DNA of 49,253 nt. Origin: Acrocarpospora catenulata (GTDB lineage: Bacteria > Actinomycetota > Actinomycetes > Streptosporangiales > Streptosporangiaceae). The notes under the pieces were generated by a model. That model saw only the letters and a list, made by a program, of their open reading frames with translations. It had not been told where the DNA came from and searched no databases. Positions 1 to 49,253 of the stretch are shown one piece after another. Location: NCBI RefSeq assembly GCF_018476525.1, contig NZ_JAHCST010000068.1, positions 1 through 49,253 on the forward strand, written 5' to 3'. Positions within the stretch are counted from its first letter, which is position 1; each line of letters begins with the position of its first letter. A program made the translations under genes and the position numbers.

Positions 1-118
1 CCACCCGCCCACCCATTATGGCCTTCGGCCGGATTTGGCTGTCGCCTGTTGGTACGGGTTGAAGACGATGGCCCGAGGCCCGAGGCCCGGTGAAATCCAG
101 CCCAGCCCAGGGCCGGTT

Positions 119-130
119 GCCGCCTGCGGC
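119..130 (-). terminator. Possible hairpin after the kinase-WD40 gene
   Basis: Five-base GC-only arms (GCCGC and GCGGC) separated by CT lie 12 bases past the stop codon of the kinase gene, with weak extension by flanking CCG/CGG. There is no T-tract, so this may only be compositional noise in high-GC DNA. Confidence 0.25.
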
Positions 131-142
131 CGGATACAAGGT

Positions 143-2188
143 CTACTGGCCGAGGCTCCAGGCCCGAAGCGTGCGGTCCTGGGTCGCGCCCACCACGACG
201 GAGCGGCCGGTGAGTTCGGTCAGGGCCACGGTGGCGGTCGCGCCGCTGGGACGGGAGCCTAGTTCGCCAATGATTTCGCCGTTTTCGAGATTCCAGATTC
301 GTACGGTGATGTCGCCACCGGCCGGGTTGTGGGCGACCACCGCGACGGGCACGTCGCCGCGTTGCCCGGTGGTGAGGGCGGCGGTGCCGCGGTCGTCGGG
401 GCTCTGGTCGCTGAATGACCACTTCTTCCGGCGTTTGCCGGTGGCCAGGTCGTAGACGCGGAGGGTGGCGTCCAGGTGGGTGGAGACCAGGACGGGCCTG
501 CCGTCCAACTTGCCGCAGGCGAGTAGTTCGATGCCGCCGATGTCGCCGGTGCGGAAGGAATGCTTCAGCCTTCCCGTCGAAAGGCTCCAGACACGGATCC
601 GTTCCGCGCCGTCACCTGTGACGAGTACGTCCTCCTGGCCGAGCCTGCCGAACGCCAGGCCACTGATGCCCTGGAAGTGGTCGGTGATCGTGGCGCCGAT
701 CTGCTTGCCGGTGGCGATGTCCCAAAGGCGTACGACACTGCGGAGGTCACGCAGGCTGTCGTACTTCTGGGAGACGGCCAGTGCCCGGTCACCGGCCCAG
801 ACCGCGATTATGGGGTCACCGGCCCGGTGCGAGGCGAGTTCCGCGCCCGTCAGGCTCCACAGCCGCATCCTGCCGTCGCTGTGTCCGGCGGCCACGACGG
901 GAGTGCCGCCGCTGGTGCCGGCCGCCACCGAGGTCACCGCGCGGCCTCCGCCGCCGAGCCGGGTGAGCGTGTCCGTGTTCGCGTCCCAGACGAACGCGAT
1001 CCCCTTGGACGTGCCGCAGACGACGGTGGCCCCGGCGGCGGTGATGACCGTCGGATCGCCATCTCCCTCGGCCAGGGGGACCGGCCCCTTGACCTCCGAA
1101 CCAAAGGGCTCGGCCGCGATCGGGGTCGGGGGTGGGGAAATCTCAGGGCTGGCGGATGAGGATGTGGTCAGGGAGGAGCCTTGGTCCTGCTTGCCGACGC
1201 TCGGTGCGAAGATTCCACCTTCCTCCCGGAAGATGGCGAAAGCAGAGATTGCCACTGCGCCCGCGCCGACTGCACCGCCTATCAGAACCCGGCGACTGAT
1301 CTTCCTGGTCTGATGCGGCAGGGTCTCCGCGTCCCTCACCGGTACGGGCGAAGATTCGGACCTCGCCGAAGACGGGATCGGCCCCGCCTGCCTGATCAAC
1401 TGCCGCAGCAGGTCGGCTGCGGATGGCCGGGCCGCGGGATCCTTGGCGAAGCACGCCCGGATGGAATCCACCAGGTGAGCGGGCACTCCGGAGAGATCGG
1501 AAGCCTCGTTGAGTACGGCGTTCACGATCGCGGGGACGGTCTGCCCCGGAAACGGCTGGCGGCCGGTCGCGGCGAACACCATCGTGCCCGCCCAGCTGAA
1601 GACGTCGGACGCGGGTCCGACGCGCTCGCCCTTGAACTGCTCGGGCGACATGTAGGTGGGCGTGCCGATCGGCCCCGACGCCATCGTGGTCGAATCCAAC
1701 GCCTTCGCGATGCCGAAGTCGATCACGATCGGGCCCTCCGGCCCGACCAGCACGTTGCCCGGTTTGAAATCGCGATGCACGATCCCGGCTTCGTGGATGG
1801 CGGCGAGCGCCGTCAGGGTGGAGATCGCGAGCCGGTCCAGCGCGCCTCCCGTCCGCGGGCCGGTGGAGCGTACGAGTGCCTGAAGGGTGTCCCCGGCCAC
1901 GTACTCGCTCACGATGTACGGCTGTTCGCCCAGCAGTCCGACGTCCAACACAGCCGCCGTGCAGAACGCGGCCACCCGCCGCGCCGCCTTCACCTCGCGC
2001 AGAAAACCTCGGGTGGCGTCGTTGTCGCGGCTCAGATGACTGTGCAGCAACTTGACGGCGACCTCGCGCCCGGCCTCGTCGACCCCCTGGTACACCACTC
2101 CTTGACCACCGGAACCGAGGACGCCGACCAGCCGGTAGACGCCGATCCGCTCTGGATCACCCACCCGGAGCGGGCGGATTTCCGGCAT
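143..2188 (-). CDS. Ser/Thr protein kinase with transmembrane segment and WD40-like sensor domain
   Basis: This 681-residue protein has an N-terminal PknB/Hanks-type kinase domain (about residues 18-265). Seen are the glycine loop VLGSGGQGVVY (23-33), the lysine in VAVKLL (K46), the catalytic loop HRDFKPGN, the IDFG magnesium loop and the activation-segment motif GTPTYMSPEQ. A low-complexity linker leads to one hydrophobic segment near residue 310. The remaining 300 or so residues contain repeats ending in (V/L)R(V/L)W or similar, typical of WD40 blades, presumably outside the membrane. The start is supported by AAAGGAG six bases upstream of ATG. Family members phosphorylate Ser/Thr in actinobacterial signalling; the ligand and substrates cannot be read from the sequence. 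Confidence 0.95.
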   Translation of the reverse strand: MPEIRPLRVGDPERIGVYRLVGVLGSGGQGVVYQGVDEAGREVAVKLLHSHLSRDNDATRGFLREVKAARRVAAFCTAAVLDVGLLGEQPYIVSEYVAGDTLQALVRSTGPRTGGALDRLAISTLTALAAIHEAGIVHRDFKPGNVLVGPEGPIVIDFGIAKALDSTTMASGPIGTPTYMSPEQFKGERVGPASDVFSWAGTMVFAATGRQPFPGQTVPAIVNAVLNEASDLSGVPAHLVDSIRACFAKDPAARPSAADLLRQLIRQAGPIPSSARSESSPVPVRDAETLPHQTRKISRRVLIGGAVGAGAVAISAFAIFREEGGIFAPSVGKQDQGSSLTTSSSASPEISPPPTPIAAEPFGSEVKGPVPLAEGDGDPTVITAAGATVVCGTSKGIAFVWDANTDTLTRLGGGGRAVTSVAAGTSGGTPVVAAGHSDGRMRLWSLTGAELASHRAGDPIIAVWAGDRALAVSQKYDSLRDLRSVVRLWDIATGKQIGATITDHFQGISGLAFGRLGQEDVLVTGDGAERIRVWSLSTGRLKHSFRTGDIGGIELLACGKLDGRPVLVSTHLDATLRVYDLATGKRRKKWSFSDQSPDDRGTAALTTGQRGDVPVAVVAHNPAGGDITVRIWNLENGEIIGELGSRPSGATATVALTELTGRSVVVGATQDRTLRAWSLGQ

Positions 2189-2374
2189 CCTGCTCCTTTC
2201 TCCGGATTCGCTCGGGCGACTTATACGATACGACTGGAAGGTCGTCGATGATCGGCCCAGGGCCGAGGAGCGGAGAAGAGCCGACGCAACTGGCGTGGGT
2301 CGCCGACGTCGGGCACCGCCGATACGACGTGGAGACCTGGGCGGCCCATCAGGTGTCAGCTCCCGGGTCGTTGT

Positions 2375-2470
2375 TTACCCCAGCAGTGGGCGTATGCGGG
2401 TGATGACGATGTCGATGGGTTTGGTGGAGCGGTTGAGGCGCGACAGGGTGATCGCTCCTTCGAGTATCCG
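2375..2470 (-). pseudogene. Relic of a TetR/AcrR-family regulator C-terminus
   Basis: On the minus strand an open stretch of about 32 codons ending in TAA (2375-2377) reads RILEGAITLSRLNRSTKP followed by IDIVITRIRPLLG. This has the LEGA...LAR...RSTxPL pattern of the last two helices of TetR-family C-terminal domains. No start codon or HTH-encoding part remains, and the plus-strand dehydrogenase begins 12 bases beyond the relic. The likely history is a divergent regulator of that dehydrogenase, almost fully deleted. Confidence 0.55.
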
Positions 2471-2481
2471 AGGGGGGCTCG

Positions 2482-3624
2482 ATGCGTGAGCTGACCTTCG
2501 TTCGGACCGGCCGGCTGGAGTGGCGGGACCGGCCTGACCCGGTGCTGGTCGATCCGACCGACGTGCTCGTGCGGCCGTTCGTGGCGGCCCGCTGCGATGG
2601 CGACACGCTGCCGCTGCACCGTCCGGTCTCCCGCCCGATGTGGCTGGGGCTGAAGGTGGGCGCGATCGACCCGGTCGTGGCCTCGATCGTCGGCTCCGTG
2701 CCGTTTCAGGGTCCGTTCGGGATCGGGCACGAGTGCGTCGCGCAGGTTACCGCCCTCGGCGGCGACGTCACCTCGTTCACCGTCGGTGACATCGTGGTGG
2801 TGCCGTGGGCGATCTCGTGCGGCAGTTGCCGGGAGTGTGCGCTCGGGCTGACCGCGAAATGCTCAACGATGACCGCGCGGAGCCCAGGCAGGACTCTGGC
2901 GGCGTTCGGGTTCGGCCCCTCTTCCGGTCCGTGGGGCGGCATGATCGCCGACTCGCTGCGCATTCCGTTCGCCGATCACATGCTCGCCAAGGTCCCTGCC
3001 GGTCTCGATCCGCTGCGGGTGGCCTCGGGCAGCGACAACCTCGCCGACGCCTGGCGCGCCGTCGTACCGCCTCTGCGTCTGCGGCCCGGGGGACGAGTGC
3101 TGGTGACGGGTGGCGGTGCACAGAGCATCGGTCTGTACGCCGCCGGCCTCGCCGTCGCCCACGGTGCCGCGGTCGTGGACTACATCGACGACCGCGACGC
3201 CCGTCTCGAGGTCGCCGCCGGGTTCGGCGCGAGGGTGCACAAGGTCGGGAAGTCGCGCCGCAAGTCCCGGCTGTCCAGCTTCCCGACCAGCTACGACGTC
3301 GCCGTCGAGGCGTCGTCGCACCCACAGGGTCTGCGCGACGCGTTGCGCGCGCTGCGACCCGGCGGGATCTGCACCGGCACCGGCTACTACCTGGGCACGG
3401 GCACAAGGCTCCCGGCGATGGACATGTACGCCACCAGCGCCACGCTCAGCATCGGGGTCTCACACGTGCGGCCGGTGCTGCCCGAACTCCTCGACTTCGT
3501 CGCCACCACCGGTTTCGAGGCCGAACGGGTCACCAGCGTGCTCGCCGACTGGGACGACGCCCCGCATGCCTACCTGGAGCGCACCACCAAGGTCGTCCTC
3601 CACCGAGCCCCGCTCGCCCTCTGA
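2482..3624 (+). CDS. Zinc-dependent alcohol dehydrogenase (MDR superfamily)
   Basis: A complete 380-residue medium-chain dehydrogenase. It shows the catalytic-domain GHE motif (in GIGHECVAQV), the four structural-zinc cysteines spaced C-x2-C-x2-C-x7-C (within ISCGSCRECALGLTAKC) and a Rossmann nucleotide-binding segment around VLVTGGGAQSIGLYAAG, followed by VVDYIDDRDAR. It should oxidise or reduce an alcohol/carbonyl pair with NAD(P). AGGGGGG lies upstream of the ATG. It stands alone on the plus strand, 12 bases from a relic of a TetR regulator. The C-terminal half is shorter in conserved motifs than housekeeping Adh, so the substrate is unknown. Confidence 0.9.
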   Translation: MRELTFVRTGRLEWRDRPDPVLVDPTDVLVRPFVAARCDGDTLPLHRPVSRPMWLGLKVGAIDPVVASIVGSVPFQGPFGIGHECVAQVTALGGDVTSFTVGDIVVVPWAISCGSCRECALGLTAKCSTMTARSPGRTLAAFGFGPSSGPWGGMIADSLRIPFADHMLAKVPAGLDPLRVASGSDNLADAWRAVVPPLRLRPGGRVLVTGGGAQSIGLYAAGLAVAHGAAVVDYIDDRDARLEVAAGFGARVHKVGKSRRKSRLSSFPTSYDVAVEASSHPQGLRDALRALRPGGICTGTGYYLGTGTRLPAMDMYATSATLSIGVSHVRPVLPELLDFVATTGFEAERVTSVLADWDDAPHAYLERTTKVVLHRAPLAL

Positions 3625-3643
3625 TCAGGCACCAGCCCGCCGG

Positions 3644-4006
3644 TCAGCGCGGCACGAGTGCGATCGCCCGGCCGGGGCCTCCCGACGAGCGGGCGACCTT
3701 CACCGGAAGGAAGACGAACAAGGCGCCCTGTGGGGGCAGTTCGCGCAGGTTGGCCAGGCACTCGATGAAGACCATGCCGCCGGACAGTCCGACGACGTGG
3801 GTCGCCGCGCCGTCTTCGGCCGGGCCCATGCTCGCGCCGTCAGTGCCGACGCACCGTACGCCACGGGACAGCAGCAGTTTCATCGTGTCCGGGGACGGTG
3901 CGGGCCAGGCGGCGCCGCGCCGGTGGGTGATCGCGTCCGACACGTACCGGCCACCGCCCTGGGCCGCCGGCACGTTCGGGCGGGCCGGGGAATCAGACAT
4001 GGGCAC
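3644..4006 (-). pseudogene. Truncated cyclase-family (kynurenine formamidase-like) protein
   Basis: The 120-codon frame matches only the C-terminal half of the putative cyclase family: RGVRCVGTDGASMGP, a histidine-containing loop (ATHVVGL), then FVFLPVKVARSSGGPGRA. The normal family length is roughly 220-270 residues, and the N-terminal part that carries metal-binding histidines is missing; the first 25 residues are unrelated-looking. The GTG (4006) or ATG (4000) start overlaps the end of the upstream sugar-kinase pseudogene, so the two were probably once translationally coupled. A large internal deletion is the simplest explanation. Confidence 0.6.
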
Positions 4007-4630
4007 CCCGCAGGCGGTCGACGAGTTCGGCCAGCGTCTCTTCGCTGCCGATGTTGCCGGCGAAGACGATGAGTGTGCGGCGTCCGTGCGCTCCGTCGAT
4101 GGTCCACTGCGCGAGGCCCGTCATGACGGGGTCGGCCGCCTAGGCGGTCGCGGCTCCGAGCCCGACACGGGCGACGACGGCGGAGGTGATGCCGCCCTTG
4201 GCGACGACGGTGCGTGGGAGCCGGGTCATCTCATGCAGCACGCGTGCCAGGCGGTCGGCGATGCGTCGGTTCGACGCGAGGCCGCTGTGTCTGGCCGAGA
4301 GCGTTCGTGGGGTGGCCACGACGGCGAGGCCGTGGGCTGCTATGGAGCGGTCGGCCGCGCGGGCGAGGGAGCGGATCTCCTCGTCGGGGGCGGCGGAGTC
4401 GAGCGCGTCGAGATCGGCCGTGATCAGCGGCCCGGGTGGCGGCGTTCCAGCTCGGTCAGTTGACGGGTGGTCGTGGGCACGTGCGAACCGCACACGACGA
4501 CGACCCCGTCGTCGGCTGCGGGCAGGGCGGCCAGGACTGGCGCACGGGCTGAGCCGAGATCGTTGAATCGTGCCTCCAGAGGGGATCTCCGGCCGAGGTG
4601 CTCATCTCGCTGGGGCTGGGCTTGTGGGAT
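3993..4630 (-). pseudogene. Broken four-carbon acid sugar kinase (DUF1537/OtnK-type)
   Basis: Three pieces in order form the C-terminal nucleotide-binding domain of this kinase family. About 4630-4440 reads VVVVCGSHVPTTTRQLTELE. After a frameshift near 4440, the next frame gives TVVAKGGITSAVV and GLGAA. A TAG at 4140-4142 then interrupts the frame, which continues in register to GRRTLIVFAGNIGSEETLAE and a TGA at 3993-3995. The N-terminal substrate domain is absent. Together, a 5' truncation, a frameshift and an in-frame stop make this a clear pseudogene. It belongs to a different subfamily from the intact kinase at 29121-30338 (AKGGITS against AGGETSG), so it is not a recent copy of it. Confidence 0.75.
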
Positions 4631-4764
4631 GGCTGGGGGTGAAACCTGATCACCTCGCACACCGTCGACTCAGGCAAGTGCGCATTAGCGCGTGTGGATC
4701 CAGGCTAGGCAGGATGCGAGGTGCCGGATGAGATCAACAAGCTACTCGACAGTAATTCCGTTGA

Positions 4765-7428
4765 TCAAACCTCGTAGACCTGGATGACCTCGTCTCCATA
4801 GTGGTTGATGACTTTCACTGCGATCCTGCCCGACTCCGGTGTGGGGAATGGGCGTGAACGGGTTGAGTACAGTGACGCCCAGGTGCCGGCGTCGATCTCG
4901 GCACGGAGCGAATGCTTCAGCCTCCTGTACGGATCCTGGCCACCGGTGAAATAACAATGCCGAACGAAGAACGCCTCGCCGGTATAGTCGGTGTCGATCA
5001 TCCATAGCGCGATGTCGTCCGTGCCGCTGGCCTTCACCTCGCCTGTCGATGGGTTGTAGATGTCCATGCCGCGGATCTCAACGACGAGTTCGTCGCCTCC
5101 GATTTTGTTGACCTCGATGTCCGGCTCGCCGAAGACCATGAAGAGGTTGGCGTTCTTGGTCTTCTTAAGCAGCACATCACCCATGACCAAGTCGGAGTTC
5201 ATCCGTACGAACAGGATTGGCAGCTTGCCGAGCTTGCGCTCGGCAGCAACAGATGCGAAGTCATTTGGGTCACTTGGCGCGAACTCCTTGGCTGCCGGAA
5301 CAGCCTGCGGATCGAACGCGAAAGCACACACAAGCAGGATCTGTGCACCGGTGCCTCTCAACGCCTCGCGGGCCGCCTCCTTCACCCATTCCGCGTCCAC
5401 GGTTCCGTATTGTGGACCGATGCTCACCGCGATCCGCTCAGGTCCGGTCTTCTCACTCTCCTTCGGCTCGCCAAACGCCTGGATGTACCGACCCGCATGC
5501 GATTCCAGTGAAGCGAACAGGAGTCGTTCCTTCTTGAGGCCGTTCTGCACGCCCGAGGATCGCAGGTTGTCGATGATCGTTTGCTCGAACGAAGGGTTAT
5601 CGATGGACGCATCTCCCGCCTTCTCGCTGGAGCTCTGGGTGTCTGTCGCGATCTTTCGATGTGGTGACAGACTTTCTACTGTGAAGCGGCCTGCGACACG
5701 GACCTTACTCTTGTCCTCGTAGGGCTTGTCGTAGAGAAGTTCAAACTCGGCGTTTCGGCCTATGATTGCGTCTATTTCTTCCCTAGACATCCCTTCCCTT
5801 AGGTCGACATTATTTGCGATGGACTTCAATGTGATGTGAGGAATTCGCCGATAGACGAAACCTTTGCGCACATCTCGATTTGTTGAATTGCCGCCTAGCT
5901 CTGCTTTGCCGGTAAGCTCCTGCTCCTTTTTGCGTCCCTCTGGAGAGTCTGCCAGGAAGTATGACGGATATTGGGAGCTCATGACTCGCTGGCGTGCCAG
6001 AGTGAGCGCAACACGTGAAGTGTCGATCGTGATCCAACGACGTCCCCACTGTTCTGCTACGCATGCAGTCGTTCCCGAGCCACAGGTTGGATCTAGAACG
6101 AGATCACCTGGGTCGCTGGTCATGAGCATGCATCGCTCGACCACCTTGGTATTCGTCTGGACGACATAGATTTTCGGGTCGGCGAAACCTGACGTTACCG
6201 TGTCGTCCCATAGGTTGTTGTAGGGGAAGGCGGGAAAATCGTCTAGATAGCGAACGTAAGTTAGCGTGTTGCCGATGGGCAGTAAGCGGCGAGCGTTGGC
6301 CAAACGTAACATTCCGGCGCGATTGGTCTTCCATCCGCCGGTGTTGGGGAGGTATTTTCGTCCGCCTACTTCTACCGGGAAAACGGTGGTCTGGCCGACG
6401 CGGGTCGTCTGTGAGGTGAGCTGATCGGGGCGCAGGAGGCGGTCTCCTGGTTCCGGGGACGCGCCTGATAGCCGTGCGCGAGAACCGTCAGGACGCTCCA
6501 CCCACGTGTACTGGCCCCCTCCCTGTCCTCCTGCCTCTTTCGTTCGGAACATCTGTCGGTACTTGATGTTGGGCAGGTCCTTCGCGTACCACACGAGGTA
6601 ACTGTTCACCGCTGCCAGCACGTTGGTTCCGCCCGCGAAGCTCCCGGCTCCGGAGGTGGTCTTGAAGGTGATGAGGGAGACGAAATTCTCCGAACCGAAC
6701 ACCTCATCCAACAGGCCGCGCACGAGGTGGACGTTCTCGTCGCCAATCTGAACAAAGACCGAACCCGACTCCGTCAGTAGGTCGCGTGAGACCGTGAGAC
6801 GATCCCGCAAGTAAGAAAGGTATGAGTGGATGCCCAGCTCCCACGTATCGCGGAACGCTTTGATCTGTTCGACTTCGCGGGTGGTGTCCTCAAGTTTGCC
6901 ATCGGAAACCTTGTTGCTGCGTGTGGAGACCTGCCAGTTGGAGCCGAACTTGATCCCGTACGGCGGATCGAAGTAGATCATCTGAACCCTGCCGCGCAGA
7001 TCCTCTTTCTCCGCTAGTGAGCCCATAACCTGGAGCGAGTCTCCCAGGATCATGCGGTTGGACCAGTTGGCGCCGTGCAGGTAGTACTCGACTGAGTCCC
7101 AGCCACTGAGCCCGTCAAACTCTTCGGTGTTGAAGATTGTTAGTTCCGAGGCACGACGGAGGTTGTCAACCAGAACCCTCGGGTCGATCTTCTCCTGGAT
7201 GTAGATGGGCGGCGCATCGACGATCAGGTCCTGCACGTCGGTTTCGTCCTTGCCCCGCCATACGAGCTGCGGGTCCAGGGATGGGTCGCGAGGCCAGCAC
7301 ATTGATGTGGTTCGCGCCTTTTCCTGGTCAACCAGTTCGGCGGCCTCGGCTGGAGGGATGTTGAGCCGTTTGTCGTCGTGTTTGATCGCCTCGACGGGCT
7401 TTGACCCGGTGCTCTTGTTGTGCGCCAT
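4765..7428 (-). CDS. Type III-like site-specific DNA methyltransferase (Mod)
   Basis: This 887-residue protein carries the adenine-methyltransferase catalytic motif DPPYG at residues 154-158 and the S-adenosylmethionine-binding motif DPTCGSGTT at 446-454. That order (catalytic motif first) defines the beta class used by type III Mod subunits. The target-recognition region lies between and after the motifs; the 380-residue C-terminal extension after residue 500 is longer than in classical Mod. It starts 38 bases after the Res-like gene and is the last gene of a minus-strand HEPN-Res-Mod cassette. Base composition is visibly less GC-rich than the neighbouring genes, which suggests horizontal acquisition. 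The frame is intact, so it could remain an orphan methylase although its Res partner is broken. Confidence 0.9.
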   Translation of the reverse strand: MAHNKSTGSKPVEAIKHDDKRLNIPPAEAAELVDQEKARTTSMCWPRDPSLDPQLVWRGKDETDVQDLIVDAPPIYIQEKIDPRVLVDNLRRASELTIFNTEEFDGLSGWDSVEYYLHGANWSNRMILGDSLQVMGSLAEKEDLRGRVQMIYFDPPYGIKFGSNWQVSTRSNKVSDGKLEDTTREVEQIKAFRDTWELGIHSYLSYLRDRLTVSRDLLTESGSVFVQIGDENVHLVRGLLDEVFGSENFVSLITFKTTSGAGSFAGGTNVLAAVNSYLVWYAKDLPNIKYRQMFRTKEAGGQGGGQYTWVERPDGSRARLSGASPEPGDRLLRPDQLTSQTTRVGQTTVFPVEVGGRKYLPNTGGWKTNRAGMLRLANARRLLPIGNTLTYVRYLDDFPAFPYNNLWDDTVTSGFADPKIYVVQTNTKVVERCMLMTSDPGDLVLDPTCGSGTTACVAEQWGRRWITIDTSRVALTLARQRVMSSQYPSYFLADSPEGRKKEQELTGKAELGGNSTNRDVRKGFVYRRIPHITLKSIANNVDLREGMSREEIDAIIGRNAEFELLYDKPYEDKSKVRVAGRFTVESLSPHRKIATDTQSSSEKAGDASIDNPSFEQTIIDNLRSSGVQNGLKKERLLFASLESHAGRYIQAFGEPKESEKTGPERIAVSIGPQYGTVDAEWVKEAAREALRGTGAQILLVCAFAFDPQAVPAAKEFAPSDPNDFASVAAERKLGKLPILFVRMNSDLVMGDVLLKKTKNANLFMVFGEPDIEVNKIGGDELVVEIRGMDIYNPSTGEVKASGTDDIALWMIDTDYTGEAFFVRHCYFTGGQDPYRRLKHSLRAEIDAGTWASLYSTRSRPFPTPESGRIAVKVINHYGDEVIQVYEV

Positions 7429-7466
7429 CGCCTAAGGTCCTTCCTCTCCGTCGGAACGATCAATGG

Positions 7467-9645
7467 TCATGCGGCCGGTCCGGGTGCTTGGCGTTCCTCA
7501 GGGGATACGCGTGCAGGCGGGCTGAGGAGGCGTTGTCCGGTTTCGCGATCGTGAAGTGCCGTGAGTACGGAGGTGAGCCGGGTCTCCACCGTGTTCGGGT
7601 CACGGAGCTCGCAGTAGTCCCATAGGCCATGTGTGCCGTGGTTGTTGATGGCAGGCACCCAGAGGTTGGCTGCGGTCGACGCTTTCGCAAGGCTTTCCCC
7701 TGCGTTCTTGCGTCCGCCTGACATCTCGACGATCAGGGTTCGTGGTACACCGTCGTCACGGTCTGTCAGGCGCACCAGGAAATCGGGTAGGTACTGTCGG
7801 TTCATTCCATGGAAGGAGTAGGGGATCGAGAAGCCGAGGTGATCGTTCTTCACATAGGCCGCGACCTGGGGCAGCCGCTCGAGGGCCTCGGCGACGGTTT
7901 GCTCCCAGGTGTTTCCGTCTGGGCCATCGAGAACGACGAAGTTGACATGGCACTTGTCCTCGGCGGTAGCCCAGATGTGCTTAGTGGTGAAGAAGTCGAC
8001 TTCCACAGTCGAGCCCACAGGGTCGAACGGTCGGAAGATTGGCACCACCCACGGTTCCGGTCGGCCGGAGAGCCCTTGCTGGCGCATGATTGCATTCCAG
8101 ATGCGCTCGACTGCATCCTCGGCGTTCTGCGCCAGAGTCAGCAGCCCCGGAAACGTCTCGTCTCGATATGTGACGCACTCCTTCAGCCACTCCTTGGCGC
8201 AACGCAGTGCCTGTGGAAAGTACCAAGGCTTGGGGTTGTCGGTGTCGGAGAGCTTGGTCTCCACCACTCGCTTGGCCAGTCGGAAGGCGACCTGCTGGAG
8301 ACGCATACGCTCCAAGTTCTCCAGCGTGTGCTCGTCGATCTCACCTACCACACCCGCTGTCTCGGTGTGGGTAGGCACGTGTCTCTTGTCCACCACGTAA
8401 CGAGTCTCCGGCCCAAAGGACCAGCCCAGCGGTGCGTCGGGAAGTTCCATGCGATAGCCGATCAGCCTCGGATAGGTGATCTTGGCATTCGATCGCTCCC
8501 GGTCGGCGTGGACACGGGTTGACGGTTTGCGTGTGAGGTCCTTGGTCGGAGCGACCGTGGGGATGAACTGAAACGGCACCCCGTACACGTCGGCGTACTC
8601 GGGCGTGAAGTAGCCGCGTTCCTCGGTGGCGTACGAACGGCGGCGTAATCCGCGGCCGACTACCTGCTCACACAACAGCTGCGTGCCGAAGGCGCGCACC
8701 CCCAGGATGTGAGTGACGGTGTTGGCATCCCAACCCTCGCTGAGCATGGAGACACTGACCACACACCGGATGTGCTCCCCCAACTTGCCCTTCTTACCGA
8801 CGGTGTTCATGACCTCACGCAGAACAGTCGCATCATCGATCTCGTCGACGGCACGGCCGGGATAGCGCGCACGGTATTCGGCCTTGAAGTCCTCGATCTC
8901 GTGCTGGGCGGCCTTCTTGAACTCTGGGGGTAGCGGCTCGCCGGACTCCAGTACCTCCGAGTCAACCAGGATTGAGTACGGTCGGTCATGCCACTTACCG
9001 TTCTCGACATTGGAGAAGAGCTCCAGCTTGCCGGGCACTAAGACCGACGTGTCATTGATCTGCTTCTCCCAGCCCGAGATCCAGTCGTAGACCATCTTGG
9101 AAGTGGTCGTGTTGTTGCATACGACGATGAAGACCGGCGGGGGCTCTCCATGCGTAGCTGCCTCAGAGTTGCTCCACTTGGTAAACGCTCTGTTGTAAGA
9201 GTCGTACAGACTATGCAGTGCCCCTTCCAAGGCTATCGGCATGTGGTCTGGAGACATTCCGCCCTGTGCCTTGCGTCCGCGTTTGCTCAGTCCCTCCTTG
9301 ATCTCCGACCAGAGGTTGAGGTAGGTGACATCGGGCGAACGGCGGTCGTCGTCCACCGGTAGCCGCGGAATCTTGACGATGCCTGCTTCGATCGCGTCGA
9401 TGAGCGAGAAGTCGCTGACTACCCAGGGGAATAGGGTGCCCTCTCGATAGCCGGAACCCGCGAGGAAGAATGGGGTGGCAGACAAGTCATACACCGTCTT
9501 GACGCCGAGCTTGATTTGTATGGCGCGCAACCCCCGGAACCAGATCCGCGCCTGCCGGTTGCGGTTTTCTGCTTCCTTCTTGGCTTCGCCTTTTAGGCTC
9601 CCTGCGTCGTGTTCGGAGGCGTACTGCTTGCCTCGATACTGATCT
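7467..9645 (-). pseudogene. 3' part of an interrupted Res-like helicase/restriction endonuclease
   Basis: This is the downstream two thirds of a gene split by an IS630-family element. The frame stays open from the element edge through DQYRGKQYASEHDAG, then KTVYDLSATPFF (helicase motif III region) and SVSMLSEGWDANTVTHILG with QVVGRGLRR (motifs V and VI). The C-terminus has a PD-(D/E)xK-like nuclease signature, YLPDFLVRL then LIVEMSGG. In type III Res proteins the second part usually ends E-x-K; here it reads EMS. Joined to the 5' part it would make a protein of about 1,030 residues, resembling the family whose N-terminus contains ILNSPY. As it stands it lacks the Walker A and DEAH motifs and should be non-functional. 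Confidence 0.85.
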
Positions 9646-10730
9646 TTAATTCGTGATGTCGACTCCTGTCGTGAGAGTCAGGCCGGTCTCGGTGAGGCAC
9701 CCGTCGACGAGGTGTGGTCGGTACTGGATCTTCTTCAGGCCACGCTTGATGACGCGGATGAGATGGGATAGATCGGCGGCGGCGAGGTTGGCCAAGACGC
9801 CGCGTTTGAGCAGGGACCAGATGCCCTCGACAGGATTGAGATCGGGGGCGTAGACGGGTAACTGGATGACGGTGAGCCAATCGGCGTGGTCGGCGGCGAA
9901 CGTCTTCATGCCGGGCACCAGATGCCGGTTGAGGTTGTCCCAGACCAGCACGATCGGGCCGCCCAGCTGGAGGTGGGCGGTGAGGATCAGGTCCCGGTAG
10001 TCCATCCAGCCGAAGGTCTTGGGCTCGCCCTTGCGGCCCCGGTAGACGTGCAAGCGGTAGATGAGCCGTGAACGCTCACCGCTCTTGTAGCAGGCCAGGG
10101 CGGCGATGTTCACCCGTCCGCTCCCGCCGGCGCGGACGTGCACCACCGGGGTCCGGCCGCGCCGGCCCCAGGTACGAGCGCGAGGCGGCCTCAGCCCTTG
10201 ACCGGCTTCGTCCTCGAAGCAGATCCAGGCGCCGTCGGCCGCCGCGGATCTTCCACCCGCGGCCACACCTGCTGCTTCCACACCTCGATCGCGGCCTCGT
10301 CGCGTTCGATCGCCCGCCGTGCCGGCCGCTGGACCGACCAGCCGTTGCGGCGCAGCAGCAGCCAGACGCCCGGCACCGTGTAGCCGATGTGGAACATCCG
10401 GCCGATCAGCGTCTTGATCCGCATCAGCGTCCACCGCTGGTCGGCGAACCCGTGTGCCAGAGGACCGCGTTCCAGTTCGGCCTCCAGGCGGGTGAACTGC
10501 ACCGCGCTCAGTCTGGGCAGCGAGGGCGGGCCCTTGGAGGCCAGCGCCGGGGCGCCGCCCTCTCGCCAGGCATGCCGCCACCGCTCGACCGAACGTTCGG
10601 TGACGCGCAGCGTGCGGGCCACTGCCGCGTTGGTTTCCCCCTGCTGGAACATCTCGGCTGCTCGCAGCCGTACCGCTTCGCGACGCTGTTGCTCCTGGGG
10701 GGTGAAGCCGCCGCCTTGCGCATACCGCAC
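9646..10730 (-). CDS. IS630-family transposase, two overlapping frames
   Basis: The N-terminal frame (10730-10191, 179 codons) encodes a helix-turn-helix region: AVARTLRVTERSVERWRH and a winged-helix part up to LLLRRNGWSVQRPARRAIER. The catalytic part lies in the -1 frame from about 10250 to the TAA at 9646. It contains WICFEDEAG (first D), VLVWDNLNRH (second D) and PDLNPVEGIW (catalytic E). The two frames overlap around 10190-10250. Many actinobacterial IS630 elements join such frames by programmed -1 frameshifting; no A-rich slippery run is visible here, so an inactivating indel is also possible. The stop codon of the second frame includes the left target TA. Confidence 0.88.
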
Positions 10731-10784
10731 ACACCGGTCGTACCTGGCGGGTCAGCCCTCGTCAGCTACCCGACAAGACGCATT
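9649..10784 (-). mobile_element. IS630-family insertion sequence inside the Res-like gene
   Basis: The element is about 1,136 bp and is bounded on both sides by TA within the shared pentamer TTTAA (9645-9649 and 10783-10787), as expected for the TA-targeting IS630/Tc1 superfamily. Imperfect terminal inverted repeats are visible: TTCGTGATGTCGACT at 9650-9664 and, on the opposite strand, TGCGTCTTGTCGGGT at 10782-10768 (11 of 15 match). It separates HHCYR of the helicase DEAH box region from the rest of the protein. Confidence 0.85.
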
Positions 10785-11707
10785 TAAGTTCGGTAGCAAT
10801 GGTGAGCCTCATCGTTCAGTACCACGATGCCGGATGTGCCGCCGAGTTCTCGGCAGACCCGGCTGACCACCTGGCTCCAGCTCTCCTGGAAGGGACTGGG
10901 GCGTCCGGCACCGCCGGCCGCTACTTCCTTGGTGATCTTTGACGCTCCTTGTCCCTGCCTGGTCTCGCGTGGGTGGAAAGCGTGGAAATTGGTGATGACG
11001 ATCCTCGCCTGCCGTAGTGCGTTCCACAGACCGGCAGGAACCAGGTCACGCTGCTTGTAGTAGTTTTCGGCGCTCTCCGGGAGCAGCACACGCAGGCGAT
11101 CTCTAATCGTGATGCCCGGCGTCACCACCAGGAACCGGCGAGCATACTGTCCACGTTTTTCTCCGGCCGCGTAGTTCAGCGTCTGCCAGGCGATCAGCAT
11201 CGCCATCACCACAGTCTTGCCCGAGCCGGTCGCCATCTTCAGCGCGACCCGGGGGAGCCCGTCATTGTGCTCAAGGTTCTGGTCATTAAGGTAGTTGCGA
11301 ATCCAGGTCTGGCCATCCTTGACGGCCGCCTCGGCGATGTAGATCGCGGTCTCGGCAGCCTCCCGCTGACAGAACAGGATTGGATTGTCCCGACCCGGGT
11401 CCGCCCAGTACTCCAGCAGCTTGCGAGTGGTCGCGGTGACATTGGGGTAACCGCGTCTCCGCCACACCTCTACCCGGGTGCGGATCTCGTTGACCTGGGT
11501 ATTTGGCTCGATCCGGTCGGCGGACAGTTCCGGGATCTCCATCTGCTGTCCATTCTTGCGAGATCTGGGGACAGGCATGAAGTACGAACTGGGGCGTCGA
11601 CGCTCGATGATCTCGTTGGTAATGCCGTCTTTGCCGAACCGGAAGTGTCGCGTGGGCTCATCGTAGGGAGAGTTGAGGATCGGGTCGTCAAGGATCACAT
11701 CACTCAT
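10784..11707 (-). pseudogene. 5' part of the interrupted Res-like helicase/restriction endonuclease
   Basis: Starting at ATG 11707 (AAAGGGAG just upstream), this part encodes about 307 residues: MSDVILDDPILNSPY, Walker A ATGSGKT at residues 159-165 and the DEAH box in VVLNDEAHHCY near residue 300. It then reads into the inserted IS630 element and stops at TAA 10784-10786. The ATG overlaps the TGA of the preceding HEPN frame (ATGAGTGA), a typical coupled arrangement. The same frame is also open upstream into the HEPN gene, giving one 718-codon frame, but I interpret that as the result of a frameshift rather than a real fusion. The gene encodes the ATP-dependent translocase half of a type III-like restriction enzyme and is inactivated. 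Confidence 0.85.
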
Positions 11708-12940
11708 GCGAGAACTCCCTTTCGTCCCTACGTTCACCGGGAATCTGTTCGACGAACCAGATGAGCGCGTCCCGCAGGCAGGCCGCTCCCTGTCCACGCA
11801 GCGCGGGAAACCGGCCCGACATTCCAATCCGTCCTCGGGTAACGCCACCCCTGGAATCCGGTTCAATCGGTCGAGTAGCGCTGTGCGTAGGTCTCTGTCG
11901 TCGAACGGAGGGCGCTGAGCGAGGCGGTCGAAGGTCACGAAGACCTTGCCGGTGACTGGGTAGATCGCGATGGCCCAATGATCGGTGTCCGCACTGCTGA
12001 AGATGGGGACACAGGAGGTCTCCTCATGGGAACCGTAGGTGATCCAGCCGCCGAGTCTGGTCCAGTCTCTGAGTAGCAACAGCACTGAGTGGGCCTCAGC
12101 CTGGTGTTGGGAGAGCAGACTCTCAAAGCGGTGCGCGCGATCCTGTTGCTCGATCTTGACGAAGGTGCTGCGCCGACCTCCCTGTGGCAGTACGGAGCGA
12201 TCGATATCACCGATCGCCAGCAGCATTGCTCTCACCAGCTGTTCGACGCGTTCGATCACTCGTTCAACCTGTTCGGCGGAGATCGGCGTCTTGTCTCCGG
12301 GATTTTCAGGATCACGATCGGCCTCATGGGAGATCCGATTGCGACGACGGACAATTTTGGTGAGTTCGTCCGTCACGTCCTGAGAAGTGACCCGCGCACC
12401 GTTCGAATTCTCGCTGGTGAGGATGCGGGCTACCGTCTCCCAGAGCTTGACATCACTGATCAGCGCCAGCGCCGATTTGATCTTGTCGGGATTCTGGAAC
12501 GACTGCCACCCCAGCTTGTTCTTGAGATGTTCCCGGAAGATTTTCTCAGCGGGATCAGCGCCCAGGCTGAGTGCGTCGTGCACCGTCATGGGGATCTCGA
12601 AGTCGCGAAATCTGCTCGGCATGGCTGCTTCGTGAACCTGAACGAAGTAGACAGCTCGGTCGTAGATCTCCTCGTGCGCCCAGTGATCCATGGCAGACAC
12701 CGCCTGGACCCAGGCAGCCCGATAAAGGTCGTCGACGTCGAAGGAGCCAACCTTCAGCCCGACCATGCACTGGGCGCTGTCCACCATCTGTCGGGCGAAC
12801 TTGAGGTTCCGTAGGAACTCGGCGAAGGTGTCTGTCGGGGGGACGGAGAGCACCAACTGCCCTTTCGGAGTGAATGGTGATACTTGCGAGCATAATTGTG
12901 AGCTCGGTTCTTCATTGTGTAAAGATTTGACGCCGTCCAT
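11700..12940 (-). pseudogene. HEPN-domain protein (RiboL-PSP-HEPN-like), probably frameshifted
   Basis: The N-terminal 240 residues look like a HEPN fold of the RiboL-PSP type: LYRAAWVQAVSAMDHWAHEE and, near residue 200, RNRISHEADRDP containing the R-x4-H motif (R200, H205) that forms the RNase site in HEPN toxins. A second domain (about residues 270-400) contains WITYGS and AIYPVTGKVFVTFDRLA and is not recognised. After GVALPEDGLE the frame appears to slip: the adjacent frame continues with RFPALRGQGAACLRDALIWF and ends EFSHE-stop, overlapping the Res ATG. In the present frame it would instead fuse to Res. The start codon at 12940 has no good ribosome-binding site. It may act as the RNase or abortive arm of the HEPN-Res-Mod cassette; that role is inference. 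Confidence 0.65.
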
Positions 12941-12984
12941 GCATTTCGTTTAGGTAACGCAACTACGGCTATGATGTACCCGTT

Positions 12985-13783
12985 TCAGTCAGTCAGGCAC
13001 ATAAGCTGACAGAGACTCTGAAGTGGGCATGTTTGTGGCAAGGTGGAGAAGTCGGACTTCTCGAAAAAGTAATCGAGTACCAGAGAGCTTAATTGCTGAG
13101 GTTGGAGGCTGGAGTTCCAGGCCGGTCTTGGCGAGAACCCGCTCAGCAGCCAGCGGCGGTACTGCATCAATTTCAGCCGGTTCTTGACCAGCCCGAACTG
13201 ATCCGAGGTGCGGGCTGCCGGGTTGGCCAGAAACTTCTTCACGTGCGCCCAGACCGCCTTGACCGGGTTGAGTTCCGGCGCGTAGGCGGGCAGTAGAAAC
13301 AGTCAGTACGGGCCGGTGGTGATCAGCTCGCGCTTCCGGGCTGGCCGAGTGATGGGTTGTTCAGGTTGTCCTACACCATCAGCGGCGCCCCGGGCTGCTG
13401 ATGCGCCGCATCGAACAAGGCCGCGTATCAGCAGGTGCCAAAACCCTTCGGCTCGCCCTTGCGTCCGCGATGGGCGCGTATGCGGTAGATCAACCGGGCC
13501 CCAGCGGTCGGATCAGCCGGCCTGACCCGCCACCAGAACGGCGATAGAGATCCGGCCGCCCTCGGCAGTCACTTCCATAGATCAACCGGGCCCCAGCGGT
13601 CGGATCAGCCGGCCTGACCCGCCACCAGAACGGCGATAGAGATCCGGCCGCCCTCGGCAGTCACTTCCATAGATCAACCGGGCCCCAGCGGTCGGATCAG
13701 CCGGCCTGACCCGCCACCAGAACGGCGATAGAGATCCGGCCGCCCTCGGCAGTCACTTCCATCACCGGGGTGATCCCGCTCCC
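12985..13783 (-). mobile_element. Decayed IS630-family transposase remnant
   Basis: The minus strand keeps recognisable DDE transposase pieces: LLPAYAPELNPVKAVWAHVK (catalytic E region, 13240-13310) followed by an open tail RTSDQFGLVKNRLKLMQYRR. Upstream are DNLNN (tryptophan of the usual WDNLN replaced by a stop) and IYRIRAHRGRKGEPKGFG. TGA and TAG codons interrupt the frames and an internal 92-bp triplication adds further shifts. It is a different IS630 lineage from the intact element at 9649-10784. The remnant ends abruptly near 13783, where sequence resembling the gene at 22230 begins. Confidence 0.8.
13486..13761. repeat. Three tandem 92-bp direct repeats
   Basis: A 92-bp unit starting TAGATCAACCGGGCCCCAGC occurs three times head to tail, with starts at 13486, 13578 and 13670. 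The copies appear virtually identical, and they lie inside the transposase remnant. Because 92 is not a multiple of three, the amplification shifts the frame. Identity of the copies in otherwise decayed DNA points to a recent duplication event or an assembly artefact. Confidence 0.92.
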
Positions 13784-14010
13784 CGCGCTCTCCCGGCGCT
13801 TCAGCCTCTAGGAGAACTGCCGCGCGGCCGTCTTCATCGGAAGCGTCTACCGCTCGATGCCGCGCATGTCCGCCGACTGGAAGACCATCGTGAAGCTGAT
13901 AGGCAAGGAGTCGAACGACTTCGCCGGCACGGCCAAGAGCATCGCTTACAGGATGAACCGCGGCTTCACCACCCGTCACCCCAAGCCCTGTGAGACCTGA
14001 TCGGCGCCTG
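13784..14010 (+). pseudogene. Diverged 3' fragment of the metallopeptidase-like gene at 22230-23021
   Basis: The fragment is clearly similar in DNA sequence to about 22775-23000. Shared protein segments are GSVYRSMPR, SADWKT(I/V)VKL and MNRGFTTR. Relative to the intact gene it has a TAG where a coding residue is expected near 13810, a TGA near 13991 and several substitutions. The first two thirds, including signal peptide, are missing. One edge coincides with the end of an IS630 remnant, suggesting that transposon-mediated rearrangement duplicated and truncated it. Confidence 0.85.
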
Positions 14011-14055
14011 ACCAGCCGCAGGAGCCACTATGACCGGGTCCTGGACCGCGCGACC

Positions 14056-14320
14056 TTACCGCGCGACCTTGTCGAGGCTGCGCTGGCTGTTCTTATCGCT
14101 GTGATGGATCACACCGGTGATGTCAGCGGCCCAGATCCGGCTCGGCCCGATCGCGGGTGAATTTTTCGTTGCACCAGGTTGGAGAAGCCAGAGGCGACCG
14201 GCCTGTCGATCTCTCGTAGGCCGGCGTGGACTCGTGGCACCCCGTAGATTTCACCCGAGGCTCGATGATTTGTCGCGGATCCTGGCGGTCAGGCAGTTCA
14301 CGTGGCGAATGGCGAGGTAA
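14056..14320 (-). mobile_element. Decayed IS3-family transposase remnant
   Basis: Minus-strand pieces in different frames match the order of an IS3 OrfB: YLAIRHVNCLTARIRD, then GEIYGVPRVHAGLREIDRPV, then NLVQRKF, then IWAADITGVIHHSDKNSQ. In intact IS3 enzymes ADIT and the HHSDxxSQ motif are separated by about 80 residues, so an internal deletion has joined them. At least two frameshifts and an in-frame TGA are present. No inverted repeats were found. Confidence 0.7.
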
Positions 14321-14324
14321 CGCC

Positions 14325-14900
14325 TCAAAACCAGGGGCCGAGATCACCGACGAGCAGATCGGCTGAGGTGAGCTTCACACGCATCCGGTTATGAGCGCGC
14401 AGAGTGTCGAGGTAGTCGTCGACGATCTCGGGGGAGGCGATGCCACGGGCGAGTAACTCGCTGAGGACGCCGACTGTGGACGCGGCACGCACGCTGTAAC
14501 GGCGGTCGCGGGCAATCGCTCGGGCACCGTGGTCGTCGCTGATAAGGCGGCCGGTGCCGGCCTTCGTCAGCAGGTGGATGCTGGCGGCCTCCCCGAGGTG
14601 ATCGAGGCTGTCGTCATCACAGCCGACAGCGATCGCGGCGCGAATGCCCTCGATCGCGACATGGTCGGCTTCGTCAGTGATCTCGATGGGGTGCCCGAGC
14701 CAACTTGTCGCCCAGTTGCAGGCTCGCCCTGCTTGTGGGTGGGGAGGCTTTCGTGTGCGCTGCCGGGTCAGTTCCGTCTGTACTGCGCGCGTCCATCCGG
14801 CGCGGCCGGTGTACCGATTCTTGAACAGAGCGGCGACCGGCGAGTACGACAGATTGATGATCGAGCAGGTGTCGAAAAGGAAAGCCGGAGTCTCGGTCAT
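14325..14900 (-). CDS. PIN-domain ribonuclease-like protein, putative toxin
   Basis: The 191-residue protein begins with a PIN-like acidic motif, FLFDTCSIINLSYSP (D10), and has HLGEAASIHLL and RLISDDHGARAIA further on, giving the E and D residues expected around a metal-dependent RNase site. It ends without extra domains. The ATG overlaps the stop of the upstream XRE-ImmA gene by 4 bp (ATGA), so the two proteins are probably made together. PIN proteins usually cut tRNA, mRNA or rRNA; the target here is unknown. The overlap and order suggest toxin-antitoxin behaviour or a protease-controlled effector. Confidence 0.8.
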   Translation of the reverse strand: MTETPAFLFDTCSIINLSYSPVAALFKNRYTGRAGWTRAVQTELTRQRTRKPPHPQAGRACNWATSWLGHPIEITDEADHVAIEGIRAAIAVGCDDDSLDHLGEAASIHLLTKAGTGRLISDDHGARAIARDRRYSVRAASTVGVLSELLARGIASPEIVDDYLDTLRAHNRMRVKLTSADLLVGDLGPWF

Positions 14901-16063
14901 AGATCAGCCAGGTCGTCCTGAACGGCGGGAGGCTGTATGCTGGCGTCGGCGAGGCGCGCGTACAGGATGTCCGGGTCCTCGTCGAGCAATGAACTGAGCA
15001 CTCCGAGCCCCACGTGGCCGTTCTGGTAGCCCTGCTGAGCGGCCATCCAAAGGCGCGGCGGAAGGCGTCGGGTCTCGTCGGGCGCGGTCAGATCGTGTGG
15101 GGTGAGGTCGCCTGCGGCTCGAAGCACATTTGTTGGGGTCTGTGCCAGCCAGGCATCGCGCTGGGCGTCGCTGAGCAGGCGAACTGAGCGGTCGGCGAGC
15201 CGGTAGACCAGCGCACGGTAGCTGACATCGAACTCCCGCATGAGCTCGCCGAGAACGCCCTCGTCGAGTGGGTGCCCGGCGATCACCTCGTGGAGCCCGT
15301 CGACCGGCATGAGCAGGGCGGCAGCGAAAGCGTTCGCTCGCTGTTCAGCGGGTGTCCTGACCATGAACACGTCAGTTTCGACGATTACCTCGCGGGGGTC
15401 ACCGAGGATGTGGTGAGCGAGTTCGTGCGCGCCGGTGAAACGCTGATGCCCTCGCGGGTACGAAGAGCTCACGAGTATGACTGCGACATCCGCGCCGTGG
15501 GCGCAGAGGCCGCTGACCGCCTTGCCTATCGGCCAAACCAGTGCATTCAGCCCGAAATGCCGCTCACAGAGGGCGGGCAGATCCGCAATCGGCGCGCGAC
15601 CCAGGCCGAGTTCTTCACGAACGATCGCAGCCAGGCGGGCTCCCGCGCTCACCGGGGAGCCCTCCGTCAGACGCTCGGCTTCGGCCCGTCGCATAACGGT
15701 GGTGCCAGCCGTTGACAGCGGTGCCGGCCGCAACCCGACGGCGTCGCTCAGGGCCGCTTCGGACTCAAGGAGTTGCCTGACGCGGCGCCGGGCCGGGCGG
15801 GTCTCGTCCTGGCCCGGCTCGCTCATCACGCGTGCGGCCAGCGCCAAGGTGCTCTTACGACTCACGCCGAGCACCTCCGCCAGTGTGACGCCGAGAGCCT
15901 CGGCGACCAATGCGACCTCGCTGACGTCGAGCTTCCGAGTGCCGTTCTCGATCTTCGAGACTTGGGACTTCGTCAGACCGAGCGCCTGGCCCAGCTCTGC
16001 TCCGGTGATGCCTCGCACCGCCCGCAGCGCAGCGATTCGCGCACCTACCGACTGCTCGTTCAT
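14897..16063 (-). CDS. XRE-family regulator with ImmA/IrrE metallopeptidase domain
   Basis: From ATG 16063 the protein has 388 residues. An N-terminal XRE helix-turn-helix (about 5-60) includes GAELGQALGLTKSQVSKIEN. A zinc peptidase domain of the ImmA/IrrE (COG2856) family contains HELAHHILGD at about residues 213-222, with AFAAALLMP downstream. An in-frame start exists 12 codons upstream (16099), but the HTH begins directly after the chosen ATG. Such proteins cleave repressors or act as antitoxin-like regulators; here the 4-bp overlap with a PIN protein argues that it controls that partner, either by repression of the operon or by proteolysis. The upstream region is AT-rich relative to the window (CATATGATCA, CTATATTGGAAA), consistent with a promoter. 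Confidence 0.88.
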   Translation of the reverse strand: MNEQSVGARIAALRAVRGITGAELGQALGLTKSQVSKIENGTRKLDVSEVALVAEALGVTLAEVLGVSRKSTLALAARVMSEPGQDETRPARRRVRQLLESEAALSDAVGLRPAPLSTAGTTVMRRAEAERLTEGSPVSAGARLAAIVREELGLGRAPIADLPALCERHFGLNALVWPIGKAVSGLCAHGADVAVILVSSSYPRGHQRFTGAHELAHHILGDPREVIVETDVFMVRTPAEQRANAFAAALLMPVDGLHEVIAGHPLDEGVLGELMREFDVSYRALVYRLADRSVRLLSDAQRDAWLAQTPTNVLRAAGDLTPHDLTAPDETRRLPPRLWMAAQQGYQNGHVGLGVLSSLLDEDPDILYARLADASIQPPAVQDDLADL

Positions 16064-16192
16064 GGCACTAACGTTGTCAGATGGTTTCCAATATAGCAAC
16101 TCTGATCATATGAAGTTTCCACCTTTGCCGTTCCTGCGCGCAGAGGGTGCGCGGTGAGGTTCTGATCCCGGACGATGGCATGGGCGTCGGGG

Positions 16193-17101
16193 TCACGGGC
16201 CGGCTCCTCGCGACTGCGACAGCCCGCCTCTCGTCGCCAGGCGCCTGACGAGGCGGGCTGTGGCGGGCTGGCCCAGCAGGATGCCGGTGAGGACGAGGAT
16301 GAGTCCGCACATCTGTTGCGCGGTGAGTCTCTCGTTGGCGAGTGCGGTGCCGAGCAGGACCCCGGTCACCGGGTTGAGGAGTCCGATGAGGCCTACCGTC
16401 GCGGCGGTCAGATGGCGCAGCCCGGCGAACCAGGCGGCGAAGGCGAGTGCTGTCGCGACGACCGTGATGTAGGCGAAGCCGAGGGTCGCCGGGCCGTCCA
16501 GGGACGGCGGGGCGCCTTCCACTATGAAGGCGACGGGCAGCAGGGCGATTCCGCCGGCGATGAGTTGCCACGAGGTGAGCGAGATGACGTCGACCTGCGC
16601 GCTCCACCGTTTGGCCAGCACGAAGCCGAACGACGACATGACCATGGCCAGGACGGAGGCCAGTACGCCGGACGCGTCGACCGACGCCGTGCCGTCGAGG
16701 AGCAGGAGGCAGACGCCCGCGATCCCGATGCAGGCCCCGGTCACGTGCGCCGCCCGGGGACGTTCGGCGAGCGCCGCCCAGGCGAACAGCATCATCATCA
16801 CCGGGGAGGTCGCCATGACCGTCGATGCGATGCTCGTCGGCAACGTCTGCGCCGCCAGGTAGACCAGCGCGAAGAAGGCGCCCATGTTCAGCGTGCCGAG
16901 AACCAGGGAGCGCCACCACCATTGACCCCGGGGCAGCCGCCGCGCCACGAGCAGCAGGAGCAGGCCGGCCGGCAGGGCGCGGATCACGGCCCCGTACAGG
17001 GGGTGGTCCGGCGGTAGGTATCGGTGAGTGACGAGATAGGTGGAGCCCCAGGCGATCGGTGCAAATGCGGTCACCGCCGACCATCGGAAAATACCTTCCA
17101 T
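16193..17101 (-). CDS. EamA-family (DMT) transporter
   Basis: A 302-residue membrane protein with ten predicted hydrophobic segments arranged as two EamA repeats. The first repeat starts FAPIAWGSTYLVTHRYLPP and the second includes VLLGTALANERLTAQQMCG, both characteristic of drug/metabolite exporters. Its start codon lies inside the first of two TTCCnnGGAA palindromes and it is divergent from a MarR regulator 38 bases away. It is therefore probably an efflux pump for the effector sensed by that regulator. Confidence 0.92.
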   Translation of the reverse strand: MEGIFRWSAVTAFAPIAWGSTYLVTHRYLPPDHPLYGAVIRALPAGLLLLLVARRLPRGQWWWRSLVLGTLNMGAFFALVYLAAQTLPTSIASTVMATSPVMMMLFAWAALAERPRAAHVTGACIGIAGVCLLLLDGTASVDASGVLASVLAMVMSSFGFVLAKRWSAQVDVISLTSWQLIAGGIALLPVAFIVEGAPPSLDGPATLGFAYITVVATALAFAAWFAGLRHLTAATVGLIGLLNPVTGVLLGTALANERLTAQQMCGLILVLTGILLGQPATARLVRRLATRGGLSQSRGAGP

Positions 17102-17126
17102 GGAAGGAATATAGCTTCCCGGGAAG
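17094..17126. promoter_or_regulatory. Twin palindromic operator for the MarR/EamA divergent pair
   Basis: Two perfect palindromes, CCTTCCATGGAAGG (17094-17107) and CTTCCCGGGAAG (17115-17126), share the core TTCCnnGGAA. Their centres are 20 bp apart, two helical turns, so dimers would bind the same DNA face. The first covers the EamA start codon and the second sits 14 bases before the MarR GTG. This fits autoregulation and repression of the transporter. Confidence 0.7.
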
Positions 17127-17139
17127 TTATATTGGCATT

Positions 17140-17673
17140 GTGACTGAGCACCTTGACCACGTCGCCCGCATCCAGCAGGCCTGGGCCCGCGAGCGACCGG
17201 ATCTCGATGTGAGCCCCCAGGGCGTGATCGGCCGGCTTCACCGGCTCGCCGGCCACCTGACCGATCGGCTCTGCGCGGTCTACCGTCGCTACGGGCTGGG
17301 CGAAGGAGAGTTCGATGTGCTGGCCACGCTCCGGCGCGCTGGAGAGCCGTACGAGCGGGCGCCCGGGGAACTGGCCGCGCACACCATGGTGACCACGGGT
17401 GCGATGACCAAGCGCATCGACCGGCTGGAACGCGCGGGGCTGGTCGCCCGCCGGCGCAGCGTCACCGACGGCCGTGGCCGGGTCGTGGCGCTCACCCGGG
17501 CGGGCCGGGAGCTGATCGACCAGGCGTTCACCGAGCACATGGCGAACGAGCACCGTCTGCTCGACTGCCTGACGCCGGAGCAGGCCGCCCAGTTGGAGGC
17601 ACTGCTGGCCGCCTGGCTGGCCTGCTTCGAGACACCTCGACCCGAGGGCGGCGACGGAAGGTCAGCCGAGTAA
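17140..17673 (+). CDS. MarR-family transcriptional regulator
   Basis: From GTG 17140 the protein has 177 residues. The winged-helix core is visible as GLGEGEFDVLATLRRAGEPY, then the recognition helix region TMVTTGAMTKRIDRLERAGL and the wing RRRSVTDGRGRVVALT. The region before this GTG holds the twin palindromes, so the longer upstream frame is not used. It faces the EamA transporter gene and likely represses it until a small-molecule ligand binds. Confidence 0.93.
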   Translation: MTEHLDHVARIQQAWARERPDLDVSPQGVIGRLHRLAGHLTDRLCAVYRRYGLGEGEFDVLATLRRAGEPYERAPGELAAHTMVTTGAMTKRIDRLERAGLVARRRSVTDGRGRVVALTRAGRELIDQAFTEHMANEHRLLDCLTPEQAAQLEALLAAWLACFETPRPEGGDGRSAE

Positions 17674-17709
17674 GGGCGAGCCGAGAATCGTTGGTGTACG
17701 CAGTGAAGG

Positions 17710-19404
17710 TCACCCAGGAACATGTTTTTCGAGCCGTGCGATCTCGTTGTCGATGAAGTGTTGTGCACGTTCCAGGGTGTGTGAGCTGTAGGTGCCTGCG
17801 GCGCGTGCGTCCAGGAGCGCGGTCTGTTCCGCGTCGAACAGGAGGCGTTGCAGTTCGCGTTTCTGCTGGAGCGGCCCGTCGGCGTCGGTCGAGTTCAGCA
17901 TGGCGTCGATCGCTTCAGCGGTGGCGAGGCGGCGCGTGCGCAGCTGGTCGATCACGGCTGCGTCGAACGGCTGGCCGTTCTCTCTCCGAAGCATCGTGTT
18001 GTCGAGAACCGCGTGGGTGGCGGTGGTGATCTCGGTGGCCAGGCGCCCGAGCTCGCGGCGTTGGTGGTCGGCGTCGGTGCCTTGGATGCCGAGCGTCTTG
18101 ATGAGGAGCGGAAGGGTGCCGCCCTGGGCGATGAGGGTGACGATCGCGACGGTGAAGGCGATGAGTATCAGCTCGGCGCGGTGGGGCACGTCGGCGGGGA
18201 GCGATTGGGCGGCGGCGAGCGTGACGACGCCGCGCATGCCGGACCAGGCGATGACGGCGCCGCCACGCCAGCCGAGCCCTTCCCTGGTGAGGAAGACCGC
18301 GTCCGCGTGGCGTCGGCGCAGGAAGCGGGTGGCTTTCGCACGGTCCAGCGCGGCCAGGCTGTCGAGCGCGGTGTCGATCCGCCGGGTGAGCCGGGCGGCG
18401 TTGCGCTGCCGGCGCCGCAGGGCGCCGATGAGCGGGACGACGAACACGACCCGGAGGATGATCAGTGCGAGGGTGGCGAGCAGGCCGATGCCGATCGCCC
18501 TCCATACTTCCTGTCCCGTGTTCTGAACCTCGGCGACGATGACGGTGATCTCGAAGCCCATGAGGAGGAACACGCCGTTCTCCAGCAGCAGCTGGATGGT
18601 GCGCCAGTTGGTCCGCTCCGAGATGCGATCCTGCGCGGCGAACCGGCGGGCGCTCTGATTGCCGGTGATGAGGCCCGCCACGACAACGGCGAGCACTCCG
18701 GAGGCATGCAGCTCCTCGGCCGGGATGAACGCGAGGAACGGTACGACGAGCGAGATCGCCGTCGTGAGGACCGGCTGCTGGCGGATCTTGGCGCGTGCCC
18801 ACACGGAGACGATCCCGACGACCGCGCCGACGGCGACGCCGATGACGACGGCGAAGCCGAAGTCGCCGACAGCGCTCCCGAAGGAGACCGAGCCCGCGAT
18901 CGCGGCGACAGCCGTACGGAGCATCACCAGTGCGGTCGCGTCGTTGACCAGGCCCTCGCCTTCGAGGATGGTCACGAGCCGGGGAGGCAGCCCGAGACGT
19001 TTGCCGATGGTGGTCGCGGCGACCGCGTCCGGTGGACTGATGACCGCGCCCAGGGCGACGGCGGCGGCCAGGCCGATGGTCGGCAGCAACCACCAGATCA
19101 GCAGGCCGGTGCCGAACGCGGAGACCACGACGAGCAGCACCGACAGGGCGCCGATCGCGCCGAAGTCGCGGCGGAAGTCGACGACGGGCATGTTGACCGC
19201 CGCGGCGTACAGGATCGGCGGCAGCACGACCATCAGGATCCACTCCGGGTCGACCAGGAGTTCGGGCGCTCCGGGGATCAGGCTGCACCCGATGCCGACG
19301 AGCACCAGAAGCACCGGTGCCGCGATGCCCAGCTTGGGGGCGAAGTAGGACACCACGACGATGATCAGTACCGCCGCTACGGCGAGAAGTGCGACTTGCT
19401 CCAT
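17710..19404 (-). CDS. Monovalent cation:proton antiporter (CPA1/NhaP type)
   Basis: A 564-residue protein with about 12 membrane segments in the first 420 residues and a hydrophilic cytoplasmic tail of about 130 residues. CPA1 signatures are present: ISPPDAVAATTIGKRLGLP, then LEGEGLVNDATALV with the ion-binding ND, and WSGMRGVVTLAAAQSLP in the C-terminal half. It should exchange Na+ (or K+) for H+. Only 4 bp separate it from the end of the drug-exporter gene upstream, so it is the third gene of a TetR-exporter-antiporter operon. Confidence 0.93.
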   Translation of the reverse strand: MEQVALLAVAAVLIIVVVSYFAPKLGIAAPVLLVLVGIGCSLIPGAPELLVDPEWILMVVLPPILYAAAVNMPVVDFRRDFGAIGALSVLLVVVSAFGTGLLIWWLLPTIGLAAAVALGAVISPPDAVAATTIGKRLGLPPRLVTILEGEGLVNDATALVMLRTAVAAIAGSVSFGSAVGDFGFAVVIGVAVGAVVGIVSVWARAKIRQQPVLTTAISLVVPFLAFIPAEELHASGVLAVVVAGLITGNQSARRFAAQDRISERTNWRTIQLLLENGVFLLMGFEITVIVAEVQNTGQEVWRAIGIGLLATLALIILRVVFVVPLIGALRRRQRNAARLTRRIDTALDSLAALDRAKATRFLRRRHADAVFLTREGLGWRGGAVIAWSGMRGVVTLAAAQSLPADVPHRAELILIAFTVAIVTLIAQGGTLPLLIKTLGIQGTDADHQRRELGRLATEITTATHAVLDNTMLRRENGQPFDAAVIDQLRTRRLATAEAIDAMLNSTDADGPLQQKRELQRLLFDAEQTALLDARAAGTYSSHTLERAQHFIDNEIARLEKHVPG

Positions 19405-19408
19405 GGGC

Positions 19409-21046
19409 TCAGAGGTCGGCTGTCTTCCGGGGGGAATCCTGGCCGAGCGATCCGTCCCGATCGACCGGCGAGGTGCCGGCCAGCTGCCCTTCGGCGGCGA
19501 CGTCCCGTTCGATGCTGGTCGCCAGGGGCTTCTCCTTGATGAACAGCAGGGTGATGAAGGCGATCGCCGCGAGGGGGACGATGAACAGGAAGATCGGCAG
19601 GAGCGCCTCGTTGTAGGACTCGATGATCGGGGTGCGAATCGCGTCCGGGAACTCGTTGACCACGGCTGGGGTGAGCGAGTTCAGGCCCGTGTCGCTGCCG
19701 CCGCCATTGGCTCCGAGCGTGGCGAGCTTCTCCGTCAGCAGGCCGGTCAGCCGGGAGGCGAAGATCGAGCCGACGACCGCGGAGCCGAGGGTGGCGCCGA
19801 CCTGCCGGAAGTAGTTGTTCGCCGCGGTCGCGGTGCCGACGATGCGAGCCGGGAAGGAGTTCTGCACGATCAGCGTGAGGATCTGCAGGCCCAGGCCGAT
19901 GCCGACGCCGATGATCGCGAGGTACGCGCACATCAACGGCGTGGGGCTGTCGACCCGCAGGGTGGACAGGAGCGCGAGGCCGATGCCCATGATGACCGAG
20001 CCCGCCACCGGGAACAGCTTGTACTTCCCGGTACGCGAGACGATCTGCCCCGAGATGACCGACGCGATGAGCAGGCCGCCCATCATGGGGATCATCAGCA
20101 GGCCGGCCTTGGTGGCGTCCACGCCCGTGACCATCTGGATGTAGGTGGGCATGTAGCCGATCGCGCCGAACATGGCCACGCCGGTCAACAGTGCGGCGAT
20201 CGTGGTCAGGGTGAAGTTGCGGTCCCTGAACAGCGCCAGCGGGATGATCGGGCTGGACGCGCGGGACTCGGCGAGCACGAACAACGAGGACAGGATCACG
20301 GCGGCGACGATCAGCCAGATGATCTGCGGTGAGTTCCACGCGTAGGTGTGGCCGCCCCAGGTGCAGACCAGCACGATCGCGGTGGTCGCCGCGGCAACCA
20401 GGATCATGCCCAGGTAGTCGATCCGGTGCCCTGCGGAGTGGTGGTTCCTGGGCAGGCGGAGGAAGAACACCGTGGCGAGCACCGCGACGATGCCGAGGGG
20501 GAGGTTGATCCAGAACGCCCACCGCCAGCCGGGCCCCTCGGTGAGCCAGCCGCCCAGCAGCGGGCCGGCCACCGAGGCGACGGCGAACACGGCGCCCATG
20601 ACGCCCATGTACTTTCCGCGATCACGAGCGGGCACGACATCCGCGATCGCGGCCTGCGAGAGGATCATCAATCCGCCGCCGCCGAGACCCTGGACCACCC
20701 GGCCCACGATGAGCCACTCGATGTCGCCGGCCAGCGCACCGACGACCGAGCCGCCGACGAACAGCAGGATCGCGGTGATCAGAACGGGCTTGCGGCCCAG
20801 CAGGTCGCTGATGCGGCCGTAGACCGGCATCATGATCGTCGAGGCGAGGATGTAGCCCGTGATCACCCAGGTCATGTGATCCACGCCGTCCAGCTCGCCG
20901 ATGATCGTCGGCAGCGCCGTGGAAAGCACGGTCTGGTTCAGCGCCGCCAGCAGCATCGTCACCATCAGGCCCGCGAACAGCAGGCCGATGTTCTTGGAAC
21001 TGGTGCCCTTGTCGGGTACGGCCTCCGATTCGATGGTGGTTGTCAC
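19409..21046 (-). CDS. DHA2-family (14-TM) MFS multidrug exporter
   Basis: A 545-residue protein of the EmrB/QacA type. It shows NQTVLSTALPTIIGEL in the first helix, WVITGYILASTIMMPVYGRI and DLLGRKPVL (motif A), and the motif C-like segment GVMGAVFAVASVAGPLLGGW. The family exports toxic organic compounds with the proton gradient. Its start overlaps the stop of the TetR gene by 4 bp and its stop is 4 bp from the antiporter gene, so the three are translated as a unit. Confidence 0.95.
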   Translation of the reverse strand: MTTTIESEAVPDKGTSSKNIGLLFAGLMVTMLLAALNQTVLSTALPTIIGELDGVDHMTWVITGYILASTIMMPVYGRISDLLGRKPVLITAILLFVGGSVVGALAGDIEWLIVGRVVQGLGGGGLMILSQAAIADVVPARDRGKYMGVMGAVFAVASVAGPLLGGWLTEGPGWRWAFWINLPLGIVAVLATVFFLRLPRNHHSAGHRIDYLGMILVAAATTAIVLVCTWGGHTYAWNSPQIIWLIVAAVILSSLFVLAESRASSPIIPLALFRDRNFTLTTIAALLTGVAMFGAIGYMPTYIQMVTGVDATKAGLLMIPMMGGLLIASVISGQIVSRTGKYKLFPVAGSVIMGIGLALLSTLRVDSPTPLMCAYLAIIGVGIGLGLQILTLIVQNSFPARIVGTATAANNYFRQVGATLGSAVVGSIFASRLTGLLTEKLATLGANGGGSDTGLNSLTPAVVNEFPDAIRTPIIESYNEALLPIFLFIVPLAAIAFITLLFIKEKPLATSIERDVAAEGQLAGTSPVDRDGSLGQDSPRKTADL

Positions 21047-21660
21047 AGAATCTCCTTGAGAGCAGCGCGGAAGACGGAGATCGCCGACTCGATCGCGTCC
21101 GGGCTCGCGGCGTCCACCGCGCCCGGATCACGGGTGTAGGCGAAACGCAGCACCGCACTCGCGATCATCAACAGGGCGCGCGACGACTCCGCGGAACGGG
21201 ACTGCGCGGGACCGGACCCGGAGAGGCGCTCGGCAAGCACTGCCTCGATAAGCCCCTCAGCCGTCGATACGTGCTGAGACAGCCGATCCCGCAACTCGGG
21301 AAACCGGGCCACCAACTCACGGCGCTCCCCTGGGGCGCCACCCGCCTGCATCGTCGTACGTATGATCGCGACGATTAAACGGATGGTCCGCGTGAACTGG
21401 TCCGCATCCGACTCCTCATCGAGGAAGCGTGACAGCTCCTCCTCGGGGACGGACGGCGGCGTGGTGCCCAGAACCGCGTCCTCCTTCGAGGCGAAGTAGT
21501 TGAAGAACGTCCGCCGCGACACCCCGGCGCGATCGGTGATCGCCTCCACTGTCGCCGCCGACAGACCGCCCTCCCGCACGAGCGCCACCGCAGCCTCGTG
21601 CAACTGGCGGAGGGTCTGAACGCGATGGCGCTCCCGGAGACCAACTTGATGTTCTTGCAT
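21043..21660 (-). CDS. TetR-family regulator of the exporter operon
   Basis: The 205-residue protein has the standard N-terminal TetR HTH: TVEAITDRAGVSRRTFFNYF, with FASKEDAVLG after it. The ligand domain is not assignable. It is the first gene of an operon with a DHA2 exporter and a CPA1 antiporter. Its ATG overlaps the first of a series of TGCA half-sites, so it very likely represses its own operon. Confidence 0.95.
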   Translation of the reverse strand: MQEHQVGLRERHRVQTLRQLHEAAVALVREGGLSAATVEAITDRAGVSRRTFFNYFASKEDAVLGTTPPSVPEEELSRFLDEESDADQFTRTIRLIVAIIRTTMQAGGAPGERRELVARFPELRDRLSQHVSTAEGLIEAVLAERLSGSGPAQSRSAESSRALLMIASAVLRFAYTRDPGAVDAASPDAIESAISVFRAALKEIL

Positions 21661-21700
21661 AGATGCATACTATGCACGAGTGCAAACTTGCACAAGTGCA
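21656..21700. promoter_or_regulatory. Array of TGCA half-sites, probable TetR operator
   Basis: TGCA occurs six times in 45 bp, starting at 21656, 21664, 21673, 21681, 21689 and 21697, that is, every 8 or 9 bp. It forms nested inverted repeats: TGCATAG/CTATGCA (21656-21662, 21670-21676), TGCACGAGTGCA (21673-21684) and TGCACAAGTGCA (21689-21700). It directly abuts the TetR start codon on the operon side, as expected for an autoregulatory operator binding several dimers. Confidence 0.7.
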
Positions 21701-22028
21701 GCTATTGGGAGATCAGCCTCCAGGAGCCGGGTTGGCCCGTCGGCGTCGGGCCAGTAGGTCAGGGCGCCGTACTCGAAGTGCTGCCGGGAGGTGCCCGCCG
21801 CGTAGCCCGGGAGGTTGACCCCGGTCACGCCGACCGGGCAGCCCTTGACGGACGTGCTGCGCTTGAGCTCGTTCCGCCAGTACGCCCCGACCGTGCCAAT
21901 GGGAACGGCTTTGCAGTCGCGGGGCTGTTGGGCGCCGATCGCGATCGGGGGCGCGAGCCGCCGCCGGGGGCCGCCAACATCGTGGTAGCGGTGACAAGCC
22001 CGACAAGAGCGGCTGTGAATCTCCTCAT
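21670..22028 (-). pseudogene. Frameshifted small secreted protein, LGFP-like
   Basis: ATG 22028 opens a signal peptide, MRRFTAALVGLVTATTMLAA. Within the GC-rich run that follows (about 21960-21970) the frame must change to continue with CKAVPIGTVGAYWRNELK, then SRQHFEYGALTYWPDADGP. That second part resembles LGFP repeats of cell-wall-associated actinobacterial proteins (a GxP turn, then F-x2-GA-xYW). The stop TAG at 21670-21672 lies inside the TetR operator array, so the original 3' end may have been replaced. A sequencing error in the GGC run would give the same picture. Confidence 0.5.
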
Positions 22029-22229
22029 GCCGCCCGACGGTAGGAACCACCGGACCGGCCGATTGAGTACCACCCTGCTCAATTTCCGCCTCGGGCACCT
22101 CACGTACGTCTCGGCGACAGGGCAAGTCCACGACCACGCCACCCCGGGGCGGCGCGACGGCACCGACCGAGTGACCCGATTCCAGCACCGATAAACGGGT
22201 TTGCGTCATCTGAGTCAGGCCGGAACCAT

Positions 22230-23021
22230 GTGAGGCTTGTGAAACGAATCCTGATTCCTGGTCTGCTCTTAGCGGTCGCCCTTCCGGTTCTCGCCACCCC
22301 CGCTCATGCCGACCCGAAGGACGACACGACCCTTACCGACAACGCCCTGTACCGCAGCGGTGTGATCCCCCGTTCCGTCTGCGCCGAGAAGCCGATCCGC
22401 AAGCGGAACAATCCCGCGGTGGCCAAGATCTACGTGAACTCCGTGTTGCGCTGCCTGGACCGGGTGTGGTCCAAGCAGCTCGCCAAGTCGGGCCAGAAGT
22501 TCAAGAAGCCCAAGGTGTCGCTGCTGACCAAGAACCCCCGCCGTTTCTGCGGCGAGGAATGGCTCAAGGACTGGTTCTCCGAGTACTGCCACAAGGACCA
22601 GTCGCTCGTCATCGTGCTCGACCGGCGGCTGCTCAACCTGGACCCCCACGACCTGTACATCTTCAACCTCACCGCCAACCTGTACGCCGACCACGTACTC
22701 AACCTCACCGGCATCGACGCGGCGATGCGCGAGCACATCCCGGACTCCGACGACGAGGACTTCGTGGAAGCTCTCCCGGCGCTCTCGCGGCGCATGAGAC
22801 TCCAGGAGAACTGCCTCGCGGCCGCCTTCATCGGAAGCGTCTACCGCTCGATGCCGCGCCCGTCCGCTGATTGGAAGACCGTCGTGAAGCTGATGGGCAA
22901 GGAGGCAAACGACTTCGTCGGCACGGCCAAGAGCATGGCCTACTGGATGAACCGCGGCTTCACCACCCGCGACCCCAAGGCCTGCAACACCTGGTCGGCG
23001 CCCGATTCCCGAGTCGCCTGA
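22230..23021 (+). CDS. Secreted neutral zinc metallopeptidase homologue with a degenerate active site
   Basis: From GTG 22230 the protein has 263 residues. A signal peptide ends at ATPAHA (residues 22-27). The mature part follows the YpfJ-like neutral zinc metallopeptidase pattern: FCGEEW, then a hydrophobic strand, then ANLYADHVLNLTGI at 149-162. The active family has AHEYGHHVQNLLGI there, so both zinc histidines and the catalytic glutamate are replaced (H to N150, E to L151, H to D154). The downstream ELQADC motif is RLQENC here. The reading frame is intact and cysteines are kept, so it is probably an expressed pseudoenzyme or a binding protein. A broken copy of its 3' end lies at 13784-14010. 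Confidence 0.8.
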   Translation: MRLVKRILIPGLLLAVALPVLATPAHADPKDDTTLTDNALYRSGVIPRSVCAEKPIRKRNNPAVAKIYVNSVLRCLDRVWSKQLAKSGQKFKKPKVSLLTKNPRRFCGEEWLKDWFSEYCHKDQSLVIVLDRRLLNLDPHDLYIFNLTANLYADHVLNLTGIDAAMREHIPDSDDEDFVEALPALSRRMRLQENCLAAAFIGSVYRSMPRPSADWKTVVKLMGKEANDFVGTAKSMAYWMNRGFTTRDPKACNTWSAPDSRVA

Positions 23022-23029
23022 CCGGCCGC

Positions 23030-23068
23030 GATATAGGACCACAGTTAATGTAACTGTGGTCCTATATC
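23030..23068. terminator. 18-bp perfect hairpin between convergent genes
   Basis: The arms GATATAGGACCACAGTTA (23030-23047) and its exact complement (23051-23068) enclose the loop ATG. It sits between the stops of the convergent genes at 22230-23021 and 23078-24487, where a bidirectional terminator would be useful. A T-tract is lacking, but the stem is far longer than chance and unusually AT-rich for this window. Confidence 0.8.
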
Positions 23069-23077
23069 CACGGGGTG

Positions 23078-24487
23078 CTATCCGCTGATGTCTGATCGTT
23101 TCCTGAGCCTGCGGACGATGTCCGCCGGTCTGGCCGTCAGGAGTACGGCCGTCGTGGACGTCACGATCGCCAGGGTGACCGACAGCGTGGTGGCCTGAGA
23201 GTAGTTTCCAAGGCCGCCGGCGCTCCACACGTAGTACGGCGCCATGACCGCGAAATGGACGACGGGCATGGTGGCCAGGCCGATCACCCACACCCGCGGC
23301 CGCGTCCGGCTGCGGTGTCCGATTGCGATCATGCCGCCCACGCCGGCGAGCGTCAGGCAGAAGCCCACGAGCGCGTAGACCGGGCGGAAGAGCGACTCCA
23401 GGCTGACCAGCCAAAATCCCGCCCACGCCGTCAGCGCGAGGGCGGCGAAGTCGAACCGGCGCACCCCCGCGGCCATGGCCGCCAACCCTGCCGCGAAGGC
23501 CGCGAGCAGGGCCGCCGTGGAGACGGAGTCGTCGTATCGGCCTGGCGCGGTGAGGGACACCGCGGCCGCGGCGTCGAACCCTTGCGCGGTCCAGCCCAGG
23601 CGGCGCCAGGTGCCCGAGACGTCCCGCAGGGCGATCCCGTCCGCGCCGTTGGCGACGACCACCACGTGCCCGCCGGGCACCGGCTGGACCGCGATCCCCA
23701 GCGACGCGACGACCTCGGCGTCCTCGGGCAGGTCGGGCGGGTAGGCCCGCCACAGCCGATCCTGGTCGTCGGGGGAGATCTCCCACGCCGTCACCCACCG
23801 GCCGTTGGCAGACTCCTCGACCTTGAGCCTGCCGGGCACGATCCGGTAGCAGCGGTCCGGCTGGGCGGGCGGGCAGGCGAGTGAACGCGCGGGCGGAGGG
23901 ATTTCGACGTCGCGGCGGAACCAGGACTTCCCCGCGTCGGTGGAGGCGTATCCGGTCGGGTTGCGCGCAAACGACGGGCCGCCGCGGACCGCCACGAGGA
24001 TCACCTCCTCATGCACCTCGACCGCGAAGGCGCTGTACGGCTGGTAGACCTCGGCCGCGCTGGTGGCCGCCACGGCCAGCACGGCGACCGGAATCACCAC
24101 CAGGGCCCGGGCCAGGCGGACCGCGCCCGGGTCGGGGTGGTTCCAGATCCACCACGCGGCGTACAGGGCGGGCAGGGCGACCAGGTCGGTGGGGTCGGCC
24201 AGGACCTGGGAGGGGCCCCAGACGAGGGTCCAGGCCTGGGAGGCGAGAGCGGCGCCGGTGGCGGTGGTCTTGACCAGGGCGAAGCCGGCACCGGTCAGCA
24301 GGATCGCCACTCTTGGGCGGCCGATGAGCAGGTTGAGCAGCGGCGGGGCGACGAGCAGCCCGGCGAAGTCACTGAGCTTGCCGGTCACCACGCCCGGCCA
24401 GAGCGCCTTGAACACGTGGTCGTTGAGCAACAGGACCACCACGGCGGCGACGTTCAGCGGATGACCGGCCCAGGCCACGTTCCTCAT
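23078..24487 (-). CDS. Multi-pass membrane protein of unknown function
   Basis: From ATG 24487 the protein has 469 residues; an in-frame start 31 codons upstream adds an unlikely basic leader. About four N-terminal hydrophobic segments include LLLNDHVFKALWPGVVTGKL and SDFAGLLVAPPLL, which recur in small actinobacterial membrane proteins. A hydrophilic extracytoplasmic region of about 170 residues follows with STDAGKSWFRRDVEIPP, resembling a sialidase/BNR-like blade, and two cysteines. About four more membrane helices close the protein. I do not recognise a function. It ends 10 bases from a strong hairpin. Confidence 0.85.
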   Translation of the reverse strand: MRNVAWAGHPLNVAAVVVLLLNDHVFKALWPGVVTGKLSDFAGLLVAPPLLNLLIGRPRVAILLTGAGFALVKTTATGAALASQAWTLVWGPSQVLADPTDLVALPALYAAWWIWNHPDPGAVRLARALVVIPVAVLAVAATSAAEVYQPYSAFAVEVHEEVILVAVRGGPSFARNPTGYASTDAGKSWFRRDVEIPPPARSLACPPAQPDRCYRIVPGRLKVEESANGRWVTAWEISPDDQDRLWRAYPPDLPEDAEVVASLGIAVQPVPGGHVVVVANGADGIALRDVSGTWRRLGWTAQGFDAAAAVSLTAPGRYDDSVSTAALLAAFAAGLAAMAAGVRRFDFAALALTAWAGFWLVSLESLFRPVYALVGFCLTLAGVGGMIAIGHRSRTRPRVWVIGLATMPVVHFAVMAPYYVWSAGGLGNYSQATTLSVTLAIVTSTTAVLLTARPADIVRRLRKRSDISG

Positions 24488-24588
24488 GCCTGGAAAGATG
24501 ACCCGTGGCCGGCCGTGGTTCGCGCCGACCCGCATTCGTGACCGATCAGCCGCCGACCGGTGACCGGCCGGGCGGAGCAAACCGCGGG

Positions 24589-27168
24589 CTATGGCATCAG
24601 CAACTCGCGCAGGACGTAGGGCATGATGCCGCCGTGCCGGTAGTAGTCCGCTTCGCGTGGGGTGTCGAGGCGGAGGCGGGCCGGGAAGGTGATCTCGTTG
24701 GCGGTGACGGTCAGGGTTGGCGGAATTCGGCTGGAGGTGAGTGAGGCGAGGCCGTGGATGGTGATGACTTCGCGGCCGGTGAGGCCGAGTTCTTCGGGGC
24801 CCTGGCCGGGGAGGAACTGCAGCGGGAGGATGCCCATGCCGACCAGGTTCGAGCGATGGATGCGTTCGAAGGACTTGGCGATGACGGCCTTCACGCCCAG
24901 CAGCGCGGGCCCTTTGGCGGCCCAGTCGCGGGAGGAACCGGCGCCGTAGCCTTCTCCGGCGATCACCACGGCGGGGACCGAGGCCGCGTGATAGGCACGA
25001 GCGGCGTCGTAGACGCTGGTGAGCACGCCGTCGGAGAGGAAGTTCGGGGTGCGGCCACCCTCGGTCCCGGGGGCGAGCCGGTTACGCAGGCGGACGTTGG
25101 CGAAGGTTCCGCGCATCATGACCTCGTGGTTGCCGCGCCGGGAGGCGTAGGTGTTCAGTTGGGGGCGTGGCACGCCGAGTTCGGTGAGGTAGCGGCCGGC
25201 GGGGCTGGTCGGCAGGATGGCCCCGGCCGGTGAGATGTGGTCGGTGGTGATGAAGTCGTCCAGCATGACCAGCACGCGGGCGCCGGTGATGTCGGCCGGA
25301 GGCGGAGGTTCCGGCGGCATGCCGTCGAGGTAGGGGGGCCGGCGCACGTAGGTGGAAGCGGGGTCCCAGGGGAAGGTGGCCGAGCCGGAGACGTCCAGAC
25401 GCTGCCATCGAAGGTCTCCTTCGAGGACGTCGGCGTAGGCGCGGGTGAACATCCGCGGGCGGATCACCTGCTCGATGACGTCGCGAATTTCCTCCGGCGT
25501 GGGCCACAGCTCGTGCAGGTAGACGGGCCGGCCGGTGTCGTCGCAGCCGAGGGGCTCGGTGGTGAGGTCGAGGTCCACCGTGCCGGCGATCGCGTACGCG
25601 ACGACGAGCGGGGGAGAGGCCAGGTAGTTGGAGCGGACCTCGGGCTGGATGCGGCCCTCGAAGTTGCGGTTGCCGGACAGGACGGCGGCGACGTCGAGGT
25701 CGTGCTCGGCCACCGCCCGCGACACCTCGTCGACGAGCGGCCCGGAGGCGCCGATGCAGGTCATGCAGCCGAAGCCGGCCAGGGTGAAGCCGAGCCGCTC
25801 CAGGTACGGGGTCAGCCCCGCTTCGGCGTAGTAGTCCATGACGACCCGCGAGCCGGGCGACAGGGTGGTCTTCACCCATGGCTTGGCCCGCAGCCCGCGT
25901 TCGGCCGCCTTCTTGGCGAGCAGCCCGGCGGCCACCATGACGGAGGGGTTGGAGGTGTTGGTGCACGAGGTGATGGCGGCGATGGCGACGGCGCCGTGCC
26001 CGATCTCCTGGCCGCTGTCCGCCAGCCGCGCCCGTACGGGTGGGTGGGCCTGGGCGCGAAAGGCGGCCTTGGCCGCGTCGAGCGGGATGCGGTCCTGCGG
26101 CCTGCGCGGACCGGCGATGGACGGGACGACACCGGCCAGGTCGAGGTCGAGGTCGGCGGTGTAGGCGGGCGGACGGTCGGGGTCGTGCCACAGCCCCTGC
26201 GCCTTGGCGTAGGCCTCGACCAGTTCGGCGTGGTGCGCGTCGCGGCCGGTGAAGCGCAGGTAGCGGATGGTTTCCGCGTCGATGGGGAACAGCGCGGCGG
26301 TGGAGCCGAACTCGGGGCTCATGTTGGAGATGGTGACCCGGTCGGTGACCGGCAGCGCGGTGACGCCTGGCCCGTGGAACTCCACGATCTTGCCGACCAC
26401 GCCGTGCCGCCGCAGCAATTCGGTGAGCGTCAGCACGAGGTCGGTCGCGGTCGTGGCGGGCGGCATGTCGCCGTGCAGGCGCACCCCCACCACGTCGGGC
26501 ACCAGGATGGAGACCGACTGGCCGAGCATCGCCGCCTCGGCCTCGATGCCGCCGATGCCCCAGCCGAGCGTGCCGAGGCCGTTGACCATCGTGGTGTGCG
26601 AGTCGGTGCCCAGGCACAGGTCCGGGTACGCCTCCTCGCCGTCCCGCATGACCACGCGGGCCAGATGCTCGACGTTGATCTGGTGCATGATGCCCTTGCC
26701 CGGGGGCACCACGGTGAAGTCGCGCAGTGAGGCCTGCCCCCAGCGCAGGAATCGGTAGCGTTCGGCGTTGCGCTCGTGCTCGAGTTCGGCGTTGCGCGCC
26801 AGGGCGTCAGGCCGGCCGAAGACGTCGGCGATGATCGAGTGGTCGACGACCAGCTCGGCGGGGACGGCCGGGTTGACGCGGCCGGGGTCGCCGCCGAGCG
26901 CGGCCATCGCGTCCCGCATGGCGGCCAGGTCGGCGAGCGCGGGCACGCCGTTGGTGTCGTGCAGGAACACCCGCGCGGGGTGCAGGTCGACGGCCGCGGT
27001 CCGTTCGGCGTTCGGCTCCCAGCCGGCCACGGCCCGCACCTGCTCGGCGGGCGCGCCGTGGCGCAGCAGGTTCTCCAGCATGATGCGCAGGCTGTAGGGC
27101 AGCCGGGCGGCGGCGTTGACGGGGTGGATGCGGTAGCGGCGGGACCCCACCGTGAGGAAACCGGTCAC
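24589..27168 (-). CDS. acnA: Aconitate hydratase (AcnA type)
   Basis: From GTG 27168 the protein has 859 residues, slightly short for AcnA (about 890-930). All expected motifs are present: [50 protein letters not shown] and [12 protein letters not shown] (the three [4Fe-4S] cysteine ligands), [11 protein letters not shown] and the swivel-domain arginine motif [13 protein letters not shown]. It interconverts citrate and isocitrate or a related substrate. The GTG start overlaps the upstream gene's stop by 4 bp, which decides it over the start 20 codons upstream. As the last gene of a catabolic operon with no citrate-cycle neighbours, it may serve a pathway-specific isomerisation. Confidence 0.95.
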
Positions 27169-27470
27169 GAGTCCTGCCCTTGCAAGGAGACGGGATGGCA
27201 GAAGGTGTTGCGGTGATCTTCGACGCACTCCTCGGCCACCCGGCGCCAGACGGCGTAGTGCGGCGCGGCGCGGTGCTCGGTGTAGAAGGCCGCTTCGTCG
27301 CGGTAGATCTCGTACAGCAGGAACCGGTGCGGGTCCTCGTCGCTGCGGAGCACGTCGAAGCGGAGGCAGCCGGGCTCCTGGCGGCTGGCCAGCGCGTTGG
27401 CCTGGATGCCGTCGAGGAACGCCGCCAGCCGGTCGGGCCGCACCTGGAGGTTGACGATCACGACGAACAT
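27165..27470 (-). CDS. Antibiotic biosynthesis monooxygenase (ABM)-domain protein
   Basis: A 101-residue single-domain protein with the ABM ferredoxin-like pattern: [20 protein letters not shown], then [19 protein letters not shown], then [16 protein letters not shown] and HYAVWRRV. Relatives include quinol monooxygenases and LsrG, which acts on phosphorylated autoinducer-2 derivatives. It overlaps the upstream Ldh2 gene by 13 bp and the downstream aconitase by 4 bp. Given the sugar-phosphate character of the operon, an LsrG-like isomerase role is as likely as oxygenation. Confidence 0.85.
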
Positions 27471-28516
27471 GCGGCCACCATCCACTCGGGCAGCGGGATC
27501 CCGCACGCGCCGGCCAGCCGTTCCAGGGCGCGCAGGGTCCGGTCGGGCAGTCGAACCCCGGCGGTGGCCGCTGTGGCGGCGTTGCGGTCCTCGATCTCGC
27601 CGGGGTAGAAGATCTCGTCGAAGCCGGGCGCGAGTGGCACGGCCTTGACGCGGTCGATGAGGTCGTCGAGCCGCCGGGCGTAGTCGCCGGGGTCGGCCAC
27701 GGCGTCGAGGCGGAGGGCCAGCAGCAGATGGCCGCAGCCGCTGCGGCGGTCGGGCACGTACGGACCGGTCACGTCGGTGGCGTAGGAGCTCCCGGTGAGC
27801 ACCCCGGAGAGCATGTCCATCATGAGGGAGATGCCGTACCCCTTGTGCCCGGCCATGGGCAGGATGAGCCCGTCGATGGCCGACCGCGGGTCGGTGGTGG
27901 GGGTGCCGTCCGCCGCCTGCGCCCAGCCTTGCGGGATCGGCTGTTCCCGTTCCAGCGCGGCGTAGATCTTGCCGCGGGCCACCGTGGTGTTGGCGATGTC
28001 CAGCACGACCGGACCGCGTCGGCCGCCGGGGACCGCGATGGACCACGGGTTGGCGCCCACGGCCTTCTCCCGGCCACCCCAGGGCGCCATGGCGGGACTG
28101 CCGTTGGTGGTTAGGACGGCGACGCAACCCGCTTCGGCGATCATGCGGGTGAAGTAGGCGGCGGTGCCGAAGTGGTTGCTGTTGCGGACCGCCACCACGC
28201 CGACGCCGTGCGCGCCCGCGCGGCGTACGGCGTCGCGGGCCGCGTGGGCGGTCACGACCTGGCCGACGCCGTCCTGGCCGTCAAGTACGGCGACGGCGCC
28301 GCCGTCGATCACGGTCGCCACCTCGGTCGCCGCACGCATGGCGCCGGAGCGCAGCCGGGCGGCGTACCACTCCAGGCGCAGCATGCCATGTGAGGGGTGT
28401 CCCCACATGTCGGAGGTGACCAGGCTGTCGGCCACGAGGGCCGCGTCCTGTTCCGGGACGCCGAGTGAGGCCAGGACCGCGGTCCCGAAAGCGATCAGCT
28501 CTGGCGGATGGATCAT
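27458..28516 (-). CDS. Ldh2/malate-type NAD(P)-dependent dehydrogenase
   Basis: A 352-residue member of the malate/lactate/ureidoglycolate dehydrogenase family. Characteristic segments are [40 protein letters not shown] (the catalytic histidine), then [19 protein letters not shown] and [16 protein letters not shown]. It oxidises a 2-hydroxy acid to a 2-oxo acid. The ATG at 28516 overlaps the OtnC stop (ATGA), which fixes the start. In this operon it is a candidate for the first oxidation of an acid-sugar substrate. Confidence 0.92.
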
Positions 28517-29124
28517 GTGAGGCTCCTGGCCTGGTCGGGCGTGAGTGGGCGGATGGGGCGGTCGCGCAGCAGCAGCCACAGCCGTGCCGTCTCCTCCAGT
28601 TCCTCCACCGCGTCGGCGGCGGAGCCCAGGTCGCCGCCCGCGACGATGGGTCCGTGGTTGGCCAGCAGCAGGGCGTGTGCCGTACGGGCGGCTCGTTCGG
28701 CGATCGGTCCCAGCGCCGGGTCGCCCGGCGCGTGGTAGGGCAGGAGCGGCAGCCGCCCGACGCGCATCACGTAGTAGGCGGTCAGCGGCGGCAGCGCGTC
28801 GTCCGGGTCCAGGCCGTCGTGGCAGGACACGGCGACCGAGTAGGTGCTGTGCAGGTGGACCACCGCGCCGGCGTCCGGGCGGGCCCGGTAGACGGCCGCG
28901 TGCAGGAACGCCTCCTTGGAGGGGCGGGGCCCGGTCAGGTGCTCTCCCGTCAGGCTGACGAGCGACAGGCCATCGGGCGACAGGTCACCGAGCGAACCGC
29001 CGGTGGGTGTGATCAGGAAGCCGTCCCCGGTGCGGGCGCTGATGTTGCCGGTACGGCCGTGCGTCAGGCGCCGGTGGAACAGGGATGCGCCCAGCTGCGC
29101 GATCTGGAGGGATATTTCGGTCAT
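28513..29124 (-). CDS. otnC: Class II aldolase family, 3-oxo-tetronate 4-phosphate decarboxylase-like
   Basis: A 203-residue class II aldolase/adducin domain protein. It shows GRTGNISARTGDGFLITPTG, the acidic catalytic position in RPSKEAFLHAAVY, the zinc histidines in VVHLHSTYSV and a third in LLLANHGPIVAG. Directly downstream of an OtnK-type kinase, it is expected to decarboxylate 3-oxo-tetronate 4-phosphate to dihydroxyacetone phosphate, as established for OtnC. It overlaps the kinase by 4 bp and the Ldh2 gene by 4 bp. A fuculose-phosphate aldolase role is possible but less likely in this context. Confidence 0.88.
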   Translation of the reverse strand: MTEISLQIAQLGASLFHRRLTHGRTGNISARTGDGFLITPTGGSLGDLSPDGLSLVSLTGEHLTGPRPSKEAFLHAAVYRARPDAGAVVHLHSTYSVAVSCHDGLDPDDALPPLTAYYVMRVGRLPLLPYHAPGDPALGPIAERAARTAHALLLANHGPIVAGGDLGSAADAVEELEETARLWLLLRDRPIRPLTPDQARSLT

Positions 29125-30338
29125 GGTGCTTCCACGGCTTGGACGAGCAGGTCGGGCCGGCCGAAGTTGCCGGACTTCAGCAGCAGCGCCAGGGGTGGGT
29201 GGCCGGTGGTGAGCAGCCACGGCACGCCCGGGTCCGCCTCGCCGCCCACCACCGCCCCGGTCACCCCGAGCGCGTTGACCACGGCCCCGGAGGTCTCACC
29301 ACCGGCGACGACGATGCGGCGGGCGCCGAGCTGGGCGGCGCGGGCCGCGACAGCCGCCAGCGCCTGCTCCAGGATCTCGGCCGAGCCGGGCGAGCGCTCC
29401 TCGGGCGGGGCCGAGGAGTAGACCATGACCTGGCCACTCCCGCCGAAGTGGGTCTCCAGCCAGTGGATGGCCTTTCCTGCCAGGTCACCTCCGGCCGGGT
29501 CGAGCCGGTGGGAGGGCATGTGTTCCCTGGCGCGCGCCACCTGCTCCAGGGTGGCCGCCGAGCAACTGCCCGCCAGCACCACACCCGGCCCCGACGGAAG
29601 AACGGGCAGGTCGTCCCGGACGGGCGTGCGGCTCGCCGCCAGGGCTCCTGCCGCGCGGGCCAGCCCAGCCGCTCCGGTGAGGACGGGAAGGTGCGCGGCG
29701 GCGCGGGCGACGACGTCGAGATCACGGTCATCGACGGCGTCGGTCACGGCGTAGCGGACGCCGCGCGCCTCCAGCTCGTCCAGCGCGGCCCGCACCGCGT
29801 CCTGGCCACGGGCGATTGTCTGGTGCGCGACCAGCGCGACACCGTACTGGGTCTGCGCGCCGAGCACGCGGACCAGGTCGGGATCGGTCATGGGGGTGAG
29901 CGGGTGGTGCCGCATCGGCGACTCGGACAGCAGCCGGTCGCCGACGAACAGGTGGCCCTGGTAGACCGTGCGGCCGTGTTCCGGCGCGGCAGGGCAGACG
30001 ACGGTCAGCCGCTCCCCGGCCGCCTCGGTCAGCGCGTCGGCGACCGGGCCGATGTTGCCCTCGTCGGTGGAGTCGAAGGTGGAACAGTACTTGAAGTACA
30101 CCCGCCGAGCGCCCAGCCCGGTGAGCCGGTCCCGCGCGGCCAGCGACGCGGCCACGGCCTCCCGCGCCGGTGCCGAGCGGGTCTTGAGCGCGACGACGAC
30201 GGCGTCGCAGTCCGGTATGTCCACGCCAGGCGGTGGCGTGCCGAACAGCAGGACCGTGCGCAGTCCCGAACGGCGCAGGGCGGCTGCCACGTCGGTGCCG
30301 CCGGTGTAGTCGTCGGCGACGCAGCCGAGCACGGTCAT
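29121..30338 (-). CDS. otnK: 3-oxo-tetronate kinase (DUF1537 family)
   Basis: A 405-residue, full-length four-carbon acid sugar kinase. The N-terminal substrate domain begins VLGCVADDYTGGTDVAAAL and has RVYFKYCSTFDSTDEGNIGP. The C-terminal nucleotide domain shows VVAGGETSGAVVNALGV, LLTTGHPPLALLLKSGNFG and ends shortly after. It phosphorylates the 4-hydroxyl of a 3-oxo-tetronate with ATP. The start overlaps the racemase-like gene (ATGA) and the end overlaps OtnC by 4 bp, so kinase and decarboxylase are coupled. A degenerate kinase of another subfamily lies at 3993-4630. Confidence 0.93.
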   Translation of the reverse strand: MTVLGCVADDYTGGTDVAAALRRSGLRTVLLFGTPPPGVDIPDCDAVVVALKTRSAPAREAVAASLAARDRLTGLGARRVYFKYCSTFDSTDEGNIGPVADALTEAAGERLTVVCPAAPEHGRTVYQGHLFVGDRLLSESPMRHHPLTPMTDPDLVRVLGAQTQYGVALVAHQTIARGQDAVRAALDELEARGVRYAVTDAVDDRDLDVVARAAAHLPVLTGAAGLARAAGALAASRTPVRDDLPVLPSGPGVVLAGSCSAATLEQVARAREHMPSHRLDPAGGDLAGKAIHWLETHFGGSGQVMVYSSAPPEERSPGSAEILEQALAAVAARAAQLGARRIVVAGGETSGAVVNALGVTGAVVGGEADPGVPWLLTTGHPPLALLLKSGNFGRPDLLVQAVEAP

Positions 30339-31009
30339 GCCGGCTCCTCGCGGGAGGCCGGCGGCAGCCACGCCGCGCGCAACGTCCGCGCCGCCGTGAG
30401 CGGCGGGCTGAGGACCGGGACCCCGAGGCGATCGGCCAGCTCGGCGTGGACCGGGCTGATGGAGTACTGCCCGAGCAGCACCAGCTCCACGCCGTCGAGA
30501 CGGGGCTCGGCGGCCCGCGCCAGCGCGCCGACCAGGTCGGGCCAGTCGCGGGCGGACGCCGCCGCGGCGGCTCCCGGCGCCGCGACCGCGCTCACCTCGA
30601 CCCCGCCGGCCGCTTCCGTCAGCCGCCGCGCCGAGTCGGCCGCGGCCGACTCGAGCGAGCCGAGCAGCAGGACCCTGCCCGGACGACGCCGCGCCACCTC
30701 GGCGAACATCGCCTCGTCCGATCCCGTGACCGGCACGTCGCAGGTCCGCCGGGCGAGTTCGGCGACCGGGCCGTACATCGAGCACGACAGGAGCACGGCG
30801 TCGGCGCCGCCGCGTACCGCGTAGTCGATGAGGGCGAGCATCCGGCGCGTCAGCGCGGGTGTCATGCCCCCGGCCGCATCCGCCTCGGTCACCAGCCGGT
30901 CGTCCAGCAGGTGCCACGCGGTGGCCTCGGGGAACCCTTCGCCGAGCCCGTCGGCTGCCGGTTCCATGGAGGCGGGGGTGGCGTTGACGACCGCGACCGT
31001 GGGCCTCAT
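30335..31009 (-). CDS. Asp/Glu/hydantoin racemase-like protein
   Basis: A 224-residue protein of the aspartate/glutamate racemase superfamily. The first catalytic-cysteine motif is clear, DAVLLSCSMYGPVAELAR, and VPVTGSDEAMFAEV follows. In the second half, where two-cysteine racemases carry the other cysteine, the sequence is LVLLGQYSISPV, so that cysteine is missing. It may be a one-cysteine racemase, an isomerase or decarboxylase (maleate isomerase and arylmalonate decarboxylase are relatives). Both ends overlap neighbours by 4 bp. Confidence 0.85.
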   Translation of the reverse strand: MRPTVAVVNATPASMEPAADGLGEGFPEATAWHLLDDRLVTEADAAGGMTPALTRRMLALIDYAVRGGADAVLLSCSMYGPVAELARRTCDVPVTGSDEAMFAEVARRRPGRVLLLGSLESAAADSARRLTEAAGGVEVSAVAAPGAAAAASARDWPDLVGALARAAEPRLDGVELVLLGQYSISPVHAELADRLGVPVLSPPLTAARTLRAAWLPPASREEPA

Positions 31010-32082
31010 CGCGTCCTCTTGAGGTCGGCCGCCACGGCCTCGGCGAACTCACGGGTGCCCGCCGTGCCGCCCATGTCCCTGGTGCGGGTGCCGGCGCGGA
31101 CCGTGCCGGCGACCGCCGCTTCGATCAGCGCCGCGGCCTGGGTCAGGGCGGCGTCCTGGTGGCGGGCGCCGAGCCAGTCGAGCAGCATGGCGCTGGAGAG
31201 GATCATCGCGATCGGGTTGGCCACGTCCTGCCCGGCGATGTCGGGGGCGGAGCCGTGGGCGGCCTGGGCCATGGCGCGCTCGTGGGAGGCGTTGATGGAG
31301 GGGGCGATGCCGAGTGATCCGGCGATCTCGCCCGCCAGGTCGGACAGGATGTCGCCGAACATGTTCTCGGTGACGATCACGTCGAAGTCGTTCGCCCGCC
31401 GTACCAGGTGGACGGTCATGGCGTCGATGTGGAAGTCGTCCACCTCGACGTCCGGGTAGCGGGCGGCGACCTCGCGGCAGACGTCGCGGAACATGCCGGT
31501 GGTCAGCTTCAGCACGTTCGCCTTGTGCACGATGGTGAGCTTTCCGCGCCTGCGGGCGGCCAGCTCGAACGCCGCCACGGCGATCCGCTCGACCGCTGGC
31601 CGAGTGATGATGCCCATGGCGATGGCCACGTCGGGGCTGGGCATGAACTCGCCGCTGCCCTTGTAGGTGCTGCGGTCGGCGTAGAAGCCCTGGGTGTTCT
31701 CCCGGACGATGACCAGGTCGGTATGGGGGACGATCGCGTAGGCGCCCTCGAAGGCCTTGGCCGGCCGGATGTTGGCGAACAGGTCGAAGTGCTTGCGGAT
31801 GGTGCCACTGGGGTTGAGCCTGGAGCGGTGCGGTTCCGGGTACGCGGCGCTGTCGTGCGGGCCGAGCAGCCAGGCGTCCAACTCGGCGAGCGCGGCCAGC
31901 GTCGACTCCGGCACCGCGTCGCCGTGGGCGTCGATGGCCGAGGCGCCCAGCGGCAGCCGCACCCACTCCACCGGCGGCGCGCCCACCGCGGCGAGTGCGG
32001 CGTCCAGCACCAGTACGGACGCGGGGACGATCTCGGGGCCGATGCCGTCACCTTCGAGTACGCCAAGACGGTAGGAAGTCAC
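31006..32082 (-). CDS. Isopropylmalate/tartrate-type hydroxyacid dehydrogenase
   Basis: From GTG 32082 the protein has 358 residues and the full beta-decarboxylating dehydrogenase pattern. Seen are LEGDGIGPEIVPASV, the substrate-binding region NPSGTIRKHFDLFANIRPAK, VIVRENTQGFYADR, IVHKANVLKLTTGMF and the metal-binding ENMFGDILSDLAGEIAGSLG. VRENTQGFYADR places it nearer tartrate/D-malate dehydrogenases than LeuB. It probably oxidises a 2-hydroxy (or 2,3-dihydroxy) acid with NAD, with or without decarboxylation. Its start is 14 bp from the ABC ATPase stop. Confidence 0.93.
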   Translation of the reverse strand: MTSYRLGVLEGDGIGPEIVPASVLVLDAALAAVGAPPVEWVRLPLGASAIDAHGDAVPESTLAALAELDAWLLGPHDSAAYPEPHRSRLNPSGTIRKHFDLFANIRPAKAFEGAYAIVPHTDLVIVRENTQGFYADRSTYKGSGEFMPSPDVAIAMGIITRPAVERIAVAAFELAARRRGKLTIVHKANVLKLTTGMFRDVCREVAARYPDVEVDDFHIDAMTVHLVRRANDFDVIVTENMFGDILSDLAGEIAGSLGIAPSINASHERAMAQAAHGSAPDIAGQDVANPIAMILSSAMLLDWLGARHQDAALTQAAALIEAAVAGTVRAGTRTRDMGGTAGTREFAEAVAADLKRTR

Positions 32083-32096
32083 GGGGGATACGTCCT

Positions 32097-33206
32097 TCAG
32101 TGGGAGACGGTGAGGAGTGCTTCGGCGTCCTCGGGCAGGACGTCGGTGGTGGGGTAGACGAGGCAGGCGGACGGGTCGGCGAGCAGGGTGACCTCCCCCG
32201 TCAGGCCGGCGCGGTTGCTCTCCACCTGGATGACGTGGTCGCCCAGGCGCAGGTCGTACTCGTAGCGGGAGCCGATGTAGGAGCCGGTGAGCACCTGGGC
32301 GGTCAGCACGTTCACGCCGGCGGGGGCGGTGCGGCCCTCGGGCAGGATTTCCAGCCGTTCCGGGCGGATGGCGACGCTGACCCGCCGGCCGTCGCCGGCC
32401 GCTCCGGGCAGGACGGCCAGGGTCTGCCCGGTGCAGTCGAGCCGCACCTCCGCCTGGCCGGTCACGGTGCCGGTGAGGAAGTTGCACCGGCCGACGAAGG
32501 CGGCCACCCGCGCGGTCGCGGGCGTCTCGTAGATCTCCTTGGGGGTGCCGATCTGCACCATGTCGCCCTCGGACATCACCGCGATGCGGTCGCTCAGGGC
32601 CAGCGCCTCCTCCTGGTCGTGGGTGACGTACACGGTGGTGATGCCGAGTTCCGCCTGCAGCCGCTTGAGCCAGGCGCGGGCCTGCTCGCGCAGCTGCGCG
32701 TCCAGGTTGGACAGCGGCTCGTCCAGCAGGAGCACGCTGGGGGAGTAGACCAGCGCGCGGGCGAGCGCGACGCGCTGCTGCTGGCCGCCGGAGAGCTGGT
32801 GGGGGTAGCGGTTCTTCAGTTCGGCCAGGCCCACCTTGGCCAGGGACTCGGTGATCAGCTCGTCCTGCCTGCGCCGGTCGACCTTGCGGATCCTGAGCGG
32901 CATGGCGAGGTTCTGGGCGACGGTCAGGTGCGGCCACAGCGCGTACGACTGGAACACCATGCCGAGGTTGCGGCCCTCCGGCGGAACGAACGTGCCGGAG
33001 TCGACGAAGGTGGCCGGGCCGACCGCGATGCTTCCGCTGGTCGGCCGCTCCAGCCCGGCGATGCACGCCAGCGTGGTGGACTTGCCGCAGCCGCTGGGGC
33101 CCAGGAGGGTGAAGAACTCCCCGTCGGCGATGGTGAAGGTGATGTCGCGCAGTACCGCGTTGTCCCCGAACTGCTTGGACAGGCGGGAAACCTTGACCTC
33201 AGGCAT
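32097..33206 (-). CDS. ABC transporter ATP-binding protein (PotA/FbpC type)
   Basis: A 369-residue ATPase with Walker A LLGPSGCGKST (about 34-44), Q-loop MVFQSYALWP, signature LSGGQQQRVALARAL, Walker B VLLLDEPLSNLD and the switch histidine in VYVTHDQEEAL. A TOBE-like C-terminal domain follows from about residue 235. It energises the fused permease immediately upstream, with which it overlaps by 8 bp. Importers of this class move ferric ion, polyamines, phosphonates or sugar phosphates. Confidence 0.95.
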   Translation of the reverse strand: MPEVKVSRLSKQFGDNAVLRDITFTIADGEFFTLLGPSGCGKSTTLACIAGLERPTSGSIAVGPATFVDSGTFVPPEGRNLGMVFQSYALWPHLTVAQNLAMPLRIRKVDRRRQDELITESLAKVGLAELKNRYPHQLSGGQQQRVALARALVYSPSVLLLDEPLSNLDAQLREQARAWLKRLQAELGITTVYVTHDQEEALALSDRIAVMSEGDMVQIGTPKEIYETPATARVAAFVGRCNFLTGTVTGQAEVRLDCTGQTLAVLPGAAGDGRRVSVAIRPERLEILPEGRTAPAGVNVLTAQVLTGSYIGSRYEYDLRLGDHVIQVESNRAGLTGEVTLLADPSACLVYPTTDVLPEDAEALLTVSH

Positions 33207-34947
33207 CGTTGCGTCCCTTGAGAAGTAGTCCGGCGAGCCCGACGAAGGTGGCCGTGATGGCGATCTGCAGGCTGGCCAGCGCGGCCACCGAGCCGGTGTT
33301 GCCCTGGACCCAGAGTTCGAGCATCGTGGTGCCGATGATGTTGGAGTCGGCCGAGCCCAGGAACACCGCCGGTGAGTACTCCTTGAGCAGCGTCACGAAG
33401 GTCAGGATCAGCGCTCCGGCGAAGGCCGGCCGCAGCAGCGCGGCCAGGATCCGGGTGAAGGTACGGACCCAGTCCGCGCCGGAGACCCGGGCCGCGTTGT
33501 CGAGCTCCCGGCCGATCTGCATGATCGACGGTGAGATGGAGCCGAACCCGCTGGGGAGCGCCCGCAGGCCGAAGCCGATGATCAACGCCCAGAGTGTGCC
33601 CTGAACCAGGGTGCCGAGGCCGAAGGGGGCGAAGGCCAGCGCCCAGAACAGGCCGATGCCGACGATGATGCCGGGCATCGCCTGCGGGGCGAGCGCCAGG
33701 TACTCCACCGCGCGGGCGAAGCGGAAGTCCGACCGCCTGGCCACCATCACCGCCAGCAGCGACAGCCCGCTGACCAGGACGGCGCCGATGGCGGCCACCA
33801 GGAGGCTGTTGACGATGGACTGCACGTAGACCGGATAGGTGAAGATCCGCTCGTAGTTCGCGCCGGTGAGGGTCCTGAACGGCGACTGCAGGGGGGTGAA
33901 CACCAGCGTGAAGGAGCGGAACACGAGCCCGCCGATGGGCACCAGGGCGCCCAGCACCACGTAGCAGGCGATGGCGGCCACGCTCACCCACTTCAGCCAG
34001 CCCAGGTCCAGGCGGCGTGGCCGGGTGGCCTTGCCCCGTACGGACACGAACCGCTGGGCGTTCTTCAGCAGCTTGGCCTGCAGCGCGACCAGGCTGACCG
34101 TGACCAGCAGGATGATCGCCGAGGCCGCGCCCAGCACCCCGTAGTCCGGGCTGATCGACTGCAGGCCGTTGCGGTACAGGAACGTGGAGAAGACGTCGAT
34201 GCCGACCGGCTGGCCGAACAGCAGCGGCACGCTCAGCGTCTCCACCGACATGCTGATCACCAGGATCGAGCTGTAGACGATGGGCGGCCGGAGCATCGGC
34301 AGGATCACCGAGCGCAGGATGCGCAGCGGGCCCGCCCCGCACACCTGGGCGGCCGCCTCCAGCGAGGCGTCGCTCTGGCGCAGCGCGTTGGCGCAGAAGG
34401 TGTAGACGATCGGGGCCAGCGCCACGGCCTCGGTGACCGCCATGCCGGGAATGGAGTACAGGTTCCACGGCAGGAAGCCGAGCATCCGCCGCACCTCGAC
34501 GCTGACGAACCCGGCCGGGCCGTAGATGGTGATCCAGCCGAAGCCCAGGATGAGCGAGGAGATGAAGAAGGGCCACTGCATGGCGGCCGCGAAGAGGCGG
34601 CCGCCCGGCAGCTTGGTGCGGACCACGACCACGGCCATCGGCACCGCGATGAGCAGGCTGAGCAGGGTGGTGAGCCCGGCGAACAGCGCGGTGTTGAGCA
34701 CGACGCGGCCGAATCCCGCCTCGGTGAACAACCGCACGTAGTTGTCCACGCTCAGGATGCCGCCCGCCTCGTACAACGGGCGGTCGAGGAAGGACTGGTA
34801 CAACGTCGGGACGACCGGCGCCAGCACCAGCACGGCCAGCAGGAGCAGTACGCCGTAGTGCAGCCAGCTCTCCCGGGCCAGCCCGAGGGGGCGGCGGTAG
34901 CGCGGCGGGGGATGCACCGCCGGACGAGGTGGGGACAGGGTGGTCAT
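33199..34947 (-). CDS. ABC transporter permease, two fused domains (FbpB type)
   Basis: A 582-residue protein with about 12 membrane segments, i.e. two binding-protein-dependent permease domains in one chain. Each half has an EAA-like coupling loop: EAAAQVCGAGPLRILRSVIL in the first and DNAARVSGADWVRTFTRILA in the second. Fused permeases of this kind are typical of the Fe3+/AfuB and 2-aminoethylphosphonate importer group. It lies between the binding lipoprotein and the ATPase genes and shares their operon. Confidence 0.95.
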   Translation of the reverse strand: MTTLSPPRPAVHPPPRYRRPLGLARESWLHYGVLLLLAVLVLAPVVPTLYQSFLDRPLYEAGGILSVDNYVRLFTEAGFGRVVLNTALFAGLTTLLSLLIAVPMAVVVVRTKLPGGRLFAAAMQWPFFISSLILGFGWITIYGPAGFVSVEVRRMLGFLPWNLYSIPGMAVTEAVALAPIVYTFCANALRQSDASLEAAAQVCGAGPLRILRSVILPMLRPPIVYSSILVISMSVETLSVPLLFGQPVGIDVFSTFLYRNGLQSISPDYGVLGAASAIILLVTVSLVALQAKLLKNAQRFVSVRGKATRPRRLDLGWLKWVSVAAIACYVVLGALVPIGGLVFRSFTLVFTPLQSPFRTLTGANYERIFTYPVYVQSIVNSLLVAAIGAVLVSGLSLLAVMVARRSDFRFARAVEYLALAPQAMPGIIVGIGLFWALAFAPFGLGTLVQGTLWALIIGFGLRALPSGFGSISPSIMQIGRELDNAARVSGADWVRTFTRILAALLRPAFAGALILTFVTLLKEYSPAVFLGSADSNIIGTTMLELWVQGNTGSVAALASLQIAITATFVGLAGLLLKGRNDA

Positions 34948-34968
34948 CTCGATCCTTTCGGCCTCAGG

Positions 34969-36111
34969 TCAGCGACCCAGCAGGCCGTTCCACTTGTCGG
35001 TGAAGGACTTGACCGCGGCGTCGTCGACCTTCGTGTACTCGGCGAGGATGACGTTGGCCTCACCCACGGACTTGACGAGCTCCTGGTAGGTGTGCAGCCC
35101 GCCCTCGGCCGGGATTCCCTCGCGGTAGGAGGTGAGCCCGCCCTCGGCCACCGCTCGCTGGCCCTCCTGCGACAGGACGAAGTCGACGAACAGCTTCGAG
35201 GTGGCGGGATGCGGCGCCTTGGCGGCCACGCCGATGCCGCGCGGCAGCGCGACGGTGCCGTCGTCGAGGAAGGAGATCGCCAGCAGGCCACCGCTCTTGG
35301 CCACCGCCGGGTACGCCGGAGCGGCGCTGACGAAGAACCCGGCCACGTACTCCCCGGAGGTGATCTTCTCCAGCTGGGTGCCGGACGAGGTCTCCGGCCT
35401 GGCCAGGGGGAGCACCGACTGCAGCGACGTCCAGGAGTCCGGGCGGGCCTCGGCGAAGGCGTGGGAGACGGTGAAGCCGAACGCGCCGCTGACGTCCCGT
35501 GCGGTGATCTTGCTCTGGTACTGGGCGGGGTCCTTGGCCAGGATCGCCGCCAGGCTCTTCAGCCCGGTCGGCTTCTCCGGCAGCAGCGAGGTGTTGTACG
35601 CGATCGACATCGGGTCGACCGACATCGCGTACACGTTCGGCAGCAGCTCGGCGAAGTCCGGCAGCCGGCCCTTCTCCGGGGAGGCGTACGCCAGGAGGGT
35701 GCCCGGCCTGGCGGCGAAGTCGGCCCACGCCTGGGCGGCGTTCGACACGACCAGGTCGGCCGGTGAGTTGCCCGTGGCCTGCTCGCTCAGCACGCGCTGG
35801 AACACCTCGTCGCTGTCGAGGTTGTTCGCCGCGATCTTCGTCACCCAGGGGTACTTCTTCTGGAAGTCGCGGAAGATCGGCGCCCAGTTCTCCTGGTCGG
35901 TGTTGGAGTAGATGGTGAGGGTGCCGCCCTCCTGCCTGGAGGTCTCGATCAGCTGGGCGTAGTCGCTCGGGTAGTACGACGGGGCCTGGCCGGTGGCGAT
36001 CGAGTTCGCCGGCGGTTCCGCCGCCGTCCCGCCCCCGCCACAGGCCGTGAGCAGGCCGAGCGCGAGTACGGCGACGCCGACGGCCCGGAATGTGGAGTGG
36101 AAGGTCGTCAT
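34969..36111 (-). CDS. ABC transporter substrate-binding lipoprotein (AfuA/Fe3+ type)
   Basis: From ATG 36111 the protein has 380 residues. A lipoprotein signal ends in the lipobox LLTAC, followed by a glycine-rich linker. The body matches the type II periplasmic binding fold of the AfuA group: GGTLTIYSNTDQENWAPIFR, then VFQRVLSEQATGNSPADLVV, and a C-terminal SKLFVDFVLSQEGQRAVAEG. The conserved tyrosine pair used for ferric iron is not evident, so an organic anion is the more likely ligand. It is the first gene of the ten-gene operon and its promoter contains one of two AGGTTATAAC boxes. Confidence 0.93.
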   Translation of the reverse strand: MTTFHSTFRAVGVAVLALGLLTACGGGGTAAEPPANSIATGQAPSYYPSDYAQLIETSRQEGGTLTIYSNTDQENWAPIFRDFQKKYPWVTKIAANNLDSDEVFQRVLSEQATGNSPADLVVSNAAQAWADFAARPGTLLAYASPEKGRLPDFAELLPNVYAMSVDPMSIAYNTSLLPEKPTGLKSLAAILAKDPAQYQSKITARDVSGAFGFTVSHAFAEARPDSWTSLQSVLPLARPETSSGTQLEKITSGEYVAGFFVSAAPAYPAVAKSGGLLAISFLDDGTVALPRGIGVAAKAPHPATSKLFVDFVLSQEGQRAVAEGGLTSYREGIPAEGGLHTYQELVKSVGEANVILAEYTKVDDAAVKSFTDKWNGLLGR

Positions 36112-36165
36112 GTGCTGTCCTCCTAGACCAGGCGAGGCTGTCCGCCGTCGCCTGCGATGGCGCAC

Positions 36166-36195
36166 ACTCTGCTTCGTTATAACCTATGACGTCAA
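36166..36195 (-). promoter_or_regulatory. Promoter and GntR operator of the import/catabolic operon
   Basis: On the minus strand TTGACG (36195-36190) is followed after 18 bases by CAGAGT (36171-36166), a plausible -35/-10 pair. The box AGGTTATAAC (36185-36176) fills the spacer. The same box occurs inverted 132 bp away in front of the GntR gene. Binding there would block RNA polymerase. Confidence 0.6.
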
Positions 36196-36290
36196 CCCCT
36201 CGTTTCCGGAATGTAACGCGATGAACATCCTTGATGCCTTATAGAGGTGGAAGGCAGCCCTGGTGGATATCTACCGGTAATGGTGGACAC

Positions 36291-36327
36291 TTGCCGACAG
36301 GGCGGGGAGGCGGTGTAGGTTATAACC
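36291..36327 (+). promoter_or_regulatory. Promoter and GntR operator of the gntR operon
   Basis: TTGCCG (36291-36296) and TAGGTT (36316-36321), 19 bases apart, could be -35 and -10. The palindrome GGTTATAACC (36318-36327) overlaps the -10 and lies 23 bases before the ATG, as expected for an autoregulated GntR gene. The rest of the 239-bp divergent intergenic region (36112-36350) contains a second near-palindrome, GGTGGATATCTACC, near 36262-36275. Confidence 0.6.
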
Positions 36328-36350
36328 GCTACCGACGAGACGGGACTGCG

Positions 36351-37049
36351 ATGAGTGAACCAGCGGCCGACCTCTACACGACCAAGGCGGACTACGCCTA
36401 CGTCCGTGTCAAGGAGCTGATCCTTTCCGGGGAGCTGCTTCCCGGCTCGGTCATCGCCCAGGCCCAACTGGCTCGCGGGATCGGCATCAGCACCACCCCC
36501 CTGCGCGAGGCCCTGCGCCGGCTCAAGAGCGAAGGACTGGTCGAACTCGACGCCCACCGCGACGCCCGCGTCGCACCTCTGGCCGCCGAGGAAGCCCGCG
36601 ACCTGCTCGAACTGCGCCGCTCGCTGGACCCGCTGGCCGTCGCGCTGGCCGCGGAACGCCGTACCAAGGCCGACATCGCGGCGATACGCGCCGCGGTCGA
36701 GGGCCTCAAGCCGCTCCCCGGCAACCCCGCCTACGAGCAGCTCGTCGCCCACCGCAAGTTCCACGCCGCACTCTACGGCGCCGCACACAACGACCTGCTC
36801 ATCCAGACCCTCGACAGCCTGTGGGACAAGGCCGACCGCTACCGCCGCTTCGCCCTGGAGATCGAGCGCGGTCAGGAGGAGCGCGACCGCAAGGCCGCCG
36901 AACACGAGGCCCTGGTGGAGTACGTGATCGCGGGCGACGCCGAATCCGCCGCCGCCGTCATGCGCGAGCACATCGACACCAGCCTCGGCGCCCAGGCCGC
37001 CTGGCGCCTGCGCAAGCTCCACCCCGGCCTGGACACAGGGGATGTCTGA
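36351..37049 (+). CDS. GntR-family regulator (FadR/FCD subgroup)
   Basis: A 232-residue protein with an N-terminal GntR winged helix: AYVRVKELILSGELLPGSVI, then STTPLREALRRLKSEGLVEL. An FCD ligand domain follows, with the metal-ligand-type histidines in AHRKFHAALYGAAHND and AEHEALVEYVIAGD, plus REHID near the C-terminus. FCD regulators commonly sense organic acids or sugar acids. It is divergent from the ABC/acid-sugar operon and the first gene of its own operon, overlapping the MFS gene by 8 bp. Confidence 0.95.
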   Translation: MSEPAADLYTTKADYAYVRVKELILSGELLPGSVIAQAQLARGIGISTTPLREALRRLKSEGLVELDAHRDARVAPLAAEEARDLLELRRSLDPLAVALAAERRTKADIAAIRAAVEGLKPLPGNPAYEQLVAHRKFHAALYGAAHNDLLIQTLDSLWDKADRYRRFALEIERGQEERDRKAAEHEALVEYVIAGDAESAAAVMREHIDTSLGAQAAWRLRKLHPGLDTGDV

Positions 37050-38190
37050 ACGCCGTCATCTTCTGATGGCGCACACGGTCGGCACCCAGGTGATCACCTT
37101 CGTGCTGCGCCCCAGCCTGTCCTACCGCGCGCTCGAACTCGACGTGCCGACGGCCTGGCTCGGCGTGCTCGGCGCCACCTTCGCCATCGCGCCGCTGCTG
37201 CTCGCCCTGCCCGCCGGCCACGCCACCGACCGCTACGGCGAACGCCGGATCGCGGTGGCGGGCGCACTCCTGCTCACCGCGTCCGCGGTCGCCTTCGTTG
37301 TATTCGGCCACACGATCGCCGGGCTGGTCCTGGCGGGTGTCCTGCTCGGCACCGGCCATCTGGGCAGCGTCATCGCCCAGCAGGCCCTGGTCGCCAACAC
37401 CACCGACCGCGGCCGCCACGACACCGCCTTCGGCTACTACACCTTCGCCGCCTCCCTCGGCCAGGCCGTGGGTCCGCTGCTGATCGCCGCAGTAGGTGGC
37501 GACGGCGCCATCCCCGACACCGACCGCATCTTTCTCTGGTCGTGCGTCCTGGGCCTGGTCCTCCTCGTGCTGGCCGCCCTGCTGCCGCCGAGACGCTCCG
37601 TTGCCCGTGGCCAGGTGGAGAGCGGCGAAGTGAGGACACTGCTGCGCCTGCCCGGCCTGGCCCACGCCCTGCTGACCAGCTGCGTGGTGCTGGCGGCGGT
37701 CGACATCACCCTGGTGTACCTGCCCGCGCTCGGCACCGAGCACGGCCTGACCGCGAGCGCCGTGGGTCTCCTGCTGACCGTCCGGGGTCTGGCCTCCATG
37801 GCCTCGCGCTTCTTCCTCGGCCGCCTCTCGCGCGCCGTCGGCCGACGCCGGCTGCTGGTCGTCAGCACCCTGGCCGCGGCCGCCGCCATGCTGCTCATCT
37901 CCGTGCCCATGCCGCTGTGGCTGCTGGCGGCACTGCTCCTGGTGGTCGGCTTCGGTCTCGGCGTCGGCCAGCCGCTGACCATGTCCTGGCTCGCCGAGTC
38001 CGCGCCGCCGGGAATGCGCGGCAGGGCCATGTCGCTGCGCCTGCTCGGCAACCGCACCGGCCAGCTCCTCATCCCCGGCGCGGCCGGCCTCATGGCGGCC
38101 GGACTCGGCACCGGCGGCGTCCTGTTCGCGACCGGCCTCAGCCTAGGCTGGGCCGGCGTGGCCGCCCGGCGGCTTCCCGTCGACCCCTGA
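37042..38190 (+). CDS. MFS transporter
   Basis: A 382-residue, 12-segment major facilitator. Signature pieces are [20 protein letters not shown] (motif A) and the matching loop [20 protein letters not shown] between helices 8 and 9. The protein is on the short side for MFS, with little N-terminal tail. The ATG at 37042 lies inside the end of the gntR gene; an alternative ATG is at 37066. Placement between gntR and the RraA-type gene suggests import of the pathway substrate or export of an intermediate. Confidence 0.92.
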
Positions 38191-38201
38191 AAGGTGCCAC
38201 C

Positions 38202-38675
38202 ATGACCGTCGTCACCGCTGATCTGTACGACGAACACGGCGACCGGCTCGACTCCTGCGACCTGCAGCTGAACCAGTACGGCGGCCGCCGCTCCTTCGCC
38301 GGCCCGATCGTGACCGTCCGCTGCCACCAGGACAACGCCCTGCTGAAGTCGGTGCTGTCCGAACCCGGCCAGGGCCGCGTGCTCGTGGTGGACGGCGGCG
38401 GTTCCCTGCACACCGCCCTGATGGGCGACATCATCGCCGGCCTGGCGGTGGCCAACGGCTGGGCCGGTGTGGTGGTCAACGGCGCGGTACGAGATGTCGC
38501 CGCTCTGCGCGAGCTGGACCTGGGCATCAAGGCGTTGGGCTCCAACCCGCGCAAGAGCGGCAAGCAGGGCACCGGCGAGCGCGATGTCCCGGTCAGCTTC
38601 GGCGGTGTCACCTTCCATCCCGGCGCGGAGCTGTACAGCGACGATGACGGCATCCTGGTCACCTTGTTGGATTGA
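38202..38675 (+). CDS. RraA-family protein, putative HMG/CHA-type aldolase
   Basis: A 157-residue protein matching the RraA fold: [58 protein letters not shown] and the substrate/metal loop [20 protein letters not shown]. Annotation as an RNase E inhibitor is traditional, but actinomycetes use many of these as class II pyruvate aldolases (4-hydroxy-4-methyl-2-oxoglutarate aldolase type) or oxaloacetate decarboxylases; the G-x20-R-D motif needed for that activity is present. In this catabolic operon the aldolase reading is preferred. Confidence 0.88.
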
Positions 38676-38692
38676 GTGAAAGAGAGGCCCTC

Positions 38693-39721
38693 GTGGTGGA
38701 GCCCCTGCGTCTGGCGCTGGTCGGATGTGGCCGGATCGCCCAGGTCGCGCACCTGCCGGCGCTGGAGAAGGCAGCCGGCGTCGAGCTCGTCGCCGTCGTT
38801 GATCCGAGTCAGGAGGTCGCTCGGGCCGTCGCGCGGCGCTACGGTGTGCCGGCCGCGTACACGGCCCAGGAGCAGGTGCTCGCCGACCCGGCGGTGGAGG
38901 CGGTGCTCGTCGCGGCGCCGGACCGGTTCCACTACCCGATCGCGGCGGAGGCGTTGACCGCCGGCAAACATGTCCTGGTCGAAAAGCCGCTGGCCGCCAC
39001 GTCCGCGGAGGCCGAAGCGCTGGTCGAACTGGTGGACCGGACCGGGTTGGTGCTGCAGGTCGGCGCGATGAAGCGGCACGACCAGGGCCTGCAGTACGCG
39101 CGGGGGTTCGTCGCGGAGCGGCTCGGTGAGGTCCGGTCCTTCAACGCCTGGTACCGCATCGGCGACCTGCGGCCTGGTATCGAGGCGACGCTGTTCCCGT
39201 ACGTCTACGCCGACCAGGCAGCCCGTGAGAGCGAGACGGCGTTCAAGGCGGATCGGCAGCGGTATCTGCTGGCCACCCACGGTGCGCACATCTTCGACAC
39301 GGTCCGGTTCCTGCTCGGCGATGTCGGGTCGGTCATCGCGCGGCATCGGCAGCACGGCCGGGACCAGGTCTGGCAGGTGCTGCTGACCATGGCGTCGGGC
39401 GCGATCGGCACCGTGAGCATCACCGTCGACGTGCCGGGCGTGCCGTCGGAGGGAATCGAGGTTTTCGGAGCGTCCGGCTCGATCCGGGTCGACACGCCGT
39501 TCCCCTTCTACCGGCAGGCGTCGAGCGTCCGGGCGTACGCCGACGGTGAGACCGTCATGCCGGAGCTGACCGACGGCGACGCCTACGAGCGGCAGGCCGA
39601 GGCGTTCGCACGAGCGGTCCGGGAGGGCAGCCGCCCGGTCCCGGACGTCCGCGACGGGCTGCACGCCATCCGCCTGATCGAAGCCACAGCGGCAGCCGAC
39701 GGCGAGGAGATCACGCTGTGA
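38693..39721 (+). CDS. Gfo/Idh/MocA-family oxidoreductase
   Basis: From GTG 38693 (AAAGAGAGG upstream; GTG 38696 is equally possible, TTG 38672 less so) the protein has 342 residues. The Rossmann start is LALVGCGRIAQVAHLPAL, followed by VLVEKPLAATSAEAEALVEL with the family EKP motif. The C-terminal substrate domain includes HGAHIFDTVRFLLGD, the position where these enzymes carry catalytic His/Asp. It should oxidise or reduce a polyol or sugar acid with NAD(P). It overlaps the downstream isomerase by 4 bp. Confidence 0.9.
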   Translation: MVEPLRLALVGCGRIAQVAHLPALEKAAGVELVAVVDPSQEVARAVARRYGVPAAYTAQEQVLADPAVEAVLVAAPDRFHYPIAAEALTAGKHVLVEKPLAATSAEAEALVELVDRTGLVLQVGAMKRHDQGLQYARGFVAERLGEVRSFNAWYRIGDLRPGIEATLFPYVYADQAARESETAFKADRQRYLLATHGAHIFDTVRFLLGDVGSVIARHRQHGRDQVWQVLLTMASGAIGTVSITVDVPGVPSEGIEVFGASGSIRVDTPFPFYRQASSVRAYADGETVMPELTDGDAYERQAEAFARAVREGSRPVPDVRDGLHAIRLIEATAAADGEEITL

Positions 39722-40566
39722 GCGGCGACCTGGCCAGCCGCCTCGGCATCTTCGCGCGTACCTTCGTCCGTGCCACCCCCACCGAGGTAGCCGCCGCGGT
39801 GGCGGGCGCCGGCTATGCGCTGGCGCACTGGAACTTCGCCGCGATCGGCCTGCCCACCCTCGCCGAGGGCGTGGACAGCGACTGTTTCGCCAGGGTGCGC
39901 GACGCCTTCGACGAGGTCGGCCTCGCCATCCCGAGCGTGTCGGCCACCTACAACGTGATTCACCCGGACGCCGCGCTTCGCGCACATCAGACCAGCCACG
40001 CGGTACGCCTGATCGGTCTGGCGCCCGAGCTGGGCGCCGATGTGGTCACGCTGTGCACCGGCACGCGAGACCCGGAGAACATGTGGCGTGCCCACCCCGG
40101 CAACACCGCTCCTGACGCGTGGGCTGACCTGCGCCGAACCCTGGAGCCCCTGCTTGAGGCGGCCAGTGCGGCAGGCGTAAGCCTGGGGGTGGAACCCGAA
40201 CCCGGCAACCTCGTCCGCGACGCGCCCACCGCCGCGCGGCTGCTCACCGAACTGGGTACGGACGCACCGATCGGCATCGTGCTAGACCCGGCCAACCTGC
40301 TCACCCCGGCGACCGTCGCCCGTCAAGACGAGATCATCGGCGAAGCGATCGACCTGCTCGGTGACCGCATCGTCGGCGCCCAGGCCAAGGACGTCGTCGT
40401 CTCCGGCTACGCCGCCGCCGGAACCGGAATGATGGACTACCCCGCGGTGTTCGCGCAGCTGGCCCGCATCGCCCCGGTGCCGCTGATCGTCCAGGACGCC
40501 GCTGAGGCGGACGCGGCACGGGTGCGGGCCGATCTGGTGCGCTGGCACGCTGCCGGTCCTGTTTAG
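39718..40566 (+). CDS. Sugar phosphate isomerase/epimerase (xylose isomerase-like TIM barrel)
   Basis: From GTG 39718 the protein has 282 residues and the AP-endonuclease-2/xylose isomerase-like TIM-barrel pattern. Seen are ALAHWNFAAIGLP, VVTLCTGTRDPENMW, a metal-ligand glutamate in GVSLGVEPEPGNLV, IGIVLDPANL with the metal-ligand aspartate, and IVGAQAKDVVVSG (histidine of the usual HxKD replaced by Q). OtnI, the 2-oxo-tetronate isomerase that feeds OtnK, belongs to this superfamily, so an equivalent role is attractive. It is the last gene of the gntR operon. Confidence 0.88.
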   Translation: MSGDLASRLGIFARTFVRATPTEVAAAVAGAGYALAHWNFAAIGLPTLAEGVDSDCFARVRDAFDEVGLAIPSVSATYNVIHPDAALRAHQTSHAVRLIGLAPELGADVVTLCTGTRDPENMWRAHPGNTAPDAWADLRRTLEPLLEAASAAGVSLGVEPEPGNLVRDAPTAARLLTELGTDAPIGIVLDPANLLTPATVARQDEIIGEAIDLLGDRIVGAQAKDVVVSGYAAAGTGMMDYPAVFAQLARIAPVPLIVQDAAEADAARVRADLVRWHAAGPV

Positions 40567-40580
40567 GCCATGATCAGCAC

Positions 40581-41108
40581 ATGAATCTTGCGCATGGCGA
40601 CGTGGGCGATGAGCTGTTCGCGCGGGTGGCCGCCAAGGCGGCCGGGGACCGGTTACCCCGCACCGTGACCGCTGCCGAGGTCGCCGAGGCGGAGCGTTCG
40701 CTGGGTTTCTCGCTTCCGCCGAAGCTGGTCCGGCTGTACACGGAAGTGGCCAACGGAGGTTTCGGACCCGCCTACGAGGTACTGCCCCTGGTGGGAGACG
40801 GCCGGACAGCGGTGAGTTCGTACCACGACGAACGCCGGACCTCCTGGCCGGCGGAGGTTCTTCCCCTGCTGGACTGGGGCTGCGGCATGTACGCCGCCGC
40901 CGACTGCCGCGACCCCGACGTGCCCATCCTGCTGTTCGAACCGAACGGCATCGAGGACGACTGGCACAACGCCTGGTACGTGGACGCCGACAGCCTGACC
41001 GCCTGGCTGGAAACCTGGCTGGCCGAGACCGGATGGTACGGGGAGGAGCCTTCCGAGGACATCGAGATGGCGCAGTGGGCGGCGGCCCGGGAACGCCTGG
41101 CGGAATGA
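40581..41108 (+). CDS. SMI1/KNR4 family protein
   Basis: The 175-residue protein has the SMI1/KNR4 (SUKH) pattern: AEVAEAERSLGFSLPPKLVR and LYTEVANGGFGPAYEVLPL, then WPAEVLPLLDWGCGMYAAAD and a C-terminal SLTAWLETWLAE. SUKH proteins often act as immunity proteins against contact-dependent or polymorphic toxins, but many solo copies in actinomycetes have unknown roles. No toxin gene is adjacent. It begins 14 bases after the isomerase gene. Confidence 0.88.
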   Translation: MNLAHGDVGDELFARVAAKAAGDRLPRTVTAAEVAEAERSLGFSLPPKLVRLYTEVANGGFGPAYEVLPLVGDGRTAVSSYHDERRTSWPAEVLPLLDWGCGMYAAADCRDPDVPILLFEPNGIEDDWHNAWYVDADSLTAWLETWLAETGWYGEEPSEDIEMAQWAAARERLAE

Positions 41109-41115
41109 CGGTGCC

Positions 41116-41782
41116 TCACGCGTGCTCCGCGCAGAAGCAGCCGACGCCCTTCTCGATCCAGTCCCGGCCGGCCCACTCCGGGTGCCGCTCGATCATCAGT
41201 GCCCTGACCTCCGCGACGATCGTCTCCTCACTCATGGCCGAGTCGCGGCGCGTCCAGGTTTCGTCCCGCAGTAGTTCGAGATAGTCGCGGACATCGGCGA
41301 GCAGTTGGGGGCCGGAGATGTCGCCGTGACCGGGCACCACGATGTCCGGCTCGGTGGCGACCAGCCGGTGCATCATCTCGATCCAGCGCAGCCCTGACAC
41401 GTCGGTGTCGTACGGCGGGAACCAAGGGAAGATCGAGAACTGCCCGGCCTCCACCAGGTCGCCGGTGAACAGCACGCCCGCGTCGGGGACGGTCACCACC
41501 TGGTCGCCCTTGCTGTGGGCGCGTCCGGTGGCACGCAGTCGCACGACCCGGCCGCCCAGGTCGAGGTCGTACACGTCGTCGTAGACCTTGTCGGGCGTGA
41601 CCAGCTTGACGCCCTCCAGCTCCCGCGCGATCGGCGCGCCGAGGCCGCGGAACATTTCGAGGTAACTCGACCCCTTGGCGGCGAGGTCCGCGGCCTGCGC
41701 GCTGTTGACGAGATACGTCGCCTCGCCTGCGAAGGCTTGTGCGCCGAATGCGTGCTCGGGGTGGAAGTGCGTCGTGGTCAGG
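41116..41782 (-). pseudogene. 5'-truncated MBL-fold metallo-hydrolase
   Basis: The frame runs from the metal-binding motif LTTTHFHPEHAFG (HxHxEH) through VVTVPDAGVLFTGDLVEAG and DIVVPGHGDISGP to a normal C-terminus CFCAEHA. Roughly the first 60-80 residues of the family are missing. The 29 codons open upstream of LTTTHF are the reverse strand of the LysR fragment and have no family similarity. The loss of the 5' end and promoter makes it a pseudogene. Confidence 0.8.
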
Positions 41783-42157
41783 GTGGACGATCCGCTCGCC
41801 GACCGCGGCCCCCTGAAGCTGAGCGACCTCGCCGACCGGCCGTGGTTCCAACTGCCGGGAGGCACCGATCCCGTCTGGCGCGCCTACTGGAACGGGATGA
41901 CACCCGCCGGCGAGTTCCGCGCCGGCCCAGTCGTACGTACCGTCCACGAATGCGTGCAAGCGGCCCTCTGGAACGGCAACGGCACGGTCGGCCTGGCGCC
42001 CCTCGCTCACCCCCTGCCCGATGGCCTGATCGCGGTGCCTCTGACCGACATGCCCCCAAGCCGCCTCGTGGTCGCCTGGGTCACCGACCGCCCCAGCCCG
42101 CTGATCCGCTCGTTCGCCCACATCGCCGCGAGCACCTACCGATCGGCCCACACCTGA
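41774..42157 (+). pseudogene. 3' fragment of a LysR-family regulator
   Basis: About 127 codons encode the C-terminal half of a LysR substrate-binding domain: DDPLADRGPLKLSDLADRPW, then GNGTVGLAPLAHPLPDGLIA, VPLTDMPPSRLVVAWV and a final SFAHIAASTY. The helix-turn-helix and the first effector subdomain are missing. Its 5' edge coincides with the 5' edge of the oppositely oriented MBL fragment. Confidence 0.8.
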
Positions 42158-42193
42158 TGGACCTTGCCGACGGGTGTGGTCTAGAACGGGAAG

Positions 42194-43210
42194 ATGCGTC
42201 TGGGTGTTTTCCTGATTGCCCCGTGTCGTCCGGAGCGCTCTCCGGGAGAGGTCCTTTCGCAGACCGTCGAGGCCGTGGCGGCGGCTGAGGCTGCCGGATT
42301 CGATGATGCGTGGATCGCTGAGCACCATTTCATGACCTACGGGGTGTGTCCCTCTGCCACCACGCTGGCGGGTGTCGCGCTGGGGCGGACTACGAAGATC
42401 GCGGTTGGTACGGCGGTGGCCACCTTGTCGACCCGGCATCCGGTCGCGCTTGCCGAGGAGGCGGCGGTTCTCCACCACGCTTCCGGCGGCAGGTTTCTGC
42501 TCGGGGTCGGTCGTGGTGGCCCGTGGCGGGACCTGGAGGTGTTCGGTACCGGATTGGCCCGGTTCGAGCGCGGGTTCGCCGAAGGTCTCGATCTGCTGTG
42601 CGCGGCTCTCTCACAGGACGAGGTGGGCGCGGACGGCGAGTTCTTCAGGTTTGGCCGGGTGCCGATGATGCCGCCCGCCCGGTTGCGGCCGCTGGTGGCC
42701 TGTACGTCGGAGAGCACCGTGCGGCTGGCCGCGGCGCGCAGGCTGCCCATGCTGCTGGGAATGCACATCGACGACGAGGAGAAGGCCGCCATGATCGCGC
42801 ACTATGAGCGGTCGGCCAAGGCGGGACCTCTGTCCGGGGATGAAACCGGCCATGGAGTGAACGGCCACGTGGCCGCCGTGCTGGCCCATGTGGCCGACTC
42901 CACGGCGGCGGCCGTGCGGGAGGTGCGTACCGAAATGCCCCGGTGGCTGGAGCCGGGACTGGCCGGTTACGTACGGGTCGACGGCCAAGGCGGCTCCCGC
43001 ACCGACGCGAACGGTTATGTCGAGCGGCTCTGCGCGATCCACCCGGTCGGCTCGCCGGAGCACTGTGTCGAGGTGATCCAGGCCACGGCGGCGGCGACCG
43101 GTCTGCGGCATCTGATCCTCATGGTGGAGGGCACGGGCTGTCCGGCCCGGACCCGGGAGAACATCGCCCGGTTGGGCGCCGAGGTGCTGCCCCGCCTTCA
43201 GGCCTGCTGA
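42194..43210 (+). CDS. LLM-class flavin-dependent oxidoreductase (luciferase-like)
   Basis: A 338-residue TIM-barrel protein of the bacterial luciferase-like family: MRLGVFLIAPCRPERSPGEV, AEAAGFDDAWIAEHHFMTYG, KIAVGTAVATLSTRHPVALA and GGRFLLGVGRGGPWRDLEVF. These enzymes use FMNH2 or F420; actinobacterial members are often F420-dependent, but the cofactor cannot be decided here. It is monocistronic and converges with the DinB gene 5 bp away. Confidence 0.92.
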   Translation: MRLGVFLIAPCRPERSPGEVLSQTVEAVAAAEAAGFDDAWIAEHHFMTYGVCPSATTLAGVALGRTTKIAVGTAVATLSTRHPVALAEEAAVLHHASGGRFLLGVGRGGPWRDLEVFGTGLARFERGFAEGLDLLCAALSQDEVGADGEFFRFGRVPMMPPARLRPLVACTSESTVRLAAARRLPMLLGMHIDDEEKAAMIAHYERSAKAGPLSGDETGHGVNGHVAAVLAHVADSTAAAVREVRTEMPRWLEPGLAGYVRVDGQGGSRTDANGYVERLCAIHPVGSPEHCVEVIQATAAATGLRHLILMVEGTGCPARTRENIARLGAEVLPRLQAC

Positions 43211-43215
43211 CCCCG

Positions 43216-43755
43216 TTACTCGCCGGTCTGCCCGTCCACCGATTCCCGGAGGAGGTCGGCGTGGCCGTTGTGGCGGGCGTACTCCTCGATCATGTGGACC
43301 ACGATCCAGCGCAGGCTCGGCGTCTGGCCGGTGGACCACGACCGCCGGGCCGGTCGATCCAGGCCGCCGTCGGCCAGTGCCTCCGCCACCAGGGTGCGCG
43401 CACGAGCGACCTCGGCCTCCCAGAGTTGACGGAGCTGGTCCGGCGAGTCCTCGGCGGCCGAGTTCCACTCCCAGTCGGGGTCGGACTTCCAGTCCACCGT
43501 GTCCCAGGGGGGCTGGAACTTGTGCCCGTGCAACTCGCGGGAGAACCAGTGGTGCTCGACGAAGGCCATGTGCTTGAGCATCCCGCCCAGGGTCATCGGC
43601 GAGGGGGCGACGGTCGCCCGCAGCCCCTCCGCGTCCAGGCCCGAGCACTTCCACGCCAGCGTCGCGCGGTGGTAGTCGAGGAAGCCCAGGAGGGTCGCGA
43701 CCTCGTCGCCCGCGATCGGCGGCTCCGGACGGCCGTGCTCATCAATGTTGATCAC
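43216..43755 (-). CDS. DinB-family protein (DUF664, mycothiol-transferase-like)
   Basis: From GTG 43755 the protein has 179 residues. It contains TLLGFLDYHRATLAWKCSGL, MTLGGMLKHMAFVEHHWFSR and SLRWIVVHMIEEYARHNGHA, giving the three metal-binding histidines of the four-helix DinB/YfiT fold (in LKHM, VVHM and HNGHAD). DUF664 members in actinomycetes are thought to transfer mycothiol to electrophiles. Its true substrate is unknown. Confidence 0.88.
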   Translation of the reverse strand: MINIDEHGRPEPPIAGDEVATLLGFLDYHRATLAWKCSGLDAEGLRATVAPSPMTLGGMLKHMAFVEHHWFSRELHGHKFQPPWDTVDWKSDPDWEWNSAAEDSPDQLRQLWEAEVARARTLVAEALADGGLDRPARRSWSTGQTPSLRWIVVHMIEEYARHNGHADLLRESVDGQTGE

Positions 43756-43825
43756 GTGCGATGAGTCTAGGATCGGCGGCCCCGCCAGGGAAGCCGTCCG
43801 GAGCGCGCACCCGCTCAGCTCGGAT

Positions 43826-44623
43826 TCATCCGGCCGGTGGCGGAGGGAAGTCCACGCAGTGCGCCAGTAGCGCCAGCCGTACCGGGAAAGTCGCCGGGTT
43901 GTGCACCACGACCTCATATGAGGTGGGGTAGGGCACGCCCATGTTCTGGGCCGCCATGCTGAATTGCAGGCCCTTGTAGTACGCGCCGCTGACAGCGTCT
44001 CGCGCGTCCCAGCCGGCGGTGAGGAGCTCCCTGCCCGCGGGGCACGTCGCGGCCACCGCGGCGCCCTCGTTGGGGAGGAGGATCTTCGTTTCCAGCACCA
44101 TTCTGGGCTTCCAATCCCAGGCCGGCCCGGCGGGGCCCGGGTCGCCCTTCGGACCCGCGGGCCCTGGGTCGCCCTTCGGACCTATGGGGCCCGTGTTGCC
44201 CTGCGGACCTGCGGGGCCTCTTTCTCCGGGGTAGCCCGTGGAACCCCTTTCTCCCGTGTCACCCTTGGGGCCGGTTGCGCCGGCGGGCCCGGTTTGGCCC
44301 ACGGGACCTTGTGCTCCCGTCAGGCCTTGCAGCCCCCTGGGCCCCGTCGGGCCTACCTGGTTCCAGCTGATCTCCGTCTCGTCGAGCTCGCACGTCAAGG
44401 GGGGCAAGCGGGTCGGCAACGGGGATGGGGTCGCGATCAGGGACTCGGGCGCGCTCGGGGTGGGATCCGGTGTGGACTGGGGGATTCGCACGGTTCCGTC
44501 CGGGCGTACGCAGGCGGTGATCACCCCGCTTCCACCGGTCGGGGCGGCGATGGCCACGCCCATCACTCCCAGGGCGGCCCCCGCCGCCAGACCGGCCACA
44601 AGTCCGTGTACGAGCCTGCTCAT
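43826..44623 (-). CDS. Collagen-like (GXY-repeat) surface or secreted protein
   Basis: A 265-residue protein. The N-terminus [19 protein letters not shown] is a signal peptide or anchor, followed by a Ser/Thr/Pro-rich linker with two cysteines. About 26 uninterrupted G-x-y triplets follow, such as [19 protein letters not shown] and [16 protein letters not shown]-terminal domain of about 95 residues has two cysteines. The GPKGD and GER units are typical of bacterial triple helices stabilised without hydroxyproline. The globular C-domain probably trimerises or binds a partner. Confidence 0.9.
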
Positions 44624-44716
44624 GTCTCTCCCGACCTGTACGTGATCCGACGGAGATGAATCGTGGCGGCCGGCACTTGGATCCGCCCTGGAGGTGACTG
44701 CAATTCCAGGGGCGGA

Positions 44717-45637
44717 TTAATCGCGTTCCCGGAACTCCGGGTGGAGGTTGAGGAAGGCGCGGAAGTCCGAGGCGGGTTTTCCGGTGAGCAGGGTGTAGTC
44801 GCCGGTTTGGCGGTCGTAGCGGTTTTCGGCGTGGAGGCGGGCCATGGTGGCGAGGTGGTCGAAGAGGTGGGGCGGGAGGTTCTGGGGGCGGAGATACTGA
44901 TCGATCCATTGGCCGAGGGGAATGTCGAGGTACGTCACCGGGCGGTCGAGCAGTTGCGTCAATTCGCCGGCCATGGTCGCCAAATCGCGGGATTGGGGGC
45001 CGGTCAGCTCGTAGGTCTTTCCGATGTGGCCTTCCGGGGAGCGGAGGAGAGAGGCGGCGGCCTCGGCCACGTCGTGGGCGGCGATGGGGGAGGTGCGGGC
45101 GGAGCCGAAGGGAAGGCGGATGGTGCCGTCCTTTTGGATTGAGGCGAACATGAAAACGGTGAAGAGGGGATTCTCCAGAAAGGCGGTGGGGCGGAGGTGG
45201 ATCACGGGGAGGCCGGACCAGTTGAGGGCTTGTTCGGTCAGCCAGTGGTGGCGTTGCTGGGTTGATTCCGCCGTGCTGGAGAAGGTCATCTGCGAGACGG
45301 TCATCTGGGAGATGTTGACGAAGGCGTCCAGGCCGCCGTAATGGCGGGCGACCGCGGCGGTGGTCAGCGCGCCTTCCAGGTACTGCGCTGAGACGCTCAT
45401 GCCGAAATACATGCGGCGGCAGCCGTCGACGGCGCGCAGTACATCCGGAGCGCGGGTCAGGTCTCCGACTACGACCTCCGCTCCGGTGGCTCGCAGCCTT
45501 TCGGCACGGGAGTCCTCACGGTGGACCAACGCCCGTACGGGAAGCGAGTCCTGGCGGAGCAGTTCGACCACGGCCCGGCCGACCGCGCCGACTCCCCCCG
45601 CGGCACCGGTGACCAGGATCGGCCTGAGATCCCCCAC
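44717..45637 (-). CDS. NmrA-like NAD(P)-binding protein
   Basis: A 306-residue atypical short-chain dehydrogenase with the N-terminal nucleotide motif VTGAAGGVGAVGRAVVELL, the acidic/basic pair region RALVHREDSRAERL and AEVVVGDLTRAPDVLRAVDG. It lacks the YxxxK catalytic pair of true SDRs, as expected for NmrA-type proteins, and retains LRPTAFLEN and YELTGPQSRDLATMA of the group. It may be a quinone reductase-like or redox-sensing protein. Confidence 0.9.
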   Translation of the reverse strand: MGDLRPILVTGAAGGVGAVGRAVVELLRQDSLPVRALVHREDSRAERLRATGAEVVVGDLTRAPDVLRAVDGCRRMYFGMSVSAQYLEGALTTAAVARHYGGLDAFVNISQMTVSQMTFSSTAESTQQRHHWLTEQALNWSGLPVIHLRPTAFLENPLFTVFMFASIQKDGTIRLPFGSARTSPIAAHDVAEAAASLLRSPEGHIGKTYELTGPQSRDLATMAGELTQLLDRPVTYLDIPLGQWIDQYLRPQNLPPHLFDHLATMARLHAENRYDRQTGDYTLLTGKPASDFRAFLNLHPEFRERD

Positions 45638-45679
45638 AAGGTTCGGCCCTGCCCCCGATGGTCACACCGCAATCAATGA

Positions 45680-46276
45680 TCAGCGCAAAGAACCTTTGGC
45701 GGCGGTCACAAAGGCCCGGATGAGGCCGGCGTCCTTGGCGCCGTCGCGTTCCACGCCGCTGGAGACGTCCACTCCCCACGGTTCGGCCTCCGCGATGGCC
45801 CGCCCCACGTTCGCCGGGTCCAGCCCACCGGCCAGCATCCAGTTCCCCGATGGACGGCCACGGATCGCCGACCAGTCCCACGGTTCGCCGGAACCCGGTT
45901 TCGGGGCGTCCACGATGAGCAGGTCCTCGCCGAAGACACCGCAACGAAGGTCGGCGTCGGCCGCCACCGCCCGTACCAGCGGAATGTCCTTGAGAGCCAG
46001 GAAGTCGCCGTGCGGATGATCACCGTGCAACTGCACCGCGCGTACGCCGGACTCCACCGCCATGGCCCGGACGACCTCGGGCGACTCGCCCATGAGGACG
46101 CCCACGGTCAGCACCCGCTCCGGCACGGCCGCCGCCAGTTCCCGCGCCCGTGCCGGGGTCACCTGCCGCTTGCTCCTGGTCAGTACGAAACCGATGGCGT
46201 CGGCGCCCGCCTCGACCGCGGCGGCGACATGCTCGGGCTCACGAAGGCCACAGATCTTGACGTACACATGCAGCAC
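45680..46276 (-). CDS. trpF: Phosphoribosylanthranilate isomerase
   Basis: From GTG 46276 (or GTG 46267) the protein has 198 residues. TrpF hallmarks are KICGLREPEHVAAAVEAGAD with catalytic Cys in KICG, IGFVLTRSKRQV, VRAVQLHGDHPHGDF and LLIVDAPKPGSGEPWDWS with the catalytic aspartate, then MLAGGLDPANVGRAI and VDVSSGVERDGAKDAGLIRA. It catalyses the third step of tryptophan synthesis. It stands apart from other trp genes, as is common in actinomycetes, and faces the MazG-like gene across 27 bp. Confidence 0.97.
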   Translation of the reverse strand: MLHVYVKICGLREPEHVAAAVEAGADAIGFVLTRSKRQVTPARARELAAAVPERVLTVGVLMGESPEVVRAMAVESGVRAVQLHGDHPHGDFLALKDIPLVRAVAADADLRCGVFGEDLLIVDAPKPGSGEPWDWSAIRGRPSGNWMLAGGLDPANVGRAIAEAEPWGVDVSSGVERDGAKDAGLIRAFVTAAKGSLR

Positions 46277-46303
46277 CCTAAGGCCAAGGTAGGGTCGCCA
46301 GAC

Positions 46304-46675
46304 GTGACGAGGGAGCTGGACGAGCTGGCGAACAGGCTGCGGGAGTTCGTACGGGCCAGGGAGTGGGAGCGGTTTCACACGCCGAAGAACCTGGCGATGG
46401 CGCTGGCGGGGGAGGCGGGGGAGTTGCTCGCCGAGTTCCAGTGGCTGACGCCGGAGGAGTCCGGGGAGCTCGACCAGGAAGCCCTCGGCCGGGTGCGGGC
46501 CGAGCTGGGGGACGTGATGCTGTACCTGGTCAGGCTGGCCGACGCGGTCGGCGTGGACCTGGTGGAGGCCGCGCACGCGAAACTCGGCGAGAACGAGCGG
46601 CGCTACGACGTGCCGACCTATCGGGGTTCGGCACGGAAGGCGCCCCCGTTCCAGGACGGGCTACCGCACTCGTGA
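46304..46675 (+). CDS. MazG-like nucleotide pyrophosphohydrolase
   Basis: From GTG 46304 (AGGTAGGG upstream) the protein has 123 residues, the size of a single MazG-like/dCTPase (RS21-C6) domain. The magnesium-binding acidic motif is LAGEAGELLAEFQWL with a second set in RAELGDVMLYLVRLADAVG. It should hydrolyse canonical or modified NTPs to NMP and pyrophosphate. An in-frame ATG at 46268 would overlap the trpF start region and lacks a ribosome-binding site. Confidence 0.93.
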   Translation: MTRELDELANRLREFVRAREWERFHTPKNLAMALAGEAGELLAEFQWLTPEESGELDQEALGRVRAELGDVMLYLVRLADAVGVDLVEAAHAKLGENERRYDVPTYRGSARKAPPFQDGLPHS

Positions 46676-46697
46676 CAGCACGGGCAGACTGAGCAGG

Positions 46698-46940
46698 GTG
46701 CTCATCAAGACACTGCGCCCGCAGAACTACAACGAGGTCATCTACGTCGGGCACTACTTCCGCACCGGCAACCCCGTGGTGATGGACCTGACCGAGCTCC
46801 CGGACAGCGAGGCCAAGCAGCTCATCGACTTCGCCGCCGGGCTGGTGTTCGGCCGGGGCGGCGACATGGACCGCCTCACGCACAAGGTCTTCCTGCTGCT
46901 TCCCGCCGGTCTCGCCGGGCCCTCGGAAAGCCGCGAGTGA
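46698..46940 (+). CDS. Short SepF-like cell-division protein
   Basis: The 80-residue protein (GTG start) corresponds to the C-terminal core of SepF: EVIYVGHYFRTGNPVVMDLT, SEAKQLIDFAAGLVFGRGGD and KVFLLLPAG. The N-terminal membrane-targeting helix of canonical SepF is absent. It may be a SepF paralogue that modulates ring assembly without membrane binding. Its TGA touches the TCA (reverse stop) of the next gene with no spacing. Confidence 0.85.
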   Translation: MLIKTLRPQNYNEVIYVGHYFRTGNPVVMDLTELPDSEAKQLIDFAAGLVFGRGGDMDRLTHKVFLLLPAGLAGPSESRE

Positions 46941-47927
46941 TCACATCAGCGGATAGACCGGAATACGCCGCAAGGTCACCTCTAGCACGGTGGCCGTGGC
47001 CTTCGGCTCCTCCGTGAAGTAGAAGTCCGCCGCCACGTCGCAGCTGTAGGGCGCGCCGGGCACCTCCACCCGGTAGACCAGGGTGTGCGGGCTGTCCCAG
47101 TGCAACCGGGGCGGGATGTATCCGGCACCGAGCCGCGCGTCCAGGTCCGCCCGGATGATGGTGGTCGTCGCGAGCATGATCTTGACGTACCGGAACCGCC
47201 CGTCCCGGCTCCCGATCACCAGCTCGGCCGCCCCGGGCGGCGCCGGACGCAACGCGACCTCGCCCCGGCGGGGGAGCAGTTCCCCGGGCAACCCGAGCGC
47301 CGGGGCCACCAGCGTGGGATCGTCCGAGCCGAACCGGCAGAGCATCTCGGCCCACTCCAGCAGCAGCCCGGCGTCCAGCGGCACCGGACGCCGCCGCGCC
47401 TGCGCCCCCTCCGCCAGGGGCAGCGGGATCTCGGGACGGACCCAGCCCGGCGGCCAGTCCTCCAGGTCCAGGTGCGCCCGCCCGTTCACGATCAGCGTGT
47501 ACGGCGGCTCGGCCGGGAAGTCGTTCACCCGGATGGTCAGCTCGTCGCCCGCCGCCTCCGCCCGGTACGGGAACTCCCCGTCGCCGGTGTGCGACCAGAC
47601 GACGGCGATGGCCGGGAAGTCCCGCGCGGACGGCGGCAGGCCCTGGATCAGCGTGGTCAGCAGCCGGATCATCTCCTCCGGCGGGCACCACGCCTCCACG
47701 TCGTGGTTGGTGACCCGGAGCCGGTTGCCCAGCCGGTCGAAGGAGAGCCCCTGGAACCCGATGTCGTGCCCGGCCCGCAGCCGGGTGATCACTTCGTAGA
47801 CGTCCTCGGTGCTCAGCCAGCCTCGTTCGATGCCACTGACCACGTTCTCCCAGCACGCGCTAAGCCCGGGCTCGCCGGGCCGGACCCACTGGGACGCGGC
47901 CAGCAGCGGGTTCTCGGGGTCGGTCAT
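46941..47927 (-). CDS. Protein of unknown function
   Basis: A 328-residue soluble protein that I do not recognise. It is rich in aromatic and acidic residues: LSACWENVVSGIERGWLSTE near the N-terminus and SFDRLGNRLRVTNHDVEAWC. Two similar beta-rich parts follow, the second with FRYVKIMLATTTIIRADLD and HWDSPHTLVYRVEVPGAPYS. No signal peptide or membrane segment is evident. ATG 47927 is preceded by AAAGGAT. It is convergent with the SepF-like gene. Confidence 0.85.
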   Translation of the reverse strand: MTDPENPLLAASQWVRPGEPGLSACWENVVSGIERGWLSTEDVYEVITRLRAGHDIGFQGLSFDRLGNRLRVTNHDVEAWCPPEEMIRLLTTLIQGLPPSARDFPAIAVVWSHTGDGEFPYRAEAAGDELTIRVNDFPAEPPYTLIVNGRAHLDLEDWPPGWVRPEIPLPLAEGAQARRRPVPLDAGLLLEWAEMLCRFGSDDPTLVAPALGLPGELLPRRGEVALRPAPPGAAELVIGSRDGRFRYVKIMLATTTIIRADLDARLGAGYIPPRLHWDSPHTLVYRVEVPGAPYSCDVAADFYFTEEPKATATVLEVTLRRIPVYPLM

Positions 47928-48253
47928 CGGGGGATCCTTTCGAGGGTCCGGCCGTACACCTGGAACTGGTGGGGTGGGCCGTGCCCTTGAGGGCCACGGT
48001 AGACGACTTACCGGAAGAAATGGGGGTTTGTCGCCCCCAAATCCCCTTACGCATGACACGGCTCCCCAAAACCGACGATCAGGTACGGCAGGCCCGTGCC
48101 GCCCCGACACCGGCACGTCGATCCGCACCCCGCCGTGCCGCGCTCGGCGACGTCTGGCCTGTATGTCCGCCCATGGCCACCGTCGAGCGGAGGCTCGTCC
48201 TCCAGCTTGGGGTGCCGTCACATACCGATGTGATTGTCTACCTTGGCACCCTG
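47928..48253. other. Divergent intergenic region without a convincing gene
   Basis: About 390 bases separate the unknown gene and the ligase gene. Frames are open on both strands only because of high GC. Nothing coding is supported. A small inverted repeat CACAT-ACCG-ATGTG lies near 48221-48234 and a promoter for the ligase gene is at 48254-48282. Confidence 0.5.
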
Positions 48254-48282
48254 TTGTCTGGGGATTGCTGGGCTGTTATAAC
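48254..48282 (+). promoter_or_regulatory. Sigma-70-like promoter of the ligase gene
   Basis: TTGTCT (48254-48259) and TATAAC (48277-48282) are separated by exactly 17 bases, a near-consensus primary sigma promoter. The start codon follows 38 bases later. It shares GTTATAAC with the GntR boxes at 36 kb, but the flanks differ, so no common regulator is proposed. Confidence 0.65.
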
Positions 48283-48319
48283 GGCCGGATTCCCGTGATC
48301 CCCATTGAGGAGGAGATCG

Positions 48320-49253
48320 ATGTTCCCGGCCCCCGTCCTGGACGCGTTGCGGATCGAGCCCGGCCGTACCGCCCTGGAATTCGGCGAGCGCGCGGTGACC
48401 CGCGGCGAGCTGCGGGCAACCGTCGCCAGAATGGTGACGGGCCTACGCGCGGCCGGGCTGGGACCAGGCTCGGGCGTCGTGCTGACGACCGCCATCTCCC
48501 CCGAGGCATACGCCGCGGAACTGGCCGCCCACACCCTCGGCTGCCGAGTCACCCTCCTCCGCCCCGGCTGGACACCCTCCCAGATCACCACCGCCCTCAA
48601 CCACCCAATCGACGCCTTCATCACCACCCCCGACGCCCCCGGCGTCACCCTTCATGCCGCCCCAGGCGCCACCTCTGGCACCACCTCTGGCACCGTCCCA
48701 AGCACCACTTCTGGCACCGTCCCAGGCACCACCTCTGGCACCGCCCCCGGGGCCACCGCCCAGACTCTCGACCTCACCACCCTCGCCGCTCACCCCGCGG
48801 CACCCCTCGTCCCCGCCGCCCACCCGGACGACACCGCCCGCCTCACCCTCCACACCGACGCGACCGGCCGCCCCGCCGCCCGCCCCCTCTCCTACCGCCG
48901 GTACGGCCTGGCCTTCCAACCGGAGGACTGGCCCCCCACCCTGGCCACCGCGATGACCGCCTTCCAGCGCTACCTCATCTCCGGCCACCTCGCCGCCCCC
49001 TTAACCACCACCTACCTGGGCCGCTGCCTGATCGCCGGCGGCACCGCCATCCTCACCCCCGCCCCCCTCACCCCCACCTTGATCGACCACCACCACGCCA
49101 CCGTCACCCTCTTATCCCCCCACCGCCTGCAAGCCCTCCTAACCGCCCACCACCACACCCCCAACACCCTCACCACCCTCCAAACCGTCATCCTCACGAC
49201 ACCCCCACCCACCGACCTCACCACCCCCTTCACCCTCCTCCACCACACCCCCG
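48320..49253 (+). CDS. AMP-dependent synthetase/ligase, N-terminal part (runs off window)
   Basis: ATG 48320 with GAGGAGGAG upstream opens a frame of at least 311 codons to the window edge. The start, APVLDALRIEPGRTALEFGE, and VTRGELRATVARMVTGLRAA with GSGVVLTTAISPEAYAAELA are typical of acyl-CoA synthetase-like enzymes. The ATP-binding A3 motif (usually TSGTTGxPK) appears as HTDATGRPAARPLSYRR, with the lysine lost. A Ser/Thr/Gly-rich insert of about 30 residues made of an eight-residue repeat precedes it. The 3' part is not visible, so completeness is unknown. Confidence 0.85.
   Translation, partial: MFPAPVLDALRIEPGRTALEFGERAVTRGELRATVARMVTGLRAAGLGPGSGVVLTTAISPEAYAAELAAHTLGCRVTLLRPGWTPSQITTALNHPIDAFITTPDAPGVTLHAAPGATSGTTSGTVPSTTSGTVPGTTSGTAPGATAQTLDLTTLAAHPAAPLVPAAHPDDTARLTLHTDATGRPAARPLSYRRYGLAFQPEDWPPTLATAMTAFQRYLISGHLAAPLTTTYLGRCLIAGGTAILTPAPLTPTLIDHHHATVTLLSPHRLQALLTAHHHTPNTLTTLQTVILTTPPPTDLTTPFTLLHHTP
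48669..48750 (+). repeat. 24-bp tandem repeat inside the ligase gene
   Basis: About three imperfect copies of a 24-bp unit encode TSGTVPxT-type octapeptides (TSGTVPST, TSGTVPGT, TSGTAPGA). The unit length is divisible by three, so copy number can change without frame loss. It makes a flexible insert in the adenylation domain's N-terminal lobe. Confidence 0.8.

Follow-up and report, generated by a model that had tools for sequence, protein, structure and literature searches.

What acid is degraded by a GntR-linked gene cluster that unites an aconitase, an isocitrate dehydrogenase-like enzyme and the 3-oxo-tetronate enzymes OtnK and OtnC? The question is raised by positions 24589-40566 of a 49,253-nucleotide stretch of Acrocarpospora catenulata DNA (the window, contig NZ_JAHCST010000068.1), which belongs to a large actinomycete genome of 10.3 Mb. 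All 15 open reading frames of this region and the families assigned to them were upheld by profile matches, counted at E ≤ 0.001 for Pfam and at E ≤ 1e-5 for NCBIfam. The features are listed with their model scores and with the number of close relatives' loci, out of 11, in which the gene was matched.

24589..27168, minus strand: AcnA-type aconitase with HDT motif (His70, Thr72; Ala675); TIGR01341 1150.8 bits, cut-off 945; 11/11
27165..27470, minus strand: ABM-domain protein (ABM), weakly LsrG-like; PF03992 76.9 bits, NF007791 68.2 against a cut-off of 135; 8/11
27458..28516, minus strand: Ldh_2-type 2-hydroxyacid dehydrogenase (Ldh2); PF02615 381 bits; 11/11
28513..29124, minus strand: OtnC, 3-oxo-tetronate 4-phosphate decarboxylase; NF043034 270.9, cut-off 250; 11/11
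29121..30338, minus strand: OtnK, 3-oxo-tetronate kinase; NF043035 473.8, cut-off 350; 11/11
30335..31009, minus strand: Asp/Glu-racemase-family protein with one motif Cys (Rac); PF01177 53.9, cut-off 31; 11/11
31006..32082, minus strand: Iso_dh-family dehydrogenase (IsoDH) with N-x-S loop, expected to be decarboxylating; PF00180 315 bits, cut-off 27; 11/11
32097..33206, minus strand: ABC importer ATPase; PF00005, TOBE_2; 11/11
33199..34947, minus strand: ABC importer permease with two permease stretches (PF00528 in both); 11/11
34969..36111, minus strand: binding lipoprotein (SBP), lipobox recognised by eye; nearest solved relative MctA; 11/11
36112..36350, no strand: divergent promoter region between the SBP and GntR starts
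36176..36183, no strand: GTTATAAC, candidate operator copy 1, conserved promoter site
36319..36326, no strand: GTTATAAC, candidate operator copy 2, conserved promoter site
36351..37049, plus strand: GntR/FCD regulator; PF00392, PF07729; 11/11
37042..38190, plus strand: MFS transporter; PF07690; 7/11
38202..38675, plus strand: RraA-family protein, candidate class II pyruvate aldolase; PF03737, NF006875 227.5, cut-off 136; 7/11
38672..39721, plus strand: Gfo/Idh/MocA oxidoreductase (Gfo), neighbour outside the conserved island; 0/11, pairs with the TIM gene elsewhere in the genus
39718..40566, plus strand: xylose-isomerase-like TIM barrel (TIM), neighbour outside the conserved island; 0/11

The initial annotation had described a divergent island of 15 genes. 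The gene families stood, but the single unit did not: the Gfo and TIM genes are found in none of the 11 conserved islands and form a pair at other places in the genus. We concluded that the co-conserved unit comprises about 13 genes and rejected both genes as pathway members. The ten genes for the binding protein, permease, ATPase, IsoDH, Rac, OtnK, OtnC, Ldh2, aconitase and GntR were matched at every close locus, and genes outside the island at none. Conserved synteny, set beforehand as the test on which the island could fail, was thus found, for 13 genes. Most junctions within the arms are overlaps or gaps of 4-14 bp as described, with the exception of one 21-bp gap. The divergent catabolic layout with its GntR gene was borne out, the shared promoter being conserved and marked by two GTTATAAC sites. 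The GntR regulator would control both arms, probably by binding these sites. Such pairs also lie directly ahead of the aconitase gene at four other loci (L169, L250, L251 and L252), in whose stretches OtnK was not found.

The names OtnK and OtnC were supported, both proteins scoring above the curated cut-offs (OtnC narrowly), which suggests dihydroxyacetone phosphate (DHAP) as a product of the island. OtnK is the sole PF07005 match in the genome. In Rhizobium, TpiA follows OtnC, as DHAP would suggest. D-erythronate and L-threonate catabolism (Zhang et al. 2016) is said to proceed through OtnK, OtnC and OtnI with LtnD or DenD. The island shares with this system OtnK and OtnC at equivalog level and DHAP as the expected product, whereas it adds IsoDH, aconitase, Rac, Ldh2 and ABM, and its conserved unit contains neither an LtnD- or DenD-family protein nor OtnI. 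The absence of the usual LtnD-type dehydrogenase had been noted before and was confirmed: none of the 15 genes matched PF03446 or PF01370, which we take to be the LtnD and DenD families, at E ≤ 0.001. The proposal of an OtnI-like isomerase at 39718 was not sustained, since this protein had no NCBIfam match at E ≤ 1e-5 and its gene is missing from the 11 islands; to one Rac-linked TIM protein it showed a weak match (45% over 64 amino acids).

The island could nevertheless serve a C4 sugar acid such as threonate or erythronate. Ldh2 would then form a 2-oxo-tetronate, ABM or Rac would shift the keto group, and OtnK and OtnC would yield DHAP, with IsoDH acting on tartrate and the aconitase incidental. 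Besides the scores of OtnK and OtnC, this is favoured by loci in which Rac-OtnK-OtnC is accompanied by a 2-hydroxyacid dehydrogenase and a TIM protein resembling OtnI (L056, L152), or in which the trio, complete or partial, accompanies an alpha-hydroxy acid oxidase (L202, L204). However, the aconitase is present in 11/11 close islands and in islands of other phyla, and kin of Ldh2 and ABM occur in IsoDH loci without OtnK nearby (L067, L158). The label 'tartrate-type' for the dehydrogenase was also lost, as its TIGR02089 (TtuC) score of 251.7 bits lies far below the cut-off, 470.4, and a tartrate pathway was rejected as the main reading. We therefore regard the C4 acid explanation as unlikely. 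The coexistence of Rac with the OtnI-like TIM gene in L056 and L152 also led us to reject Rac as a general replacement of OtnI.

IsoDH retains the three family arginines R96, R106 and R127, which we take to be the malate-binding ones; they were invariant in the nine aligned sequences. The classical Asp/Glu racemase mechanism uses two Cys, one in each half-site motif. Rac matched the family (PF01177) without showing both: Cys76 is invariant, but the second motif, [QH]-[YFM]-S, contains no Cys in 11/11 aligned sequences.

The aconitase scored above the TIGR01341 cut-off and its FeS and catalytic motifs are kept. It has His at position 70, where Gln70 is invariant in 12 QD-type rows, and Thr at residue 72, so that it lacks both the Gln and the Phe of the Q-D-F motif that are invariant in ten housekeeping-type rows. 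We take column 70 to be Gln72 of mitochondrial aconitase, within the active site; IRP1 has Q-D-F at this motif. An open-access literature search on aconitase Gln72 gave nothing useful. The HDT motif was found in 21 aconitases (the window and 20 further rows) and in 0/12 QD-type rows. The single AcnD row reads HDI; this AcnA-like enzyme thus has the same His where Gln is otherwise conserved. AcnD-PrpF forms the 2-methylcitrate route (PMC5690661). The island aconitase differs from AcnD in having Thr rather than Ile and in its score for the AcnD 2-methylcitrate dehydratase model TIGR02333 (807.8 against 1419.85), and no prp genes are present in the island. A single clade of all 21 HDT aconitases was rejected (p-AU 0.0047). 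When Priestia was left out, a single clade of the other 20 was not rejected (p-AU 0.154), and in the first tree Priestia stood beside Duganella, a placement that carried a warning of long branches coming together; convergence of the HDT motif is thus only partly demonstrated. The AlphaFold model was of too low quality for locating the altered residues (mean pLDDT 68.5, below 50 for residues 64-81).

Kept catalytic motifs with one conserved motif altered would also be expected of an inhibitor-resistant isozyme, which would keep the TCA cycle going during consumption of a citrate mimic and take no part in the pathway. The genome does hold another AcnA, of the QDF type, and aconitase is inhibited by trans-aconitate (PMC11495376). 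We consider this explanation quite unlikely, because the His is common to AcnD, an enzyme with changed substrate, and because catalysis is suggested by HDT aconitase loci in which few genes other than GntR and TctA-like ones were recognised. Such GntR-aconitase-TctA operons would equally suit plain citrate or aconitate. The HDT motif is not required for this kind of setting either, as a QD-type aconitase (QDL, locus L262) has RraA, PrpF and TctA matches nearby.

By sequence and fold, the nearest solved relative of the SBP was the Mg-citrate binder MctA (30% identity; PDB 7f6e-7f6u). With the MctA metal-citrate ABC system it shares the binding-protein fold, but it differs at most of the six positions mutated in the PDB series (S26, D28, S79, S164, T199 and Y221, numbering taken from the mutant titles): the Asp is identical, the Thr is replaced by a similar Ser and the other four are changed. 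With one position identical and one similar, the ligand need not be citrate. Open-access literature on MctA yielded nothing useful in our search. The best NCBIfam names for the ATPase (PhnT2), permease (PhnU2) and regulator (phnR) pointed instead to an island for 2-aminoethylphosphonate-type phosphonates. All three scored below their cut-offs (359.5 against 457.7, 123.6 against 593.25 and 87.4 against 271.5), on which grounds it was rejected. Known C-P cleaving families are absent from the 15 genes, and the SBP matched MctA better than Salmonella STM0429 (4r6y), which presumably binds aminoethylphosphonate. The chance that phosphonates are the substrate is very slight.

The aconitase residues, with the His shared with AcnD, the kinship of the SBP to MctA and the three family arginines of IsoDH together suggest a substituted tricarboxylate. 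Our reading, to which we give an even chance, is that the 13 genes form an inducible unit for uptake and breakdown of a citrate-like acid that bears an additional polar group; a hydroxylated tricarboxylate is the likeliest candidate. The earlier guess of a larger hydroxylated tricarboxylate thereby gained from residues, transporter kinship and comparison, while hydroxycitrate itself is still a guess, though a plausible substrate. We infer the following reactions. The ABC importer with its MctA-like binder, perhaps together with the MFS protein, would take up the acid, and the HDT-type aconitase would dehydrate and rehydrate it to an isocitrate-like isomer. IsoDH would oxidise and decarboxylate this isomer to a substituted 2-oxo acid, RraA may cleave a 4-hydroxy-2-oxo acid to pyruvate and a small aldehyde acid, and Rac, OtnK and OtnC would convert an oxo-tetronate to DHAP and CO2. 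Isocitrate dehydrogenase is reported to form 4-hydroxy-2-oxoglutarate from Garcinia hydroxycitrate. Hydroxycitrate converted to hydroxy-2-oxoglutarate offers no obvious source of 3-oxo-tetronate, and no substrate that we drew fits both the aconitase/IsoDH and the OtnK/OtnC logic. We considered a pentarate as IsoDH substrate, yielding 3-oxo-tetronate directly, 2-hydroxymethyl-tartrate, itatartarate, and the formation of 3-oxo-tetronate from glyoxylate and a C2 unit supplied by transketolase.

A bolder version, which we put forward tentatively and think rather unlikely as a whole, would make the HDT aconitases an unrecognised functional class acting on hydroxycitrate-type (2-hydroxylated) tricarboxylates, as AcnD does on 2-methylcitrate. 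The island would then be the first genetically defined route by which such an acid yields DHAP and pyruvate, by way of an isocitrate dehydrogenase-like step and a 'racemase' with one cysteine. If so, it would supply bacterial candidate enzymes for these acids and a short sequence marker that splits off a group among proteins now named AcnA. It would also be a case in which one aconitase site has changed repeatedly, and would link OtnK/OtnC with a class of substrates other than tetronates.

Similar clusters were found in Proteobacteria, Bacillota and a fusobacterium, with similar gene sets in A. pusense, Shinella, Aureimonas, Pantoea, Paraburkholderia and one further genome (G689). Our search of the open-access literature found no description of this gene combination. 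The IsoDH scan of genome contigs gave at least 80 loci; among the matches listed about 30 had at least 44% identity, and the rest look like ordinary Iso_dh proteins. At 18 hand-chosen IsoDH loci, several of them close kin, OtnK lies no more than 10.5 kb away; Rac was present at 16 of them and the aconitase at 12, and 23 of the 47 IsoDH loci examined had neither OtnK nor SSADH/cupin genes nearby. At some loci IsoDH occurs with SSADH/cupin genes and no OtnK, and at others Rac-OtnK-OtnC occurs where no IsoDH was annotated or matched, as would be expected if a tricarboxylate and a tetronate branch were two independent pathways placed under one regulator because both acids co-occur in plant exudates. 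Yet the island has one ABC importer only, the order IsoDH-Rac-OtnK is common to Ilyobacter, Mycolicibacterium and the window, and the combination recurs across several phyla, which makes two separate pathways improbable.

Kin of IsoDH were also found beside tcuAB, tricarboxylate transporter, PrpF-type or citrate symporter genes. Tricarballylate and trans-aconitate utilisation involves TcuAB and TarA-TarB (PMC11495376). The resemblance to these systems lies in Shinella, where an IsoDH relative and AcnA are near tcuAB, PrpF-type and tricarboxylate transporter genes, and in Pacificitalea, where an IsoDH relative is near tcuAB. In contrast, no TcuA, TcuB or PrpF family is represented among the island genes, and both aconitases beside tcuAB in Shinella carry the QDF motif.

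All 15 genes that the initial annotation had grouped into one catabolic unit were found in the region by Pfam and NCBIfam assignment, after which their starts were refined. They form two divergent arms, given here from the promoter outward.

Minus strand: binding lipoprotein (SBP), permease, ATPase, Iso_dh-family dehydrogenase (IsoDH), Asp/Glu-racemase-family protein (Rac), 3-oxo-tetronate kinase (OtnK), 3-oxo-tetronate 4-phosphate decarboxylase (OtnC), Ldh2, ABM, AcnA-type aconitase (Acn)
Plus strand: GntR, MFS, RraA, and Gfo and TIM (38672-40566)

The genome (10.3 Mb, 181 contigs) contained one SBD_N match, three aconitase-fold matches including the island Acn, and five Iso_dh matches.

Of 345 genomes searched in the order with the Rac protein, 29 gave matches (E <= 1e-10). 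Eleven genomes besides that of the window gave 65-86% identity, the match in G185 being split in two pieces. We fetched 20 loci, the best matches of 18 genomes and some weaker ones; 11 of them (L040-L050), carried by three genera (g1, g39 and g55), made up the close set. Counted by tblastn at >=45% identity with no coverage limit, SBP, permease, ATPase, IsoDH, Rac, OtnK, OtnC, Ldh2, Acn and GntR were matched in all 11 loci, ABM in 8, and MFS and RraA in 7 each. In the same count none of the 11 had a match for Gfo, for TIM or for any of the three genes immediately beyond the borders first proposed. The ABM match of L040 had 38% identity. Gene order was taken from a stricter listing, in which L046 was without OtnC and ABM and its OtnK was partial. 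The TIM gene had matches in 5 of 297 genomes, the window's included; three of these genomes belong to the window's genus, each with Gfo adjoining TIM. In G002 the Gfo-TIM pair and the island lay on different contigs, and G001 and G003 had the pair and no Rac match at E <= 1e-10. Because the pair is absent from the close loci and stands apart from the island elsewhere, we regard Gfo and TIM as neighbours of the island. The island is thus a real, conserved catabolic unit trimmed from 15 to 13 genes, and it is probably co-regulated. The remaining nine fetched loci carried parts only: Rac and OtnK together (L051, L053, L056), Rac, IsoDH, OtnC and OtnK in an order differing from the window (L054), Rac and IsoDH (L055), or Rac alone (four loci).

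The island Acn retained all iron-sulphur and catalytic motif residues that were checked. Gln70, Phe72 and Gly675 were invariant in ten reference rows of housekeeping type, made up of seven housekeeping enzymes, two encoded next to tcuAB and one of a Rhodococcus plasmid; the island rows had His at position 70, Thr at 72 and Ala, Ser or Pro at 675. In a larger aconitase set the motif at residues 70-72 was HDT in 21 rows, QD in 12 (nine QDF, two QDL, one QDM) and HDI in one, the AcnD of Duganella (TIGR02333 1779.8; prp-type neighbours by eye). AcnD acts on 2-methylcitrate, which has CH3 where hydroxycitrate has OH. AcnD shares the His with the island-type aconitases, whereas it has Ile where they have Thr; on the basis of this one AcnD row, the exchange would fit the CH3 versus OH difference between the two acids, a suggestive point. 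A search of 342 genomes from the order with the window aconitase (E <= 1e-250) gave 28 best matches, 25 of them HDT and 3 QD; as the query is itself HDT, this sample leans to HDT (its L248 is L263 of the larger set).

In an aconitase tree built without the HDT/QD columns, the HDT label required four changes, a single change sufficed in none of 200 bootstrap trees, and the starred branches forced at least two. The AU test rejected a single clade of all 21 HDT rows (p 0.0047) and did not reject one of the 20 rows without Priestia (p 0.154). Two origins of HDT are therefore supported, with caution as Priestia is a flagged long row, and more than two are possible. GntR and a TctA-like match accompanied the HDT aconitase in eight loci (L254-L259, L261, L263), and GntR alone did so in L260. 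These GntR-aconitase-TctA loci came from other genera of the family and had no IsoDH or OtnK matches; the grouping may represent tricarboxylate use of the same kind in its simplest form. L262, with a QDL-type aconitase, also had RraA, PrpF and TctA matches nearby.

IsoDH kept the three family Arg, which we take to bind both carboxylates of the malate part, and the alignment placed Asn90 and Ser92 at positions presumed to be the gamma-carboxylate site of isocitrate dehydrogenase; a few rows of a 47-locus set differed. The nearest solved relative of the SBP was MctA, both by sequence (1.1e-35) and by fold (5.5e-24; TM 0.85 on target; model pLDDT 84.5), the structure of which was solved with Mg-citrate. 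Of six MctA positions mutated in the structure series, the SBP has one identical and one similar, and its ligand is therefore probably related to that of MctA and need not be citrate.

Aconitase residues, MctA-like SBP and IsoDH Arg together support a tricarboxylate link, so far in line with the initial guess of a larger tricarboxylate. Hydroxycitrate would pass through the aconitase step and then IsoDH to 4-hydroxy-2-oxoglutarate, a possible substrate for cleavage by an RraA-type aldolase. Formation of 4-hydroxy-2-oxoglutarate from Garcinia hydroxycitrate by isocitrate dehydrogenase is cited in a review (PMC4945632). This route covers Acn, IsoDH and RraA but leaves OtnK and OtnC unaccounted for, the models of which point to 3-oxo-tetronate and therefore to DHAP. 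None of the substrates drawn fitted both halves, and this is the main weakness of the tricarboxylate reading. No description of this gene combination was found in searches of the open-access literature.

The divergent gap of 239 bp was variable except for two blocks, each containing the palindrome GTTATAAC in the window. Three copies were present in the 49-kb window versus 0.09 expected from base composition, two of them within the gap. The third (48275-48282), upstream of an ORF that starts at 48305 (+) and runs off the contig, has flanks unlike the island sites and is probably due to chance. The gap held two copies in 9 of the 11 close relatives and one in 2, with none elsewhere in their fetched stretches. 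In a second locus type (L169, L250, L251, L252), with HDT aconitase and IsoDH and no OtnK match in the stretch, two copies 27 bp apart lay directly before the aconitase. The shared site suggests an effector common to both locus types, and GntR would be the binder of this candidate operator. One copy adjoined GntR in L158; the fetched stretches of L156, L254, L257 and L259 contained none.

Clusters of the same families were also found in distant bacteria.

Island-like clusters in distant bacteria
A. pusense: GntR, IsoDH, SBP, permease, ATPase, Rac, OtnK, OtnC, RraA, AcnA
Aureimonas: families of A. pusense, same order
Shinella WSC3-e: AcnA, GntR, IsoDH, ABC genes, Rac, OtnK, OtnC
Rhizobium NXC24: cluster with TpiA; no AcnA in stretch
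Pantoea: cluster of island families
Paraburkholderia sabiae: cluster of island families
Priestia: Rac, Ldh, IsoDH, RraA, AcnA; no OtnK in stretch
Ilyobacter: IsoDH, Rac, OtnK, shorter aconitate hydratase
G689 (genome): AcnA, GntR, ABC, SSADH, cupin, IsoDH, Rac, OtnK, OtnC, Ldh, ABM
Mycolicibacterium: CitMHS-like transporter, IsoDH, Rac, OtnK, OtnC, Ldh2, ABM, SSADH, cupin; no Acn match

The two Shinella aconitases adjoining tcuAB were of the QDF type. One Shinella sp. WSC3-e plasmid (L208 and L220) carried both island types, AcnA(HDT)-IsoDH-ABC-Rac-OtnK-OtnC and tcuAB-AcnA(QDF)-PrpF-Ldh-RraA.

Many IsoDH kin were without island partners: within 10.5 kb, 23 of 47 loci, hand-chosen out of more fetched, had neither OtnK nor SSADH/cupin. 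Where OtnK was present (18 loci), Rac was found in 16 and Acn in 12. In a quick IsoDH tree the OtnK and SSADH/cupin loci interleaved (16 changes versus a minimum possible of 3), which we read as if downstream modules had been swapped around one dehydrogenase reaction. L055 and L071 had the order GntR-Rac-TIM-IsoDH with no OtnK match nearby, their TIM family not being that of the window gene at 39718; L055 was adjoined by a CitMHS-like transporter. Iso_dh kin of L070 and L155 had the large subunit of an aconitase/IPM-dehydratase in the same cluster, joined in L070 by a PEP-mutase-family protein; these clusters possibly serve phosphonate-type biosynthesis.

Rac-OtnK-OtnC, whole or in part, recurred beside differing likely tetronate-making enzymes: a 2-hydroxyacid dehydrogenase with an OtnI-like TIM gene, an alpha-hydroxy acid oxidase (only a fragment of the kinase being annotated in L202), or a protein annotated as SAF-domain/FlgA together with a tricarboxylate transporter. 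That L202 fragment (11263-11427, A. vitis plasmid), a short nucleotide-binding one, lies between Rac and OtnC. Rac homologues were found without OtnK too. In an alignment of 11 Rac proteins the first-motif Cys and one Ser were invariant and the second-motif Cys was missing. Rac thus seems unable to use the classical two-cysteine racemase mechanism; we infer that it acts on an oxo-tetronate, as keto-enol isomerase or as epimerase.

Small proteins of the substrate-binding-protein fold occurred in Rac-OtnK-OtnC operons (L056:14794-15474, with matches in L151 and L152). No signal peptide was seen by eye in the L056 protein, which may act as an isomerase inside the cell; proteins annotated with this fold in such operons at L202:8767-9474 and L204:7325-8026 may be related to it. 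A second, apparently signal-less kind lay near OtnK/IsoDH islands (L062:12942-13652, L063:683-1429, L064:14790-15524), the L063 copy adjoining a trans-aconitate methyltransferase. Several plasmid records label Rac homologues 'arylsulfatase' (matches H12, H13, H85, H86, H95, H104, H105, H109), apparently a propagated misannotation.
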